From assembly GCF_944380975.1 (NCBI RefSeq), contig NZ_CALWJK010000011.1, forward strand, positions 1 to 47,143: a DNA stretch of 47,143 nt, given 5' to 3'. Positions 1-47,143 of the stretch are shown here, piece after piece (position 1 is the first letter of the stretch; the number at the start of each line of letters is the position of its first letter). The notes under the pieces were generated by a model. It worked only from the letters and a program-made list of their open reading frames with translations, ran no database searches and was not told where the DNA came from. Made by a program: the position numbers and the translations under genes. Origin of the DNA: an uncultured Agathobaculum sp. (GTDB lineage: Bacteria > Bacillota > Clostridia > Oscillospirales > Butyricicoccaceae).

Positions 1-25
1 ATTGTAGCTTAGGCACGAGATGGAG

Positions 26-54
26 GGAAAGCCGGACTGGCTGTCCGGCTTTCC
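26..54. terminator. Hairpin, possible terminator before the recombinase operon
   Basis: A perfect 12-bp stem (GGAAAGCCGGAC at 26-37 and its complement at 43-54) encloses a 5-base loop. No clear T-run follows on either strand, so termination is likely but not certain. It separates whatever lies upstream from the small gene at 87. Confidence 0.5.
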
Positions 55-86
55 TGTCCAAATTTATTGTAATAGGGAGTGATAAG

Positions 87-275
87 ATGCAGGTGATACG
101 GTATCTGAACGGCAGACGCCTGCATGGCGTGATGCCGCCGTTGCTGCTGGATCAGGAGGGAATTGGGGCGCTGCTCAGTGCAGCGCGCAGCAGGCAGCAG
201 CTTCCATTGCCCGATACCGCCCCCTCTGCTATACTGGAGGCGGAGGGATGCAGTCTCGGAAGGGATGAGTTATGA
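87..275 (+). CDS. Small protein of unknown function upstream of recombinase 1
   Basis: A 62-residue protein with a good ribosome binding site (AGGGAGTGA just upstream of the ATG) whose last four bases (ATGA) overlap the start of the recombinase gene, so the two are probably translationally coupled. I recognise no domain. It is mildly basic at the N-terminus and acidic at the C-terminus. Small proteins encoded next to large serine recombinases sometimes act as recombination directionality factors that turn the integrase into an excisionase, so that role is a hypothesis from position alone. The second element also has a short gene immediately upstream of its recombinase, but the two proteins are not obviously similar. 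Confidence 0.6.
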   Translation: MQVIRYLNGRRLHGVMPPLLLDQEGIGALLSAARSRQQLPLPDTAPSAILEAEGCSLGRDEL

Positions 276-1648
276 AGTATACGGCGCTTTATTTGCGCGT
301 TTCAACCGAGGCACAGGCGGATGAAGGCTATTCACTGGCAGCGCAGGCGGAAAAGCTGGAGGCTTATTGCCGGATGAAAGGCATTGCGCAGTTTCAGCGC
401 TATGTGGACGGAGGTTTTTCCGGATCGAATTTGACCCGTCCGGCAATCACGGAGCTGGTAGAGGACATTCGCAGCGGCAATGTGGAGCGTGTGGTCGTTT
501 ACAAGCTGGACCGACTGAGCCGCAGCCAGAAAGATACACTTTATCTCATTGAGGATGTCTTTTTGCCGCATGGCGTGGACTTTGTGTCCATCAATGAAAA
601 TATCGACACCGGAAGCCCATATGGACGTGCAATGATCGGTATTCTGTCCGCTTTTGCGCAGCTGGAACGTGAAAATATTTTCTTGCGTACCCGTATGGGC
701 ATGGTCGAGCGCGTCAAGCAAGGCTATTGGCCGGGCGGCGGTAAAATTCCGTTCGGGTATGACTATGATGCGGACAAGGGAATTCTAGTGCCGAACAGCG
801 ACGCAGAGACTGTGCGAGAAATCTATGCACGCTATCTGGAAGGACAGTCGACCGGACGGATTGCGCGCGAGTTGGGACTGAGGTATGAGCATCTGGTGCG
901 GCAGATTTTGCTGCGGGAAAGCAACACGGGTGTCATCGTATACCGCGGCGAGACCTATCGCGGACGGCATGAGCCGTTGGTCGATCCGGATACGTTTGCG
1001 CGTGCCGTGCGACGTTTGCAGCGCTCGGACAAGCCGCGCGCTGCGGCTTCGAATAAGCTGCTCACCGGATTGTTGGTCTGCGGCCATTGCGGAGCAAAAA
1101 TGCGTTATCAGAAGTGGGGCGGCGCGGGTGATAAGCTGGTGTGCTATTCCAGAGATAAATCCAAGCCGCATTTGGTGCATGATGCGAACTGCCCTAATCG
1201 CGGGGTGATGGCGCGGCAGGTGGAGGAGGTCGTCATTCGCGACCTGTCCCGGTTGGCCGCAGAGCCGGTTTCGCCACGCAGCAGTAAAAAAGAGCCGGCG
1301 GAATGCCGTCGTGCACTGGATCGTGCACAGCGTAAGCTGCGGCGGCTGTATGAGCTGTTTGCGGAGGGAGAGGATGATACCTTACGGGACGCGATTGCGC
1401 GCGCCAGACAGGAATGCAGCCGTGCGGAGCAGGCATTGGAGCGTGCCCAGCAGGCAGAACGGCAGGAAGAGCGGGATGCCGCGCAGCAGGCGCTGCAAAC
1501 GATCGGTTCCTGCTGGGACAAGCTGAGCGATGCGGAAAAGCAGACGCTGGTGCGTGCCTGTGTGCAAAGAATTGTGTTGCAAAACGATAAAATTGAGATA
1601 TTTTATGTTATGGAAGGCGCTGAACTGTGCCAATCCTCTGCGGGATAA
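272..1648 (+). CDS. Large serine recombinase 1 (site-specific integrase/excisionase)
   Basis: A 458-residue recombinase of the resolvase/invertase superfamily, expected to cut both DNA strands at paired att sites through a phosphoserine intermediate. The N-terminal catalytic domain spans residues 1-145, with nucleophile Ser11 in YLRVSTEAQ and the arginine motif YKLDRLSRSQ. A recombinase DNA-binding domain follows (about 155-255). A zinc ribbon (CGHCGAKM with later Cys residues, about 268-310) and a coiled coil rich in Arg, Gln and Glu (about 345-425) complete it. This is the usual architecture of phage and ICE integrases. Translation is probably coupled to the small gene upstream. The stop codon lies 25 bases before the sigG middle segment, so this enzyme is the natural candidate to excise the element that separates the 5' part of sigG from the rest. 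It is clearly different from recombinase 2 at 23350. Confidence 0.93.
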   Translation: MKYTALYLRVSTEAQADEGYSLAAQAEKLEAYCRMKGIAQFQRYVDGGFSGSNLTRPAITELVEDIRSGNVERVVVYKLDRLSRSQKDTLYLIEDVFLPHGVDFVSINENIDTGSPYGRAMIGILSAFAQLERENIFLRTRMGMVERVKQGYWPGGGKIPFGYDYDADKGILVPNSDAETVREIYARYLEGQSTGRIARELGLRYEHLVRQILLRESNTGVIVYRGETYRGRHEPLVDPDTFARAVRRLQRSDKPRAAASNKLLTGLLVCGHCGAKMRYQKWGGAGDKLVCYSRDKSKPHLVHDANCPNRGVMARQVEEVVIRDLSRLAAEPVSPRSSKKEPAECRRALDRAQRKLRRLYELFAEGEDDTLRDAIARARQECSRAEQALERAQQAERQEERDAAQQALQTIGSCWDKLSDAEKQTLVRACVQRIVLQNDKIEIFYVMEGAELCQSSAG

Positions 1649-1664
1649 CTGTTTTCGACTTTGT

Positions 1665-1676
1665 ATGTTCATGCCG
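1665..1676 (+). other. Junction of element 1 with sigG (attR of element 1, approximate)
   Basis: Sequence homologous to sigG can be followed leftwards only to the codons for Pro-Met (CCG ATG at 1674-1679). The codons before them read Cys-Met-Phe-Met instead of the Thr-Tyr-Ala-Val expected in SigG. The crossover therefore lies close to 1670-1674. Its exact dinucleotide cannot be set without the other end of the element. Confidence 0.65.
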
Positions 1677-2231
1677 ATGATTATTGGGGAAATCCGACGG
1701 TATCTGCGCGATAACAGCGCGCTGCGGGTATCGCGCAGTCTCCGGGATACGGCTTATAAAGCGTTGCAGGCCAAGGAAGCGTTTGTGCGTGAGCATCAGC
1801 GCGAGCCGGATATTGTGGAACTGGCAAAGCTGATGGATATGCCGAAAGAAGAAGTGGTACTGGCGCTCGATGCCATCCTTGATCCGGTATCCCTGTTTGA
1901 GCCGGTGTTTCACGATGGGACAGATACGGTCTGTGTGATGGATCAGGTAGGGGATAATAAAAATACCGATGATCAGTGGCTCGCCAGCATTGCATTGCGG
2001 GAGGCGATTGACAGCCTGAACGAGCGGGAAAAGCGCATTATCCGGCTGCGCTTTTTCGAGGGGCGCACTCAGATGGAGGTAGCTGATGAAATCCACATTT
2101 CGCAAAACGAAAGGACGCAAATTTCACAGCCACAGAGCAGTATAGAGAAAATGCACTTTTCAAGGCCACTATCTGCGTATCGAGGGGAATATGAGGTGGT
2201 TTACTACATAAACTGGCGGTTTCAAATATAA
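1671..2231 (+). CDS. sigG: Middle segment of split sigG (RNA polymerase sigma-G factor)
   Basis: Codons 1674-2105 encode a clear SigG middle region: PMIIGEIRRYLRDN, then RVSRSLRD, LDPVSLFEPVF and REKRIIRLRFFEGRTQMEV, ending at EIHISQ. These match regions 2.4 to 4.2 of Bacillus SigG as I remember it, including the PVSLFEP block that separates SigG from SigF. After EIHISQ the frame runs on through unrelated codons to a stop at 2229-2231. The first ~96 residues of SigG are missing, and no ribosome binding site precedes the Met codons at 1671. The recognition helix of region 4.2 (AQVSRLEK) is also missing and is found at 25000. The 144 codons here, 18 there and ~96 absent add up to about 258 residues, the normal length. 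The reading frame is intact, so I regard this as a split gene rather than a decayed one. As it stands it should not yield active sigma factor. Confidence 0.93.
   Translation: MPMIIGEIRRYLRDNSALRVSRSLRDTAYKALQAKEAFVREHQREPDIVELAKLMDMPKEEVVLALDAILDPVSLFEPVFHDGTDTVCVMDQVGDNKNTDDQWLASIALREAIDSLNEREKRIIRLRFFEGRTQMEVADEIHISQNERTQISQPQSSIEKMHFSRPLSAYRGEYEVVYYINWRFQI
2084..2104 (+). repeat. attL core of element 2, inside sigG
   Basis: This 21-base segment matches 24978-24998 at 18 of 21 positions; the core is GAAATCCAYATTTCRCA. It encodes EIHIS of SigG on the left and the tail of recombinase 2 plus EIHIS on the right. Dyad analysis of the rejoined ends places the crossover at CA, 2094-2095. To the right of it the sequence ceases to encode SigG. 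Confidence 0.88.
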
Positions 2232-2279
2232 CGAGGAAAGTGCGGTGGAATTGAACGCTCTGCAATCCGAGAAAAGGGA

Positions 2280-2318
2280 AATGTGCCCATTGGCAAGCAG
2301 CCGATGGGCACATTTTGT
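2280..2318. terminator. Bidirectional terminator at the left end of element 2
   Basis: A 14-bp stem with one G-T pair (AATGTGCCCATTGG at 2280-2293 with 2301-2314) and a 7-base loop is followed by T-rich sequence. On the other strand CCCTTTTC follows. It would stop transcripts running out of the interrupted sigG as well as those of the toxin-antitoxin operon. Confidence 0.7.
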
Positions 2319-2380
2319 TGTCTTATGAATTGCGGGGAAACCGTATCACAGCAGACCGCTTTTTTGTGTGGCGAGATGCC

Positions 2381-2686
2381 TTAAAACAACAGCGCCATGT
2401 AATCCTGCCGTCCGTCCAGCACGCGCGTGACCTCGATATGATCATCGTCCACCACACGGTAAAAGACGAGCTGCTTTGCCACCACCAAAAATCGCAGATC
2501 GGTCTCCACAGCAAATTTACGGCAGAGTTCCGTCCCCATATAGGGGTTATCCGCCAGCAGCATAATCGCGTCATATACACGCCGGGTCAGTTTTTTCGCA
2601 GCCGCCCCATTGACGAGCGTTTCCGAAATATAGCGTTCCGTTGCCTGCATATCGTCCAGCGCGGTTTTCTTAAATAACACCTTCAT
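2381..2686 (-). CDS. RelE/ParE-family toxin
   Basis: A 101-residue protein with the RelE/ParE fold pattern: N-terminal LFKKTALDDMQATERYI, a central helix, and the C-terminal strands TDLRFLVVAKQLVFYRVVDD and IEVTRVLDGRQDYMALLF. ParE members inhibit DNA gyrase, whereas RelE members cleave ribosome-bound mRNA. The sequence alone does not settle which applies; the RVLDGRQDY ending is common among ParE-like proteins. The start codon overlaps the antitoxin stop by four bases, the usual coupled arrangement with the antitoxin first. Sitting just inside the left end of the element, the pair may stabilise it, particularly while it is excised. Confidence 0.88.
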   Translation of the reverse strand: MKVLFKKTALDDMQATERYISETLVNGAAAKKLTRRVYDAIMLLADNPYMGTELCRKFAVETDLRFLVVAKQLVFYRVVDDDHIEVTRVLDGRQDYMALLF

Positions 2687-2985
2687 TCAGACAGCCCCAG
2701 CAGCTTGCGCGCATCGTCGGCAGAACACACTTCGGCGCAGTCGTCGCCTTTTTGCAGCTCTTTCATCAACCGCGACAGCGCCTTTGCCTTGATGATCTCG
2801 GCATTATCCTCGTTCACCGCGAACGGGAAACCACCCGCATTGATTGACTGCTGGAAAAACACGTTGACCGCGTCCGTCAGCGTCAGGCCGTTTTTCGCAT
2901 AAATCTGTTCCAGTTCTTCCCGGATTTCCGGGTTCATGCGGATACGGAACATATCCGTTTTGGCAGAAGAAACTACATTTCCCAT
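2683..2985 (-). CDS. RelB/DinJ-family antitoxin
   Basis: A 100-residue protein with a ribbon-helix-helix N-terminus (FRIRMNPEIREELEQIYAKN then LTLTDAVNVFFQQSI, roughly residues 13-51) characteristic of the RelB/DinJ family. These proteins bind their own promoter as dimers and wrap the cognate toxin with their C-terminal part. It is the first gene of a two-gene operon with the toxin, and its stop overlaps the toxin start. A well-formed promoter with flanking repeats lies directly upstream, in keeping with autoregulation. The ribosome binding site AAAGGAGGAAT is strong, as expected for an antitoxin made in excess. Confidence 0.88.
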   Translation of the reverse strand: MGNVVSSAKTDMFRIRMNPEIREELEQIYAKNGLTLTDAVNVFFQQSINAGGFPFAVNEDNAEIIKAKALSRLMKELQKGDDCAEVCSADDARKLLGLSE

Positions 2986-3007
2986 ACGTCATTCCTCCTT
3001 TGGATTT

Positions 3008-3036
3008 AGTATAACAAAAGATTGCCTATTTGTCAA
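3008..3036 (-). promoter_or_regulatory. Sigma-A promoter of the relB/parE operon
   Basis: Reading on the minus strand, a perfect -35 box TTGACA (3031-3036) is separated by 17 bases from TATACT (3008-3013), just upstream of the antitoxin start. Confidence 0.85.
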
Positions 3037-3039
3037 AAC

Positions 3040-3060
3040 TGTAGATACGTTGTAGCTACA
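3040..3060. promoter_or_regulatory. Probable operator repeats of the relB/parE promoter
   Basis: Two direct copies with an 11-base period, TGTAGATACG (3040-3049) and the palindrome TGTAGCTACA (3051-3060), lie just upstream of the -35 box. One helical turn of spacing fits ribbon-helix-helix dimers binding on one face. Assignment to RelB autoregulation is inference. Confidence 0.55.
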
Positions 3061-3254
3061 AAAATGCGTGCAATTGTTTTTGACCGCCTTATCTATTTGC
3101 ACTTTTTCACACTTTAAAAACTCCATCACATCAAAACTATGCCTCAACTATGCAATACAGTGGTTTTCTCAACCAATTTTCTATCCATCGATTTGCAGAA
3201 AAATTTTGCATTTTTGCAACGATCGGCCATTATCTTTTTACCATCTTCCAACAT

Positions 3255-3272
3255 GAGAATAAATCTATTCTC
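3255..3272 (+). promoter_or_regulatory. Inverted repeat directly before the helicase 1 ribosome binding site
   Basis: GAGAATA at 3255-3261 is repeated inverted at 3266-3272 with a 4-base gap, immediately followed by the ribosome binding site GAAGGAGG (3273-3280). It could be an operator or an RNA hairpin controlling translation. The 227-base stretch 3061-3287 is otherwise AT-rich, with no gene and no convincing promoter. Confidence 0.4.
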
Positions 3273-3287
3273 GAAGGAGGACTTTTT

Positions 3288-4556
3288 ATGGATATCAAAC
3301 GGGAAATCAAATGCGCATTGCATGATCTGGGCTTTGACAAGCCGCGCAAGCATCAGGTTGCACCGATCAAGTCATTGACCGACAAACAGGATACCATTGT
3401 CATTGCCGGGACATCTTCTGGTAAGACAGCCATTTATCAGACCGCCGGACTGGTGCTGCAAGGTTTGACTGTGGTGATTGAACCACTTCTGGCGCTGATC
3501 TATAACCAAGTGAAAGAATTGCAGCACAAGGGCATTTCCGCCGATTACATCGATTCCACACGCACCAAAACAGATGTAGACAAGATTCTCCGCAAAGCGA
3601 AGAAGGGAAAATTGTCTTTTCTCTATGTGACCCCGGAGCGGCTGCAAAATAAGAACTTCATCACCGAGATGCAACAAACCAACCTTACCTTGCTTGTGGT
3701 GGACGAGTGCCACTGCATCACCGAATGGGGCTACACCTTCCGGGACGCTTATCTGCACATCGGAGATTTTATTCAAACTCTGGCGCACAAACCAGTGATC
3801 TGTGCCTGTTCAGCAACAATCTTGGAGGGCGATGTCGAAACGATCGCCCAGTCCCTGCGTATGCGGCATCCTGCGGTGTTTCGCAGCGACCTCAAACGGA
3901 ACAACCTGATTTTGCTCAAAAAGGATGTCACTAGTTCAAAAAAGAATCTGGAAAAGCGTCTGGAATACTGCCTGAAAGCGCTCAAACATTGTATCCGAAA
4001 ACATGTGGGCGACGGATCGATCATAATCTACGCGTTGACAACTGCATATGTCGATGCCATCTACAACTTTCTGGAGGAATTCTATCCTGGACAGGTAACG
4101 CGATATCACGCGAAAATTCAGCCGGAAAAGCTGAAACGTCAGATGGAGATGGACTTCCTGCAAGGCAAGAAAAAGATCATGGTTGCAACTTCCGCGTTCA
4201 GCATGGGCATTGATGTGCCGGACATTGAACTCGTCATTCACTTCAATACGCCAATCAGCATGACCGACTACATCCAGCAGATCGGCCGTGCCGGACGTGA
4301 CGGCAGGAAAGCGCGCTGCATCCTGTTCTATGGCCAAAACGGTGATGATGCCAAGATTGTAAACAGCCTGCGCAAAAAGGCTGCGCAGACCTCGAAACAG
4401 GCCGCGAATACGATCAAAGCGCATTATAAGCAAATGCAGGACTTCCTGTCCGATACCAGTTGCATGCGCAACGCCGTCTTGCGCTATCAGGGGCAAAACG
4501 AGCAGACCATTTGCAAATGCTGCACCAATTGCGCCAGAGAGAGAAAGGGGTACTGA
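3288..4556 (+). CDS. RecQ-like superfamily 2 DNA helicase 1
   Basis: A 422-residue ATP-dependent helicase. It has Walker A GTSSGKT (residues 41-47), a DECH box (139-142), the SAT motif (175-177) and motif VI QIGRAGRDGR (331-340), in the order of RecQ proteins. The C-terminus ends in a cysteine cluster (four Cys at about 409-415), as in the RecQ zinc-binding region. It is shorter than cellular RecQ (about 600 residues) and lacks an HRDC domain. I chose the ATG at 3288 because GAAGGAGG lies seven bases upstream; a longer open frame back to 3150 has no such site. The next gene follows within three bases, so it is probably co-transcribed with the possible replication protein. A second, clearly different RecQ-like helicase lies at the far end of the element. 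Confidence 0.88.
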   Translation: MDIKREIKCALHDLGFDKPRKHQVAPIKSLTDKQDTIVIAGTSSGKTAIYQTAGLVLQGLTVVIEPLLALIYNQVKELQHKGISADYIDSTRTKTDVDKILRKAKKGKLSFLYVTPERLQNKNFITEMQQTNLTLLVVDECHCITEWGYTFRDAYLHIGDFIQTLAHKPVICACSATILEGDVETIAQSLRMRHPAVFRSDLKRNNLILLKKDVTSSKKNLEKRLEYCLKALKHCIRKHVGDGSIIIYALTTAYVDAIYNFLEEFYPGQVTRYHAKIQPEKLKRQMEMDFLQGKKKIMVATSAFSMGIDVPDIELVIHFNTPISMTDYIQQIGRAGRDGRKARCILFYGQNGDDAKIVNSLRKKAAQTSKQAANTIKAHYKQMQDFLSDTSCMRNAVLRYQGQNEQTICKCCTNCARERKGY

Positions 4557-4558
4557 AC

Positions 4559-5539
4559 ATGGAACGCAAAGATGGAATCCATACATTTTCGCTGAAAATC
4601 CGAAGCAGCTATTCGGAAATCCAGAATATCCGCGTACAGAATGCCTGTATCCGCGGCAAATGCGACCGTTTTTCGCTCAATCAGAATTTTTGTATTGCGG
4701 AGTATAAGGGCAAGGGCGTCGAAATTTTGCTGCATCAATCGCTGGCCTATCCCAGCTGGATCACGCTGATCGTCAACCCGTCCTCACTTTTGGATGGGGC
4801 GTATTCTCCGACCGGGCTGTTCCGCCCAACGAAACAGACGATGAAGCAGCTGAAAGCACGCCTGCGGTCTATTCTGGATGAGATCGGGATAGATGCGAAT
4901 CTCAAGGTGTTCCGATTGGCGCGCTGCGACCAAACGCGCGACCGTTATTTTAACCATGCAAGCGAAGTCGCACTTTGGCTTGGGATATTTCAAAAATCGT
5001 GGCTCATACCGCGCTATACGGTCGTTCCGTTCCCAAAAGATTCGGAATCCGACGGAAAGTGGAAGGATGCAAATCAGCATGCATGGACGGTCGCAAACAA
5101 GAGCTGTGTGTTCTCGGTGTATGACAAAGCCTATGAGCTGAAAAAACGCCACAAAGTCAAAATCAAAGCGCATATCCTGCGGTTCGAGCTGCGGTTGTCC
5201 CGAAAGATCATCCGAAAGATATGCCATGAAACCGCATGGGATAAGCAGCTGCTGGAATTGCATGAAAAACAAGATGCACAGCTGGACAAATTCCTGCACC
5301 GGCTGCATCTGCCCGAAAACACGCGACTTGTTACACTTACGCAGGCTTTGGACATCATCAACGCTTCGCGCTTTCGGGAAAAGACCAAGAAAAAGCTGCG
5401 CCGAATCGTGAAAAAAGCGAACGGCTGCGAATCACTCGCAGCCGTCCGGAAGAAAACCAAAATCAAAAAGTCAGAGTTTATCACAATGTTGGAGAAATTT
5501 GAGACCTTAGGCATTTGCCCGATACCTACTATTGGATAA
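4559..5539 (+). CDS. Possible replication initiation protein
   Basis: A 326-residue protein starting at 4559 with AAAGGGG upstream and only two bases after the helicase stop, so the two are likely one transcript. The central part resembles replication initiation factors of small plasmids and ICEs: a basic stretch, then VFSVYDKAYELKKR followed by ILRFELRLSRK (about residues 180-225). This recalls the YDK and acidic-strand motifs of rolling-circle Rep proteins. I cannot place a full catalytic His-hydrophobic-His motif, so the assignment is tentative. The C-terminal third is highly basic (KKKLRRIVKKANG and similar), fitting a nucleic-acid-binding protein. A short C-terminal motif (EKFETLGICPIP) recurs in the next gene. 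Confidence 0.6.
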   Translation: MERKDGIHTFSLKIRSSYSEIQNIRVQNACIRGKCDRFSLNQNFCIAEYKGKGVEILLHQSLAYPSWITLIVNPSSLLDGAYSPTGLFRPTKQTMKQLKARLRSILDEIGIDANLKVFRLARCDQTRDRYFNHASEVALWLGIFQKSWLIPRYTVVPFPKDSESDGKWKDANQHAWTVANKSCVFSVYDKAYELKKRHKVKIKAHILRFELRLSRKIIRKICHETAWDKQLLELHEKQDAQLDKFLHRLHLPENTRLVTLTQALDIINASRFREKTKKKLRRIVKKANGCESLAAVRKKTKIKKSEFITMLEKFETLGICPIPTIG

Positions 5540-5654
5540 TGGCATGAAACATCCATATCAGATTGCATCGGCCATGGTGCAATCATGATCAACGAATCAA
5601 TTATGACACGGTCTCACGGTACTCACGAAAAGGCTTCTTCTACCACGCTGCCCA

Positions 5655-6233
5655 ATGCTCATCATACCCTGCGATACCGATCTGACCATCTGCAAAGCCG
5701 AGCTGTCCATCCATATACAAGGCACATCTCACAAACACACCGAACGGTGTGCAGCAATCTGTCCTATCCATGGTGTAGGTACAGAAGAAATAGTAATACA
5801 ATCTGTGCCGTCTGGAAAAAAGCAGCGGAACAGATGCCCCCTCGACCTGCTTTGGCTGCTGATGCAGCAGAGCAAGCCGCGGATCTGCGAATTGGTGGGA
5901 AAGTGCTATACGGATCAACCGTATCTCCGCTGTCAGGGCGGACTTGCCGCCGTCGACGCGCACCGGAAATTTTCGCAGCCTGTAAAGGACGCGATGCGCA
6001 CCCTACTAACCAAAATGCGGCGCATGCAGACAGTCGATACGGCATTCTGCTCGATGGAAAAGCAGGGTATCCAGACCGACGGTCTGCTGCGCAAATTCGA
6101 CAAGCTCGGCATCAGCCACATCCCGCTGCGCAAAGGCTACGCGGAAAAGCGCATGCCCAGTCTATCTGAGATCCTACAGACGGTTGAAGACAAATCAATC
6201 ATTGTGGATCTGCACTTCGAGAAATGGAAATGA
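5655..6233 (+). CDS. Protein of unknown function downstream of the Rep-like gene
   Basis: A 192-residue open frame. The N-terminal half has several Cys and His (PCDTDLTICK, TERCAAICPIHG, CPLD), possibly metal-binding. The C-terminal half carries RKFDKLGISHIPLRKG, resembling the EKFETLGICPIP motif at the end of the preceding protein, which suggests a shared small domain. No good ribosome binding site precedes the ATG at 5655, and an overlapping frame (5585-6169) is also open, so the start is uncertain. I favour this frame because its C-terminal sequence looks like ordinary protein. Spacing to the neighbours (115 and 144 bases) is loose. No function can be assigned. Confidence 0.5.
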   Translation: MLIIPCDTDLTICKAELSIHIQGTSHKHTERCAAICPIHGVGTEEIVIQSVPSGKKQRNRCPLDLLWLLMQQSKPRICELVGKCYTDQPYLRCQGGLAAVDAHRKFSQPVKDAMRTLLTKMRRMQTVDTAFCSMEKQGIQTDGLLRKFDKLGISHIPLRKGYAEKRMPSLSEILQTVEDKSIIVDLHFEKWK

Positions 6234-6377
6234 GCCGTCTTTTGATCGTCAAAGCCACATTGCAGCCAGCGCTTTTTGAAATGAATTGCCTAACATAAGA
6301 ATAAGACGGCATGAAATACGATGCGCTACGTCCCATCTTGCCGCTAAATTCCAATTCACTTCAAGGAGTGTTATCTC

Positions 6378-6713
6378 ATGAAATACATCAGTTACAAAGA
6401 CATGAAAGATTTCTATACGATCGACGAGGTCTGCCGTCTGTTCGAGATGGACAAGGCCGATCTCCGGCACTATTCCGAAAAATATAACATTTCACCGCAG
6501 GAGGATCAGTACGGCAACTGGGGCTTCCGCAAAGTGCTAGTACGCAAACTGCACAATTATATCTACAAAGAGCAGCGAAACAGACCACACGGAGGCAAGA
6601 ACGCCCCTTGGGACAACAAGCCATACAAGCCCGACAAATCCCCTTGGGGCAACAAGCCCGGCAGTTCCCCTTGGGGTAATCGGTCTGAAAGGAAGTCCGG
6701 CCCATGGGCATGA
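6378..6713 (+). CDS. MerR-type helix-turn-helix protein with PWGN-rich tail
   Basis: A 111-residue protein with a strong ribosome binding site (AAGGAG) before the ATG. The N-terminal ~65 residues (YTIDEVCRLFEMDKADLRHYSEKYNI, then YGNWGFRKVLVRKLHNYI) form a MerR/excisionase-like winged helix predicted to bind DNA. The remaining ~45 residues are a low-complexity, proline- and glycine-rich tail with three tandem copies of a P-W-(D/G)-N unit and a final GPWA. The tail is probably disordered and could mediate protein contacts or self-association. It overlaps the next gene by ten bases. Control of element gene expression or excision is a reasonable guess from domain and location. Confidence 0.75.
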   Translation: MKYISYKDMKDFYTIDEVCRLFEMDKADLRHYSEKYNISPQEDQYGNWGFRKVLVRKLHNYIYKEQRNRPHGGKNAPWDNKPYKPDKSPWGNKPGSSPWGNRSERKSGPWA

Positions 6714-6874
6714 GTGAAATCCTGACGGTCAAAGAGGCCGCCGCGCAGCTCAAAACCACCCGTCAGCAGATTCGAAAAATGATCGCAAACGGAGAACTCC
6801 CGGCCGTTAAGGTCGGCCGGGAGTGGCGGATTCCACTGGAAAGCATCCGATTATTCTGGAAAGAGAACCTGTGA
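6704..6874 (+). CDS. Excisionase-family helix-turn-helix DNA-binding protein
   Basis: A 56-residue protein. ILTVKEAAAQLKTTRQQIRKMIANGELPAVKVGREWRIP is written here only by landmarks: the LTVKEAA start, the IANGELPA turn and the VGREWRIP wing, which together form the classic excisionase/helix_turn_helix type 17 domain. The start at 6704 (or in-frame Met at 6710) follows AAAGGAAG by eight bases and overlaps the end of the upstream gene. In phage and ICEs such proteins act as excisionases of tyrosine integrases or as small regulators. With a serine recombinase here, a regulatory role or an accessory excision factor are both possible. Confidence 0.8.
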   Translation: MGMSEILTVKEAAAQLKTTRQQIRKMIANGELPAVKVGREWRIPLESIRLFWKENL

Positions 6875-6888
6875 GAGAAAGGAGCCCC

Positions 6889-7803
6889 ATGTCGCTGACG
6901 ATCACCCTCTATTCCAACTACGGCGCGGGTGGGCCGTTCATTTTGGAACTGCCCGGACCGGACTGCCCGGAACCCGTATTGGACAAGCCTTGGCCGGATG
7001 TGACTTTTCCGGCCTGCAAGCTGATCCTGCATCGCGGCTGCGCCCCAGACGATTCGCTGCGACAGGTATGCCGCGGCACGCTGGAACAAGCCTGCTTCGA
7101 TGCGCCACAGTGTTCGGTCTACGACGGTCTGTGCGACCATCAGAACTTCCGCCGTGCACGACGAAAATGCCGCAAGGAGGACTATTTCGGCATCACCACG
7201 GACAACCAGATCCTGTGGCTGCAAACCAAGACCAACCAAATGCGCGAGCGGCTTCGAGTTATGGCACGCTGGACGCCGCCCGCAGACGCCAAATATCTGT
7301 ACATCGGCTACCCGGCTGATGCTGTCCCAGCCTATCGGCACACCTACCTGTTCGACACGGACGAGCGGCTGCTGCACTGGCGTTTGTGCAAGCTCGCCCC
7401 AGCCTGCACCGATTTCGCCTTTTTCAAGCTCTCGACGGCTTACGCACACCGGGCAAACGAACGCTTTGCGGCGGTCTATTACCCCGGCGACGAGATCACG
7501 CCCGCCGAACAGGCAGTCATCGACGAGCTGATGGCGTTCCCCAAGGACGACCCGCTCGCGTTCTACGACGCGTGCATGCGGCATGTTCCTTTTGAGGCGT
7601 ATGCCGTCGACCGGGAGGGCAACCGGACAGGCAGCTATTGGGGCACCGGCTTCCCGCTCGGCAAGGGATTGGCCGATTTCCTGAACCCTATTACTTGGCG
7701 CGAAATGAACCGCGTCGACGACGTCTTTGCATGGGAACGGTATTCCAGCGATATGGACGAGGAAAACGGTTTTGGAAATATCTATCAATCCATCATCGAA
7801 TGA
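6889..7803 (+). CDS. Conserved-looking protein of unknown function
   Basis: A 304-residue protein beginning MSLTITLYSNYGAGG. The start at 6889 follows GAAAGGAG by four bases and lies 14 bases after the excisionase-like gene, so the two are likely in one operon. I recognise no domain. It is rich in aromatic residues and carries a cysteine-containing middle (ACFDAPQCSVYDGLCDH, followed by RRKCRKEDYFG), hinting at metal binding or a disulfide. No signal peptide or membrane segment is seen, so it is probably cytoplasmic. The high GC and even reading frame argue that it is a functional gene. Confidence 0.75.
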   Translation: MSLTITLYSNYGAGGPFILELPGPDCPEPVLDKPWPDVTFPACKLILHRGCAPDDSLRQVCRGTLEQACFDAPQCSVYDGLCDHQNFRRARRKCRKEDYFGITTDNQILWLQTKTNQMRERLRVMARWTPPADAKYLYIGYPADAVPAYRHTYLFDTDERLLHWRLCKLAPACTDFAFFKLSTAYAHRANERFAAVYYPGDEITPAEQAVIDELMAFPKDDPLAFYDACMRHVPFEAYAVDREGNRTGSYWGTGFPLGKGLADFLNPITWREMNRVDDVFAWERYSSDMDEENGFGNIYQSIIE

Positions 7804-7860
7804 TAAGTATTATCTATGCGCTGCAATCGAATTGCATTTGAAGCCGGATTTATAAACAAA

Positions 7861-7897
7861 ACGAGAGGCTACCATTTAGGGTGAAGCCTCTCGTTCT
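7861..7897. terminator. Bidirectional terminator between convergent genes
   Basis: A 10-bp stem (ACGAGAGGCT at 7861-7870 with 7885-7894) and a 14-base loop lie between the plus-strand gene ending at 7803 and the minus-strand cell-wall cluster. On the minus strand it is followed by TTTTGTTT, on the plus strand by TCTGTT. Confidence 0.75.
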
Positions 7898-7928
7898 GTT
7901 GGCAATATAAAGCTTTGTATGATCGAAT

Positions 7929-8588
7929 TTATGCAGCTGTCTCTAAGCGCCACCGAGTATAATTACTAAGAATTTGTGCGACCTCAGCGCGGGTAATCGT
8001 ATCTTTCGGGTGGAATTTACCATCGTCACTGCCAGAAACAATATTAAGGTTATAAAGGCCTGCAATTTGTTCCCAGTACTCTGGGTTGATGTCCATATAA
8101 TCAGACCAGCCCGTATGCGCCAAAGTGATGCTACGTCCTCTGATATCTGATACCAAAGCCAATCCATAGGCAAAATCTTCTCGTGTGCAAGCTTGATCCG
8201 GATAAAAATACGCGCCGGTAAATTCAGGAGAATTTACCCACTTGATTCCGCCAAAAACTCCACCCATTACGGAGACGGCATTATAATACCATGCATTCGA
8301 AGGAACATCAGCGAAGTCCATCAGAACGCCGGTAGAAGTATCAGGTTGAACGACTTTAAAAAGAATTTGTGCGCATTCCGCTCTTGTAATGGTTGCATTA
8401 GGACGGAATGTTCCGTCTGGATAACCGTTCATATATCCAACATCTTCCACCATGGCAACTGCGTAATAAAACCAGTCATTTTCATTCACATCCGTAAAAG
8501 GTTTTGCATCTACAGCACCAGATTGTCCTATGCAGACACAAAGAGCAAAAATTATTGCAGTAAATCTTTTCAGTAGTTTTCTTTTCAT
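7929..8588 (-). CDS. Secreted protein made of three SLH domains
   Basis: A 219-residue protein. Residues 1-28 are a signal peptide (basic KRKLLKR, then a hydrophobic stretch ending near VDA). The rest is three S-layer homology domains, at about 31-85, 92-150 and 155-215, with typical motifs such as FTDVNENDWFYYAV, GYPDGTFRPNATITRAE and SGSDDGKFHPKDTITRAE. SLH domains anchor proteins to pyruvylated secondary cell-wall polymers. With nothing beyond the SLH domains, it may be a simple wall-coating protein or a spacer that competes for anchoring sites. AAAGGGAG precedes the start. It is the last gene of a minus-strand cluster of cell-envelope genes carried by the element, and its GC content is lower than that of the flanking element genes. 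Confidence 0.88.
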   Translation of the reverse strand: MKRKLLKRFTAIIFALCVCIGQSGAVDAKPFTDVNENDWFYYAVAMVEDVGYMNGYPDGTFRPNATITRAECAQILFKVVQPDTSTGVLMDFADVPSNAWYYNAVSVMGGVFGGIKWVNSPEFTGAYFYPDQACTREDFAYGLALVSDIRGRSITLAHTGWSDYMDINPEYWEQIAGLYNLNIVSGSDDGKFHPKDTITRAEVAQILSNYTRWRLETAA

Positions 8589-8683
8589 TGCATCGTGCTC
8601 CCTTTCTTACTAAAACAGTCAAACCATTGAATCATAGTAGGTTTCCTCGCCTTATCTGCACAAATAGAGCAGCTTTAGCATGA

Positions 8684-10258
8684 TTAAAGAACCGGCGAAA
8701 GCTTTCGGATGCAGCCATATGACGGATAATACAGATACCAACAATCTTCCCCTGCAGCAATAATACTTGGAAGATTAGCAACCACATTGCTCGTTAGTGG
8801 GAGACCGTCTAAAATCTGAATTTCAGAGGAATCAACTAATAATTCAGATGTTTGCTTTGAGGGATCTATGCACAGTAATCCAAAACCGCCCTTGGAAAGG
8901 GTATAGAATTTTCCATCATAATCCGACGAAATCAACGTAATAGATCTCCATGCGGTATCTTCCGTCGGCTCAACCGGAATACGTTCCATGGTATTTTCAT
9001 TTAGGTTGAACCGGACCAAATCTGTACGTAAACCCATAAGCTCACCGTTGGAATATCCCAAATGCATCCAACTAGTTTCCGGTGAACTGGCGTTCCCTGC
9101 GATGTAATTCTGTGGCTCTGTTACAAAATTCCATCGTTTAAGGGCATTAGAATAAATCAAAGCACCTGATGAATCTATAACAGCACTATCTTGCATACTA
9201 ACATCGCTATCAGATGGTTGACGTCTATAAAAACCATCTGCGGTTAAATATGTTCCTAAAACACTCTGGTTTTTTACGTCATATGCCATTATGCACATCG
9301 TGTCTTTATCTGAAATCCACGAGTACATTAACGCATAAACTCGTTCATGTTGAGCGTCCGTTGCCAGTTCCTGTACAAACCAATCTTCATAACTAAGAAG
9401 ATCGTATTTGTGTTGCAGCGACAATGGCATAGTTCCGTTAAATACCATTTCTCCGTTGGCGTAAATTTTATTGTTTGCCGTGTAATACAGTGTACCTGAA
9501 GAATCCACTAACATTTCTCGAACATTTGCAACATTGTATACGGTTTCAATTTGATGTGTATAAGGACTACTGTTCTTGACACGCTGTGATGGATCGATCA
9601 TCCGAGAGATAATCGCAGCAACTTCTGCACGTGTGATATTCGAATCCGGATGGAAGGTACCTTGGCTGTCACTTCCCGTCAGAATGCCTGCGCGGTACAA
9701 CGCATAAATCCGCTTGTTGGCATCCATGAATACGATGTCATCTACATCAGGGAGAGAGCCATCCGCAATTGTATTGATTACCGTATATTCACTCGACGGC
9801 ATCGCGGCATACATCAAATATGCAAAATAGCTTCTGCTAGCCGGTGTATCTGCTACCATAGTGCCCCCATCTACCATATATGCCATGCCGCAAATCTCAT
9901 GGTCGATGTGCTCCATGCAGTATTCTATATACGGCGTATACCAAGCCCCCGACTTTGCAGGAATGGTGTTGCCGTGATAGGTCGCATGAATGCGCGCTAC
10001 CAACGTCTGCACTTCCGCCACCGTAATATTATCCTCCGGCGAATAGGTTGTATTGCTTGAACCATTCACCAATCCAAGCTCATAGGCAGTTTTTACATTG
10101 TCATAGTACCAAACGTTTGCAGCTACATCTGTAAATTGACCGGAATAAGTACGTTGCTGCGTAAAGTCACTTAATGCAGCGCCTGCCACAGGCAGCATCC
10201 CGCCAAACAAAGTAAGCGCTGTCAGTGCCAATGCCATTTTTCTTTTCAATAGCTTCAT
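8684..10258 (-). CDS. SLH-domain cell-surface protein with large C-terminal domain
   Basis: About 524 residues, with a signal peptide (KRKMALALTALTLFGGMLPVAGA) and an N-terminal SLH region. The first SLH repeat (FTDVAANVWYYDNVKTAYEL to NITVAEVQ) and the third (GSDSQGTFHPDSNITRAEVA, about 200-230) are clear; the middle one is degenerate. Residues ~240-524 contain repeated short beta-strand patterns with SG-LYY/IYSN elements and could form a beta-propeller, but I do not recognise a named family. The ATG pair at 10261/10258 follows AAAGAGGGAG; the frame upstream overlaps the amidase stop and is less likely. It probably sits on the cell wall and is co-transcribed with the amidase upstream. Confidence 0.85.
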   Translation of the reverse strand: MKLLKRKMALALTALTLFGGMLPVAGAALSDFTQQRTYSGQFTDVAANVWYYDNVKTAYELGLVNGSSNTTYSPEDNITVAEVQTLVARIHATYHGNTIPAKSGAWYTPYIEYCMEHIDHEICGMAYMVDGGTMVADTPASRSYFAYLMYAAMPSSEYTVINTIADGSLPDVDDIVFMDANKRIYALYRAGILTGSDSQGTFHPDSNITRAEVAAIISRMIDPSQRVKNSSPYTHQIETVYNVANVREMLVDSSGTLYYTANNKIYANGEMVFNGTMPLSLQHKYDLLSYEDWFVQELATDAQHERVYALMYSWISDKDTMCIMAYDVKNQSVLGTYLTADGFYRRQPSDSDVSMQDSAVIDSSGALIYSNALKRWNFVTEPQNYIAGNASSPETSWMHLGYSNGELMGLRTDLVRFNLNENTMERIPVEPTEDTAWRSITLISSDYDGKFYTLSKGGFGLLCIDPSKQTSELLVDSSEIQILDGLPLTSNVVANLPSIIAAGEDCWYLYYPSYGCIRKLSPVL

Positions 10259-10272
10259 CATTACTCCCTCTT

Positions 10273-11082
10273 TCATTCATTATTTTTCTGATCCGCAAAA
10301 TACGCTATAATGCCATCACACACCCCCTGCGCCAATTGATCCTGATAGTTTTGGGTCTCCATCAGTGCATCCTCCTCTGGGTTGCTCATAAAGCCCATTT
10401 CAATTAAAATTGTCGGTACTTCTGCGAAGTTAAACCCAGTTAAATCAGAGCGCTGCACAATGCCGTTATTTTTCGCACCGGTAGCCTTTATAGCAGCCGT
10501 CAACACACATTCTCCGGCAAGGCGACTTGGCTCCACAATCGTCTGTGAAGCAAGCTGTTCTCCATACGGCACCAGCATGGACATTCCATGTACCGAAGAG
10601 TCAGTTGAGCCATCGGCGTGAATGCGAATACACAGATCCGCTTGCTTCTCATTTGCTAGCTTTGCTCTCTTATAGCTGGTCATATCGCTTTCATGAGTCG
10701 TGCGCGTCATTACAACCGTCGCGCCCTGCTTTTCCAACAGCGTCTGCAGCTCCAAGCCGACCGACAAATTCAGTTGTTCTTCTGTTTGATTTTTGCCCGC
10801 TGTGCCACCCACAAACGCCTCTTTTGTCTCGCTGCTATAGGGATTGATCGGTTCCTGTTCCCGCAAATTGGTAACCTCATGACCAGGATCTACACAGATC
10901 ACTTTTCCCTCCAACGGCAAATTCTTTTCCGGTTGCACCATCTCCTGTTCGTCCTGCTTCACCTGTTGTTGAGATGATACAGGGGCTGTCTGGTTCGATA
11001 CGCTTTCCGTTTTTTCTTGCAGACTGGATGTGCACCCACTCAGACACAAAATAGCCAACAAACAACAAAATATTTGTTTCAT
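10273..11082 (-). CDS. Lipoprotein N-acetylmuramoyl-L-alanine amidase (Amidase_3)
   Basis: About 269 residues. The N-terminus is a lipoprotein signal (CCLLAILCLSGC, with Cys at about 17). A Gln/Ser-rich linker leads to a zinc-dependent amidase domain of the LytC/CwlD/AmiC type: VICVDPGHE (first zinc His), a Glu in KNQTEEQLNLSVG, LCIRIHADGS (second metal His) and the catalytic region PTILIEMGFMSNPEED near the end. The enzyme cleaves the amide bond between MurNAc and L-Ala in peptidoglycan, here presumably at the outer face of the membrane. The ATG at 11082 overlaps the stop of the preceding gene (ATGA) and has GGGGATGG upstream, so translation is coupled. CwlD-type amidases make spore cortex muramic lactam, which is suggestive given the sporulation setting, but nothing here proves it. 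Confidence 0.9.
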   Translation of the reverse strand: MKQIFCCLLAILCLSGCTSSLQEKTESVSNQTAPVSSQQQVKQDEQEMVQPEKNLPLEGKVICVDPGHEVTNLREQEPINPYSSETKEAFVGGTAGKNQTEEQLNLSVGLELQTLLEKQGATVVMTRTTHESDMTSYKRAKLANEKQADLCIRIHADGSTDSSVHGMSMLVPYGEQLASQTIVEPSRLAGECVLTAAIKATGAKNNGIVQRSDLTGFNFAEVPTILIEMGFMSNPEEDALMETQNYQDQLAQGVCDGIIAYFADQKNNE

Positions 11083-12653
11083 TGGTTCCATCCCCGTGCC
11101 TTTTCATACGCAACAATGGTTTCAGCATTCTGCTTTTCTGTTGTGTTGAGCATATCATTGGAAAAAGCAGCGTTTGGCACATACCATGTGGCGGTAGCAA
11201 AGAAATCTGCCCATTCCTGCGATGAAAACGTATACCCGTGACGCGCATAGATTTCATTTCGGATAGCGGCAACCTCCATGCGGGTCAACTCGTTCAGATC
11301 TGCATCCGTAATCGTCAACGTATCGGTCGGCCAAAGATGATCTTCACCGATCGTATATCCACCCAAGCCATCCATTTCATTGGAGTAGGTATGATTCTCG
11401 TGATAGAACTTATAGGATTGCGTCTGCGGCGCACTTTCCGGCTCAGATATGTTTCCTGCCGTATCATAATCTCGCGTACAATGCTCATGCGACATGGCGA
11501 AGCTATAATTGCCGCTGCCATCCACAGTAATCGTTAAATACAGTTCTCCATCCTCAAAGTCCAAAATGATATCGCCCGTGTTGCCGCGATCATCTTCATA
11601 ATAACCGCCCGCTTGGGTCCCCTCGTAATTGAGTTCGATCTGCGCATACTCAATGTTGGTGACACGATCGCCTTGATTCCATACTCCATTTGCAGAGAAA
11701 TAAAACTGATCGTTGTTATTTTCGATGGTAAAACCAACAAAGCCATCCATGTAACTGTTATACCGATCCACCATCCAAGAGCCCACATAATCATTCATAT
11801 CGATTGTGTAAGCTTGTGAATCCAAAGAATCATCCGTTTCTGGAGATATTGGCTCTATGGAATCAACAATTTCCTGATTTGGTACCATATCATCTAATAT
11901 CTGTTCATTCGCTCCACTAAACGCGCCAATCAACGCACTCATTAAAAGCGAAGACAAAATACTCATAAGAAGCATATAGGCAATCCAACTGACAAACCAA
12001 GTTAAAATAGCCCTGCCGATGGAGGGATCCGGCTTCAAATCATGTCTTGCCACTTTATCTTCGACATGACGCATATAAATTTGATTAAACCGTTTTGATA
12101 GTAAAAGCGCTGCAACCCAAAACCATATCGAAACCGGTATGGAAAGGCATTCCACAATAATTCCAAGGATAAATTGAATCTGTAGCAACAGTATACCAAG
12201 CACCTGTAGGCCGATACTCAGTATCAAAGGTAGGCGAACTGCTTTCAGCCACTCTCGCCATACATTGCGATAGGATGCATGACCTATACCAAGAAAGAAC
12301 GATGCCCAATTTATTTTGCTTTTGGCACCCTGTCGCATGCGAACAAATTGAGTCAAATAGTACTCTGCATTCTTCCCGATGATCTGCTGCACAACTGTTT
12401 CCGAATTCGTTTCTTCTGACCCTGTATTTGATGCACTCGCTGCGGATTGTTCTGCTGTCTGCTGTTGAGAGAATTGGATTCCATCCTGCGTTTTGGATAC
12501 CCTATGGGACTCGGTTGTAGAGGCTGTCTCAGGCTGTGGTGGATCAGACTTTTGCGCTTGTCCGTTTGAGAATTCTGATACGATTTTTGCACCGCAATTC
12601 GTGCAAAACGCACTTCCATCCGGCAATTCTTTGCCGCACTTTGTACAAAACAT
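11079..12653 (-). CDS. Zinc-ribbon membrane protein with C-terminal YARHG domain
   Basis: A 524-residue protein. It starts with a zinc ribbon (CTKCGKELPDGSAFCTNCG, residues 3-21) and a low-complexity Gln/Ser/Thr stretch. A membrane part follows with two or more hydrophobic segments (about 125-185 and 215-240). The remainder is probably external, containing a beta-rich domain and, near residues 445-515, a YARHG domain (RNEIYARHGYTF, then WYVPNAAFSND and LNTTEKQN). YARHG domains are found outside the membrane in many Firmicutes; their function is not established. It lies between a second zinc-ribbon protein and the amidase in one operon, which suggests a joint envelope function. A clear AAGGAG precedes the start. 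Confidence 0.85.
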   Translation of the reverse strand: MFCTKCGKELPDGSAFCTNCGAKIVSEFSNGQAQKSDPPQPETASTTESHRVSKTQDGIQFSQQQTAEQSAASASNTGSEETNSETVVQQIIGKNAEYYLTQFVRMRQGAKSKINWASFFLGIGHASYRNVWREWLKAVRLPLILSIGLQVLGILLLQIQFILGIIVECLSIPVSIWFWVAALLLSKRFNQIYMRHVEDKVARHDLKPDPSIGRAILTWFVSWIAYMLLMSILSSLLMSALIGAFSGANEQILDDMVPNQEIVDSIEPISPETDDSLDSQAYTIDMNDYVGSWMVDRYNSYMDGFVGFTIENNNDQFYFSANGVWNQGDRVTNIEYAQIELNYEGTQAGGYYEDDRGNTGDIILDFEDGELYLTITVDGSGNYSFAMSHEHCTRDYDTAGNISEPESAPQTQSYKFYHENHTYSNEMDGLGGYTIGEDHLWPTDTLTITDADLNELTRMEVAAIRNEIYARHGYTFSSQEWADFFATATWYVPNAAFSNDMLNTTEKQNAETIVAYEKARGWNQ

Positions 12654-12672
12654 ATGTATTACTCCTTACTTT

Positions 12673-13359
12673 TTATGAAAACAATGCCTGCAAGAAAGCA
12701 TATCCTAACAAAGAATCTGTATTCCCTGTATAGACGTACTCCAGCAAAGCTGAAATTGATAACGCGTCAGTATAATACTCCCCATCGACCGCAACGGATT
12801 CCACACGGAAGCGATTATCTAAAACTTTGAACACGATTTCCCAATCAGTGACCGTATCGGAATCATAGCCTGTGAACGTGACATACGTTATATCCCCACT
12901 ATTTTCCGACGACCATGATCCTTTTAAAAACCGTTCTTCAAACGCTTCGCCTACCGTTTTATCTGAATAATCATCGAAGGTGCCGTTCTGGACAATACTG
13001 CTGGCTTTATCCTCAGACAAAATTCCAATTACAAACAAGATAACCACAACGATACCGATTCCCGCCAGTACTTTCGTCCAGTTCTTTTTCTTTGGGCGTA
13101 CCATACTAAAATCCGTGATCGGTTGAGGATTTCCGGTTTGATCCTGCGTATAAGTACCCGTACCTGCTGAAGCTGTATTGGCAGCTCCTCCAATCGGAGT
13201 TCCGCAACTACCACAGAATTTCGTACCCGACTCCAGCTTTGCACCGCATTTCGGACAAAACAGTGCACTGTTCTGCTCTGGCACTGTAGCGCCACATTTA
13301 TTGCAAAATTTCGCATGATCTGGTAGCTCAGCACCGCAATTTATACATCTTTTGCTCAT
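12673..13359 (-). CDS. Double zinc-ribbon membrane protein
   Basis: A 228-residue protein with two tandem zinc ribbons at the N-terminus (CINCGAELPDHAKFCNKCG and CPKCGAKLESGTKFCGSCG, residues 5-53). A linker and one transmembrane helix follow (VLAGIGIVVVILFVIGIL, about 96-113), then an extracytoplasmic domain of ~110 residues without a recognised family. This is a common Firmicutes architecture (zinc_ribbon_2 proteins) of unknown role. It is the first gene of the minus-strand cell-envelope operon and has a matched promoter upstream. The downstream gene follows after 19 bases. Confidence 0.82.
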   Translation of the reverse strand: MSKRCINCGAELPDHAKFCNKCGATVPEQNSALFCPKCGAKLESGTKFCGSCGTPIGGAANTASAGTGTYTQDQTGNPQPITDFSMVRPKKKNWTKVLAGIGIVVVILFVIGILSEDKASSIVQNGTFDDYSDKTVGEAFEERFLKGSWSSENSGDITYVTFTGYDSDTVTDWEIVFKVLDNRFRVESVAVDGEYYTDALSISALLEYVYTGNTDSLLGYAFLQALFS

Positions 13360-13397
13360 TTCAACTCCCCCTGATCATTTCAATCTTTATAGGTATT

Positions 13398-13427
13398 ATT
13401 ATACAATACTTTTAAGGATTTGCGCAA
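13398..13427 (-). promoter_or_regulatory. Sigma-A promoter of the cell-envelope operon
   Basis: On the minus strand, TTGCGC (13422-13427) and TATAAT (13398-13403) are 18 bases apart, about 40 bases before the zinc-ribbon gene. The divergent XRE regulator gene begins 45 bases from the -35 box, so regulation by that protein is plausible but unproven. Confidence 0.65.
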
Positions 13428-13471
13428 TACTAATTGTGAAGATATCGTAATACCAAAGGGCAGGTGAAGCT

Positions 13472-13801
13472 ATGTATTGTGCAATCGATATCGGAAGCCG
13501 CATCCGATACTTCCGTAAGCTGAAAGGATGGAGTCAGGAAACTTTAGCACTACAGGCAGAGATCAACCCCGCATTCTTAGGACATTTGGAACGCGGCCTT
13601 AAGAGCCCAACCGTAAAAACGCTGGAAAAGATCGCTTGCGCGCTAGATATTTCAATGGCAGAACTATTCGCCAAGCCGAAACCAGTCAGCGGAGAAAAAG
13701 ATGCCATATTGACGGAACTGCACGATCTGCTTCAAGGCCTTTCTGTTAATAATCTAAACAAAATTGCAATCATCTTACAGAATATCTTATCGCTTGAGTA
13801 A
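13472..13801 (+). CDS. XRE-family transcriptional regulator
   Basis: A 109-residue protein with an N-terminal Cro/C1-type helix-turn-helix (IGSRIRYFRKLKGWSQETLALQ, then INPAFLGHLERG and SPTVKTLEKIACAL, residues 7-66). A C-terminal helical segment is suited to dimerisation or to an antirepressor contact. The SQETLA..AEINPAFLG pattern is typical of small single-domain repressors on mobile elements. It is transcribed divergently from the cell-envelope operon across a 112-base intergenic region and is probably the regulator of that operon, of itself, or of the following amidoligase genes. Confidence 0.88.
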   Translation: MYCAIDIGSRIRYFRKLKGWSQETLALQAEINPAFLGHLERGLKSPTVKTLEKIACALDISMAELFAKPKPVSGEKDAILTELHDLLQGLSVNNLNKIAIILQNILSLE

Positions 13802-13862
13802 ATAATGGCCGCTTTTTCACATCTGAACCTGCAGCCATATCAAACACATACTATAATAATAG

Positions 13863-13892
13863 AGCCACTGGAACGACGTCGTTCCAGTGGCT
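13863..13892. terminator. 30-bp perfect palindrome, probable terminator or attenuator
   Basis: AGCCACTGGAACGAC (13863-13877) is followed directly by its exact complement (13878-13892) with no spacer, then ATTTTCGTTTT. As RNA it would form an 11-13 bp stem with a GACGUC-type loop. It lies 62 bases after the XRE gene and 28 bases before DUF960, so it may end the regulator transcript and attenuate readthrough. The perfect symmetry would also suit a protein operator. Confidence 0.6.
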
Positions 13893-13919
13893 ATTTTCGT
13901 TTTCAAAGGAGAATTGCCT

Positions 13920-14207
13920 ATGTTTCAAAACCCGAAGTACTTGACCCGCGGCGTGCAGCATGGCCTTCCCGCTTGGTTGGTGATCCTGCTCTGGAGCCTC
14001 ATTGACCGCATCCCGGACGAACAACGCGATTACTTGCAAGTCTTCCGGCTGACGCACACCGGCACCGGCCAACACATCGCCCACTCGCAGGAGCAACCGC
14101 CCTATTCCTATGAAATGGACGTACCCTGTGACGAGGCAATCACCGCCAAAATCTATGTCATTGACGATCAAACCCACAGCACCATGCTGCTGGCCGAAGA
14201 ATATTAG
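13920..14207 (+). CDS. DUF960 family protein
   Basis: A 95-residue protein beginning MFQNPKYLTRGVQHGLPAWL. The pattern KYLTRGV near the N-terminus, LLWSLID, DYLQVFRL and HSQEQPPY matches the DUF960 family as I know it from streptococcal and clostridial plasmids and ICEs. Its function is unknown. The start at 13920 was chosen because AAAGGAG precedes it by eight bases; the upstream Met lies within the palindrome. It is followed after 14 bases by the amidoligase gene and likely forms one operon with it and the glutamine amidotransferase. Confidence 0.82.
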   Translation: MFQNPKYLTRGVQHGLPAWLVILLWSLIDRIPDEQRDYLQVFRLTHTGTGQHIAHSQEQPPYSYEMDVPCDEAITAKIYVIDDQTHSTMLLAEEY

Positions 14208-14221
14208 AGGAGGAAAATGCT

Positions 14222-15322
14222 ATGCAAGAAACCTACACCTGTGACCACTGCGGCGCTGTCCACCCGCTTGATGAAATGTTTCACGTTGGCGACGACCTGC
14301 TCTGCCCGGACTGCGCAGGCGACCTGACTATCCTGTGTGACGAATGCGGCACGCGCATCTACATCGACGATGACGAAGGTGACGACGCCCATGTACTCTG
14401 CCGCGCCTGCCGGGAGCGCTTTTATACCCACTGCGAACGTTGCGGCGCGTTGATTACAAACGACTCTGTCTACCAATATGGCGGCGAAGATCTTTGCCGT
14501 GATTGCTATGATGACCGATGCGAGTCCGGACCAGTCCATGAATATAGCTATATGCCGGAACTGGTGTTTCATGGCAAGGGGCTGCGCCGCTTTGGTGTGG
14601 AACTCGAGATCGACGAGGGCGGAGAAAGCACTGCGCACGCCCGTCGTTTTCTCGACATTGCCAACCGTCACACCGAAAACCTGTACATCAAAACAGACGG
14701 CAGCTTGGACGATGGGTTGGAACTTGTCACCCACCCAATGACGCTGGACTATCATCTGAACGACATGCCGTGGAAAGATATTTTGGATGAAGCGAAACGT
14801 CTTGGCTATCGCAGCCACGGCGCAGGTACCTGCGGGTTGCACGTTCATGTTTCACGCATGGCGTTCGGCTGTACTTACGAGACACAGGAATCCTGTATCG
14901 CGCGGCTGGTGTACTTCGTCGAAAAGTTCTGGCCGGAGTTGCTGCGATTCAGCCGGAGGACACAGGCACAGCTCAACCGCTGGGCAGCACGTTACGGCAT
15001 GAAACTGTGTCCACGAGAACAACTCAACCACGCGAAGGACTCCTGTGCCGGACGATACACCGCCGTTAACCTTACCAATGCGGACACGATTGAGCTTCGC
15101 TTATTCCGCGGCACGCTAAAACTGAATACCTTAATCGCCACTTTGCAGATGGTCAACCACCTCTGCGAGGTGGCGATTTCGCTTTCCGACACTGAATTGC
15201 AGGACATGAGTTGGTTCGATTTTCTCGACCGTATCGACGAACCTGAGCTGATTCAATATCTGAAAGAACGTCGGCTTTATGTGAATGAACCTGTTACGAA
15301 CGATACAGAGGAGGTTTGCTGA
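14222..15322 (+). CDS. Amidoligase-family enzyme with N-terminal zinc ribbons
   Basis: A 366-residue protein. The first ~100 residues contain several CxxC pairs (CDHCG, CPDC, CDECG, CRAC, CERCG, CRDC) forming tandem treble-clef or LIM-like zinc ribbons. The rest shows hallmarks of the glutamine-synthetase-like amidoligase family: FGVELEID (about 123-130), KTDGSLDDGLELVTHPM, the metal-binding GLHVHVSR (about 202-209), and AGRYTAVNL and IELRLFRGTL near the end. Known family analysis predicts ATP-dependent amide bond formation between a carboxylate and an amine, often beside glutamine amidotransferases. Here the next gene is exactly such an enzyme, overlapping by one base, so ammonia could be delivered to this ligase. 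The substrate is unknown. Confidence 0.85.
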   Translation: MQETYTCDHCGAVHPLDEMFHVGDDLLCPDCAGDLTILCDECGTRIYIDDDEGDDAHVLCRACRERFYTHCERCGALITNDSVYQYGGEDLCRDCYDDRCESGPVHEYSYMPELVFHGKGLRRFGVELEIDEGGESTAHARRFLDIANRHTENLYIKTDGSLDDGLELVTHPMTLDYHLNDMPWKDILDEAKRLGYRSHGAGTCGLHVHVSRMAFGCTYETQESCIARLVYFVEKFWPELLRFSRRTQAQLNRWAARYGMKLCPREQLNHAKDSCAGRYTAVNLTNADTIELRLFRGTLKLNTLIATLQMVNHLCEVAISLSDTELQDMSWFDFLDRIDEPELIQYLKERRLYVNEPVTNDTEEVC

Positions 15323-16260
15323 TGTGCAGCTTATTCGGACTAATTGATCACCAAAACAAGCTCACCACGCGCGAAAAGAACCGCATTCTGAACACACTCG
15401 CTCGCGAATGTGAAGTACGCGGGACGGATGCGACCGGCATCGCCTATCATTTTGGCGGACGGCTGCGCATCTTCAAGCGCCCGCTGCCAGCCCGCAAGCT
15501 GCGCTTGCGCGTGCCGAGTGATGTAAACGTCATTATGGGGCATACCCGTATGACAACACAGGGCAACGAAAAGTTCAACCAAAACAACCACCCATTTCCC
15601 GGCAGCATCGGTGGCAAGAACTTTGCCCTCGCGCATAACGGCATCCTGTGGAACGATAAAATCCTGCGACAACAGGAAAACCTACCGCAGACCAGCGTCG
15701 AAACCGATAGATTCATTGCCGTGCAGCTCTTGGAACAACAAAATGCCCTCGACTTCGCCAGCCTGAAAACCATGGCCGAGACAGTCGAGGGCTCTTTTGT
15801 GTTTACGGTATTAGACAGTGAGGATGCCATCTGGTTTGTTGTGGGTGACAATCCTCTGTGCCTGTTTCACTATGACGGGTTTACGCTCTACGCTTCCACG
15901 CAGGACATTTTGGTTAAGGCAACCAAGCGCCTGCGGCTGGGCAAGCCGAAAAGCGTCCAACAGCCAGAGGAGGGGGAAATCTTGAGGATCGACAAGCATG
16001 GCTGCCAAACCACCGACAGCTTTATGCCGCATACAACCTATCCGCACTGGTGGCGCTATTCCCCGTGTTACGGCTACCCTTGGGACGAGGACGGCAGATT
16101 GCACGACGAGCTGATCGCCGCAGCCAAAGCTATGGGCGTAAGCGAAGCCGAGGTGCAAGCGCTCTTGGACTACGGCTGCGACCCGGACGAGATCGAGGAG
16201 CTGCTCTACGATCCGGCGATGCTGCATGAAATGACTGGCGAATTACTATACGCATATTAA
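15322..16260 (+). CDS. Class II glutamine amidotransferase
   Basis: A 312-residue Ntn-type glutaminase. The ATG at 15322 places Cys2 right after the initiator Met (MCSLFGL), the N-terminal nucleophile exposed after Met removal. AGAGGAGG precedes it, and the frame beginning two codons earlier is therefore rejected. Conserved elements follow: RGTDATGIAY, GHTRMTTQG with NNHPF, LAHNGIL and a central DNPLCL strand. The domain hydrolyses glutamine to glutamate and ammonia. The C-terminal ~60 residues are acidic and unassigned. The TGATG overlap with the amidoligase gene indicates coupled synthesis and joint function in an amidation or ligation pathway. Confidence 0.9.
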   Translation: MCSLFGLIDHQNKLTTREKNRILNTLARECEVRGTDATGIAYHFGGRLRIFKRPLPARKLRLRVPSDVNVIMGHTRMTTQGNEKFNQNNHPFPGSIGGKNFALAHNGILWNDKILRQQENLPQTSVETDRFIAVQLLEQQNALDFASLKTMAETVEGSFVFTVLDSEDAIWFVVGDNPLCLFHYDGFTLYASTQDILVKATKRLRLGKPKSVQQPEEGEILRIDKHGCQTTDSFMPHTTYPHWWRYSPCYGYPWDEDGRLHDELIAAAKAMGVSEAEVQALLDYGCDPDEIEELLYDPAMLHEMTGELLYAY

Positions 16261-16286
16261 AAGGGGGAATCATCACACATGGGGCA

Positions 16287-16382
16287 ATTTCCAAAGCATT
16301 CGAGCTGCTCGGCTCATTTGTCGAGGTCGTGATCGAGATCGCAGAGAAGTCTGCGAAAAACAGCAAACCGCCGAGCAAATAG
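16287..16382 (+). CDS. Possible very small protein with non-ATG start
   Basis: After the amidotransferase stop, AAGGGGGA is followed by a short frame (ISKAFELLGSF then VEVVIEIAEKSAKN, about 31 residues) that reads like an amphipathic helix. It has no ATG, GTG or TTG start; ATT at 16287 is the best candidate. The only ATG nearby (16279) opens a 17-residue frame without protein character. Low confidence. Confidence 0.25.
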   Translation: MSKAFELLGSFVEVVIEIAEKSAKNSKPPSK

Positions 16383-16425
16383 TATGTCATTGGGGTATAC
16401 CCTACTGACACACGTAAAAAGTATG

Positions 16426-16483
16426 GCAATAGGGTCGGTTTCGGGGTTTTGACATGTTTCAGAACCCACACCGACCCTATTGC
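16426..16483 (-). terminator. Terminator of the Fic operon
   Basis: GCAATAGGGTCGGT at 16426-16439 and its complement at 16470-16483 form a 14-bp stem with a 30-base loop. On the minus strand it begins six bases after the Fic stop and is followed by ATACTTTTTAC. Confidence 0.6.
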
Positions 16484-16488
16484 TATCA

Positions 16489-17076
16489 TCACTTCAATAT
16501 TTCTTCAAAAACCTGACGCAGATCATCCATCACACCGGCGGATGCCCGAATCGTTGCGATCATCATGCGGTCGCTGTCCACTGCTGCAAAATTCAAGCTG
16601 TGACCGATCCAGCGTGCCAGTTGGCGGAAATACAATCGCTGCACGCGGCCATTTCCCTCACGGAACGAATGAAGATAGTTGATCGAGTCGTACAAATCCG
16701 CCAATTCACAGGCTAGTTCCGGCCGAGGTAAGTCGCGAAAATAATGGCAAGCATGCAGTCTATCAAAAATGCTCTGCGCTGTTTGTGCAATCTGATCTGC
16801 CGGGCAAAACGCTGTGCGCATCTTGCTGATATTGATTGTGCGCACCTGACCGGCCCAGGTATACAGTTCTTCAAATAAACAACGGTGCAAATCTTTCAAG
16901 TAAGAAAAATCCGGTTCGGATACCATCGGCTGCAGTTCGATTTGCAAGGTTTTCACTGATGTGATCAGAGCTTCGTTTTCATCCAATTGCTTCTGATCCC
17001 GAATGTTCAGCTTATTTACCAGCACACTGGTACCGGGATAACAGTCATCTGCTGACGGCGTAATGCTATAAGCCAT
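16489..17076 (-). CDS. fic: Fic-family protein (FIC toxin)
   Basis: A 195-residue protein with the Fic active-site motif HSFREGNGRVQR (HxF[R]xGNGRxxR; about residues 137-148), which usually transfers AMP from ATP to a target hydroxyl. The upstream part (LYTWAGQVRTINISK) matches the Fic flap region. There is no inhibitory (S/T)xxxE(G/N) helix in the protein itself; it is supplied by the small upstream gene, making this a class I Fic system like VbhT/VbhA. The ATG at 17076 follows GAGGGG. A GTG two codons earlier is possible, but it sits directly on the ribosome binding site. Known targets of related toxins include gyrase and topoisomerase IV; the target here is not known. Confidence 0.9.
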   Translation of the reverse strand: MAYSITPSADDCYPGTSVLVNKLNIRDQKQLDENEALITSVKTLQIELQPMVSEPDFSYLKDLHRCLFEELYTWAGQVRTINISKMRTAFCPADQIAQTAQSIFDRLHACHYFRDLPRPELACELADLYDSINYLHSFREGNGRVQRLYFRQLARWIGHSLNFAAVDSDRMMIATIRASAGVMDDLRQVFEEILK

Positions 17077-17089
17077 GGACACCCCTCGC

Positions 17090-17263
17090 TTAGTTGTATT
17101 TTGCGTTCAGCCAGCGCAGGCTATCCTGCAAGCTAATCTTGCCGTTCAAGACGGACAAGCACAGTGCGCGAATTTCCGGCGTGAGCTCAATCCCTTCCAT
17201 TCGGCAGGACATTGCAATGTTTTCCAACACTTCTGGCAGTACGATATTTGCCTCTGGCGACAT
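17090..17263 (-). CDS. VbhA-like antitoxin of the Fic toxin
   Basis: A 57-residue protein. The sequence NIAMSCRMEGIELTPE contains the inhibitory motif SxxxEG (Ser-Cys-Arg-Met-Glu-Gly), whose Glu is known in VbhA/FicA antitoxins to displace the ATP gamma-phosphate in the Fic active site. A second helix (SLQDSLRWLNAKY) completes the three-helix antitoxin. I chose the ATG at 17263 because GAGGATG lies nine bases upstream; an earlier ATG at 17296 lacks a site. It precedes the toxin gene by 13 bases. Confidence 0.85.
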   Translation of the reverse strand: MSPEANIVLPEVLENIAMSCRMEGIELTPEIRALCLSVLNGKISLQDSLRWLNAKYN

Positions 17264-17322
17264 ATTGATCACATCCTCATATGGGCAGTATACCATTTTT
17301 CCCGATAGAAAGGAAGATAAGA

Positions 17323-17898
17323 ATGAAAATCGGCTACATCCGTGTCAGCACGGAGGAACAAAACCCGGCCCGGCAGCAGACGTTATTGCACGAGTTGGGC
17401 GTAGATGAAATCTTCATCGACAAGGCGAGCGGCAAGAACACCGACCGTCCGGAACTGCAGCGCATGCTGAACTACGTCCGCAAGGGCGACACCGTGATCG
17501 TCGAGTCGATCAGCCGTTTCGCCCGCAATACCCGCGACCTGCTCGAGCTGGTCGAGCAGCTGACGACCAAGGAAGTCGAGTTCGTCTCCAAGAAGGAGGC
17601 GATCGACACGACCACCCCGACCGGCAAATTCATGCTGACCGTATTTGCTGCCGTGGCCGAACTCGAGCGGGAGTATATCCTACAACGCCAGCGCGAGGGT
17701 ATCGCGATTGCCAAGGCGCAAGGTAAATACCATGGCCGTGCGCCGCTGTCCCTGCCGGACAACTTTAACGCAGTCGTCGCCCAGTGGCGGCGCGGCGAGA
17801 TCACCGCGAGGGAGGCCATGCGAAGGACAGGGCTCAAGCCCAATACGTTTTACCGAAGAGTCGGTTCCAATGCCAGAGCACACAATCGCAGGCCTTAG
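17323..17898 (+). CDS. Small serine resolvase/invertase
   Basis: A 191-residue recombinase of the resolvase/DNA invertase type. The catalytic Ser is residue 9 (GYIRVSTEEQNPARQQ). The motifs VESISRFARNTRDLL and TPTGKFMLTVFAAVAELERE lead into the long E helix, and a C-terminal helix-turn-helix follows (GEITAREAMRRTGLKPNTFYRR, about 160-182). AAAGGAAG precedes the start by six bases. It is divergent from the Fic operon, with only about 60 bases between the starts. Its job may be resolution of element multimers after circle replication, or DNA inversion; no pair of inverted sites was spotted nearby. The high third-position GC sets it apart from the neighbouring Fic genes. Confidence 0.92.
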   Translation: MKIGYIRVSTEEQNPARQQTLLHELGVDEIFIDKASGKNTDRPELQRMLNYVRKGDTVIVESISRFARNTRDLLELVEQLTTKEVEFVSKKEAIDTTTPTGKFMLTVFAAVAELEREYILQRQREGIAIAKAQGKYHGRAPLSLPDNFNAVVAQWRRGEITAREAMRRTGLKPNTFYRRVGSNARAHNRRP

Positions 17899-17904
17899 GA
17901 CGTT

Positions 17905-19746
17905 TTATGTTGTTTGCGAGTCCTTGCTTTGCAACGAGGCGGAAATAGAATCAAAAAGTTTGGTTCTCAGTTTGTCATATGCTTGATTAATAATTTTTCG
18001 CCGAATCGCACATTCAAGCAATAACGACCGTAGCTCTGTTTGGTCGATCGGATAAGGCACTTGGTGTTTTCCTTGTTTGCTTTTGGCATCCCACTGCGCA
18101 ATCCATTTTGCCATTGCATCGGTTTGCTCTATAATGTTAGATGCTGTACATAATTTTTCCCGAATGGCTGGAATATCCGGCTGATCGCTTTCCCATTGGC
18201 TCAAGTACCACTTGGTCAAATTATCCGGAATCCTGTCCAAAAGAGCAGAAGGAGGGGATACGGCTTTCGGAAATGTTTTGCAGAACGCATCGAATCCTTT
18301 GAAATGCAGTTGAGAACAGCTTCGGTAGCAGAACAGATCAGAGAACGAAAAGGGTAAGCAGGCTTGTAGGGTATTCCAACAGCGAAACGCAAAACTTGTG
18401 GGTTGCTCCTGCAAATTGTACTGCGTCAAGACTTTCTCCCAAACTTGCGCTTCCTGTTTTGAAAGGATCTCAAAGCCATGATAGAGAAGAAAATACAGTA
18501 GATTATCCTGAACTGCAGCGCGATCCATCTGCAATACATTGCATAGTCCGCATAGCAATATCAAGCGTTGGGTTCGCTGGGTTGAACGTGCCGGTTTTGC
18601 GCGATAAACATGGTGTGAAAAATCGGTACGAATTTGTTCCCAATCGATCTCTTTCTCTTTAAAAATTGCTCCGCTGCCCCAAACGCAAAGCACCAAAAAG
18701 CGAAATGCAGCATAGCGCTTCCACACCATTGCGGATTGAAGAATCTGCACAATGGCTTGTTCCTCTGGCGTTGTAATCACAGTGCGAGTTGTTTTCAGAT
18801 ATTCGCGCAATAACTGACTTACTTTTTTAATTTGATCCTCGGAAAAATGTTGCTTTGCATCGTATGAGTCATCCGCTTGGGCAGGGAAAGGGTGTGTCTG
18901 AACCCATGATTGGATAGCGTGAAAGGCGTCTATGCATGCCTTTCTCTGTTTTTCGTATTCTTGGAACGCTAATTCATCATCTTCGCTGTACTGTGCCGTA
19001 TAATTCCCTGATTCATTTTCGACAAGTGTATTTTCGTAGTATCTCAGCCTATATGTCATAAATACGATCGCATAAAAATCGAACACGTTTGCTTCATTTA
19101 GTGGAATGGTGGGGTCCCACTGCTTGAGAGTCGTGAGCAGCGCAGTGGCTTCTTGTCCATCGTCTGCATTATCGGTGCATTCGGTGAGCGTTTGATAGCA
19201 AGTGGTGTTGGAATTGTGGTGGGCTGAGCGATATTGGTAAATTTTGTTGAGTGTGTCTTCGAATGCAGCTTTATTTTGCTCATACTGCCTAGGACGAAGT
19301 CTCTTATATTCAGCCAGAGCTACACAGGCACTATTTTGATGCATTGCGCGCGGTTCCGTTCCGGCAAAACTGCGGTTCTTTTTCATCGCTTCATAGTTGA
19401 GCATATAATTTGCAAAATTTCGCGAAAAAAGGGTTCGCTGATCACACAGCAAAGCGAAAATCGCGTTGGGGACATTAAGACCATCGATTTGCTCAATTAT
19501 AAAGGCAGGTTTGTTAATCAATCTTTTTTGGTTTGTCACATTTCTCTGTGTTTCAAAAAAGCAATTATCCAGAAATGCCTTACACGCATGCTCAATTTTT
19601 GCGTTTGGTTTGGGTGGATTTGGTTCCTGATCAGAGATCGTTTTATCGGGGGCCGCTGTGTTCACTGGCGTTTTGCTACAAGGACGGAGTTTGAGGAAGA
19701 GCAAATTGCACTCATTGCTGTTGTTTGAATCTTGTTTATTGTCCAT
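17905..19746 (-). CDS. Large protein of unknown function
   Basis: A 613-residue protein, largely alpha-helical in appearance, with no signal peptide and no motif I recognise. The start at 19746 (MDNKQDSNN) follows AAAGGATG, while the longer frame to 19869 has no ribosome binding site. Residues 1-60 are polar and probably disordered (NNSNEC, PNPPKPNAK). A cysteine- and aromatic-rich helical region follows. It is divergent from the next unknown gene across a 326-base gap and converges on the resolvase, its stop lying seven bases from that gene's stop. With the 533-residue protein and the helicase it may form a functional module, for example replication or defence, but there is no direct evidence. 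Confidence 0.78.
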   Translation of the reverse strand: MDNKQDSNNSNECNLLFLKLRPCSKTPVNTAAPDKTISDQEPNPPKPNAKIEHACKAFLDNCFFETQRNVTNQKRLINKPAFIIEQIDGLNVPNAIFALLCDQRTLFSRNFANYMLNYEAMKKNRSFAGTEPRAMHQNSACVALAEYKRLRPRQYEQNKAAFEDTLNKIYQYRSAHHNSNTTCYQTLTECTDNADDGQEATALLTTLKQWDPTIPLNEANVFDFYAIVFMTYRLRYYENTLVENESGNYTAQYSEDDELAFQEYEKQRKACIDAFHAIQSWVQTHPFPAQADDSYDAKQHFSEDQIKKVSQLLREYLKTTRTVITTPEEQAIVQILQSAMVWKRYAAFRFLVLCVWGSGAIFKEKEIDWEQIRTDFSHHVYRAKPARSTQRTQRLILLCGLCNVLQMDRAAVQDNLLYFLLYHGFEILSKQEAQVWEKVLTQYNLQEQPTSFAFRCWNTLQACLPFSFSDLFCYRSCSQLHFKGFDAFCKTFPKAVSPPSALLDRIPDNLTKWYLSQWESDQPDIPAIREKLCTASNIIEQTDAMAKWIAQWDAKSKQGKHQVPYPIDQTELRSLLLECAIRRKIINQAYDKLRTKLFDSISASLQSKDSQTT

Positions 19747-20072
19747 TTTGCCACATCCTTTGCACTTTATTTGAGTTATAAACGGATAAAAAGTTTGATT
19801 TTTGGTAATTAATGAAACATTTTTTTGAAAAGACAGCTTGAAAGACAGCTGCCTGTGCGGATAGTACAATTATGATACCGGCCGGAAAAGATGATAAAGA
19901 GAGCCAGAAAAAAGAAGCGGGTCATCTCCGCGATACTTTTTTAGCATGGCCCGCTTCTCAGAGTAAAGGTTGCAATCCTGAGTTTATCACTGAAGGATTC
20001 AGCCTTATCTCGCCGTCAAACGGTGAGGGATCGTGTTCTTTGAAAAGTGAAAAGTGAGAAAGAGGAGTCCAA
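19747..20072. other. 326-base divergent intergenic region with a hairpin
   Basis: This region separates the two unknown genes. It contains AGAAGCGGG (19913-19921) and its complement at 19950-19958 with a 28-base loop, and two near copies of GAAAGACAGCT at about 19825-19850 that could be operator sites. The 61-codon frame at 19872-20057 runs straight through the hairpin and lacks a ribosome binding site, so I do not call it. I see no clear matched promoter pair. Confidence 0.4.
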
Positions 20073-21674
20073 ATGAGAAAAATGGTTCAATTTTTGGCAG
20101 AAATGTTTCAAAACGATTCATTTGCTCAATCTGTACCGGCTGAGCGAACCTGCGTGATTACGCAAGACAATGCCGGGGAAAAAGGATGGGCAGAAATGAC
20201 AGCCTGGGCAGAAACTGTCCGGGATCGTGTTTCCGATCACGCGGAATTCAAGGTGAAGGGCTGGACCATTAGAGATCACGGTGCTTGCTACTGCGAGCGC
20301 TTTCCTTGTCCGTTGCCGCATGTCGAGGTGCTGACGGAAAAGAATATTTGGCGCTATGCAGTGACGGCCTTTTTCGATGGAAAATCCGCGCTGCTTTCCT
20401 GCAAACGGCTATCCAACGGCGATTCGGTACCAGTTGCTGGTATCAATCTGGATAGCGGCGCAGCGTGGCTGACCAATGAGGTTCGGCGACTGTGTCTGCC
20501 AATGCTCTGTCGAAAAACCGTAGTGCTGGATCGACGTCCACAGATAAAAGCACGGCTGAAATCGAATAAAAGCTGGATATGGCCAATCGCCCCCGATGCC
20601 TTGGCAGAGGGAATCCGATCTGCGTTGGACATTGAAATTTTCCTGATGATACATACAACGGAAGCGGCCCTTAGCTCATTTATTCCAGATGAAGTAAAAC
20701 CTTTTTATTACGCAGAAGTTGCGTGCAGCGGAGTGGAGCAGACCGCCAAACTTCAAACTGAAACATTACGGAAGATGCTGGCGGCTTTTACATTCGCGCA
20801 GGGATTGGAAGCGCCGATTGGCATGGTGCCCGAGATTACGATGCAGGCACAGGGAGACCTGGAATTGCTGCAAAAGGTGAAATCGGTGCCCGTGTTGGCT
20901 CATGTTGACCAAGATGGAGTACAGAAAAAACTGACCACGCTCATGCAGTCGGCGCAAACCGATCTTGCAGTCAGCGGTCGGAGTCGATATCCGTTCGGCA
21001 CGGTACCGATACTGGTCGGCAGTGCGTTGCCAACAGACGCTGTGAGCTTGCGCCTTAATTGGCCCTCGTTCGAGAAGGTCGATTGGAAGTCTGTCCGTAT
21101 CCTTCAAGCCGCGGCGGCAAATATTTTGAGAAAGCCGTACCGACTGGCGCAGAATTTCATATCTGCCGTATACGCGATGCCGGTGGAAGATCGAATTTAT
21201 TCGGCATCACATTTTCTGACGGTTGCCGAGGCGCTGGATGAGATGTTGCTGAAAAACTCTGGATTTCAGGGGATCTTGCTGCAGCGTGCAGAGGGAATCG
21301 TCGAGAAAATCTGGGATGATGAAGATGCGCGCGACAAACGTTTTGCAACCGCGGCTGAGTTGCTGATGGATCGGCAGTTCACAGAAGCTTGGATTGCGCC
21401 GTCAGCGAAGGAAATGCTGGAGGACCATTTGGGGTTTCGATATCAGAAAAAAGATGGAAGTCGGTGGGTCGCGTTTGAACTGAATACTGCGTTCCCGCAG
21501 TTGATGGTTCATTTAGGGCTTCGCAAAACCGAATCGTCCGCATTCCGCGACTATCTGAAAAACCGGGGTTTTCTGGAAGTGTCAAGCCAAAAAGTGCGTG
21601 GACGGGATCAGACGACCTCATGCGCTCATGTGCTTTTCTGTGCCGAAATGCTCGGTGACCAAGCTGAATCATGA
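20073..21674 (+). CDS. Large protein of unknown function upstream of helicase 2
   Basis: A 533-residue protein with GAGGAG before the start, cytoplasmic in character. No domain is recognised with confidence. The C-terminal ~90 residues (WVAFELNTAFPQLMVHLGL, DYLKNRGFLEVSSQ, HVLFCAEML) look like a winged-helix module of the kind seen at the ends of some mobile-element primase or helicase proteins, but this is only an impression. The N-terminal part has two clustered Cys pairs (ACYCERFPCPLPH). It is followed 148 bases later by a RecQ-like helicase, and the two may act together on element DNA. Confidence 0.75.
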   Translation: MRKMVQFLAEMFQNDSFAQSVPAERTCVITQDNAGEKGWAEMTAWAETVRDRVSDHAEFKVKGWTIRDHGACYCERFPCPLPHVEVLTEKNIWRYAVTAFFDGKSALLSCKRLSNGDSVPVAGINLDSGAAWLTNEVRRLCLPMLCRKTVVLDRRPQIKARLKSNKSWIWPIAPDALAEGIRSALDIEIFLMIHTTEAALSSFIPDEVKPFYYAEVACSGVEQTAKLQTETLRKMLAAFTFAQGLEAPIGMVPEITMQAQGDLELLQKVKSVPVLAHVDQDGVQKKLTTLMQSAQTDLAVSGRSRYPFGTVPILVGSALPTDAVSLRLNWPSFEKVDWKSVRILQAAAANILRKPYRLAQNFISAVYAMPVEDRIYSASHFLTVAEALDEMLLKNSGFQGILLQRAEGIVEKIWDDEDARDKRFATAAELLMDRQFTEAWIAPSAKEMLEDHLGFRYQKKDGSRWVAFELNTAFPQLMVHLGLRKTESSAFRDYLKNRGFLEVSSQKVRGRDQTTSCAHVLFCAEMLGDQAES

Positions 21675-21821
21675 CGGAACAAGTTTATTTGCAGTAGCAA
21701 ATTAAATGCAAAAAAGTGCAGATAAAATTGCGTTTTTTGTAAAATTGCGCGGTATGGCGTCGGTTACATTGTTCCTGCCGTACCGCCGGTTTTGCATCAC
21801 TAATTTGGGGGAGATACTAAA
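21675..21821 (+). promoter_or_regulatory. Intergenic region before helicase 2
   Basis: This 147-base AT-rich region holds two direct copies of AAAATTGCG (around 21725-21750) and a GC-rich inverted stretch (TACCGCCGG), then GGGGGAGAT before the helicase start. It may contain a promoter or repeats bound by an element protein; I cannot define a matched promoter. Confidence 0.3.
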
Positions 21822-23087
21822 ATGAATAAAAATGAGGCACTTACACAACTGGGGCTCACCGCGTTACGTCCGGCACAAGAGCAGACGCTGCAGATGTTAG
21901 AACAAGGTCGTGATGTCCTCGCCATACTGGCGACAGGCAGCGGAAAATCGGCCATATTTCAGATGTTTGCACTCGAGCTTGCGTGCATGACGATTGTAAT
22001 CGAGCCGTTTCTGGCGTTGGAAATAGATCAGGTGCGGCAGCTGCAAGAGAAAGGAATTGCAGCCGCCATGCTGAACAGCACGCTTTCGAAGCAAAAACGT
22101 CAGGAGGTATTGTCGCAAATTGAAAACAATACCTTGCGGCTGCTTTATTTGACGCCAGAGATGCTGCAAAATCAGAACGTGCAGAAGGCGCTGAATCGTA
22201 CTCGAGTTAGCGGTGTAATGATTGACGAGGCGCACTGCATCGTAAAACAGGGACCGGGGTTTCGCGAGAATTACCTGCGCATCGCAGACTTTGTGAAGAC
22301 GCTGCGCGAGAAACCAGTAATCGGTGCGTTTACAGCCACGGCAACGAGATCGACAGAGAAGCAGATCATTAACAGGCTCAACATGGACGACCCATTTATC
22401 TATCGTGGCAGCGTAACCCGTGAAAATATCCGACTTTCAGCAATCGAGGTCGGACATGGGCTGAAGGGTCGGAAAAATGCTGCTGTAATCGAGCAGCGCA
22501 AGCGGGAAGAAATTTGTAGATTGCTGAAAAGAAAATCACAAAAGGGAAATAGTGTCATATATTGTAACACGGTTAAGCGCGTGAAGCAAATAAAGCGTTT
22601 CTTGAAAAAAGAGGGTTTTCCTGTAGAAAGCTTTTATGGTGCATGCAAAAACAAGGAAGAGAGGCTTCGGCGATTTGCATCCGGAGAGGTTCGTATCATG
22701 GTGGCGACGAACGCTTTTGGCCTTGGTGTGAACATTCCGAATGTGCGCCTTGTGATTCACCATTCTCCTTCGATCGGGCTGGATGAGTATGTGCAGGAGG
22801 CAGGACGCGCAGGCCGTAATGGTAAGCAGGCCGAGGCGGCTTTGCTATGGCACCCATACGATTTTACGATCAACCGAGGACTGCTTGAGAAGGCTAAGAT
22901 GGACTTGACCGGCCGAGAGCGCAAAGATCGTTTGGATGCGCTGGAGGCCCTGAAAAGGTATGCGCAGGATAAGGAACGCTGCCGATGGCGTATCATTCGA
23001 AAGTTTTTCGGGGAGAAAAAAGGGGATCGGTGTGAAGATCAGTGTGACAACTGTTATCATGCTGAAAACAAGATCGGGAAATTGTAA
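21822..23087 (+). CDS. RecQ-like superfamily 2 DNA helicase 2
   Basis: A 421-residue ATP-dependent helicase. It has Walker A ATGSGKS (37-43), a DEAH box (135-138), the TATAT motif III (about 171-175) and motif VI QEAGRAGRNGK, preceded by the ATNAFGLGVNIP segment. The C-terminus ends with CEDQCDNCYH, a RecQ-type zinc-binding end. Like helicase 1 it lacks an HRDC domain. The two helicases share layout and length but differ widely in sequence (DECH against DEAH, different flanks), so they are not recent duplicates. It lies 67 bases upstream of the small gene that precedes the element recombinase. Confidence 0.88.
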   Translation: MNKNEALTQLGLTALRPAQEQTLQMLEQGRDVLAILATGSGKSAIFQMFALELACMTIVIEPFLALEIDQVRQLQEKGIAAAMLNSTLSKQKRQEVLSQIENNTLRLLYLTPEMLQNQNVQKALNRTRVSGVMIDEAHCIVKQGPGFRENYLRIADFVKTLREKPVIGAFTATATRSTEKQIINRLNMDDPFIYRGSVTRENIRLSAIEVGHGLKGRKNAAVIEQRKREEICRLLKRKSQKGNSVIYCNTVKRVKQIKRFLKKEGFPVESFYGACKNKEERLRRFASGEVRIMVATNAFGLGVNIPNVRLVIHHSPSIGLDEYVQEAGRAGRNGKQAEAALLWHPYDFTINRGLLEKAKMDLTGRERKDRLDALEALKRYAQDKERCRWRIIRKFFGEKKGDRCEDQCDNCYHAENKIGKL

Positions 23088-23102
23088 GCCCAGTGGAAAG
23101 AG

Positions 23103-23132
23103 GTTTGTGTGTACCGCTAGATGTGCATACTA
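23103..23132 (+). promoter_or_regulatory. Possible sporulation-type promoter before the recombinase 2 operon
   Basis: GTTTG (23103-23107) and CATACTA (23126-23132) are 18 bases apart. CATACTA fits the -10 consensus of sigma-G and partly that of sigma-E, and GTTTG is one base off the sigma-G -35. The match is weak and could be chance. It lies 22 bases before the small gene start. Confidence 0.25.
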
Positions 23133-23154
23133 AACGAAAGGAGGAGGACATATC

Positions 23155-23334
23155 ATGAGAGAAGAGATTCGACGCGGCCAGATCTATCAGATTCTGGCGC
23201 TCAATGAAGAAATGTACAGAAATGGGTATGTTTCTCGCGAGGAACACGATTATGTGCGCCGTTTGCAGGCGAAAAAGTTGACGAATCTCCATGGACGCGA
23301 TACAATAGGAGCATTAAAAAACGATTTAACGTAA
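23155..23334 (+). CDS. 59-residue protein upstream of recombinase 2
   Basis: A small basic protein (MREEIRRGQIYQILALNEEMY, listed only in part) with a very strong ribosome binding site AAAGGAGGAGG seven bases upstream of the ATG. It ends 15 bases before the large serine recombinase gene, so the two are surely co-transcribed. It appears helical and charged, with no known domain seen. Its size, position and basic character make it a candidate recombination directionality factor or a regulator of the recombinase. Confidence 0.72.
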   Translation: MREEIRRGQIYQILALNEEMYRNGYVSREEHDYVRRLQAKKLTNLHGRDTIGALKNDLT

Positions 23335-23349
23335 ACCGAGGAGGTAGAG

Positions 23350-25056
23350 ATGGACGTCCGCAAACTGGACGACCTGTTGGCGCAGGGCCGCAGTATTTTC
23401 GAAATGAAGATTGCTGTGGCCTACTACGCCCGCGTGTCGACCGACAAAGACGAGCAGCTGAACAGTTTGGAAAATCAGCAGCGCTTCTATGAAGAATATA
23501 TCCGCAACAACCAAAATTGGACGTTTGCAGGCGGCTATGTAGACGAGGGTATTTCCGGTACTTCGGTTGCCAAACGTGAGCAGTTTTTGCAGATGATCGA
23601 AGATGCGGAGACCGGACAGTTTGATTTGATTGTCACAAAGGAGATCAGCCGATTTGCCCGGAACACACTGGACAGCATTCGATATACGCGTGAACTGCTT
23701 CGTCACGGTGTCGGCGTGTTTTTCCAAAATGACAATATCAATACCTTTGATAAAGATGCTGAACTGCGGCTGACTATCATGTCTTCCATTGCGCAGGACG
23801 AGGTGCGTAAACTGTCCGAACGCACGCGGTTTGGTTTCAAACGGGCGCAGGAAAACAGCGTGCTGCTGGGGCAGAACAATTTATTCGGCTATAATAAGGT
23901 GGATGGCAGACTCGAGATCGTAGAGCCTGAAGCGGAAATCGTTCGTGAGGTGTTTGAACGGTATGTTGCCGGCGAACTGGGGTTGCGCGCGATTGCTAAC
24001 GATCTGGACCGCCGGGGCATCACGGGAAAGCAGGGGAAAGCGATCACATATTCCACTCTATACGGAATGATCCGCAATCCCAAATACAAAGGATTTTATG
24101 CGGGACGCCGATATGCAACCCGGGATTATCGTGATGGCCGCAGCTATCGGCTGGACGCGAACAAGTGGATTGTACACGAGGACAAAAAGGTACCTGCGAT
24201 TGTCCCGGAACCGCTTTGGGAGGAGGCGAATCGCCTGCTGGCAGAGCGCGGCAAAACGATGAAACGGCATGCGCAGGCGTCACAGAACCGCTATGCTTAT
24301 AGCGGCAAGCTGATCTGTGCCAAACATGGCACGACGTTTCACCGGCATGTCTATAAGAGTAAGCGCAGGGGAGAGGTCGAGTGCTGGAACTGCAAGTTAT
24401 ACCGGCTCAAGGGGAAACAGAGCGGATGCAGTTCTCCGACGATTTATAGCAGTGAGTTGGATCGGGTGCTATCCCGCGTATTCGAGCGGGTGATTGACGA
24501 AAAGTCCGAAGCCATGCAGGAATATATACAGAATCTGAAAGATTTTGCAGAACAGCAGGATCACCGTGCGGAACTGGAACGGTTGACGCAGAAGATCGAT
24601 GCGCGGACGGCTAAAAAGGAAAAGTTGCTTGAGCTTGTGCTGGACGGTGCGCTCTCCAATGAGGAGTTCAAACGGCGCAATGAGCAGTATAATGAGCAGC
24701 TGGAGGAATTGGAACAGCAGCGCAATGCGTTGCAGAATGCCGGACAGGATTTGGCAGCGCGCATCAAGCGGGTGGAGAAGCTTTCGAAAACAATTGAGCA
24801 GCAGTGGAACGCGCATTGTGGTTTCCCCCGTGAGATGTCCAAGGCATTGGTCGATCATATTGTGGTAGATGCAGATGAAACCAATACCAAAATTTATCTG
24901 GATATCTGCTTGACCATGGGCAAGGAATATCGTGTGGAATATGAAAAGTCCAAAAGCCGAAATCAAGTCCTTTCGTTTGAGGAAATCCATATTTCACAGG
25001 CGCAGGTGTCCCGCTTGGAAAAGGGGGCGCTAGAGCATATTCGAAAGCGCATATGA
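23350..25056 (+). CDS. Large serine recombinase 2, reading into the sigG 3' end
   Basis: A 568-residue recombinase. Catalytic Ser30 lies in YYARVSTDKDEQ, and TKEISRFARNTLDSI carries the arginine motif. A recombinase domain spans about 180-290. A zinc ribbon follows (KLICAKHGTTFHRH, then ECWNCKLYRLKGKQSGC, about 320-365). A long coiled coil covers about 410-485. The start at 23350 follows GAGGAGG; the later Met19 has no site. The last codons run across the attachment site, so the final 18 residues (AQVSRLEKGALEHIRKRI) belong to SigG, and the gene uses the sigG stop codon. In the excised circle the frame would instead continue into 2096-2231 and gain about 42 different residues. It is the probable integrase and excisionase of the 22.9 kb element. 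Confidence 0.93.
   Translation: MDVRKLDDLLAQGRSIFEMKIAVAYYARVSTDKDEQLNSLENQQRFYEEYIRNNQNWTFAGGYVDEGISGTSVAKREQFLQMIEDAETGQFDLIVTKEISRFARNTLDSIRYTRELLRHGVGVFFQNDNINTFDKDAELRLTIMSSIAQDEVRKLSERTRFGFKRAQENSVLLGQNNLFGYNKVDGRLEIVEPEAEIVREVFERYVAGELGLRAIANDLDRRGITGKQGKAITYSTLYGMIRNPKYKGFYAGRRYATRDYRDGRSYRLDANKWIVHEDKKVPAIVPEPLWEEANRLLAERGKTMKRHAQASQNRYAYSGKLICAKHGTTFHRHVYKSKRRGEVECWNCKLYRLKGKQSGCSSPTIYSSELDRVLSRVFERVIDEKSEAMQEYIQNLKDFAEQQDHRAELERLTQKIDARTAKKEKLLELVLDGALSNEEFKRRNEQYNEQLEELEQQRNALQNAGQDLAARIKRVEKLSKTIEQQWNAHCGFPREMSKALVDHIVVDADETNTKIYLDICLTMGKEYRVEYEKSKSRNQVLSFEEIHISQAQVSRLEKGALEHIRKRI
24978..24998 (+). repeat. attR core of element 2
   Basis: This is the right-hand copy of the 21-base core, 18 of 21 identical to 2084-2104. 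The differences fall in wobble positions of the SigG codons (His CAC/CAT, Ser TCG/TCA). The predicted crossover dinucleotide is CA at 24988-24989. The inverted arm GTCCTTTCGTTT at 24967-24978 belongs to the element. Confidence 0.88.
25000..25056 (+). other. sigG: 3' segment of split sigG (recognition helix of region 4.2)
   Basis: These 18 codons and the stop encode AQVSRLEKGALEHIRKRI, the C-terminal end of SigG including the DNA-recognition helix of region 4.2 that reads the -35 element. In the present arrangement it is translated only as the tail of recombinase 2. Joined to the middle segment after ISQ, it restores the expected SigG ending. A strong terminator follows at once. Confidence 0.92.
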
Positions 25057-25066
25057 ACACAAGAAA

Positions 25067-25094
25067 AAGCAGGCCGATTGCGGCCTGCTTTTTT
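25067..25094 (+). terminator. Terminator after sigG
   Basis: The stem AAGCAGGCCG (25067-25076) with its complement at 25081-25090 and the 4-base loop ATTG is followed by six T. It ends the sigG (and recombinase) transcript and, with the A-run on its left, can also serve the convergent gene. Confidence 0.9.
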
Positions 25095-25105
25095 GCATAT
25101 TTCGT

Positions 25106-26257
25106 TTACCGGGTATCGGAAGCGCCGTTGATGGGCGTAGTGCCGTAGGTAATACGTGAGGACGGAATGCCCTGACGGGACATATAGCCGGCCAGTAACT
25201 GCACGGTTTGGGCTGTGTTGCGGCTGTGGTGCAGTTTCACGATCACAGTTGCTGTGGTCTGTGTGAACTGCTGTGCTGTTGTTGCATAGGCACGGGCTGC
25301 GGACTGTGTATCGTCTGCGCAATCAATAGTGGTGTCCCAGAGCCGGTAGCCTGCTCCGGTCAATGCATCGCGCTGCGCCTGTGTCAGCTTGCCGCAACCG
25401 CTCTCATTCGAGACAATACGGGTGGATAGGCCGGTCAAAAAGTTCAGCCGATCGTTAGCGGCAGATAGGGCAGACAGCATGTCCTCTGCGGAAGTTTGGT
25501 CGGTTGCGTCCAGCAGGAGTGCGATCGTATGCCCTTCAGCTGCCATGCGGCGGATCAAATCGTCCGGCCAAGTGGATGTATCGGTGGGTAGGAAAAAGGT
25601 TGCCAGCCGTCCGGCACTCTGTAACGCATCCAAGACAGCCGGTGTTGTATCGGTCGTTGGTGCGCCATAAAAGGTTAAGTACACGCGGGAAGGCTTTTGG
25701 GTGGGCTGCTCTTCCACCTCGGGGATGGGCGGCTCCACCGGCTGCGTGGGCGGCTCTACGGGATTCGTAGGCTCAGAAGGCGTAACGCCGTTATATGCAT
25801 TGATTGCGCTTTCAATGGCGCTGCCTTGGTTGGAGGCAAAAGCGGAATCGCTGGAGGCCGAACCATCTGTGATACGAAGCACTGTTTCACCATAGACAGA
25901 CAGCGTGGAATAACTCAGTCCAAACTTGCCGCAGCACAGCTTGACGGGCACATACACCGTGCCGTTCATGTCATAGGCCGGAGGGGAGTAGCTGTTCAGG
26001 TTCTGGTCATATACATACCCCTCTGCGGTGGAGAAACTGAGGGTTTCCCCGCCATAGGACAGGTTGAGCACATTGTCTTCGCTGGAAGCAGATACGCCCA
26101 GAGAGGAGAACACGCTGTATGGGACATAAAGCTCGCCGCCCAGTCGCGTCGGCATGGTGCTGTCGGACAAGGGGAGCAACGTATCGTTGACCGCGGTTAA
26201 TGTCAATGCGCGGGCTGGTTCAGGAAGTATGACAAGGATAAGCGCTGCACAAAGCAC
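25106..26257 (-). CDS. Secreted copper-amine-oxidase-like / degenerate NodB protein
   Basis: At least 383 residues from a GTG at 26257. Two stalk repeats of the copper amine oxidase N-terminal type lie at about 20-130 (GGELYVPYSVFSSLGV, GTVYVPVKLCCGKFGL), followed by a Pro/Glu linker (160-190) and a NodB-like polysaccharide deacetylase domain (191-375). The signature LTFDDGP is replaced by LTFYGAP, and the His pair normally found in GHxxGNHxxxH is lost (GHTIALLLD), so metal-dependent deacetylation is unlikely. The signal peptide looks cut short at this GTG. The frame continues upstream (RKLKKLLSLV) to a stop without ATG, GTG or TTG, while AAAGGAG lies nine bases before an ATC at 26290, hinting at a rare start codon. 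It converges with sigG. Confidence 0.82.
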   Translation of the reverse strand: MLCAALILVILPEPARALTLTAVNDTLLPLSDSTMPTRLGGELYVPYSVFSSLGVSASSEDNVLNLSYGGETLSFSTAEGYVYDQNLNSYSPPAYDMNGTVYVPVKLCCGKFGLSYSTLSVYGETVLRITDGSASSDSAFASNQGSAIESAINAYNGVTPSEPTNPVEPPTQPVEPPIPEVEEQPTQKPSRVYLTFYGAPTTDTTPAVLDALQSAGRLATFFLPTDTSTWPDDLIRRMAAEGHTIALLLDATDQTSAEDMLSALSAANDRLNFLTGLSTRIVSNESGCGKLTQAQRDALTGAGYRLWDTTIDCADDTQSAARAYATTAQQFTQTTATVIVKLHHSRNTAQTVQLLAGYMSRQGIPSSRITYGTTPINGASDTR

Positions 26258-26374
26258 AAGACTGAGCAGCTTTTTCAGCTTGCGTGGGATACGCGGTCAC
26301 TCCTTTCAGCAAACTATACGAACATATTATATCAAAAAGCAGATGGTTTGTCATCCTTCTTATAAAAAAACGCC

Positions 26375-26402
26375 TTGCTTTATCTTGGCAAAGTGCTATA
26401 AT
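26375..26402 (+). promoter_or_regulatory. Promoter of ilvE
   Basis: TTGCTT (26375-26380) and TATAAT (26397-26402) are separated by 16 bases, about 40 bases upstream of the ilvE start codon. Confidence 0.65.
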
Positions 26403-26442
26403 GAAAGGGTACAAAACCTATAACAGAAAGAGTGAATCCACC

Positions 26443-27510
26443 ATGCTGCAGATCAGAACACAGCTCACAGACCACAAAAAGCCCAAGCCGGATGAAAATA
26501 ATCTGGGTTTCGGCATCTATTATACCGATCATATGCTGGTTATCGACCATGATGAGGAGCAGGGCTGGCATGATGCCCGTATCGTGCCGTATGCGCCGCT
26601 GTCGCTTGATCCTGCGGCGATGGTGCTGCACTATGCGATGGAGTCCTTTGAGGGCATGAAAGCATACCGCACGCCGGACGGCTCGATCCAGCTGTTCCGC
26701 CCGGATAAGAATGCCGAGCGTATGATCAACACCAACCACCGTATGTGCCTGCCCAGCCTGCCGGTTGAGGATTTTGTGCAGGCGGTCAAGGCGTTGGTGT
26801 CGGTCGAGCAGGACTGGGTGCCGCATCAGCCGGGCACCAGCCTGTATATCCGTCCGTTTGTCATTGCGACCGAGCCGCATCTGGGCGTACGTCCCTCCAA
26901 GACCCATCAGTTCATTATCATCTGCTCGCCGGTTGGTGCATACTACTCCACCGGCATCAATCCGGTAAAGATTTTCGTCGAGGATGAGTATACCCGCGCT
27001 TGCCCGGGCGGCACCGGCTTTACCAAGTGCGGTGGTAACTATGCAGCCAGCTTGATCTCTCAGGTCAAGGCGCACGATCTTGGCTATGAGCAGACCCTGT
27101 GGCTGGACGGCGTCGAGCATAAGTATGTCGAGGAAGTCGGCTCGATGAACTGCTTCTTCAAAATTGATGGCACGGTTTATACCGCGCCCTGCGTGGGTAC
27201 GGTTCTGCCGGGCGTAACCCGTATGAGCTGCATCGACCTGCTCAAGCACTGGGGCATTCCGGTATCCGAGGAGCGTCTGCCGATCGTGGACGTTATGCAG
27301 GCATCCAAGGAAGGCAAGCTGGAAGAGGTGTTCGGTACGGGTACGGCTGCGGTCATCTCCCCGGTAGGTGAGCTGCGCTATGAGGGCGATGTAGCCTACA
27401 TCAACAACGGTGAGATCGGCGAAATCACGCACAAGCTGTATGACACGCTGACCGGCATCCAGTGGGGCACGCTGCCTGATGAGCTGGGCTGGACGGTCAA
27501 GGTAGACTGA
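26443..27510 (+). CDS. ilvE: Branched-chain amino acid aminotransferase
   Basis: A 355-residue PLP-dependent class IV aminotransferase. It catalyses the final step of Leu, Ile and Val synthesis (and the first of degradation), with 2-oxoglutarate/glutamate as partner. Motifs include FEGMKAYR near residue 70, RMCLPSLP, and GTGFTKCGGNYAAS (about 190), whose Lys should bind PLP, then SMNCFF and GTAAVISPVG. The long form (about 355 residues) is the type common in Firmicutes. The ATG at 26443 was chosen from domain length; the open frame upstream overlaps the divergent gene. It is monocistronic, with its own promoter and terminator. Confidence 0.94.
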   Translation: MLQIRTQLTDHKKPKPDENNLGFGIYYTDHMLVIDHDEEQGWHDARIVPYAPLSLDPAAMVLHYAMESFEGMKAYRTPDGSIQLFRPDKNAERMINTNHRMCLPSLPVEDFVQAVKALVSVEQDWVPHQPGTSLYIRPFVIATEPHLGVRPSKTHQFIIICSPVGAYYSTGINPVKIFVEDEYTRACPGGTGFTKCGGNYAASLISQVKAHDLGYEQTLWLDGVEHKYVEEVGSMNCFFKIDGTVYTAPCVGTVLPGVTRMSCIDLLKHWGIPVSEERLPIVDVMQASKEGKLEEVFGTGTAAVISPVGELRYEGDVAYINNGEIGEITHKLYDTLTGIQWGTLPDELGWTVKVD

Positions 27511-27532
27511 TAAAGCGTTTTTTGAAAAGGCA

Positions 27533-27570
27533 AACTCCCTTCGACGCGAAATGCGTCGAAGGGAGTTTTG
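27533..27570. terminator. Terminator after ilvE (bidirectional)
   Basis: A 15-bp stem (AACTCCCTTCGACGC at 27533-27547 with 27553-27567) and a 5-base loop are followed by TTTTG. It lies between the convergent ilvE and SLOG-family genes. Confidence 0.88.
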
Positions 27571-27578
27571 CGTTTGGA

Positions 27579-28091
27579 TTAAAAGAGCTGCAATTGTCCG
27601 TCCGCCAGATTGACGATGCGCAGACCGCTTTGCTTCGCCATGCGAACGGTTTGTGCTGTGCCGCCCGGTTTACCGTCAAAATAGCAGATGAGCAGGGAAG
27701 AGGCATCCACCATAAAGCGGTTGCGTGCGGCATAGCATCCGGCGTGATAATTCCGGGAAAGCGCGAATACACGATCCGCGGCAAGCAGGCAATGGTTGAA
27801 GCGGCGCTTCCATTCGGACGGATAGTGGTCCGCCTGATGGTCAAACGGAATTGCGCAGAACAGCTGTATCGGCAGAGTTTCCCGTGCGCGCAGTACCGCT
27901 TCGGCGGCCCATAAATCAAAGCCGGTGGACATGCCGGAAAAGAAACCGGTATAGCCTTGCGCTGCGGCATCTGTGATGGCGCGGGCGAGTGCAGCAGTCA
28001 ATGCATCGACGCGAGGATCGTTCGTGGCAAAAGGCATTTTTTCGACGCGGTAGCCAGAAAAACAGCAGGTTGTGTCACGGCCGGTCTGCAT
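27579..28091 (-). CDS. SLOG-family protein (DUF1273/YpsA-like)
   Basis: A 170-residue protein with CCFSGYR at the N-terminus, a GFFSGMSTGFDLWAAE segment (about 54-69) and a central region (LPIQLFCAIPF, then PSEWKRRFNHCLLAADRVFAL). This is the DUF1273/YpsA subgroup of the SLOG (SMF/DprA/LOG) superfamily, Rossmann-like proteins that probably bind nucleotides or nucleotide-derived ligands. The family role is not settled. I chose the ATG at 28091, since GGAGG lies about eight bases upstream; the ATG at 28097 is right against it. It is divergent from the YihY-family gene. Confidence 0.85.
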   Translation of the reverse strand: MQTGRDTTCCFSGYRVEKMPFATNDPRVDALTAALARAITDAAAQGYTGFFSGMSTGFDLWAAEAVLRARETLPIQLFCAIPFDHQADHYPSEWKRRFNHCLLAADRVFALSRNYHAGCYAARNRFMVDASSLLICYFDGKPGGTAQTVRMAKQSGLRIVNLADGQLQLF

Positions 28092-28221
28092 TTTCATCCC
28101 TCCAAAAAGAACAAATGTTCTATTGTGAACAGTATACCTCACAAAGACGGAAAACGCAAGTTGTAAAGAAGAAAAAAAGCTGGTACAATAATAAAAACTG
28201 CGCTGAAAAGAGGAGGATGCC

Positions 28222-29073
28222 ATGAACGGACAGAACCGCTTTTTCTATTTGGTCAAGCGCATGGTTTATCGATACTTTTCAGATGGCATTCCGCAGGCGG
28301 CAGCAGAATTGTCTTATTTCTTGCTGTTTTCCTTGTTTCCGCTGCTCATCTTTCTTAACGCAGTGCTGGCACGGCTCAATCTTTCGATGGAGGGGATTGA
28401 ACCGGTGCTGGATATGCTTCCGAAAAGCTTGCAGCAGCTGATCGTTTCCTATCTCGACCAGCTTGCGGCAACGCCGCCGGTCAGCCCCATGCTGATCGGC
28501 ATTGGATTGACGTTGTATTTCCTTTCGCGCGCGGTGCGTTCCATGATGCGCACGGTCAACGACATTTACCATGTCGAGGTAGCACGCGGCATGGTTTGGG
28601 ATGTACTGATTTCGTTTGGCATCACGGCAGGGTTTCTGGTATCGGTTGTGTGCAGCTTTGTTTTGGTGGTTGCGGGCAAAGCGCTTATCCGTCTTTTGCC
28701 GCGGGTGGTTCCGATTCCGCAGCCCGTGCTCAATATGACGCACGACGCCAGCTTTTGGGTGATGATCCCATTTATTTTTGTATTTCTGATGTTGTTCAAC
28801 CGTATTGTTCCCAACCTGCATCTAAAGTTCCGAGAGGTATGGCCGGGGGCATTGTTTTCACTGGTGGCATGGCTGCTGGTTTCATGGGGATTTTCGTTCT
28901 ATGTGGACAATATGGCAAGCTATTCCGTGCTGTATGGTTCTCTGGGTGCCATCATTGTGCTGATGCTGTGGCTGTATATCGTCAGCATGATCCTGCTGAT
29001 GGGGCCGCAGCTCAATCATACGTTGGTGGTCATGCGCCTGTATCGGTTGGAAAACCAAAAGCATATTGATTAA
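28222..29073 (+). CDS. YihY/BrkB-family inner membrane protein
   Basis: A 283-residue protein with about six hydrophobic helices and the family hallmarks AAAELSYFLLFSLFPLLIFL near the N-terminus, GIGLTLYFLSRAVRSMMRTVNDIY, and VLYGSLGAIIVLMLWLYI near the C-terminus. The family was once annotated as ribonuclease BN in error; its true role is unknown, perhaps transport or envelope integrity. AGAGGAGG precedes the ATG. The next gene follows after 46 bases. Confidence 0.9.
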   Translation: MNGQNRFFYLVKRMVYRYFSDGIPQAAAELSYFLLFSLFPLLIFLNAVLARLNLSMEGIEPVLDMLPKSLQQLIVSYLDQLAATPPVSPMLIGIGLTLYFLSRAVRSMMRTVNDIYHVEVARGMVWDVLISFGITAGFLVSVVCSFVLVVAGKALIRLLPRVVPIPQPVLNMTHDASFWVMIPFIFVFLMLFNRIVPNLHLKFREVWPGALFSLVAWLLVSWGFSFYVDNMASYSVLYGSLGAIIVLMLWLYIVSMILLMGPQLNHTLVVMRLYRLENQKHID

Positions 29074-29119
29074 ACCGCTTCTGGCGGTTTGTAGATAAAA
29101 ACAAAGGAGGACAAGAAGG

Positions 29120-29746
29120 ATGAAAGTAGTAGCAATCAATGGATCGCCGCGCAAGGGTGGCAACTGCGCGCAAATGCTCGAGGTGCTCGGCGGTGTGCTG
29201 GCGCAGGAGGGCATTGAGTTTGAGGTATGCCAGCCCGGCGCTAAGGTACATCCGTGCATGGCGTGCTATCACTGTCTGGATCACAATACGCTGCGCTGTG
29301 TGCAGGCAGATGACGGTGTCAATGAGATCATTGAGAAATGCATCGAAGCGGACGCGATCGTGCTGGCTTCTCCCGTGTATCATGGCGGCATTGCTGGCAG
29401 CATGAAGTGTGTGATGGACCGCATTATGCTGGCGGCTTGCTGCGGCGAGAATCAGTTTCATCATAAGGTGGGTGCGGCATTGTGTACGCTGCGCCGTTCG
29501 GGCGGCATGGAGACCTATCAGCAGCTGCTCGGCCTGATGGACGCAATGGAGATGGTGCTGGTCACCTCGGATTACTGGAATGCCGTACATGGTGCCGACA
29601 TCGGTGAGTGCAAGCAGGATATTGAAGGTGTGGAAGTGATTGAAAAGCTCGGCCGCAATATTGCATGGATGCTTAAAGTGATTGATAAGGCAGGCATCGC
29701 TCCGCCGGAGACCCATCACCGCACTATGTTTAATTACATCCGTTGA
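29120..29746 (+). CDS. Flavodoxin-fold NADPH-dependent FMN reductase-like protein
   Basis: A 208-residue flavoprotein. The FMN phosphate-binding loop is INGSPRKGGNCAQM at the N-terminus, and ASPVYHGGIAGSMKCVMDR forms the second FMN contact. A cysteine group (CMACYHCLDHNTLRC, about 47-61) resembles the compact cluster motif of iron-sulfur flavoproteins, so it may bind an Fe-S cluster and act in electron transfer in the cytoplasm. A strong AAAGGAGG precedes the start and a terminator follows. Confidence 0.9.
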   Translation: MKVVAINGSPRKGGNCAQMLEVLGGVLAQEGIEFEVCQPGAKVHPCMACYHCLDHNTLRCVQADDGVNEIIEKCIEADAIVLASPVYHGGIAGSMKCVMDRIMLAACCGENQFHHKVGAALCTLRRSGGMETYQQLLGLMDAMEMVLVTSDYWNAVHGADIGECKQDIEGVEVIEKLGRNIAWMLKVIDKAGIAPPETHHRTMFNYIR

Positions 29747-29751
29747 CAGAA

Positions 29752-29783
29752 AAAGGGAAGGCATGGACGGCCTTCCCTTTTTT
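29752..29783 (+). terminator. Terminator after the flavoprotein gene
   Basis: An 11-bp stem (AAAGGGAAGGC at 29752-29762 with 29770-29780) ends in a run of six T. Confidence 0.88.
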
Positions 29784-29839
29784 GATAGGTTAACGAAATA
29801 AAATTCACAGATTATTCACAGGATGTAACCGAATTGACG

Positions 29840-29868
29840 TTGAAGCCTTGCGTATTTCCCGATACAAT
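29840..29868 (+). promoter_or_regulatory. Promoter of citrate synthase
   Basis: TTGAAG (29840-29845) and TACAAT (29863-29868) are 17 bases apart and 42 bases upstream of the start codon. Confidence 0.6.
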
Positions 29869-29910
29869 ATATACATGGGATAGTATATACTGGAAAGGGA
29901 TGGATACTAT

Positions 29911-31278
29911 ATGACGGTAGAACACGATATTTTGCAGGTCACGCCGCGGATCGAGGGGTTGGCGGCGCTTTGCGCAAGACATGACCGGATAGAGGCGTCG
30001 CTGTATAAAGAGTACGATGTCAAGCGCGGTCTGCGTGACCTGAATGGTGAAGGCGTGCTTGCGGGGTTGACCAACATATCAGATATCATCTCCAAAAAAG
30101 AGGAGAACGGGGAACTGGTTCCCTGTGACGGCGAACTGTATTATCGCGGCATCAAGATCAACGATTTGGTGCAGGGCTTCATACGGGACGGACGCAAGGG
30201 CTACGAGGAGGTTGCCTACCTGCTTCTTTTCGGTGAACTGCCGGACGCTGTGCGGCTGAGCGATTTTAAAAACCTGCTGGCGCAGGGACGTACGCTGCCG
30301 ACGAATTTCACGCGCGATGTCATTATGAAAGCACCGACGCATGATATGATGAACAGCCTTTCCCGCAGTGTGCTGACGCTGGCATCCTATGATAGCAATG
30401 CGGATGAGATCACACTGCCCAATGTGCTGCGGCAATGCCTTATGCTGATTTCAGTGTTCCCGATGCTTGCGGTCTATTCCTATCATGCGTATAATTATTA
30501 TGAGCGCGGCGAAAGCATGTATATTCACTATCCGTCGGACAGCTTATCCACGGCATCCAATTTCCTGCGTATGCTGCGTCCGGATATGCAGTATACCCCG
30601 CTGGAGGCCAGTGTGTTGGATTTGGCGCTTGTGCTGCACATGGAGCATGGCGGCGGCAATAACTCTTCGTTCACCACGCATGTGGTCACTTCCTCGGGAA
30701 CAGATACCTATTCTGCCATTTCAGCGGCGCTTGGTTCGCTCAAAGGGCCGAAGCACGGCGGCGCCAATTATAAGGTTGTGCAGATGTTTGAAGATCTGAA
30801 GAAAAACATCACGGATACGACCGACGAAGAAGCGGTTGCGGACTATCTGAGCCGTCTCCTGCGCCGGGAGGCGTTCGACCGCAAGGGTTTGATCTATGGC
30901 TTGGGTCACGCGGTTTATTCGATCTCTGATCCTCGTGCCGAGGTATTCAAGTCCTTTGTAGGGCAGCTGGCACATGAAAAGGGCAGGGATGCGGATTTTG
31001 CGCTGTACTCTCTGGTTGCGCGGCTCGCGCCTGAGGTCATTGCGCATGAGCGCCATATCTATAAAGGCGTTTCGGCAAATGTCGATTTTTATTCGGGCTT
31101 TGTATACTCCATGCTTGGCTTGCCGCCTGAACTGTATACGCCGGTGTTTGCAATCGCCCGTATCGTAGGCTGGAGTGCGCACCGACTGGAGGAACTGGTC
31201 AATACGGACAAGATTATTCGTCCGGCATATCGCTGTGTGCAGCCGCCAACCGGCTATGTGTCGCTAAAAGATCGTTGA
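29911..31278 (+). CDS. Citrate synthase
   Basis: A 455-residue citrate/2-methylcitrate synthase that condenses acetyl-CoA with oxaloacetate. The conserved sequence around the first active-site His (LHMEHGGGNNSSFTTHV), the SLKGPKHGGAN block, the GLGHAVY motif with the second His (about 320), and the C-terminal RIVGWSAHRLEEL segment are present. The N-terminal ~60 residues are an extension found in clostridial forms. In an anaerobe it feeds the oxidative branch to 2-oxoglutarate and glutamate. The next gene starts 29 bases later, so the two are probably co-transcribed. Confidence 0.93.
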   Translation: MTVEHDILQVTPRIEGLAALCARHDRIEASLYKEYDVKRGLRDLNGEGVLAGLTNISDIISKKEENGELVPCDGELYYRGIKINDLVQGFIRDGRKGYEEVAYLLLFGELPDAVRLSDFKNLLAQGRTLPTNFTRDVIMKAPTHDMMNSLSRSVLTLASYDSNADEITLPNVLRQCLMLISVFPMLAVYSYHAYNYYERGESMYIHYPSDSLSTASNFLRMLRPDMQYTPLEASVLDLALVLHMEHGGGNNSSFTTHVVTSSGTDTYSAISAALGSLKGPKHGGANYKVVQMFEDLKKNITDTTDEEAVADYLSRLLRREAFDRKGLIYGLGHAVYSISDPRAEVFKSFVGQLAHEKGRDADFALYSLVARLAPEVIAHERHIYKGVSANVDFYSGFVYSMLGLPPELYTPVFAIARIVGWSAHRLEELVNTDKIIRPAYRCVQPPTGYVSLKDR

Positions 31279-31307
31279 TGACAAAACTATAAACGGGAGG
31301 AAGAAAA

Positions 31308-32174
31308 ATGAAGTCAATCGGATTTATCGGCGTTGGTGTGATGGGGCGCTCCATGGTCAAAAATCTGCTCAAGGCAGGATATGAGGTGGCGGTTTATTCG
31401 CGTACCAAATCCAAACTGGAGGATTTTCTCAAAGAGAACAACGTCACATGGTGCGATTCTGTGGCGCAGTGCGCGTCGGGCAGAGATGCTGTTATCACAA
31501 TGGTGGGATACCCGAAGGATGTGGAGCAGGTTTATTTCGGACAGGAGGGCATCCTTGCGGCCGCTCAACCGGGTACGTATTTGATTGACATGACAACGAC
31601 CGACCCCAAACTGTCCGTTCGGATTTACGAAGAAGGCACAACAAGCGGCCTGCATACGTTGGATGCGCCGGTTTCGGGCGGCGACACGGGCGCGAAGAAC
31701 GGCACGCTGTCTATCATGGTCGGCGGACAGGAGGACGATTTCAAGGCCTGTCTGCCGCTCTTTGAGGCGATGGGCAAGCAGATCGTTTATGAAGGCCCTG
31801 CGGGTGCGGGACAGCATACCAAGATGGCCAATCAGATTGCGATTGCAGGTACGATCGCGGGCGTCAGCGAAGCGCTGGCATACGCCGAGCGGGCAGGATT
31901 GGATACGCAGAAGATGCTGGACAGCATTTCCAAGGGCGCAGCTGGTTCGTGGCAGATGGAAAACCTCATGCCCAAGATGATGCGGGAGGACTATGCGCCC
32001 GGATTTTTCCTCAAGCACTTCATCAAGGATATGAAGATCGCACAGGGACAGGGCTTTGGCTCGTTGCCCGTACTCGAGCGCGTCTGCACGATGTATGGCG
32101 ATTTGGAAGCCGAGGGCTTGGGTGATTTGGGCACACAGGCGCTCATCCGCTATTATCGTGGCAATAACGAGTAA
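31308..32174 (+). CDS. NAD(P)-dependent beta-hydroxyacid dehydrogenase
   Basis: A 288-residue enzyme of the 3-hydroxyisobutyrate dehydrogenase / tartronate semialdehyde reductase family. The dinucleotide loop is GFIGVGVMGRSM, the substrate loop is DAPVSGGDTGAKNGTLSIMVGG (in part), and the catalytic Lys sits in GAGQHTKMANQ. The C-terminal helical domain is complete. The exact substrate (3-hydroxyisobutyrate, glycerate or succinic semialdehyde) cannot be read from the sequence. GGGAGGAA precedes the start and a strong terminator follows. Confidence 0.9.
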   Translation: MKSIGFIGVGVMGRSMVKNLLKAGYEVAVYSRTKSKLEDFLKENNVTWCDSVAQCASGRDAVITMVGYPKDVEQVYFGQEGILAAAQPGTYLIDMTTTDPKLSVRIYEEGTTSGLHTLDAPVSGGDTGAKNGTLSIMVGGQEDDFKACLPLFEAMGKQIVYEGPAGAGQHTKMANQIAIAGTIAGVSEALAYAERAGLDTQKMLDSISKGAAGSWQMENLMPKMMREDYAPGFFLKHFIKDMKIAQGQGFGSLPVLERVCTMYGDLEAEGLGDLGTQALIRYYRGNNE

Positions 32175-32192
32175 AATCTGAGGGAAACAAAC

Positions 32193-32224
32193 AAAGGCTC
32201 GGAACCGAATGGTTCCGAGCCTTT
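32193..32224. terminator. Bidirectional terminator between the dehydrogenase and dnaJ
   Basis: A perfect 14-bp stem (AAAGGCTCGGAACC at 32193-32206 with 32211-32224) and a GAAT loop have T-rich sequence on both sides. Confidence 0.9.
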
Positions 32225-32241
32225 GTCTTATATTGCGGTGC

Positions 32242-33390
32242 TCAGTCGATATCGAGTGCGTCTTTCACCTTATCCCAAAAGCCTTTGCGCTTACTCTGGT
32301 TGTCATCGGTAGAGGATTCTTCAAATTCCCGCAGCAGCTTTTTCTGTTTTTCGGACAGATTTTTCGGCACTTCAATGCTTACACGGACGTACTGGTCGCC
32401 ACGGCCACGGCCGCTCACATTCTGGATGCCCTTGCCCTTCATGCGGAATACCGTGCCGGTCTGCGTGCCTTCCGGCACTTTGTATTCCACGCGACCGTCG
32501 ATAGTCGGCACCTGCAAGGTATCGCCCAGCGCTGCCTGCGTAAACGAGATCGGAATATCGACGTAAACGTCCTGTCCCTCACGTGTGAAAATCGGATGCG
32601 GACGAATGGAGATCGTCACAAACAGATCGCCAGCCGGGCCGCCGTTGATGCCTGCATTGCCCTGACCGCGTTGCTGGATGGATTGCCCTTCATCAATGCC
32701 AGCCGGGATATTGACCTTGAACTTGCGCGTCTTGCGCACACGCCCTGCGCCATTACACTTGCTGCACGGTTTTTTGATGATCTTGCCGGTGCCGCGGCAG
32801 TTCGGACATGCGCCCTGCGTCTGGAACATGCCAAGCGGCGTGCGCTGGGTTTGCGTTACGGTGCCGGTACCGCGGCAATTCGGGCAGGTCTCGGCGCTCG
32901 TGCCCTTGGCTGCGCCCGTACCGCCGCATTCGTCACAAGACTCGATGCGGTTGACGGAAATCTCTTTTTCGCAGCCAAATGCGGCTTCCTCAAACGAGAG
33001 GATAATGTTCTGCCGGATGGATTCGCCGCGCTGGGGGGCGTTGCGGCGCGAACTGCGTCCGCCGCCAAAGCCGCCGCCGAAGAAGGAGCCGAACAGGTCG
33101 CCCAGATCGCCCATGTCAAAGCCACCGAAGCCACCCGCACCTGCGCCGCCGCCATAGCTCGGGTCGACGCCGGCAAAGCCAAACTGGTCATATTTGGCGC
33201 GCTTATCCGCATCGGACAGCACTTCGTATGCCTCGTTGACTTCCTTGAATTTATCGGCAGCCTCCGGATTGTCTTTATTCAGGTCAGGGTGGTACTTGCG
33301 GGCGAGACGACGGTAAGCTTTTTTCAGCTCGTCCTCACTTGCGCCTTTCTGTACGCCAAGCACCTCGTAATAGTCTCTTTTATCAGCCAT
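32242..33390 (-). CDS. dnaJ: Chaperone DnaJ
   Basis: A 382-residue type I Hsp40. The J domain (residues 4-70) has the HPD motif in [10 protein letters not shown] that stimulates the DnaK ATPase. A Gly/Phe-rich linker follows (about 75-110). The zinc-finger domain has four CxxCxGxG repeats ([32 protein letters not shown], about 150-215). A C-terminal substrate-binding domain completes it. It is the last gene of the hrcA operon, 77 bases after dnaK, with a long hairpin between them that may set relative expression. Confidence 0.97.
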
Positions 33391-33417
33391 TGTGATCCCT
33401 CAAATAATGGAAAATAG

Positions 33418-33462
33418 CATGCCGCAGGGCGGAACGGATACCGTTCCGCCCCACGCGGCATG
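33418..33462 (-). terminator. Long interrupted hairpin between dnaK and dnaJ
   Basis: The outer stem CATGCCGC (33418-33425) pairs with 33455-33462, and the inner stem GGGCGGAACGG (33427-33437) pairs with 33441-33451. There is no T-run, so partial termination or mRNA processing is more likely than full termination. Confidence 0.55.
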
Positions 33463-33467
33463 GATAA

Positions 33468-35357
<1,890 letters not shown>

Positions 35358-35906
35358 TTAGTTGGCCACCTTGACCATTGCATGGCGGATGACCTTATCG
35401 CCGATCTGAAAGCCCTGCTGGAACACTTCGGCAATTTGGTTTTCGCCAAACGCTTCATCCTCCACATGCATTACAGCGTTGTGGAAATTCGGGTCGAAGG
35501 CCGTGCCTGCGGATGCCTCGATGATCGTGACATTGATGCTCTTGAGGCTTTCGACCAGCTGGGTCATGGTCAGTTCCACGCCCTTTTTGTATTCCGCGTC
35601 TGCGGTTTCTGCTTTGATCGCTCGTTCGAGGTTGTCGTAGGTCGGCAGCAACGCCTTCACCGCGTGGCTGACCGCATCGTTATAAGACTGCTCGCGTTCG
35701 CGTTGGCTGCGTTTGCGGAAGTTGTCATATTCCGCAGCCATGCGCAGGAAACGGTCATTGAGATCGTCGAACTTGGCCTTCCAGTCCTCGGTGGGCTGTG
35801 CAGCTGCCTCTTCGCTTACGTTGTTTTCAGCAGCGGTTTCCGCTTCCTGTTGTGCAGCCGCCGTCTGTTCCGCTTCGGCAGCTTCAGGCTGTTTCTTTTT
35901 GCTCAT
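35358..35906 (-). CDS. grpE: Nucleotide exchange factor GrpE
   Basis: A 182-residue protein with an acidic, Ala/Gln-rich disordered N-terminus (1-40), a long coiled coil (about 40-95, containing DRFLRMAAEYDNFRKRSQRE) and a C-terminal beta-domain (VIEASAGTAFDPNFHNAVMH, QQGFQIGDKVIRHAMVKVAN). It releases ADP from DnaK. It lies 30 bases after hrcA and 45 before dnaK in the heat-shock operon. Confidence 0.96.
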   Translation of the reverse strand: MSKKKQPEAAEAEQTAAAQQEAETAAENNVSEEAAAQPTEDWKAKFDDLNDRFLRMAAEYDNFRKRSQREREQSYNDAVSHAVKALLPTYDNLERAIKAETADAEYKKGVELTMTQLVESLKSINVTIIEASAGTAFDPNFHNAVMHVEDEAFGENQIAEVFQQGFQIGDKVIRHAMVKVAN

Positions 35907-35936
35907 ATTGTTTTGATGCCTCCATTTGCAGGGAAA

Positions 35937-36983
35937 TCAGGAATTCCCGTCTTTTTCATCCAAAAAGGTTTCCGCAATCAGCTTGTTCAGCCCCTTTGCG
36001 AAGCGGCTGAGCTGCGCGGACAACTTGGCGTAATCCATTCGGGTCGGTCCAACAATGCCGATCGCACCTTGTCCGATGTGGCCGATATCGTATTTTGCGT
36101 AAATCGCGGAAGTTTCACGCAGGGGATTTGCCCCGTTTTCCGGTCCGATAAAGAACTGGATTCCGTCGATCTTGCGTGTGGCCGGCAGCAGATGCTTCCG
36201 GTCGTCCTCCATGTAATCGAGCAGCGCCTGCGCTTTATGCAGGTCGCGATACTCGGGGAAACGCAGCAGTTTGTTGGTGCCCTCCAGAAAGACTTTTTGG
36301 TCGCTCAGCTCTTCAATCAGCTCTGCAATGTATTCGGCAACCGGTGCCAGCAGCGCGGAAAGACCAGCGGCGCGGCGCACAATGTCGAAGCGCTCTGCCG
36401 TAATATGGCTAAGCGGCAGGCCGGTCAAGGTCTGGTTGAGCACATAAGTGAGCAATTCGGTTTCGTCTTTGGAAACATCGGCCATTGTGCGCACCATTTT
36501 ATTTTTGACCGTGCCGGAATCTGTAACAACCACAATGACAAAGTTCATTTTGTCCACCGGGATGATCTCAAATTGTCGTATGGAAATTTGGGTCAGCGCC
36601 GGGGTGATGGCAACAGATGCATAATTGGTCAGGCTGGAGATCAGCTTGCCGGCCTCTTGGATGAGACGGTCAAGCTCCCGCACCTTGGTCTGCATCATGG
36701 TTTGCAGCGGTGCGTCATCCTCGCCGGTGTCCGTCGGCAGTTCCATCAGCTCATCCACATACAGCCGGTAGCCTTGCGGAGAAGGAATGCGTCCGGCAGA
36801 GGTATGCGGTTTTTCCAGATACCCCATTTCCTCCAGTTCACTCATTTCGTTGCGAATGGTGGCGGAAGAGAAGGGGAGGGAATGCCCTTCGGTCAGTGCC
36901 TTGGAGCCAACCGGCTCGGCAGTGCGAATATAGTCACCGATGATTGCTTTTAGGATTTGCTTTTTTCGCTCGGACAATTCCAC
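35937..36983 (-). CDS. hrcA: Heat-inducible transcription repressor HrcA
   Basis: A 348-residue repressor of class I heat-shock genes. The N-terminal winged helix (ELSERKKQILKAIIGDYI, EPVGSKAL, SSATIRNEMSELEEMGYL) binds the CIRCE operator, and the GAF-like C-terminal part contains HTSAGRIPSPQGYRLYVDEL. I chose the GTG at 36983 because AAAGGAG stands nine bases upstream; the open frame to 37016 would start inside CIRCE. It is the first gene of the operon and autoregulated. Confidence 0.95.
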   Translation of the reverse strand: MELSERKKQILKAIIGDYIRTAEPVGSKALTEGHSLPFSSATIRNEMSELEEMGYLEKPHTSAGRIPSPQGYRLYVDELMELPTDTGEDDAPLQTMMQTKVRELDRLIQEAGKLISSLTNYASVAITPALTQISIRQFEIIPVDKMNFVIVVVTDSGTVKNKMVRTMADVSKDETELLTYVLNQTLTGLPLSHITAERFDIVRRAAGLSALLAPVAEYIAELIEELSDQKVFLEGTNKLLRFPEYRDLHKAQALLDYMEDDRKHLLPATRKIDGIQFFIGPENGANPLRETSAIYAKYDIGHIGQGAIGIVGPTRMDYAKLSAQLSRFAKGLNKLIAETFLDEKDGNS

Positions 36984-37009
36984 CGAACCTGACTCCTTTC
37001 TGTTCGGGT

Positions 37010-37036
37010 TTAGCACTCATCCTTCCTGAGTGCTAA
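37010..37036. promoter_or_regulatory. CIRCE operator
   Basis: TTAGCACTC (37010-37018), a 9-base spacer and GAGTGCTAA (37028-37036) match the CIRCE consensus exactly. It lies just downstream of the hrcA promoter. Confidence 0.97.
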
Positions 37037-37040
37037 ACTT

Positions 37041-37069
37041 AATTTACCACCCCACGGCAGCAAAGTCAA
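37041..37069 (-). promoter_or_regulatory. Sigma-A promoter of the hrcA operon
   Basis: On the minus strand, TTGACT (37064-37069) and TAAATT (37041-37046) are 17 bases apart, directly in front of CIRCE. Confidence 0.82.
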
Positions 37070-37173
37070 GTGCCGTTTATGAATATTTTGTTAAATGATG
37101 CACCTGTTTTTGTCACATGGCAGAGGGGAGTGCCAATGTCGGAAAGTGGACTGGAGAATCCAGCGTATTATGT

Positions 37174-37202
37174 TTGCTTTTCAAACGGTAAAATGATATG
37201 AT
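37174..37202 (+). promoter_or_regulatory. Promoter of the first Gfo/Idh/MocA gene
   Basis: TTGCTT (37174-37179) and TATGAT (37197-37202) are 17 bases apart, upstream of AGAAGGAG and the start at 37277. Confidence 0.65.
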
Positions 37203-37276
37203 AGTATATGGAGAAAAACGGCAGTCGGCCGTGAGAGAGAGAAATATATTCTCAGAAAAGAAGGAGACAAAATCAC

Positions 37277-38296
37277 ATGAAAGAAGTAAAAACCGGTATT
37301 GTTGGCCTGGGCCGTCTGGGCGCAGTGCATGCGGAAAATCTGGCGTTTAAGATCCCAGGATGCCGATTGGTTGCTGCGTGTTCGCTGGAACAGAAAGAGC
37401 TGGATTGGGCAAAAGAATATCTCAAGGTCGATTTTGTAACAACCGATTACAAAAAGATGGTAGATGAGGCGGATATTGAAGCCGTGGTTATCGTTTCCTC
37501 CTCGCCGGAGCACTGCTGGATGATCGAGTATGCGCTGGATGCTGGCAAGCATGTATTCACGGATAAGCCGCTCGGCTGCTCTCTGGAGGAATGCAAGCGT
37601 GCGGAGGCTGCGGTAGAGCGCCACCCGGATAAGGTGTTCTTCTTAGGATTTATGCGTCGTTACGACCCGTCTTATGCAGATGCAAAGGCGAAGATCGACG
37701 CCGGTGAAATAGGCAAACCCTATCTGGTCAAAGCAACTGGTCTGGATCCGGAAGCGCTGGTTGAGAGCTGCATCAAGTTCTCTAAGACTTCGGGCGGCAT
37801 CTTCATTGATGCGGCGTCGCATGACATCGACTTGATGCGCTGGTTCCTCGGCGGTGAGGTGACCGAAGTATATGCGGCAGGCACAACGTTTAAGCATCCC
37901 GAATTTGCTGAGAATGGCGATACCGAGACCGGCATGGCAATGCTCAAGTTCGATAATGGTACGGTGGCGTTTTTGCATGTCGGCCGTACAGCGCCGCATG
38001 GTTATCACACCGAAACGGAAATCGTTGCGACAGATGGTCATATCCGCGTAGCTGGCGTACCGTGGAAGGATCGCGTCATGGTATACGACCAGTACGGCGC
38101 ACGGCAGGAGATCATCGAAAACTTCCCGCAGCGCTTCGCAGAAGCGTATCTGTTGGAAATGGTAGATTTTATTGACTGCATTCAGAAGGATCGTAAGCCG
38201 GAACTGACCGTATATGACGGCACCAAAGCAACGGTTGTCACCTATGCGATCACGGATTCTTTCCACAGCGGCAAGGCTGTCAAAGTGGAATATTGA
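37277..38296 (+). CDS. Gfo/Idh/MocA-family dehydrogenase, probably inositol-related
   Basis: A 339-residue NAD(P)-dependent oxidoreductase. The Rossmann loop is GIVGLGRLGAVHAEN. The family motif DKPLG (the usual EKP, here with Asp) holds the catalytic Lys, and GFMRRYDPSY, then GGIFIDAASHDIDLMRWFLGG, contain the active-site Asp and His. Overall character is close to inositol dehydrogenases, perhaps of the scyllo-inositol type. It faces a second dehydrogenase (38350-39354) across a shared terminator and lies beside a sugar ABC transporter, which supports a role in cyclitol or sugar use. Substrate is inferred only. Confidence 0.85.
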   Translation: MKEVKTGIVGLGRLGAVHAENLAFKIPGCRLVAACSLEQKELDWAKEYLKVDFVTTDYKKMVDEADIEAVVIVSSSPEHCWMIEYALDAGKHVFTDKPLGCSLEECKRAEAAVERHPDKVFFLGFMRRYDPSYADAKAKIDAGEIGKPYLVKATGLDPEALVESCIKFSKTSGGIFIDAASHDIDLMRWFLGGEVTEVYAAGTTFKHPEFAENGDTETGMAMLKFDNGTVAFLHVGRTAPHGYHTETEIVATDGHIRVAGVPWKDRVMVYDQYGARQEIIENFPQRFAEAYLLEMVDFIDCIQKDRKPELTVYDGTKATVVTYAITDSFHSGKAVKVEY

Positions 38297-38314
38297 TTGG
38301 TCTATTTATATAGC

Positions 38315-38348
38315 AGCAGCCCCGCGCTTGAGCGCGGGGCTGCTTTTT
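38315..38348. terminator. Bidirectional terminator between the two dehydrogenase genes
   Basis: A perfect 13-bp stem (AGCAGCCCCGCGC at 38315-38327 with 38332-38344) and a TTGA loop are followed by TTTTAT. Confidence 0.92.
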
Positions 38349-38349
38349 A

Positions 38350-39354
38350 TCATTTATACAGATCAGGCTTATCCATCATTTCAATGGGGAGGAATTGACC
38401 GGTGCCGCGCGAACGGTTGAGCGCATCCGCCGCAACGCAGGCAGCATAGCCATCCCAAGCGGACGGACCAGTCGGGCCACCTGCAGCCAACGCTTTGACC
38501 CATTCGGTCAACTCGATATCATAGGCTTCGATGAAGCGATCCTTCCAGTCGGTCAGGATGGGGAAGGAGCGGGTTGCGTTTGCGCGTTTGACAACAGCAT
38601 ACGGGTCAGGGAGATTGACCGTGCCTTTTTCGCATACAACCTGACACTGAATATCATAGCCGTAAGCATCGGCAACCTGCACTTCTACGTCAATACGTGC
38701 GCCCGACTGGGTTTCGAGCAGCACGATCTGTGGATTATCGTAGCCCTTGGTTGAGCAGGCAGACTGCCGTACCTTGAGCACTTGTCCGTTTGCATATTCA
38801 TCGGAAAGCAGCCAGCGGCAGATATCCAGCTCATGAATGGCAACATTGGATACGCCCATTTCGGTCTGGAAGCCGTCCGGCTGGGACACGTTGCGATGGC
38901 AAGCATGGATCATCAGCGGTGCGCCAAGTTCGCCGGAGTCAATGATCCGCTTCATTTCGGCATAGCCACGGTCATAGCGACGCATAAAACCGACCTGTAC
39001 CAGGCGCTTGCCGTGAGTCACTTCTGCTTGGATGATTTTTTCGCAGTCAGCTGCGTTTTGTGCAAGCGGCTTTTCGCAGAACACATATTTACCGTGCTTG
39101 AGACATTCTAGAACATAACCAGCGTGACTGGGATCAGAAGAAGCGATAAGGACGGCATGTACTTCGGGAGCGGCGATCAGTTCTTCGCCGGTTGCGTAAG
39201 CGCGTAAGCCTGCGTATTGCGCTGCGGTTTTGCGAGCAGCTTCTTCCAAATAATCGGCGCAGGCGACAACCTGACAGCCGGGAACCAGATCGTGCAGGCG
39301 GCGGATATGATCGCGGCCAATGGCGCCGCAGCCGATCACACCAATATTCAACAT
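38350..39354 (-). CDS. iolG: Inositol 2-dehydrogenase-like protein (Gfo/Idh/MocA family)
   Basis: A 334-residue protein starting MLNIGVIGCGAIGRDH, with AAAGGAG upstream; the longer frame to 39426 lacks a site. Motifs are CEKPLAQ with the catalytic Lys, GFMRRYDRGYAEMK, HACHRN, SNVAIHELDICRWLL with the active-site Asp and His, and DIQCQVVCEKGTVNLPDP near the end. These are close to myo-inositol 2-dehydrogenase (IolG), which oxidises myo-inositol to scyllo-inosose with NAD. Together with the transporter and the IolE/IolI-like TIM barrel nearby it suggests uptake and use of inositol or a related cyclitol. Confidence 0.88.
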   Translation of the reverse strand: MLNIGVIGCGAIGRDHIRRLHDLVPGCQVVACADYLEEAARKTAAQYAGLRAYATGEELIAAPEVHAVLIASSDPSHAGYVLECLKHGKYVFCEKPLAQNAADCEKIIQAEVTHGKRLVQVGFMRRYDRGYAEMKRIIDSGELGAPLMIHACHRNVSQPDGFQTEMGVSNVAIHELDICRWLLSDEYANGQVLKVRQSACSTKGYDNPQIVLLETQSGARIDVEVQVADAYGYDIQCQVVCEKGTVNLPDPYAVVKRANATRSFPILTDWKDRFIEAYDIELTEWVKALAAGGPTGPSAWDGYAACVAADALNRSRGTGQFLPIEMMDKPDLYK

Positions 39355-39503
39355 GTAAAATCTCTCCTTTGGAAGTAAATTAAAAAACAACAAAATAATA
39401 TGACAATAAAGTGAAACAGGATTCAAGAGAAAAGATGACTTTTGGCAAAAGTGCAGGACAGCCTATTCGCATCAAGAAACAGGCAATAGAGGCTGTGAAG
39501 TGG

Positions 39504-39531
39504 AAAAGGCTGCCGCAAACGGCAGCCTTTT
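39504..39531 (-). terminator. Terminator after the ABC transporter operon
   Basis: A 12-bp stem (AAAAGGCTGCCG at 39504-39515 with 39520-39531) and a 4-base loop lie just after the permease stop. Confidence 0.88.
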
Positions 39532-39551
39532 CAGTGTATGAAAATGAGTAA

Positions 39552-40535
39552 TTACTTTGCGGCCAGACGGCGAGCCTTTGCTTCCATATGCTCACGAGTA
39601 ACGTCGAGCAGAACGGCGCCGATGATAACCAGGCCGAGAACCAGGTTCTGTACTGCCGAGGAAACGGACAGCAGCGAGAAGCCGTTACGCAGAACCGCGA
39701 TGATCAGCGCACCGAGCATGGTGCCGATCATGGTGCCCTTACCGCCCATGAAGGACGCGCCGCCGATGATGCACGCTGCGATTGCGTCGGTATCGTACGG
39801 CTGGGTTGCGTTAACGCCGTTGCAGATGCCGGAACGGCCGATCGAAACGATACCAGCCAGCGCCGCCATGAAGCCGGACAGCGCGTAGCAGAAGGTCAGC
39901 ACATTTGCAGAGTTGATACCGGACAGGCGAGCTGCTTCCGGGTTGCCGCCGCAGCAGTAGATCGAGCGGCCCAGCGAAGTGCGGGTCAGCAGGATGTGCA
40001 TGATAATGTAGATTACGATAACAACGATGAAGCTAACCGGGAAGCCGCCAACCGTAGCGGAGCCGAGCCACATGACACCGTCCAGACCGGAGAATGAAAC
40101 CATCTGGGAACCGGTTACAATTAGTGCTGCACCCCAAAGTACGTTCTTCATACCAAGGGTGGAAACGAAGGGGTGGGGCAGGTGCAGGCGGGTCAGCATC
40201 ATGCCGTTGATCCAGCCGATCAGCGTGCCGGCTACGATCGCAACAATCAGCAGCACAACCGAATTGGTCATGCCCTTCTGTACCAGCATACCGGCAAGGC
40301 AGGCGCAGAACGTTGCGTTTGCACCAACCGAAAGGTCGATACCGGCGGTGATCAGGCAGAGCAGCATGCCGGTGGAAACCAGTGCGTTAAACGATGTCTG
40401 CTTGAGAACCGACATCAGGTTGGAATACTTGAAAAAGTTGGGCGATGCGATCGTCAGTACGATGCAAAGGATCAACAATGCGCCGAACGTACCAGCATAC
40501 GTCATTAAATTGCTGGACTTTTTCGTTTTAGTCAT
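39552..40535 (-). CDS. Sugar ABC transporter permease (RbsC/YjfF-like)
   Basis: A 327-residue membrane protein with about eight to ten hydrophobic helices and the family features STGMLLCLITAGIDLSVGA, FVSTLGMKNVLWGAALI and GGASFMGGKGTMIGTMLGALII. It is the transmembrane channel of a ribose/inositol-type importer. Its start overlaps the ATPase gene by eight bases, so the two are translationally coupled. Confidence 0.94.
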   Translation of the reverse strand: MTKTKKSSNLMTYAGTFGALLILCIVLTIASPNFFKYSNLMSVLKQTSFNALVSTGMLLCLITAGIDLSVGANATFCACLAGMLVQKGMTNSVVLLIVAIVAGTLIGWINGMMLTRLHLPHPFVSTLGMKNVLWGAALIVTGSQMVSFSGLDGVMWLGSATVGGFPVSFIVVIVIYIIMHILLTRTSLGRSIYCCGGNPEAARLSGINSANVLTFCYALSGFMAALAGIVSIGRSGICNGVNATQPYDTDAIAACIIGGASFMGGKGTMIGTMLGALIIAVLRNGFSLLSVSSAVQNLVLGLVIIGAVLLDVTREHMEAKARRLAAK

Positions 40536-42033
40536 CTAATTTACCTCCCCAAGCTGCCTTCATAAGGTCTTCCTGATTGAAATATTTGCTGTCGCGGCTG
40601 ACATCCGCCATTACCTCACCGCCGCGCATAACGATTACGCGGTCGCTCATGCCAAGGATCTCCGGCATTTCAGAGGATACCATGATGACGCACTTGCCCT
40701 GCTTGACAAGGCTGTTCATGACGTTGTAAACCTCGACCTTTGCGCCGACGTCGATACCACGGGTCGGCTCGTCGAAAATGAAGATATCGGCATCTGTGTT
40801 GACCCATTTGCCGATAACAACCTTCTGCTGGTTGCCGCCGGACAGCTGGCCGACGATCTCGTCGATTGACGGGGTCTTGATGCGCAGCGACGCGATTGCC
40901 TTCTCGCCGCTCTCCAGGATCTTCTTTTCATCCAGGAAAGGACCGTTACTGAAGCCCTTCATGTTTGCAAGGATCAGGTTGGTGCGGATGGTCTGCGCCA
41001 GAACCAAACCCTGGCCCTTGCGGTCCTCCGTCAGGAATGCGATGCCTTCTTTGATCGCCTGACGAGGAGACTTGATATGTACTTCCTTGCCCTTGATGGT
41101 AATTTTGCCGCCGTCGATCGGATCGGCGCCAAAAATCGCACGCATGGTTTCGGTACGGCCTGCGCCGACCAGACCCGCAAAGCCGAGGATCTGTCCGCCG
41201 TATGCGTCAAACGAAACGTCATGCAGCACGCCGTTCTCGACCAGATGCTCTACCTTGAGCATCGGCTCTGCGCTCTTCGTACCGAATTCCTTGGGGAACT
41301 GGTTGTCGAGCGAACGGCCTACCATTGCAGTGATCAGCGAGTCGTTATCCCACTCGTCGATCGGCTTGGTCGAAATATACTCACCGTCACGGATAACGGT
41401 GACACGGTCGCACAGCTCAAACAGCTCTTCGAGCTTATGCGATACAAAGACGATGCCGATGCCGCGCGCCTTGAGCTCACGGCAGGTCTTCATGAGCTGT
41501 TCTACCTCTTTTTCGCCCAAAGACGAGGTCGGCTCGTCCATAATAATCATTTTTGCATTGATCAGAACTGCCTTGGCGATTTCGATCATCTGCTGCACGC
41601 CCATGCCGAACGTGCCGGCAGCCTTGGTCGGGTCGATATCCTGCCCGAGCGATGCCATGACCTCCTTGGCCTTCTTATGCATCGTCGGATAGTCAAGCAG
41701 GGCACCCTTCTTGATCCATTTGTTGATGAAAATGTTATCGGTTACGCTCAGAAGCTTTTCGATATTCAGCTCCTGATATACGCAGGCAATGCCTGCCGCT
41801 GCGGATTCATTCGGATCTTTGAAATGCTTTTCCACGCCGTCAACAAAAATCTGGCCCTCGTCTGCCTGGTGCACGCCGGTCAACACCTTGATAAGTGTCG
41901 ACTTGCCCGCGCCGTTCTCACCGATCAGACCCAGAATCTCTCCGGGCTTGACGGCGAGCTGCATGTTCCTCAGAGCCACTACGCCCGGAAAACGCTTCGT
42001 TGCGTTTTTCAGCTCTACTACGTATTCACTCAT
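40528..42033 (-). CDS. Sugar ABC transporter ATP-binding protein (RbsA/MglA-like)
   Basis: A 501-residue protein with two ABC domains. The first has Walker A GENGAGKST, a Q-loop in YQELNIEKLLS, and IIMDEPTSSLG as Walker B. The second has the degenerate Walker A GLVGAGRTE, an intact LSGGNQQKV signature and FIFDEPTRGIDVG. It energises import by the permease. The ATG at 42033 follows AAAGGTG by eight bases; the open frame reaches further up but contains no site or homologous sequence. Confidence 0.95.
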   Translation of the reverse strand: MSEYVVELKNATKRFPGVVALRNMQLAVKPGEILGLIGENGAGKSTLIKVLTGVHQADEGQIFVDGVEKHFKDPNESAAAGIACVYQELNIEKLLSVTDNIFINKWIKKGALLDYPTMHKKAKEVMASLGQDIDPTKAAGTFGMGVQQMIEIAKAVLINAKMIIMDEPTSSLGEKEVEQLMKTCRELKARGIGIVFVSHKLEELFELCDRVTVIRDGEYISTKPIDEWDNDSLITAMVGRSLDNQFPKEFGTKSAEPMLKVEHLVENGVLHDVSFDAYGGQILGFAGLVGAGRTETMRAIFGADPIDGGKITIKGKEVHIKSPRQAIKEGIAFLTEDRKGQGLVLAQTIRTNLILANMKGFSNGPFLDEKKILESGEKAIASLRIKTPSIDEIVGQLSGGNQQKVVIGKWVNTDADIFIFDEPTRGIDVGAKVEVYNVMNSLVKQGKCVIMVSSEMPEILGMSDRVIVMRGGEVMADVSRDSKYFNQEDLMKAAWGGKLDD

Positions 42034-42171
42034 TTGCATATCACCTTTTCTTCTCCGAGATGAAGTGCGGGACATAAGGGAACTGGTCTCGGTACAGTTA
42101 TAGGACAAAGTCATGTCAGGGCATGTATGGTACTTTGTCTCAGTCTCGCGGGTGGGGTCAGTAGCTGGAAA

Positions 42172-42208
42172 GAACCCCTGCACCGATTATTCAATCCTGC
42201 AGGGGTTC
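42172..42208 (-). terminator. Attenuating hairpin between the binding protein and ATPase genes
   Basis: GAACCCCTGCA (42172-42182) pairs with 42198-42208 over a 15-base loop. No real T-run follows. Such hairpins commonly keep binding-protein mRNA in excess over the transporter mRNA. The 217-base gap 42034-42250 holds no gene. Confidence 0.6.
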
Positions 42209-42250
42209 CTCCCTTTTACTTAAAACTTACCTACAAGAGCGGCTTGTAAA

Positions 42251-43258
42251 TTACTCGCCCAGATAGCTCTTCAGGGTATCCAGACGCTCCTGTGCGTTGT
42301 CCTTGGTAACAACAGAGCAGCCAGAATCGATGAACTCTTTGATTTCTTCGCCGTTGAGAGCCTTAACAGCAGCGTCAACAGCCATGTAGCCCATGTCATA
42401 AGCTTCCTGTGCAACAGACATGGTCTCCTCGCCGTTCAGGATAGCGGTGCATGCGGACTGGATGCCGTCGAAACCAACAAAGACCGTGTTGGCATATGCT
42501 TCGTTGCCCTTAGCGGCACGGGCAGCTGCCATTGCCATGTCGTCGTTGTTGCAGACGATCATTGCGATACCTTCCGGATGGTTCTGCATGATTGCTTCCA
42601 TGGAGGTAGCAGCCTTATCTGCTACAGCGTCTGCGTACTGGGTTTCGTCAGCCAGGAAAGTGCCGCCGGCAGCTTCGATGCCCTTCTGGTAGCCGGTCAG
42701 ACGAGCGGTAGCGGTGCTGTCGCCCTGTACGCCGGAGATAGCAATTGCCTTCAGCTCGGTCCAGCCAGCTTCCTGTGCAGCCTTAACAGCCGCTTCGCCG
42801 CCCATTGCAGCAGCGTCTTCGTTACCGGTGCCGACAAAAGACTTAACTTCCGGAGCATCAATGTCAGTGTCAACTGCGATGATCGGAGCGGTCTGGCCAG
42901 AGATCAGGGTGGTCACCAGATCAGCCTGCAGCGGAGCGATAACGAAAGCGTCGTACGCGCCGGAGTTCAGGTCAGTCTCGATCATGTTCTGCTGCTCGTC
43001 GTAAGCAGTCTCAGAGGAAGCGCCCTTAACCTCAACCTTTACGTCCGGGTTGTCAGCCATGTACGCTTCAGCGCCAGCCTTAACGTAGCCCCAGTACTCA
43101 GAAGCCGTGGTCTTCAGGATGACGTCGATGGAGTAGCCTTCGCTGCCAGATTCGCCGTTGGGCTCTTCCGTGCCGCCGCCGGTGGTGTTGCCGCCGCAAG
43201 CTGCAAGGCTTGCACACATAGCGCCTGCGAGTAACATTGCCAGTAGTCTCTTCTTCAT
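42251..43258 (-). CDS. Sugar ABC transporter substrate-binding lipoprotein
   Basis: A 335-residue periplasmic-binding-protein-like lipoprotein. The signal MKKRLLAMLLAGAMCASLAACGG has its lipobox Cys at residue 21. A Gly/Ser/Glu linker leads to a type 1 sugar-binding fold (DVILKTTASEYWGYVKAGAEA, PIIAVDTDIDAP, IVCNNDDMAMAAARAA, FVGFDGIQSACTAI). It captures the ligand outside the membrane and is the first gene of the transporter operon. AAGGAGAGAGG precedes the start. The ligand is likely a sugar or inositol, from its neighbours. Confidence 0.94.
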   Translation of the reverse strand: MKKRLLAMLLAGAMCASLAACGGNTTGGGTEEPNGESGSEGYSIDVILKTTASEYWGYVKAGAEAYMADNPDVKVEVKGASSETAYDEQQNMIETDLNSGAYDAFVIAPLQADLVTTLISGQTAPIIAVDTDIDAPEVKSFVGTGNEDAAAMGGEAAVKAAQEAGWTELKAIAISGVQGDSTATARLTGYQKGIEAAGGTFLADETQYADAVADKAATSMEAIMQNHPEGIAMIVCNNDDMAMAAARAAKGNEAYANTVFVGFDGIQSACTAILNGEETMSVAQEAYDMGYMAVDAAVKALNGEEIKEFIDSGCSVVTKDNAQERLDTLKSYLGE

Positions 43259-43396
43259 GATAAAACCTCTCTCCTTTTTTTGCGCAGGGACCAAATGCCG
43301 GTTGGGAAATCCCAGCTGCTGCAAAAGAAATGATCCTATGCAGCAAGCCAGCGCTTGCTCACTGCTCGTCGTGTTGCCCCGCCATATTGCAGGACA

Positions 43397-43418
43397 CTGG
43401 AACGCTCCAACGTTCTGG
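43397..43418. promoter_or_regulatory. Probable operator of the transporter operon
   Basis: CTGGAACG, a 6-base spacer and CGTTCTGG form a near-perfect inverted repeat placed just downstream of the -10 box, where a LacI-type repressor would block transcription. No such repressor gene is in the window. Confidence 0.5.
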
Positions 43419-43422
43419 TAAT

Positions 43423-43451
43423 ATTTTAATGCATCTGTGGTACTTTGACAA
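43423..43451 (-). promoter_or_regulatory. Promoter of the sugar transporter operon
   Basis: On the minus strand, TTGTCA (43446-43451) and TAAAAT (43423-43428) are 17 bases apart. The leader is about 160 bases long. Confidence 0.7.
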
Positions 43452-43639
43452 GTGTTTGTTGTGATTTTTGTCGGTAATAGCGAGTTGCTTACGGGTGCGT
43501 TTGTGCAGGTTCACAAAGAATGGATTTGCAAAAGGAAAAGGCAGGGTGTGCATTGTGCAAAAAATAACTTTGTGGGCAAATTTCATGAGGAAATTACGGG
43601 AAAAGTATGTCTGATTTGGGCATATTTTGGAGATATCTC

Positions 43640-43669
43640 TTGCGGGTGCAGGTTACAGTGTGGTAAAAT
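43640..43669 (+). promoter_or_regulatory. Promoter of the TIM-barrel gene
   Basis: TTGCGG (43640-43645) and TAAAAT (43664-43669) are 18 bases apart, about 35 bases before the start codon. Confidence 0.5.
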
Positions 43670-43704
43670 TACCTCACAATCTATGGTGAGGGAAGGAATA
43701 TTGC

Positions 43705-44634
43705 ATGAAGCTGGCAATCAAGACCTGTACATTGGACATGCCTTATGAGCAGATGCTGGACTTTTGCGTGGAGCAGCGCATTGCAGCAATTGAAATCGGA
43801 ACGGGGAATTGGTCGGGCGCACCGCATTGCGATTTGGATCTGCTGGTCAGCGACCGGACGGCGCGGGAGCAGTGGTATGATGCAATGCGGGCCAGAGGGT
43901 TGGAACTGTGCGCGCTCAATTGTTCGGGCAACCCACTGGCCTGTGAACAGGAGATGGATGTGACAAAAAAGACCTTTGCGCTGGCACAGATGCTTGGCGT
44001 GAAGAAAATCGTCATGATGAGCGGATTGCCGGCCGGCTGCAAAGGGGACAAAACGCCGGTTTGGATCACTACCTCATGGCCGCCGGAGACGCAGGAGATT
44101 CTGGCGTACCAATGGGATGAAGTTGCTATTCCGGCATGGAAGGAAATCGTCAAGATGGCAGCAGACTGCGGCGTTGAGAAGATCGCGCTGGAAAACCACG
44201 GAATGCAGCTGGTATATAATTCGGAAACCTGCTTGCGGCTGCGTGAGGCAGTTGGCCCGATGGTCGGCATGAATCTGGACCCCTCGCATTTGTTCTGGAT
44301 GGGCGGAGATCCGATTGAGGCGGCGCGTGTGCTGGGAGAGCATGGCGCGATTTATCATGTGCATGGAAAGGATTCCCGGCCGGAGCGTCGCTATTGGCAG
44401 CCCAATGGCATGCTTGACACCAAGCCAATCGACGCATTTGCAAAGCGCGCATGGAACTATGTTGCCGTGGGCGCAGGACATGACGCTAAGTGGTGGAAGG
44501 AATTTTTCTCGGTTGTGCGTATGTCGGGATATGATGATGAGATCTCTCTGGAAATGGAGGATTTGACGATGTCCATGCTGGATGGGCACTTGGCCAGTTT
44601 GCATGTATTGCGGGAAGCGCTGAATATTGTTTAA
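43705..44634 (+). CDS. Sugar phosphate isomerase/epimerase (TIM barrel, IolE/IolI-like)
   Basis: A 309-residue xylose-isomerase-like TIM barrel. Metal-binding residues expected of the family are visible: Glu in IALENHGMQL, Asp and His in GMNLDPSHLFWMGGD, His in IYHVHGKDS, and Glu in ISLEMEDLTM. Relatives include inosose dehydratase (IolE) and inosose isomerase (IolI). Divergent from the transporter and near inositol-type dehydrogenases, it probably acts on the next intermediate of the same pathway. GGGAAGGAA precedes the start. Confidence 0.88.
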   Translation: MKLAIKTCTLDMPYEQMLDFCVEQRIAAIEIGTGNWSGAPHCDLDLLVSDRTAREQWYDAMRARGLELCALNCSGNPLACEQEMDVTKKTFALAQMLGVKKIVMMSGLPAGCKGDKTPVWITTSWPPETQEILAYQWDEVAIPAWKEIVKMAADCGVEKIALENHGMQLVYNSETCLRLREAVGPMVGMNLDPSHLFWMGGDPIEAARVLGEHGAIYHVHGKDSRPERRYWQPNGMLDTKPIDAFAKRAWNYVAVGAGHDAKWWKEFFSVVRMSGYDDEISLEMEDLTMSMLDGHLASLHVLREALNIV

Positions 44635-44677
44635 CAGAAAGCGGCTAATGGCTGCGTTTTGAGGGGAAAAACGAAAG

Positions 44678-44708
44678 AGTGCTGCCGGATAAACGGCAGC
44701 ACTTTTTT
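44678..44708. terminator. Terminator after the TIM-barrel gene
   Basis: A 10-bp stem (AGTGCTGCCG at 44678-44687 with 44694-44703) and a 6-base loop are followed by five T. It also serves the convergent small gene. Confidence 0.9.
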
Positions 44709-44880
44709 AATCGTTCTGATGCATCAACTGTTCGGCATAGCCCTGTAGCTCAGCTTGGGAATGGACGCAGTCGCCGCGTTCAATAATCATGCGGCAGACA
44801 TGGGCCGGCAGTTGAGAGAAGTAAGCATGTGCAGAACGGTTAATGGCCAGCATTTCGGTCAGATTATGATACCGATTCAT
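44707..44880 (-). CDS. 57-residue protein of unknown function
   Basis: A small gene with AGAGGTGA before its ATG. The protein begins MNRYHNLTEMLA, contains YFSQLPAHVCRMIIE and ends AELQGYAEQLMHQND. It looks like a compact helical protein without signal or membrane segment; the LPxHVxxMI spacing recalls small conserved Clostridia proteins of unknown role. It lies downstream of the modular cell-wall protein gene, 29 bases after its stop, and may be co-transcribed with it. Its stop overlaps the T-run of the shared terminator. Confidence 0.65.
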   Translation of the reverse strand: MNRYHNLTEMLAINRSAHAYFSQLPAHVCRMIIERGDCVHSQAELQGYAEQLMHQND

Positions 44881-44909
44881 GTAGATTCACCTCTGTTGTA
44901 GTATCCCCA

Positions 44910-46856
44910 TTAGCAAGCGAGGATATTCTCCAAAATATTGAGAATTTTTACGCCGTAATCTGCGCCGGCTGCCCAGCCGTATCCTTGCGGGTTTTCCTGT
45001 ATGCCAAGATACTGCACTGTGGGAGCAGCACCGCGCGTGACGAGAGAAAAGCGCGGGTCAATCACCGGATTGTTCAGCGGGGATTTGTTGGCATATGCCT
45101 TGAGATGCTGGATCTGGGCGCGGATGCCAAGCTGCGGCGTATCAAAGGACGCGCCCAGCATACCGTTATCCAGTACGCCAAGTCCACAGAAATTATTTTG
45201 CTCCAGCTTAACGGCGCTGTCCTTGAAGGTAAAGTTTCCTGTTTCCAGACAGGACTGCGCAAAGGCGATATCACCGCGGATGCCTTCTGCCTGTCCTTCA
45301 GACAGATAGTAGGGGATCATATCAATGACCGACTGCGGTACGTTGGGATTGACTTTTTTAATATAGGTCTGCATTTGTTTCGCAGTAGCCTGTGCGGTGC
45401 CAGCAATGCTGGTATAGGTGAAATATTTATCAACGGTTGCAGTGCGCAAATTATAATAGGAAGCACCGGGACGCATGACCTGTGTCAACAGCAGGGTAGA
45501 GCCGGGATTCAGGTCGATCAGGCGGTACTCGTCGAGCGAGCGAAGCGTGCTGCCCTTAGTGAAATCAAAAACTGCCCATTGCCCGTTAACATAGACGACG
45601 TTCCATGCCGTGGACCAGCTGCGAGCCAGAAATGATGGAATGCCAGCCTCAGAGAACATCCAATCGGCTGCAGCAGCCAGCGAACGCGTGCTGACACTGC
45701 CGTTTTTGTTGTAGGACTTGACCCAAGAAGCGTTGCCGCCGGTACGGAATTCACGTTGCAGCAACTTATAGATGTAAGCGACGCGTTCCTCGTCGGAATG
45801 CAGGGAGGACAGCTTGGCCATATCCGAAGAGAAATAGCGCTTGGCTGCGGTGTAGTCGGATGCTGTTGCGCCGCCGGTCAGGGTATATGTATCGGTTAGG
45901 GAAGGGCGGCTGCGCGCATCGCGGGAATATCCGTTGGAAACTGTAACATCGCTCAAGGATGCTGGCTTTGCACCGAGATAGGCGGTTGACATGGCTTGAA
46001 AATCGGCCTGCAGCATATTCTTGTCGGGGTTATCGAATAAATCAGAATCGGCAAGCGCGGTAAGACTGCCGGAATATTGCGGCGTCGCTGCGGGATTGGT
46101 GTTTGTCAAGGCGGCGGTGAGCCTATCCGCCCAGTAAAGATTGCTGCGGTATAGTGTGTTGTTGGATGAAGCATACAAGGGAGCGCCCTTGACAGCACGG
46201 AGCTGGCTGATCAAATCAGGCCAGTCGGCATTTGCTTCGCCGGTTATGATGGGAGCATATCGGTTCGCTGTATCGGAAAACGACGAGGCGGGCAGAACAC
46301 GCAGATTGTTTGCCAAATCGTTCATTGCCGCGGACCATGTGGTTTCTTCTGCATAGGGATAAGCGGCATAGGCAGTGATGCGACGGTTATCGTAGTTATA
46401 AGAAACACCGAAATCCACAAGCTGCCCTAGTGCGCGCAAACCAATATAGTTGTTTCCCTTAATATTATATACGGTAGGCGAAATCAGGGAACCGTTCAAA
46501 TAAAGAGTCTGGCGCGTGACGACAGCGGACGCTGGTGCGGTAGCAGTGTTTTGGATGGTGCTGCTTTCGCCGGAAACGGGGACATAAGCAGCATCGGGAT
46601 CAATGTGGACAGCGTTTGTGGCTTTGTCATATGTGACGCCAAAATCCAACAAACGCCCGAGATCACGCAATTTAAAATAAGTATTTCCTCCTATATTATA
46701 TATAGTGGGATCGGCTGGTTTGCCAACCGCATCCGACAGAGAAGTGCTGACATAAAACGTCTGCCCGCCGGAAGTGGCAGGAAGCGCATTGGCCGCGGAT
46801 GCCGAATAAGTGAGGGCGGCAATGCTCAGAGCGGTAAAAATTAGGCGTTTAAGCAT
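44910..46856 (-). CDS. Secreted modular cell-wall protein (Cu-amine-oxidase-like repeats, transglutaminase-like, glucosaminidase)
   Basis: A 648-residue protein with a signal peptide (MLKRLIFTALSIAALTYSASA). The ATG at 46856 follows TGGAGGAT; the longer frame has no site. Two stalk repeats (TIYNIGGNTYFKLRDLGRLLDFGVTYD and a similar one with NYIGLRALGQLVDFGVSY, about 50-165, each cited partly) come first. A middle region follows, then a transglutaminase-like domain (about 370-480) whose core reads STAWNVVYVNGQWAVFDF. The usual HAW is TAW, and no Cys stands at the nucleophile position, so it is probably inactive. The C-terminal domain (GIRGDIAFAQSCLETGNF, then NNFCGLG) resembles glucosaminidases that cut peptidoglycan glycan strands, with Glu in LETG as the likely acid. 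Confidence 0.88.
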   Translation of the reverse strand: MLKRLIFTALSIAALTYSASAANALPATSGGQTFYVSTSLSDAVGKPADPTIYNIGGNTYFKLRDLGRLLDFGVTYDKATNAVHIDPDAAYVPVSGESSTIQNTATAPASAVVTRQTLYLNGSLISPTVYNIKGNNYIGLRALGQLVDFGVSYNYDNRRITAYAAYPYAEETTWSAAMNDLANNLRVLPASSFSDTANRYAPIITGEANADWPDLISQLRAVKGAPLYASSNNTLYRSNLYWADRLTAALTNTNPAATPQYSGSLTALADSDLFDNPDKNMLQADFQAMSTAYLGAKPASLSDVTVSNGYSRDARSRPSLTDTYTLTGGATASDYTAAKRYFSSDMAKLSSLHSDEERVAYIYKLLQREFRTGGNASWVKSYNKNGSVSTRSLAAAADWMFSEAGIPSFLARSWSTAWNVVYVNGQWAVFDFTKGSTLRSLDEYRLIDLNPGSTLLLTQVMRPGASYYNLRTATVDKYFTYTSIAGTAQATAKQMQTYIKKVNPNVPQSVIDMIPYYLSEGQAEGIRGDIAFAQSCLETGNFTFKDSAVKLEQNNFCGLGVLDNGMLGASFDTPQLGIRAQIQHLKAYANKSPLNNPVIDPRFSLVTRGAAPTVQYLGIQENPQGYGWAAGADYGVKILNILENILAC

Positions 46857-47031
46857 AGAATCCTCCAGAATGGGAAAAGTCTCAGTGCAGAAACCACCAA
46901 CCAACAAAGAAAAAGCATTTGGTGGCAACAGCATATAATGGCTGCATTATAGCATGAAACAGACAAGCGTTCAAATGCAGTATGTGGGGGGATAGGGAAA
47001 AAGCAAAAAAGCAAAAAAATTAGAAAAAGTG

Positions 47032-47061
47032 TTGACAAAGGTCGGAGAGGTGTAGTATACT
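47032..47061 (+). promoter_or_regulatory. Strong promoter, probably of an rRNA operon beyond the edge
   Basis: A perfect TTGACA (47032-47037), an 18-base spacer and TATACT (47056-47061) follow an A-rich upstream stretch. TTGATA at 47126-47131 may be the -35 box of a second promoter cut by the window end. Tandem strong promoters with A-rich flanks and no ribosome binding site are typical of Clostridia rRNA operons; the downstream gene itself is not in the window. Confidence 0.7.
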
Positions 47062-47143
47062 AATCAAGCTGCTTCGGTGAGAAGCCGCCAAATCGGAAAG
47101 AATTTGAAAGAAATGAAAAAAGTTCTTGATAAACGCTTCTCGG

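Follow-up and report, generated by a model that had tools for sequence, protein, structure and literature searches.

The closest described systems to the locus reported here are the skin elements of Bacillus and Clostridioides difficile, which cut sigK, a sporulation sigma gene, in frame, with a shared core and a serine recombinase, and in these respects the present locus is alike. In C. difficile, the sigK rearrangement combines a constitutive recombinase with a cell-specific recombination directionality factor (RDF) (PMC5025042), and in Bacillus cereus a non-phage element with serine recombinases, gin, lies in the sporulation gene gerE (PMC5595907). Here we describe, from a group of gut bacteria, an interrupted gene for a master switch of sporulation, sigG; SigG is the forespore factor (PMC5025042).

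The window, a stretch of 47,143 nucleotides, is the whole of contig C11 (C11:1-47143) of an Agathobaculum MAG (G000; 2.34 Mb in 88 contigs, 91% complete). Its sigG is in three pieces, with the middle and the end on C11 and the N-terminal third on contig C27 near an intact sigE, and each of the two cuts has its own site and its own recombinase, LSR1 or LSR2, whose gene adjoins the junction in the window (Table 1). TIGR02850 (spore_sigG) positions 90-243 match C11:1665-2126. The original prediction that the split gene is sigG, a forespore sigma factor, is supported, and recombinase genes lie at the junctions. Its positions were exact: the middle piece ends in frame at EIHISQ (2105), and a second copy of this motif (24982-24999) precedes the C-terminus, which consists of AQVSRLEKGALEHIRKRI and a stop and runs to 25056. 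Once joined, the three pieces encode 256 amino acids without a gap or internal stop, 91% identical to the intact SigG of another member of the genus (G017). The prediction had named an intact second sigG as the finding that would count against it; we considered this possibility and, searching the 91%-complete MAG with TIGR02850, found no such copy at E<=1e-5. The genes sigE, sigF and sigK are whole in this genome.

Table 1. Features of the split sigG in the source genome; positions are those of the window unless a contig is named.
Feature	Position	Strand	Remarks
62-aa ORF (RYLNG...)	87..275	+	overlaps LSR1 start; candidate recombination directionality factor
sigmaA-type promoter TTGCCC-N17-TATACT	207..235	+	inside small ORF; would serve LSR1 alone
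LSR1, large serine recombinase, 458 aa	272..1648	+	Pfam Resolvase, Recombinase and Zn_ribbon_recom over cut-offs
attR1	1652..1692	+	LSR1-side arm TTTTCGAC at 1652; core ATGCCGATGA at 1671-1680; sigG-side arm GGGGAAA at 1686
sigG middle piece	1677..2105	+	Met of PMIIGEI to EIHISQ, in frame; TIGR02850 90-243, E 1.2e-68
Second-site core, first copy (GAAATCCACATTTCGCAA)	2088..2105	+	
Integrative element 2, 22.9 kb	2106..24981	.	Pfam; ends 87-93% identical to ~9.3-kb version in G020
LSR2 ORF	23350..25056	+	reads in frame into sigG end
Second-site core, second copy (GAAATCCATATTTCACAG)	24982..24999	+	
sigG C-terminal piece	25000..25056	+	18 codons and stop; TIGR02850 222-254 at C11:24955-25053
sigG N-terminal piece	G000:C27:25486-25764	-	residues 1 to ~96; TIGR02850 positions 2-94; followed by attL1

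The 22.9-kb cut had been taken for the main feature. Across the genus, the conserved cut is instead the one at residue ~96; in contrast to the island of a skin element, its two halves may be widely separated and may occupy either strand. The N and C pieces on the two sides of this cut are apart in 20 of the 25 genus genomes; one further genome has the N piece only (G021), two have the C piece only (G013 and G014) and two have N and C joined (G002 and G017). The uninterrupted allele that comparison with related genomes was meant to look for is present, whole in G017 and joined at the first site in G002. In every genome with both pieces (20/20) the combined frame is open, and the pieces meet in frame at the shared core CCGATGA. 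An amidohydrolase gene (here labelled mtaD) accompanies the N piece at 20/20 loci and sigE at 17/20; the C piece is accompanied by pta at 16/17 loci and by an aminotransferase gene at 11/17, and the joined sigG of G002 and G017 likewise adjoins pta. Outside the genus, 47 of 51 family genomes match sigG at E<=1e-113; G051 has a split gene, and no match at this threshold was found in G030, G045 and G069. Among 21 intact or nearly intact sigG loci of sister genera, 10 have sigE within 1.5 kb, and 6 have it on the same strand and upstream. Median dN/dS across 21-22 species was 0.078 for the N piece (208/210 pairs finite) and 0.035 for the C piece (199/231), and that of LSR1 was 0.104 (222/231), all with synonymous sites partly saturated. 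By this measure, both sigG pieces and LSR1 are under purifying selection.

The sites at the first cut are conserved as well as the coding pieces. The non-coding att arms are conserved across the genus: attR1 is maintained in 22 genus genomes, and in pattern also in other families, and ~27 nt after the N piece are conserved although the reading frame there is not. Across families, GAAA stands at one fixed offset after the N piece in 22/27 cases and TTTC at one fixed offset before the C piece in 24/30 (shuffles 0.3 for each), after removal of 3 and 4 rows (duplicates and additional Agathobaculum rows) from sets of 30 and 34. The reconstructed attP has one common centre of symmetry in 18/20 genomes; this symmetry is modest, with a mean of 15.1/28 pairs against a mean of 12.5 and a maximum of 16 in one-site shuffles scored as the best over centres. 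Counted by eye, TTTTC.AC on one side and GGGGAAA on the other are displaced outward by 4 bp in attP relative to attB. In large serine recombinases attP is longer than attB and its zinc-ribbon motif is shifted outward, by 5 bp for the A118 integrase (PMC3783163); the shift at the sigG sites may be of this kind. The predicted attP, which would mark the joined state, occurs in 0/25 genus genomes with a search pattern that fits 18/20 of the reconstructed sites. A 17-mer of attP has 11 matches in viral contigs, a number near chance by our estimate.

Each of the 22 genus genomes with a C piece has LSR1 immediately in front of it, the 21 orthologues beyond G000 being 77-95% identical to that of G000. 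Only distant matches occur in G002, G017 and G021, with best E values of 1e-30 and 3e-29 in the joined genomes G002 and G017, respectively. Viral contigs hold 15 relatives, at <=45% identity over a part. A small ORF overlapping the LSR1 start is present at 22/22 genus LSR1 loci (pN/pS 0.38, and 0.26 in its N half); it has no match in Pfam, PHROGs or NCBIfam, and an ORF with RYxNG precedes 12 of 60 distant LSRs. Its position and conservation make it a candidate RDF for LSR1.

Each of the two genes has a putative promoter of its own. Within the small ORF, TTGCC and TATACT of the sigmaA-type promoter are invariant in 19/19 equal-length ORFs, a motif chosen post hoc. Before the small ORF, a sigmaF-like motif, G..T[AG]-N15-GGGCAnAATA, is found at 16/22 loci in strict form and 21/22 in loose form (shuffles 0.0 and 0.6, respectively; patterns chosen after the sequences were seen); it was not seen in G000, where just 86 nt of contig precede the small ORF. 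A conserved G before the -10 is described as a mark of C. difficile sigmaF promoters (PMC3789822). The -35 of the motif is unlike that of the sigG and SASP promoters. Of the possible yardsticks, SASP promoters are sigmaG-like in look and unlike the motif, and the spoIIR promoter could not serve, there being no spoIIR match in the genus. We infer sigmaF control of the small ORF and forespore timing.

The second cut is of another kind. Element 2 is a discrete island whose excision would restore sigG at this site, with a cargo that by Pfam includes two RecQ-like helicases, RelB, two SLH proteins, an amidase and zinc ribbons, further amidoligase-like, GATase and Fic proteins and LSR2, as well as a Rep_trans-like gene whose match is below the cut-off. 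LSR2 has Resolvase, Recombinase and zinc-ribbon domains over the Pfam cut-offs and orthologues in five further genus genomes at 76-95% identity; the six genomes with LSR2 are the ones whose match to the sigG model stops at position 236-243 (G000, G002, G004, G012, G020 and G024; 6/25). In 5/6 of them, G002 being the exception, LSR2 reads through into the sigG end. The sigG match of G018 also stops early, at a contig end. The site is filled in G004 and empty in its near-identical relative G005, which argues that the second cut is not due to chance, and when the G004 flanks are joined at the shared core, 411/414 bases equal the G005 allele. The claim that sigG is split and rejoinable without a scar is supported. 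As stated, the skin-type reading is not, the 22.9-kb element being the sporadic insertion (6/25 genus genomes), with variable cargo. We read element 2 as the later of the two interruptions, a mobile one whose empty site is known.

In other Clostridia, too, related LSRs mark a split sigG. The best 80 of 124 LSR1 relatives comprise 20 from the genus and 60 others at 44-54% identity; among these 60, 13 lie just before a sigG C piece, 16 face the end of an N piece and 8 are at 0.9-3.1 kb from a piece, with no sigG piece within the sequence stretch examined for the remaining 23. We searched 45 LSR1-family genomes (41 outside the genus) for sigG pieces and, among the matches listed, found both in at least 34, the C piece without a full N piece in 9 (a partial N being present in one) and the N piece only in 2, the last two counts being upper bounds. 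Two genomes, G099 and G110, have an additional intact sigG of different sequence. Neither is a captured joined state: the G099 copy has no blastn match to its own pieces, and that of G110 is only 79.9% identical to its C piece. Of 392 genomes sampled from the class, 133 were over the sigG cut-off, and we inspected 10 with middling scores, picked by eye, and 4 others. Separate pieces were found in G123, G157, G338, G398, G494 and G051; G406 is ambiguous, with its piece at a contig end, and G465 has a frame change only. The match ends at position 238 in G044 and begins at 56 in G393, G345 is intact, and no pieces were found in G136, G269 and G327. An LSR1-like gene adjoins the C piece in G494 and G051, whereas there is none near either piece, as far as the contigs reach, in G113, G123, G157, G338 and G398, so LSR adjacency is not universal among split genomes. 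On a tree, an LSR beside the C piece needs 7 changes and one beside the N piece 9, which lends no support to a single origin of the sigG-adjacent LSRs. Named species with a split sigG include A. desmolans, A. massiliense and R. albus. Searches of the open-access PMC literature showed no published split sigG among the papers listed.

The arrangement of the pieces varies widely. They are unlinked in most assemblies; at least eight genomes have direct same-contig pairs, N first, at 2.5-25 kb (G079, G083, G100, G102, G104, G105, G107 and G108), and in G113 the pieces are inverted and 26 kb apart. In G005, assembled as one contig, they are inverted and 757 kb apart, and joining would need a 757-kb inversion; in G001 they are direct and 112 kb apart, in an order that on our reading would put the joined sigG on a 112-kb circle. 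Between the pieces lie tRNA-Thr and tRNA-Trp in L165 and isochorismatase, NAMPT-like and MFS genes in R. albus KH2T6. Genes of this kind would be costly to lose from the spore line and, as the spore genome is inherited, we infer that any joining must be reversible.

We favour, with a probability of roughly 60%, the reading that the pieces are kept apart by site-specific recombination and that the domesticated recombinase LSR1 joins sigG reversibly in the forespore. The default reaction of large serine recombinases is attP x attB, so LSR1 alone would keep sigG split. In the forespore, the small protein encoded just upstream of LSR1 would be made from the sigmaF-like promoter and would turn LSR1 round to attL x attR, joining sigG by inversion, excision or chromosome fission, depending on the positions of the pieces. 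In the genome of the window, element 2 would also have to be excised, by LSR2, before SigG is whole. The joining would probably be undone after germination, and a cell probably has to rejoin its own chromosome before it can complete a spore. The fuller proposal, that an ancient domesticated recombinase of Clostridia assembles sigG at every sporulation by a reversible rearrangement of the inherited chromosome (an inversion of up to 757 kb, or fission that yields a large circle with sigE and sigG) that is split again after germination, as a developmental checkpoint, is tentative, and we rate it at somewhat below even odds.

Other readings account for parts of this evidence. LSR1 could join and split sigG at a low rate during growth, such that only a switched subpopulation finishes spores and joining would not be limited to the forespore. 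The conserved sigmaA-type promoter of LSR1 would suit such phase variation, as would the opposite orientation of the two halves in G005 and G113, which would invert; the joined form is nevertheless seen in none of the 25 genus assemblies, and the small ORF has a separate sigmaF-like promoter, and we consider this reading unlikely. Alternatively, these lineages may no longer sporulate, with sigG a remnant broken by mobile elements. Some of the split-sigG species may indeed be non-sporulating, because spoIIR had no match in any of the 25 genus genomes and a published table lists R. albus 7 among the non-spore-formers, as lacking spoIIR and other genes (PMC3533761); the further interruptions, by element 2 and of an sspA-type gene, also fit decay. 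Against this stand the dN/dS of 0.035-0.078 of the sigG pieces across 21-22 species, the joined frame that is open in 20/20 and the whole sigE, sigF and sigK of G000, which leave decay rather improbable.

The pieces might instead be translated separately and cooperate as a sigma factor in two parts, LSR1 being a relic. Both are open and constrained, they are unlinked in most assemblies and the C piece has an in-frame ATG at the core. Such a protein would not explain the constraint on LSR1 itself or the conservation of the non-coding site arms; moreover, the cut interrupts a conserved stretch, FSTYAVPMIIGEIRRYLRD, and sister genera have a one-piece sigG, and we give a two-piece SigG little credence. 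Trans-splicing by an intron would reconcile the distant loci of the pieces, but an Rfam search of the window and the N locus gave no intron at gathering score, its sole match being a tRNA, and we regard the chance of such an intron as close to negligible.

If LSR1 does join the gene in the forespore, the consequences differ from those of earlier examples. The published sporulation rearrangements that we met, in sigK and gerE, are described as serving the mother cell, where loss of DNA is harmless; SigG acts in the spore-to-be. If sigG must be joined there, an inherited chromosome would be altered and restored in each sporulation cycle, in some species over hundreds of kb. Annotation and the prediction of sporulation may likewise be led astray by a split sigG. 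The recombinase and sites, being conserved, form a natural panel on which to test the steering of such enzymes, and the proposal itself is testable in the named species A. desmolans, A. massiliense and R. albus.

Compared with the skin elements of sigK, the present case concerns another sigma factor and another cell: sigK and gerE act in the mother cell, whereas sigG does not. The sigG split is a conserved trait of a whole genus and recurs in other families, its halves are often unlinked or inverted, and no phage genes were recognised beside the first cut. The gin element resembles element 2, but as one 28.6-kb island in the mother-cell gene gerE it is unlike the sigG case as a whole. Among excision recombinases, LSR1 also resembles the model of XisF, associated with the fdxN element of heterocyst-forming cyanobacteria (E 5.3e-42), although at 144 bits against a cut-off of 375 it is not a member of that family; the heterocyst, the host cell of that element, is a terminal cell type. 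The comK prophage of Listeria is a case of active lysogeny. At sigG there is no phage and reversal is proposed from the genes between the pieces, but the two systems would be alike in the reversible joining of an interrupted gene within an inherited genome.

Another forespore gene, like sigG, was found in pieces: an alpha/beta SASP gene lies in parts in 10 of the 25 Agathobaculum genomes. We located both parts in four of these ten split cases (G001, G010, G016 and G022). The two parts in G022 are separated by 4 kb, a gap that contains another serine recombinase, and a further serine recombinase adjoins the SASP C part in G001. The SASP match of G024 (C151:3672-3824, locus L232) ends at position 51 of 59 and is followed by unrelated residues, perhaps marking one more insertion. 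When the same 25 genomes (G000-G024) were searched for spoIIR, none matched model TIGR02837, which did match Bacillus subtilis.

Coordinates of SASP loci and of early-ending sigG matches
Feature	Genome	Position	Position in fetched locus
SASP locus	G022	C26:7859-12095	L316:2836-7108
SASP locus	G010	C57:7707-24168	
SASP locus	G001	C2:3187228-3207114	
SASP locus	G000	C4:45727-45843	
Early-ending sigG match	G044	C52:8038-8748	
Early-ending sigG match	G051	C66:68229-68678	

At the start of the window, the DNA 5' of the small ORF (1-86) is unlike that of relatives and carries the hairpin GCCGGACTGGCTGTCCGGC; no sigmaF-like motif was found in these 86 nt. The divergent stretch falls exactly at the contig start and reflects either a rearrangement or an assembly edge.

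The sigG-C piece of G019 (L084) reads LRFFFFCSQMEVA in place of the LRFFEGRTQMEVA of its relatives, perhaps through a local assembly fault. Outside the genus, the two parts of sigG in G465 (C33:8289-9048) lie side by side in differing frames. The change of frame falls precisely on the recombination point, residue ~96, and is either a frameshift or a footprint. Two genomes from other genera, G044 and G051, each have a sigG match that stops at position 238-239, close to the second site of the window. Locus L185, where a sigG-C piece accompanies a relative of LSR1, lies in a bin labelled Candidatus Methanovirga, an archaeon, and is probably mis-binned.
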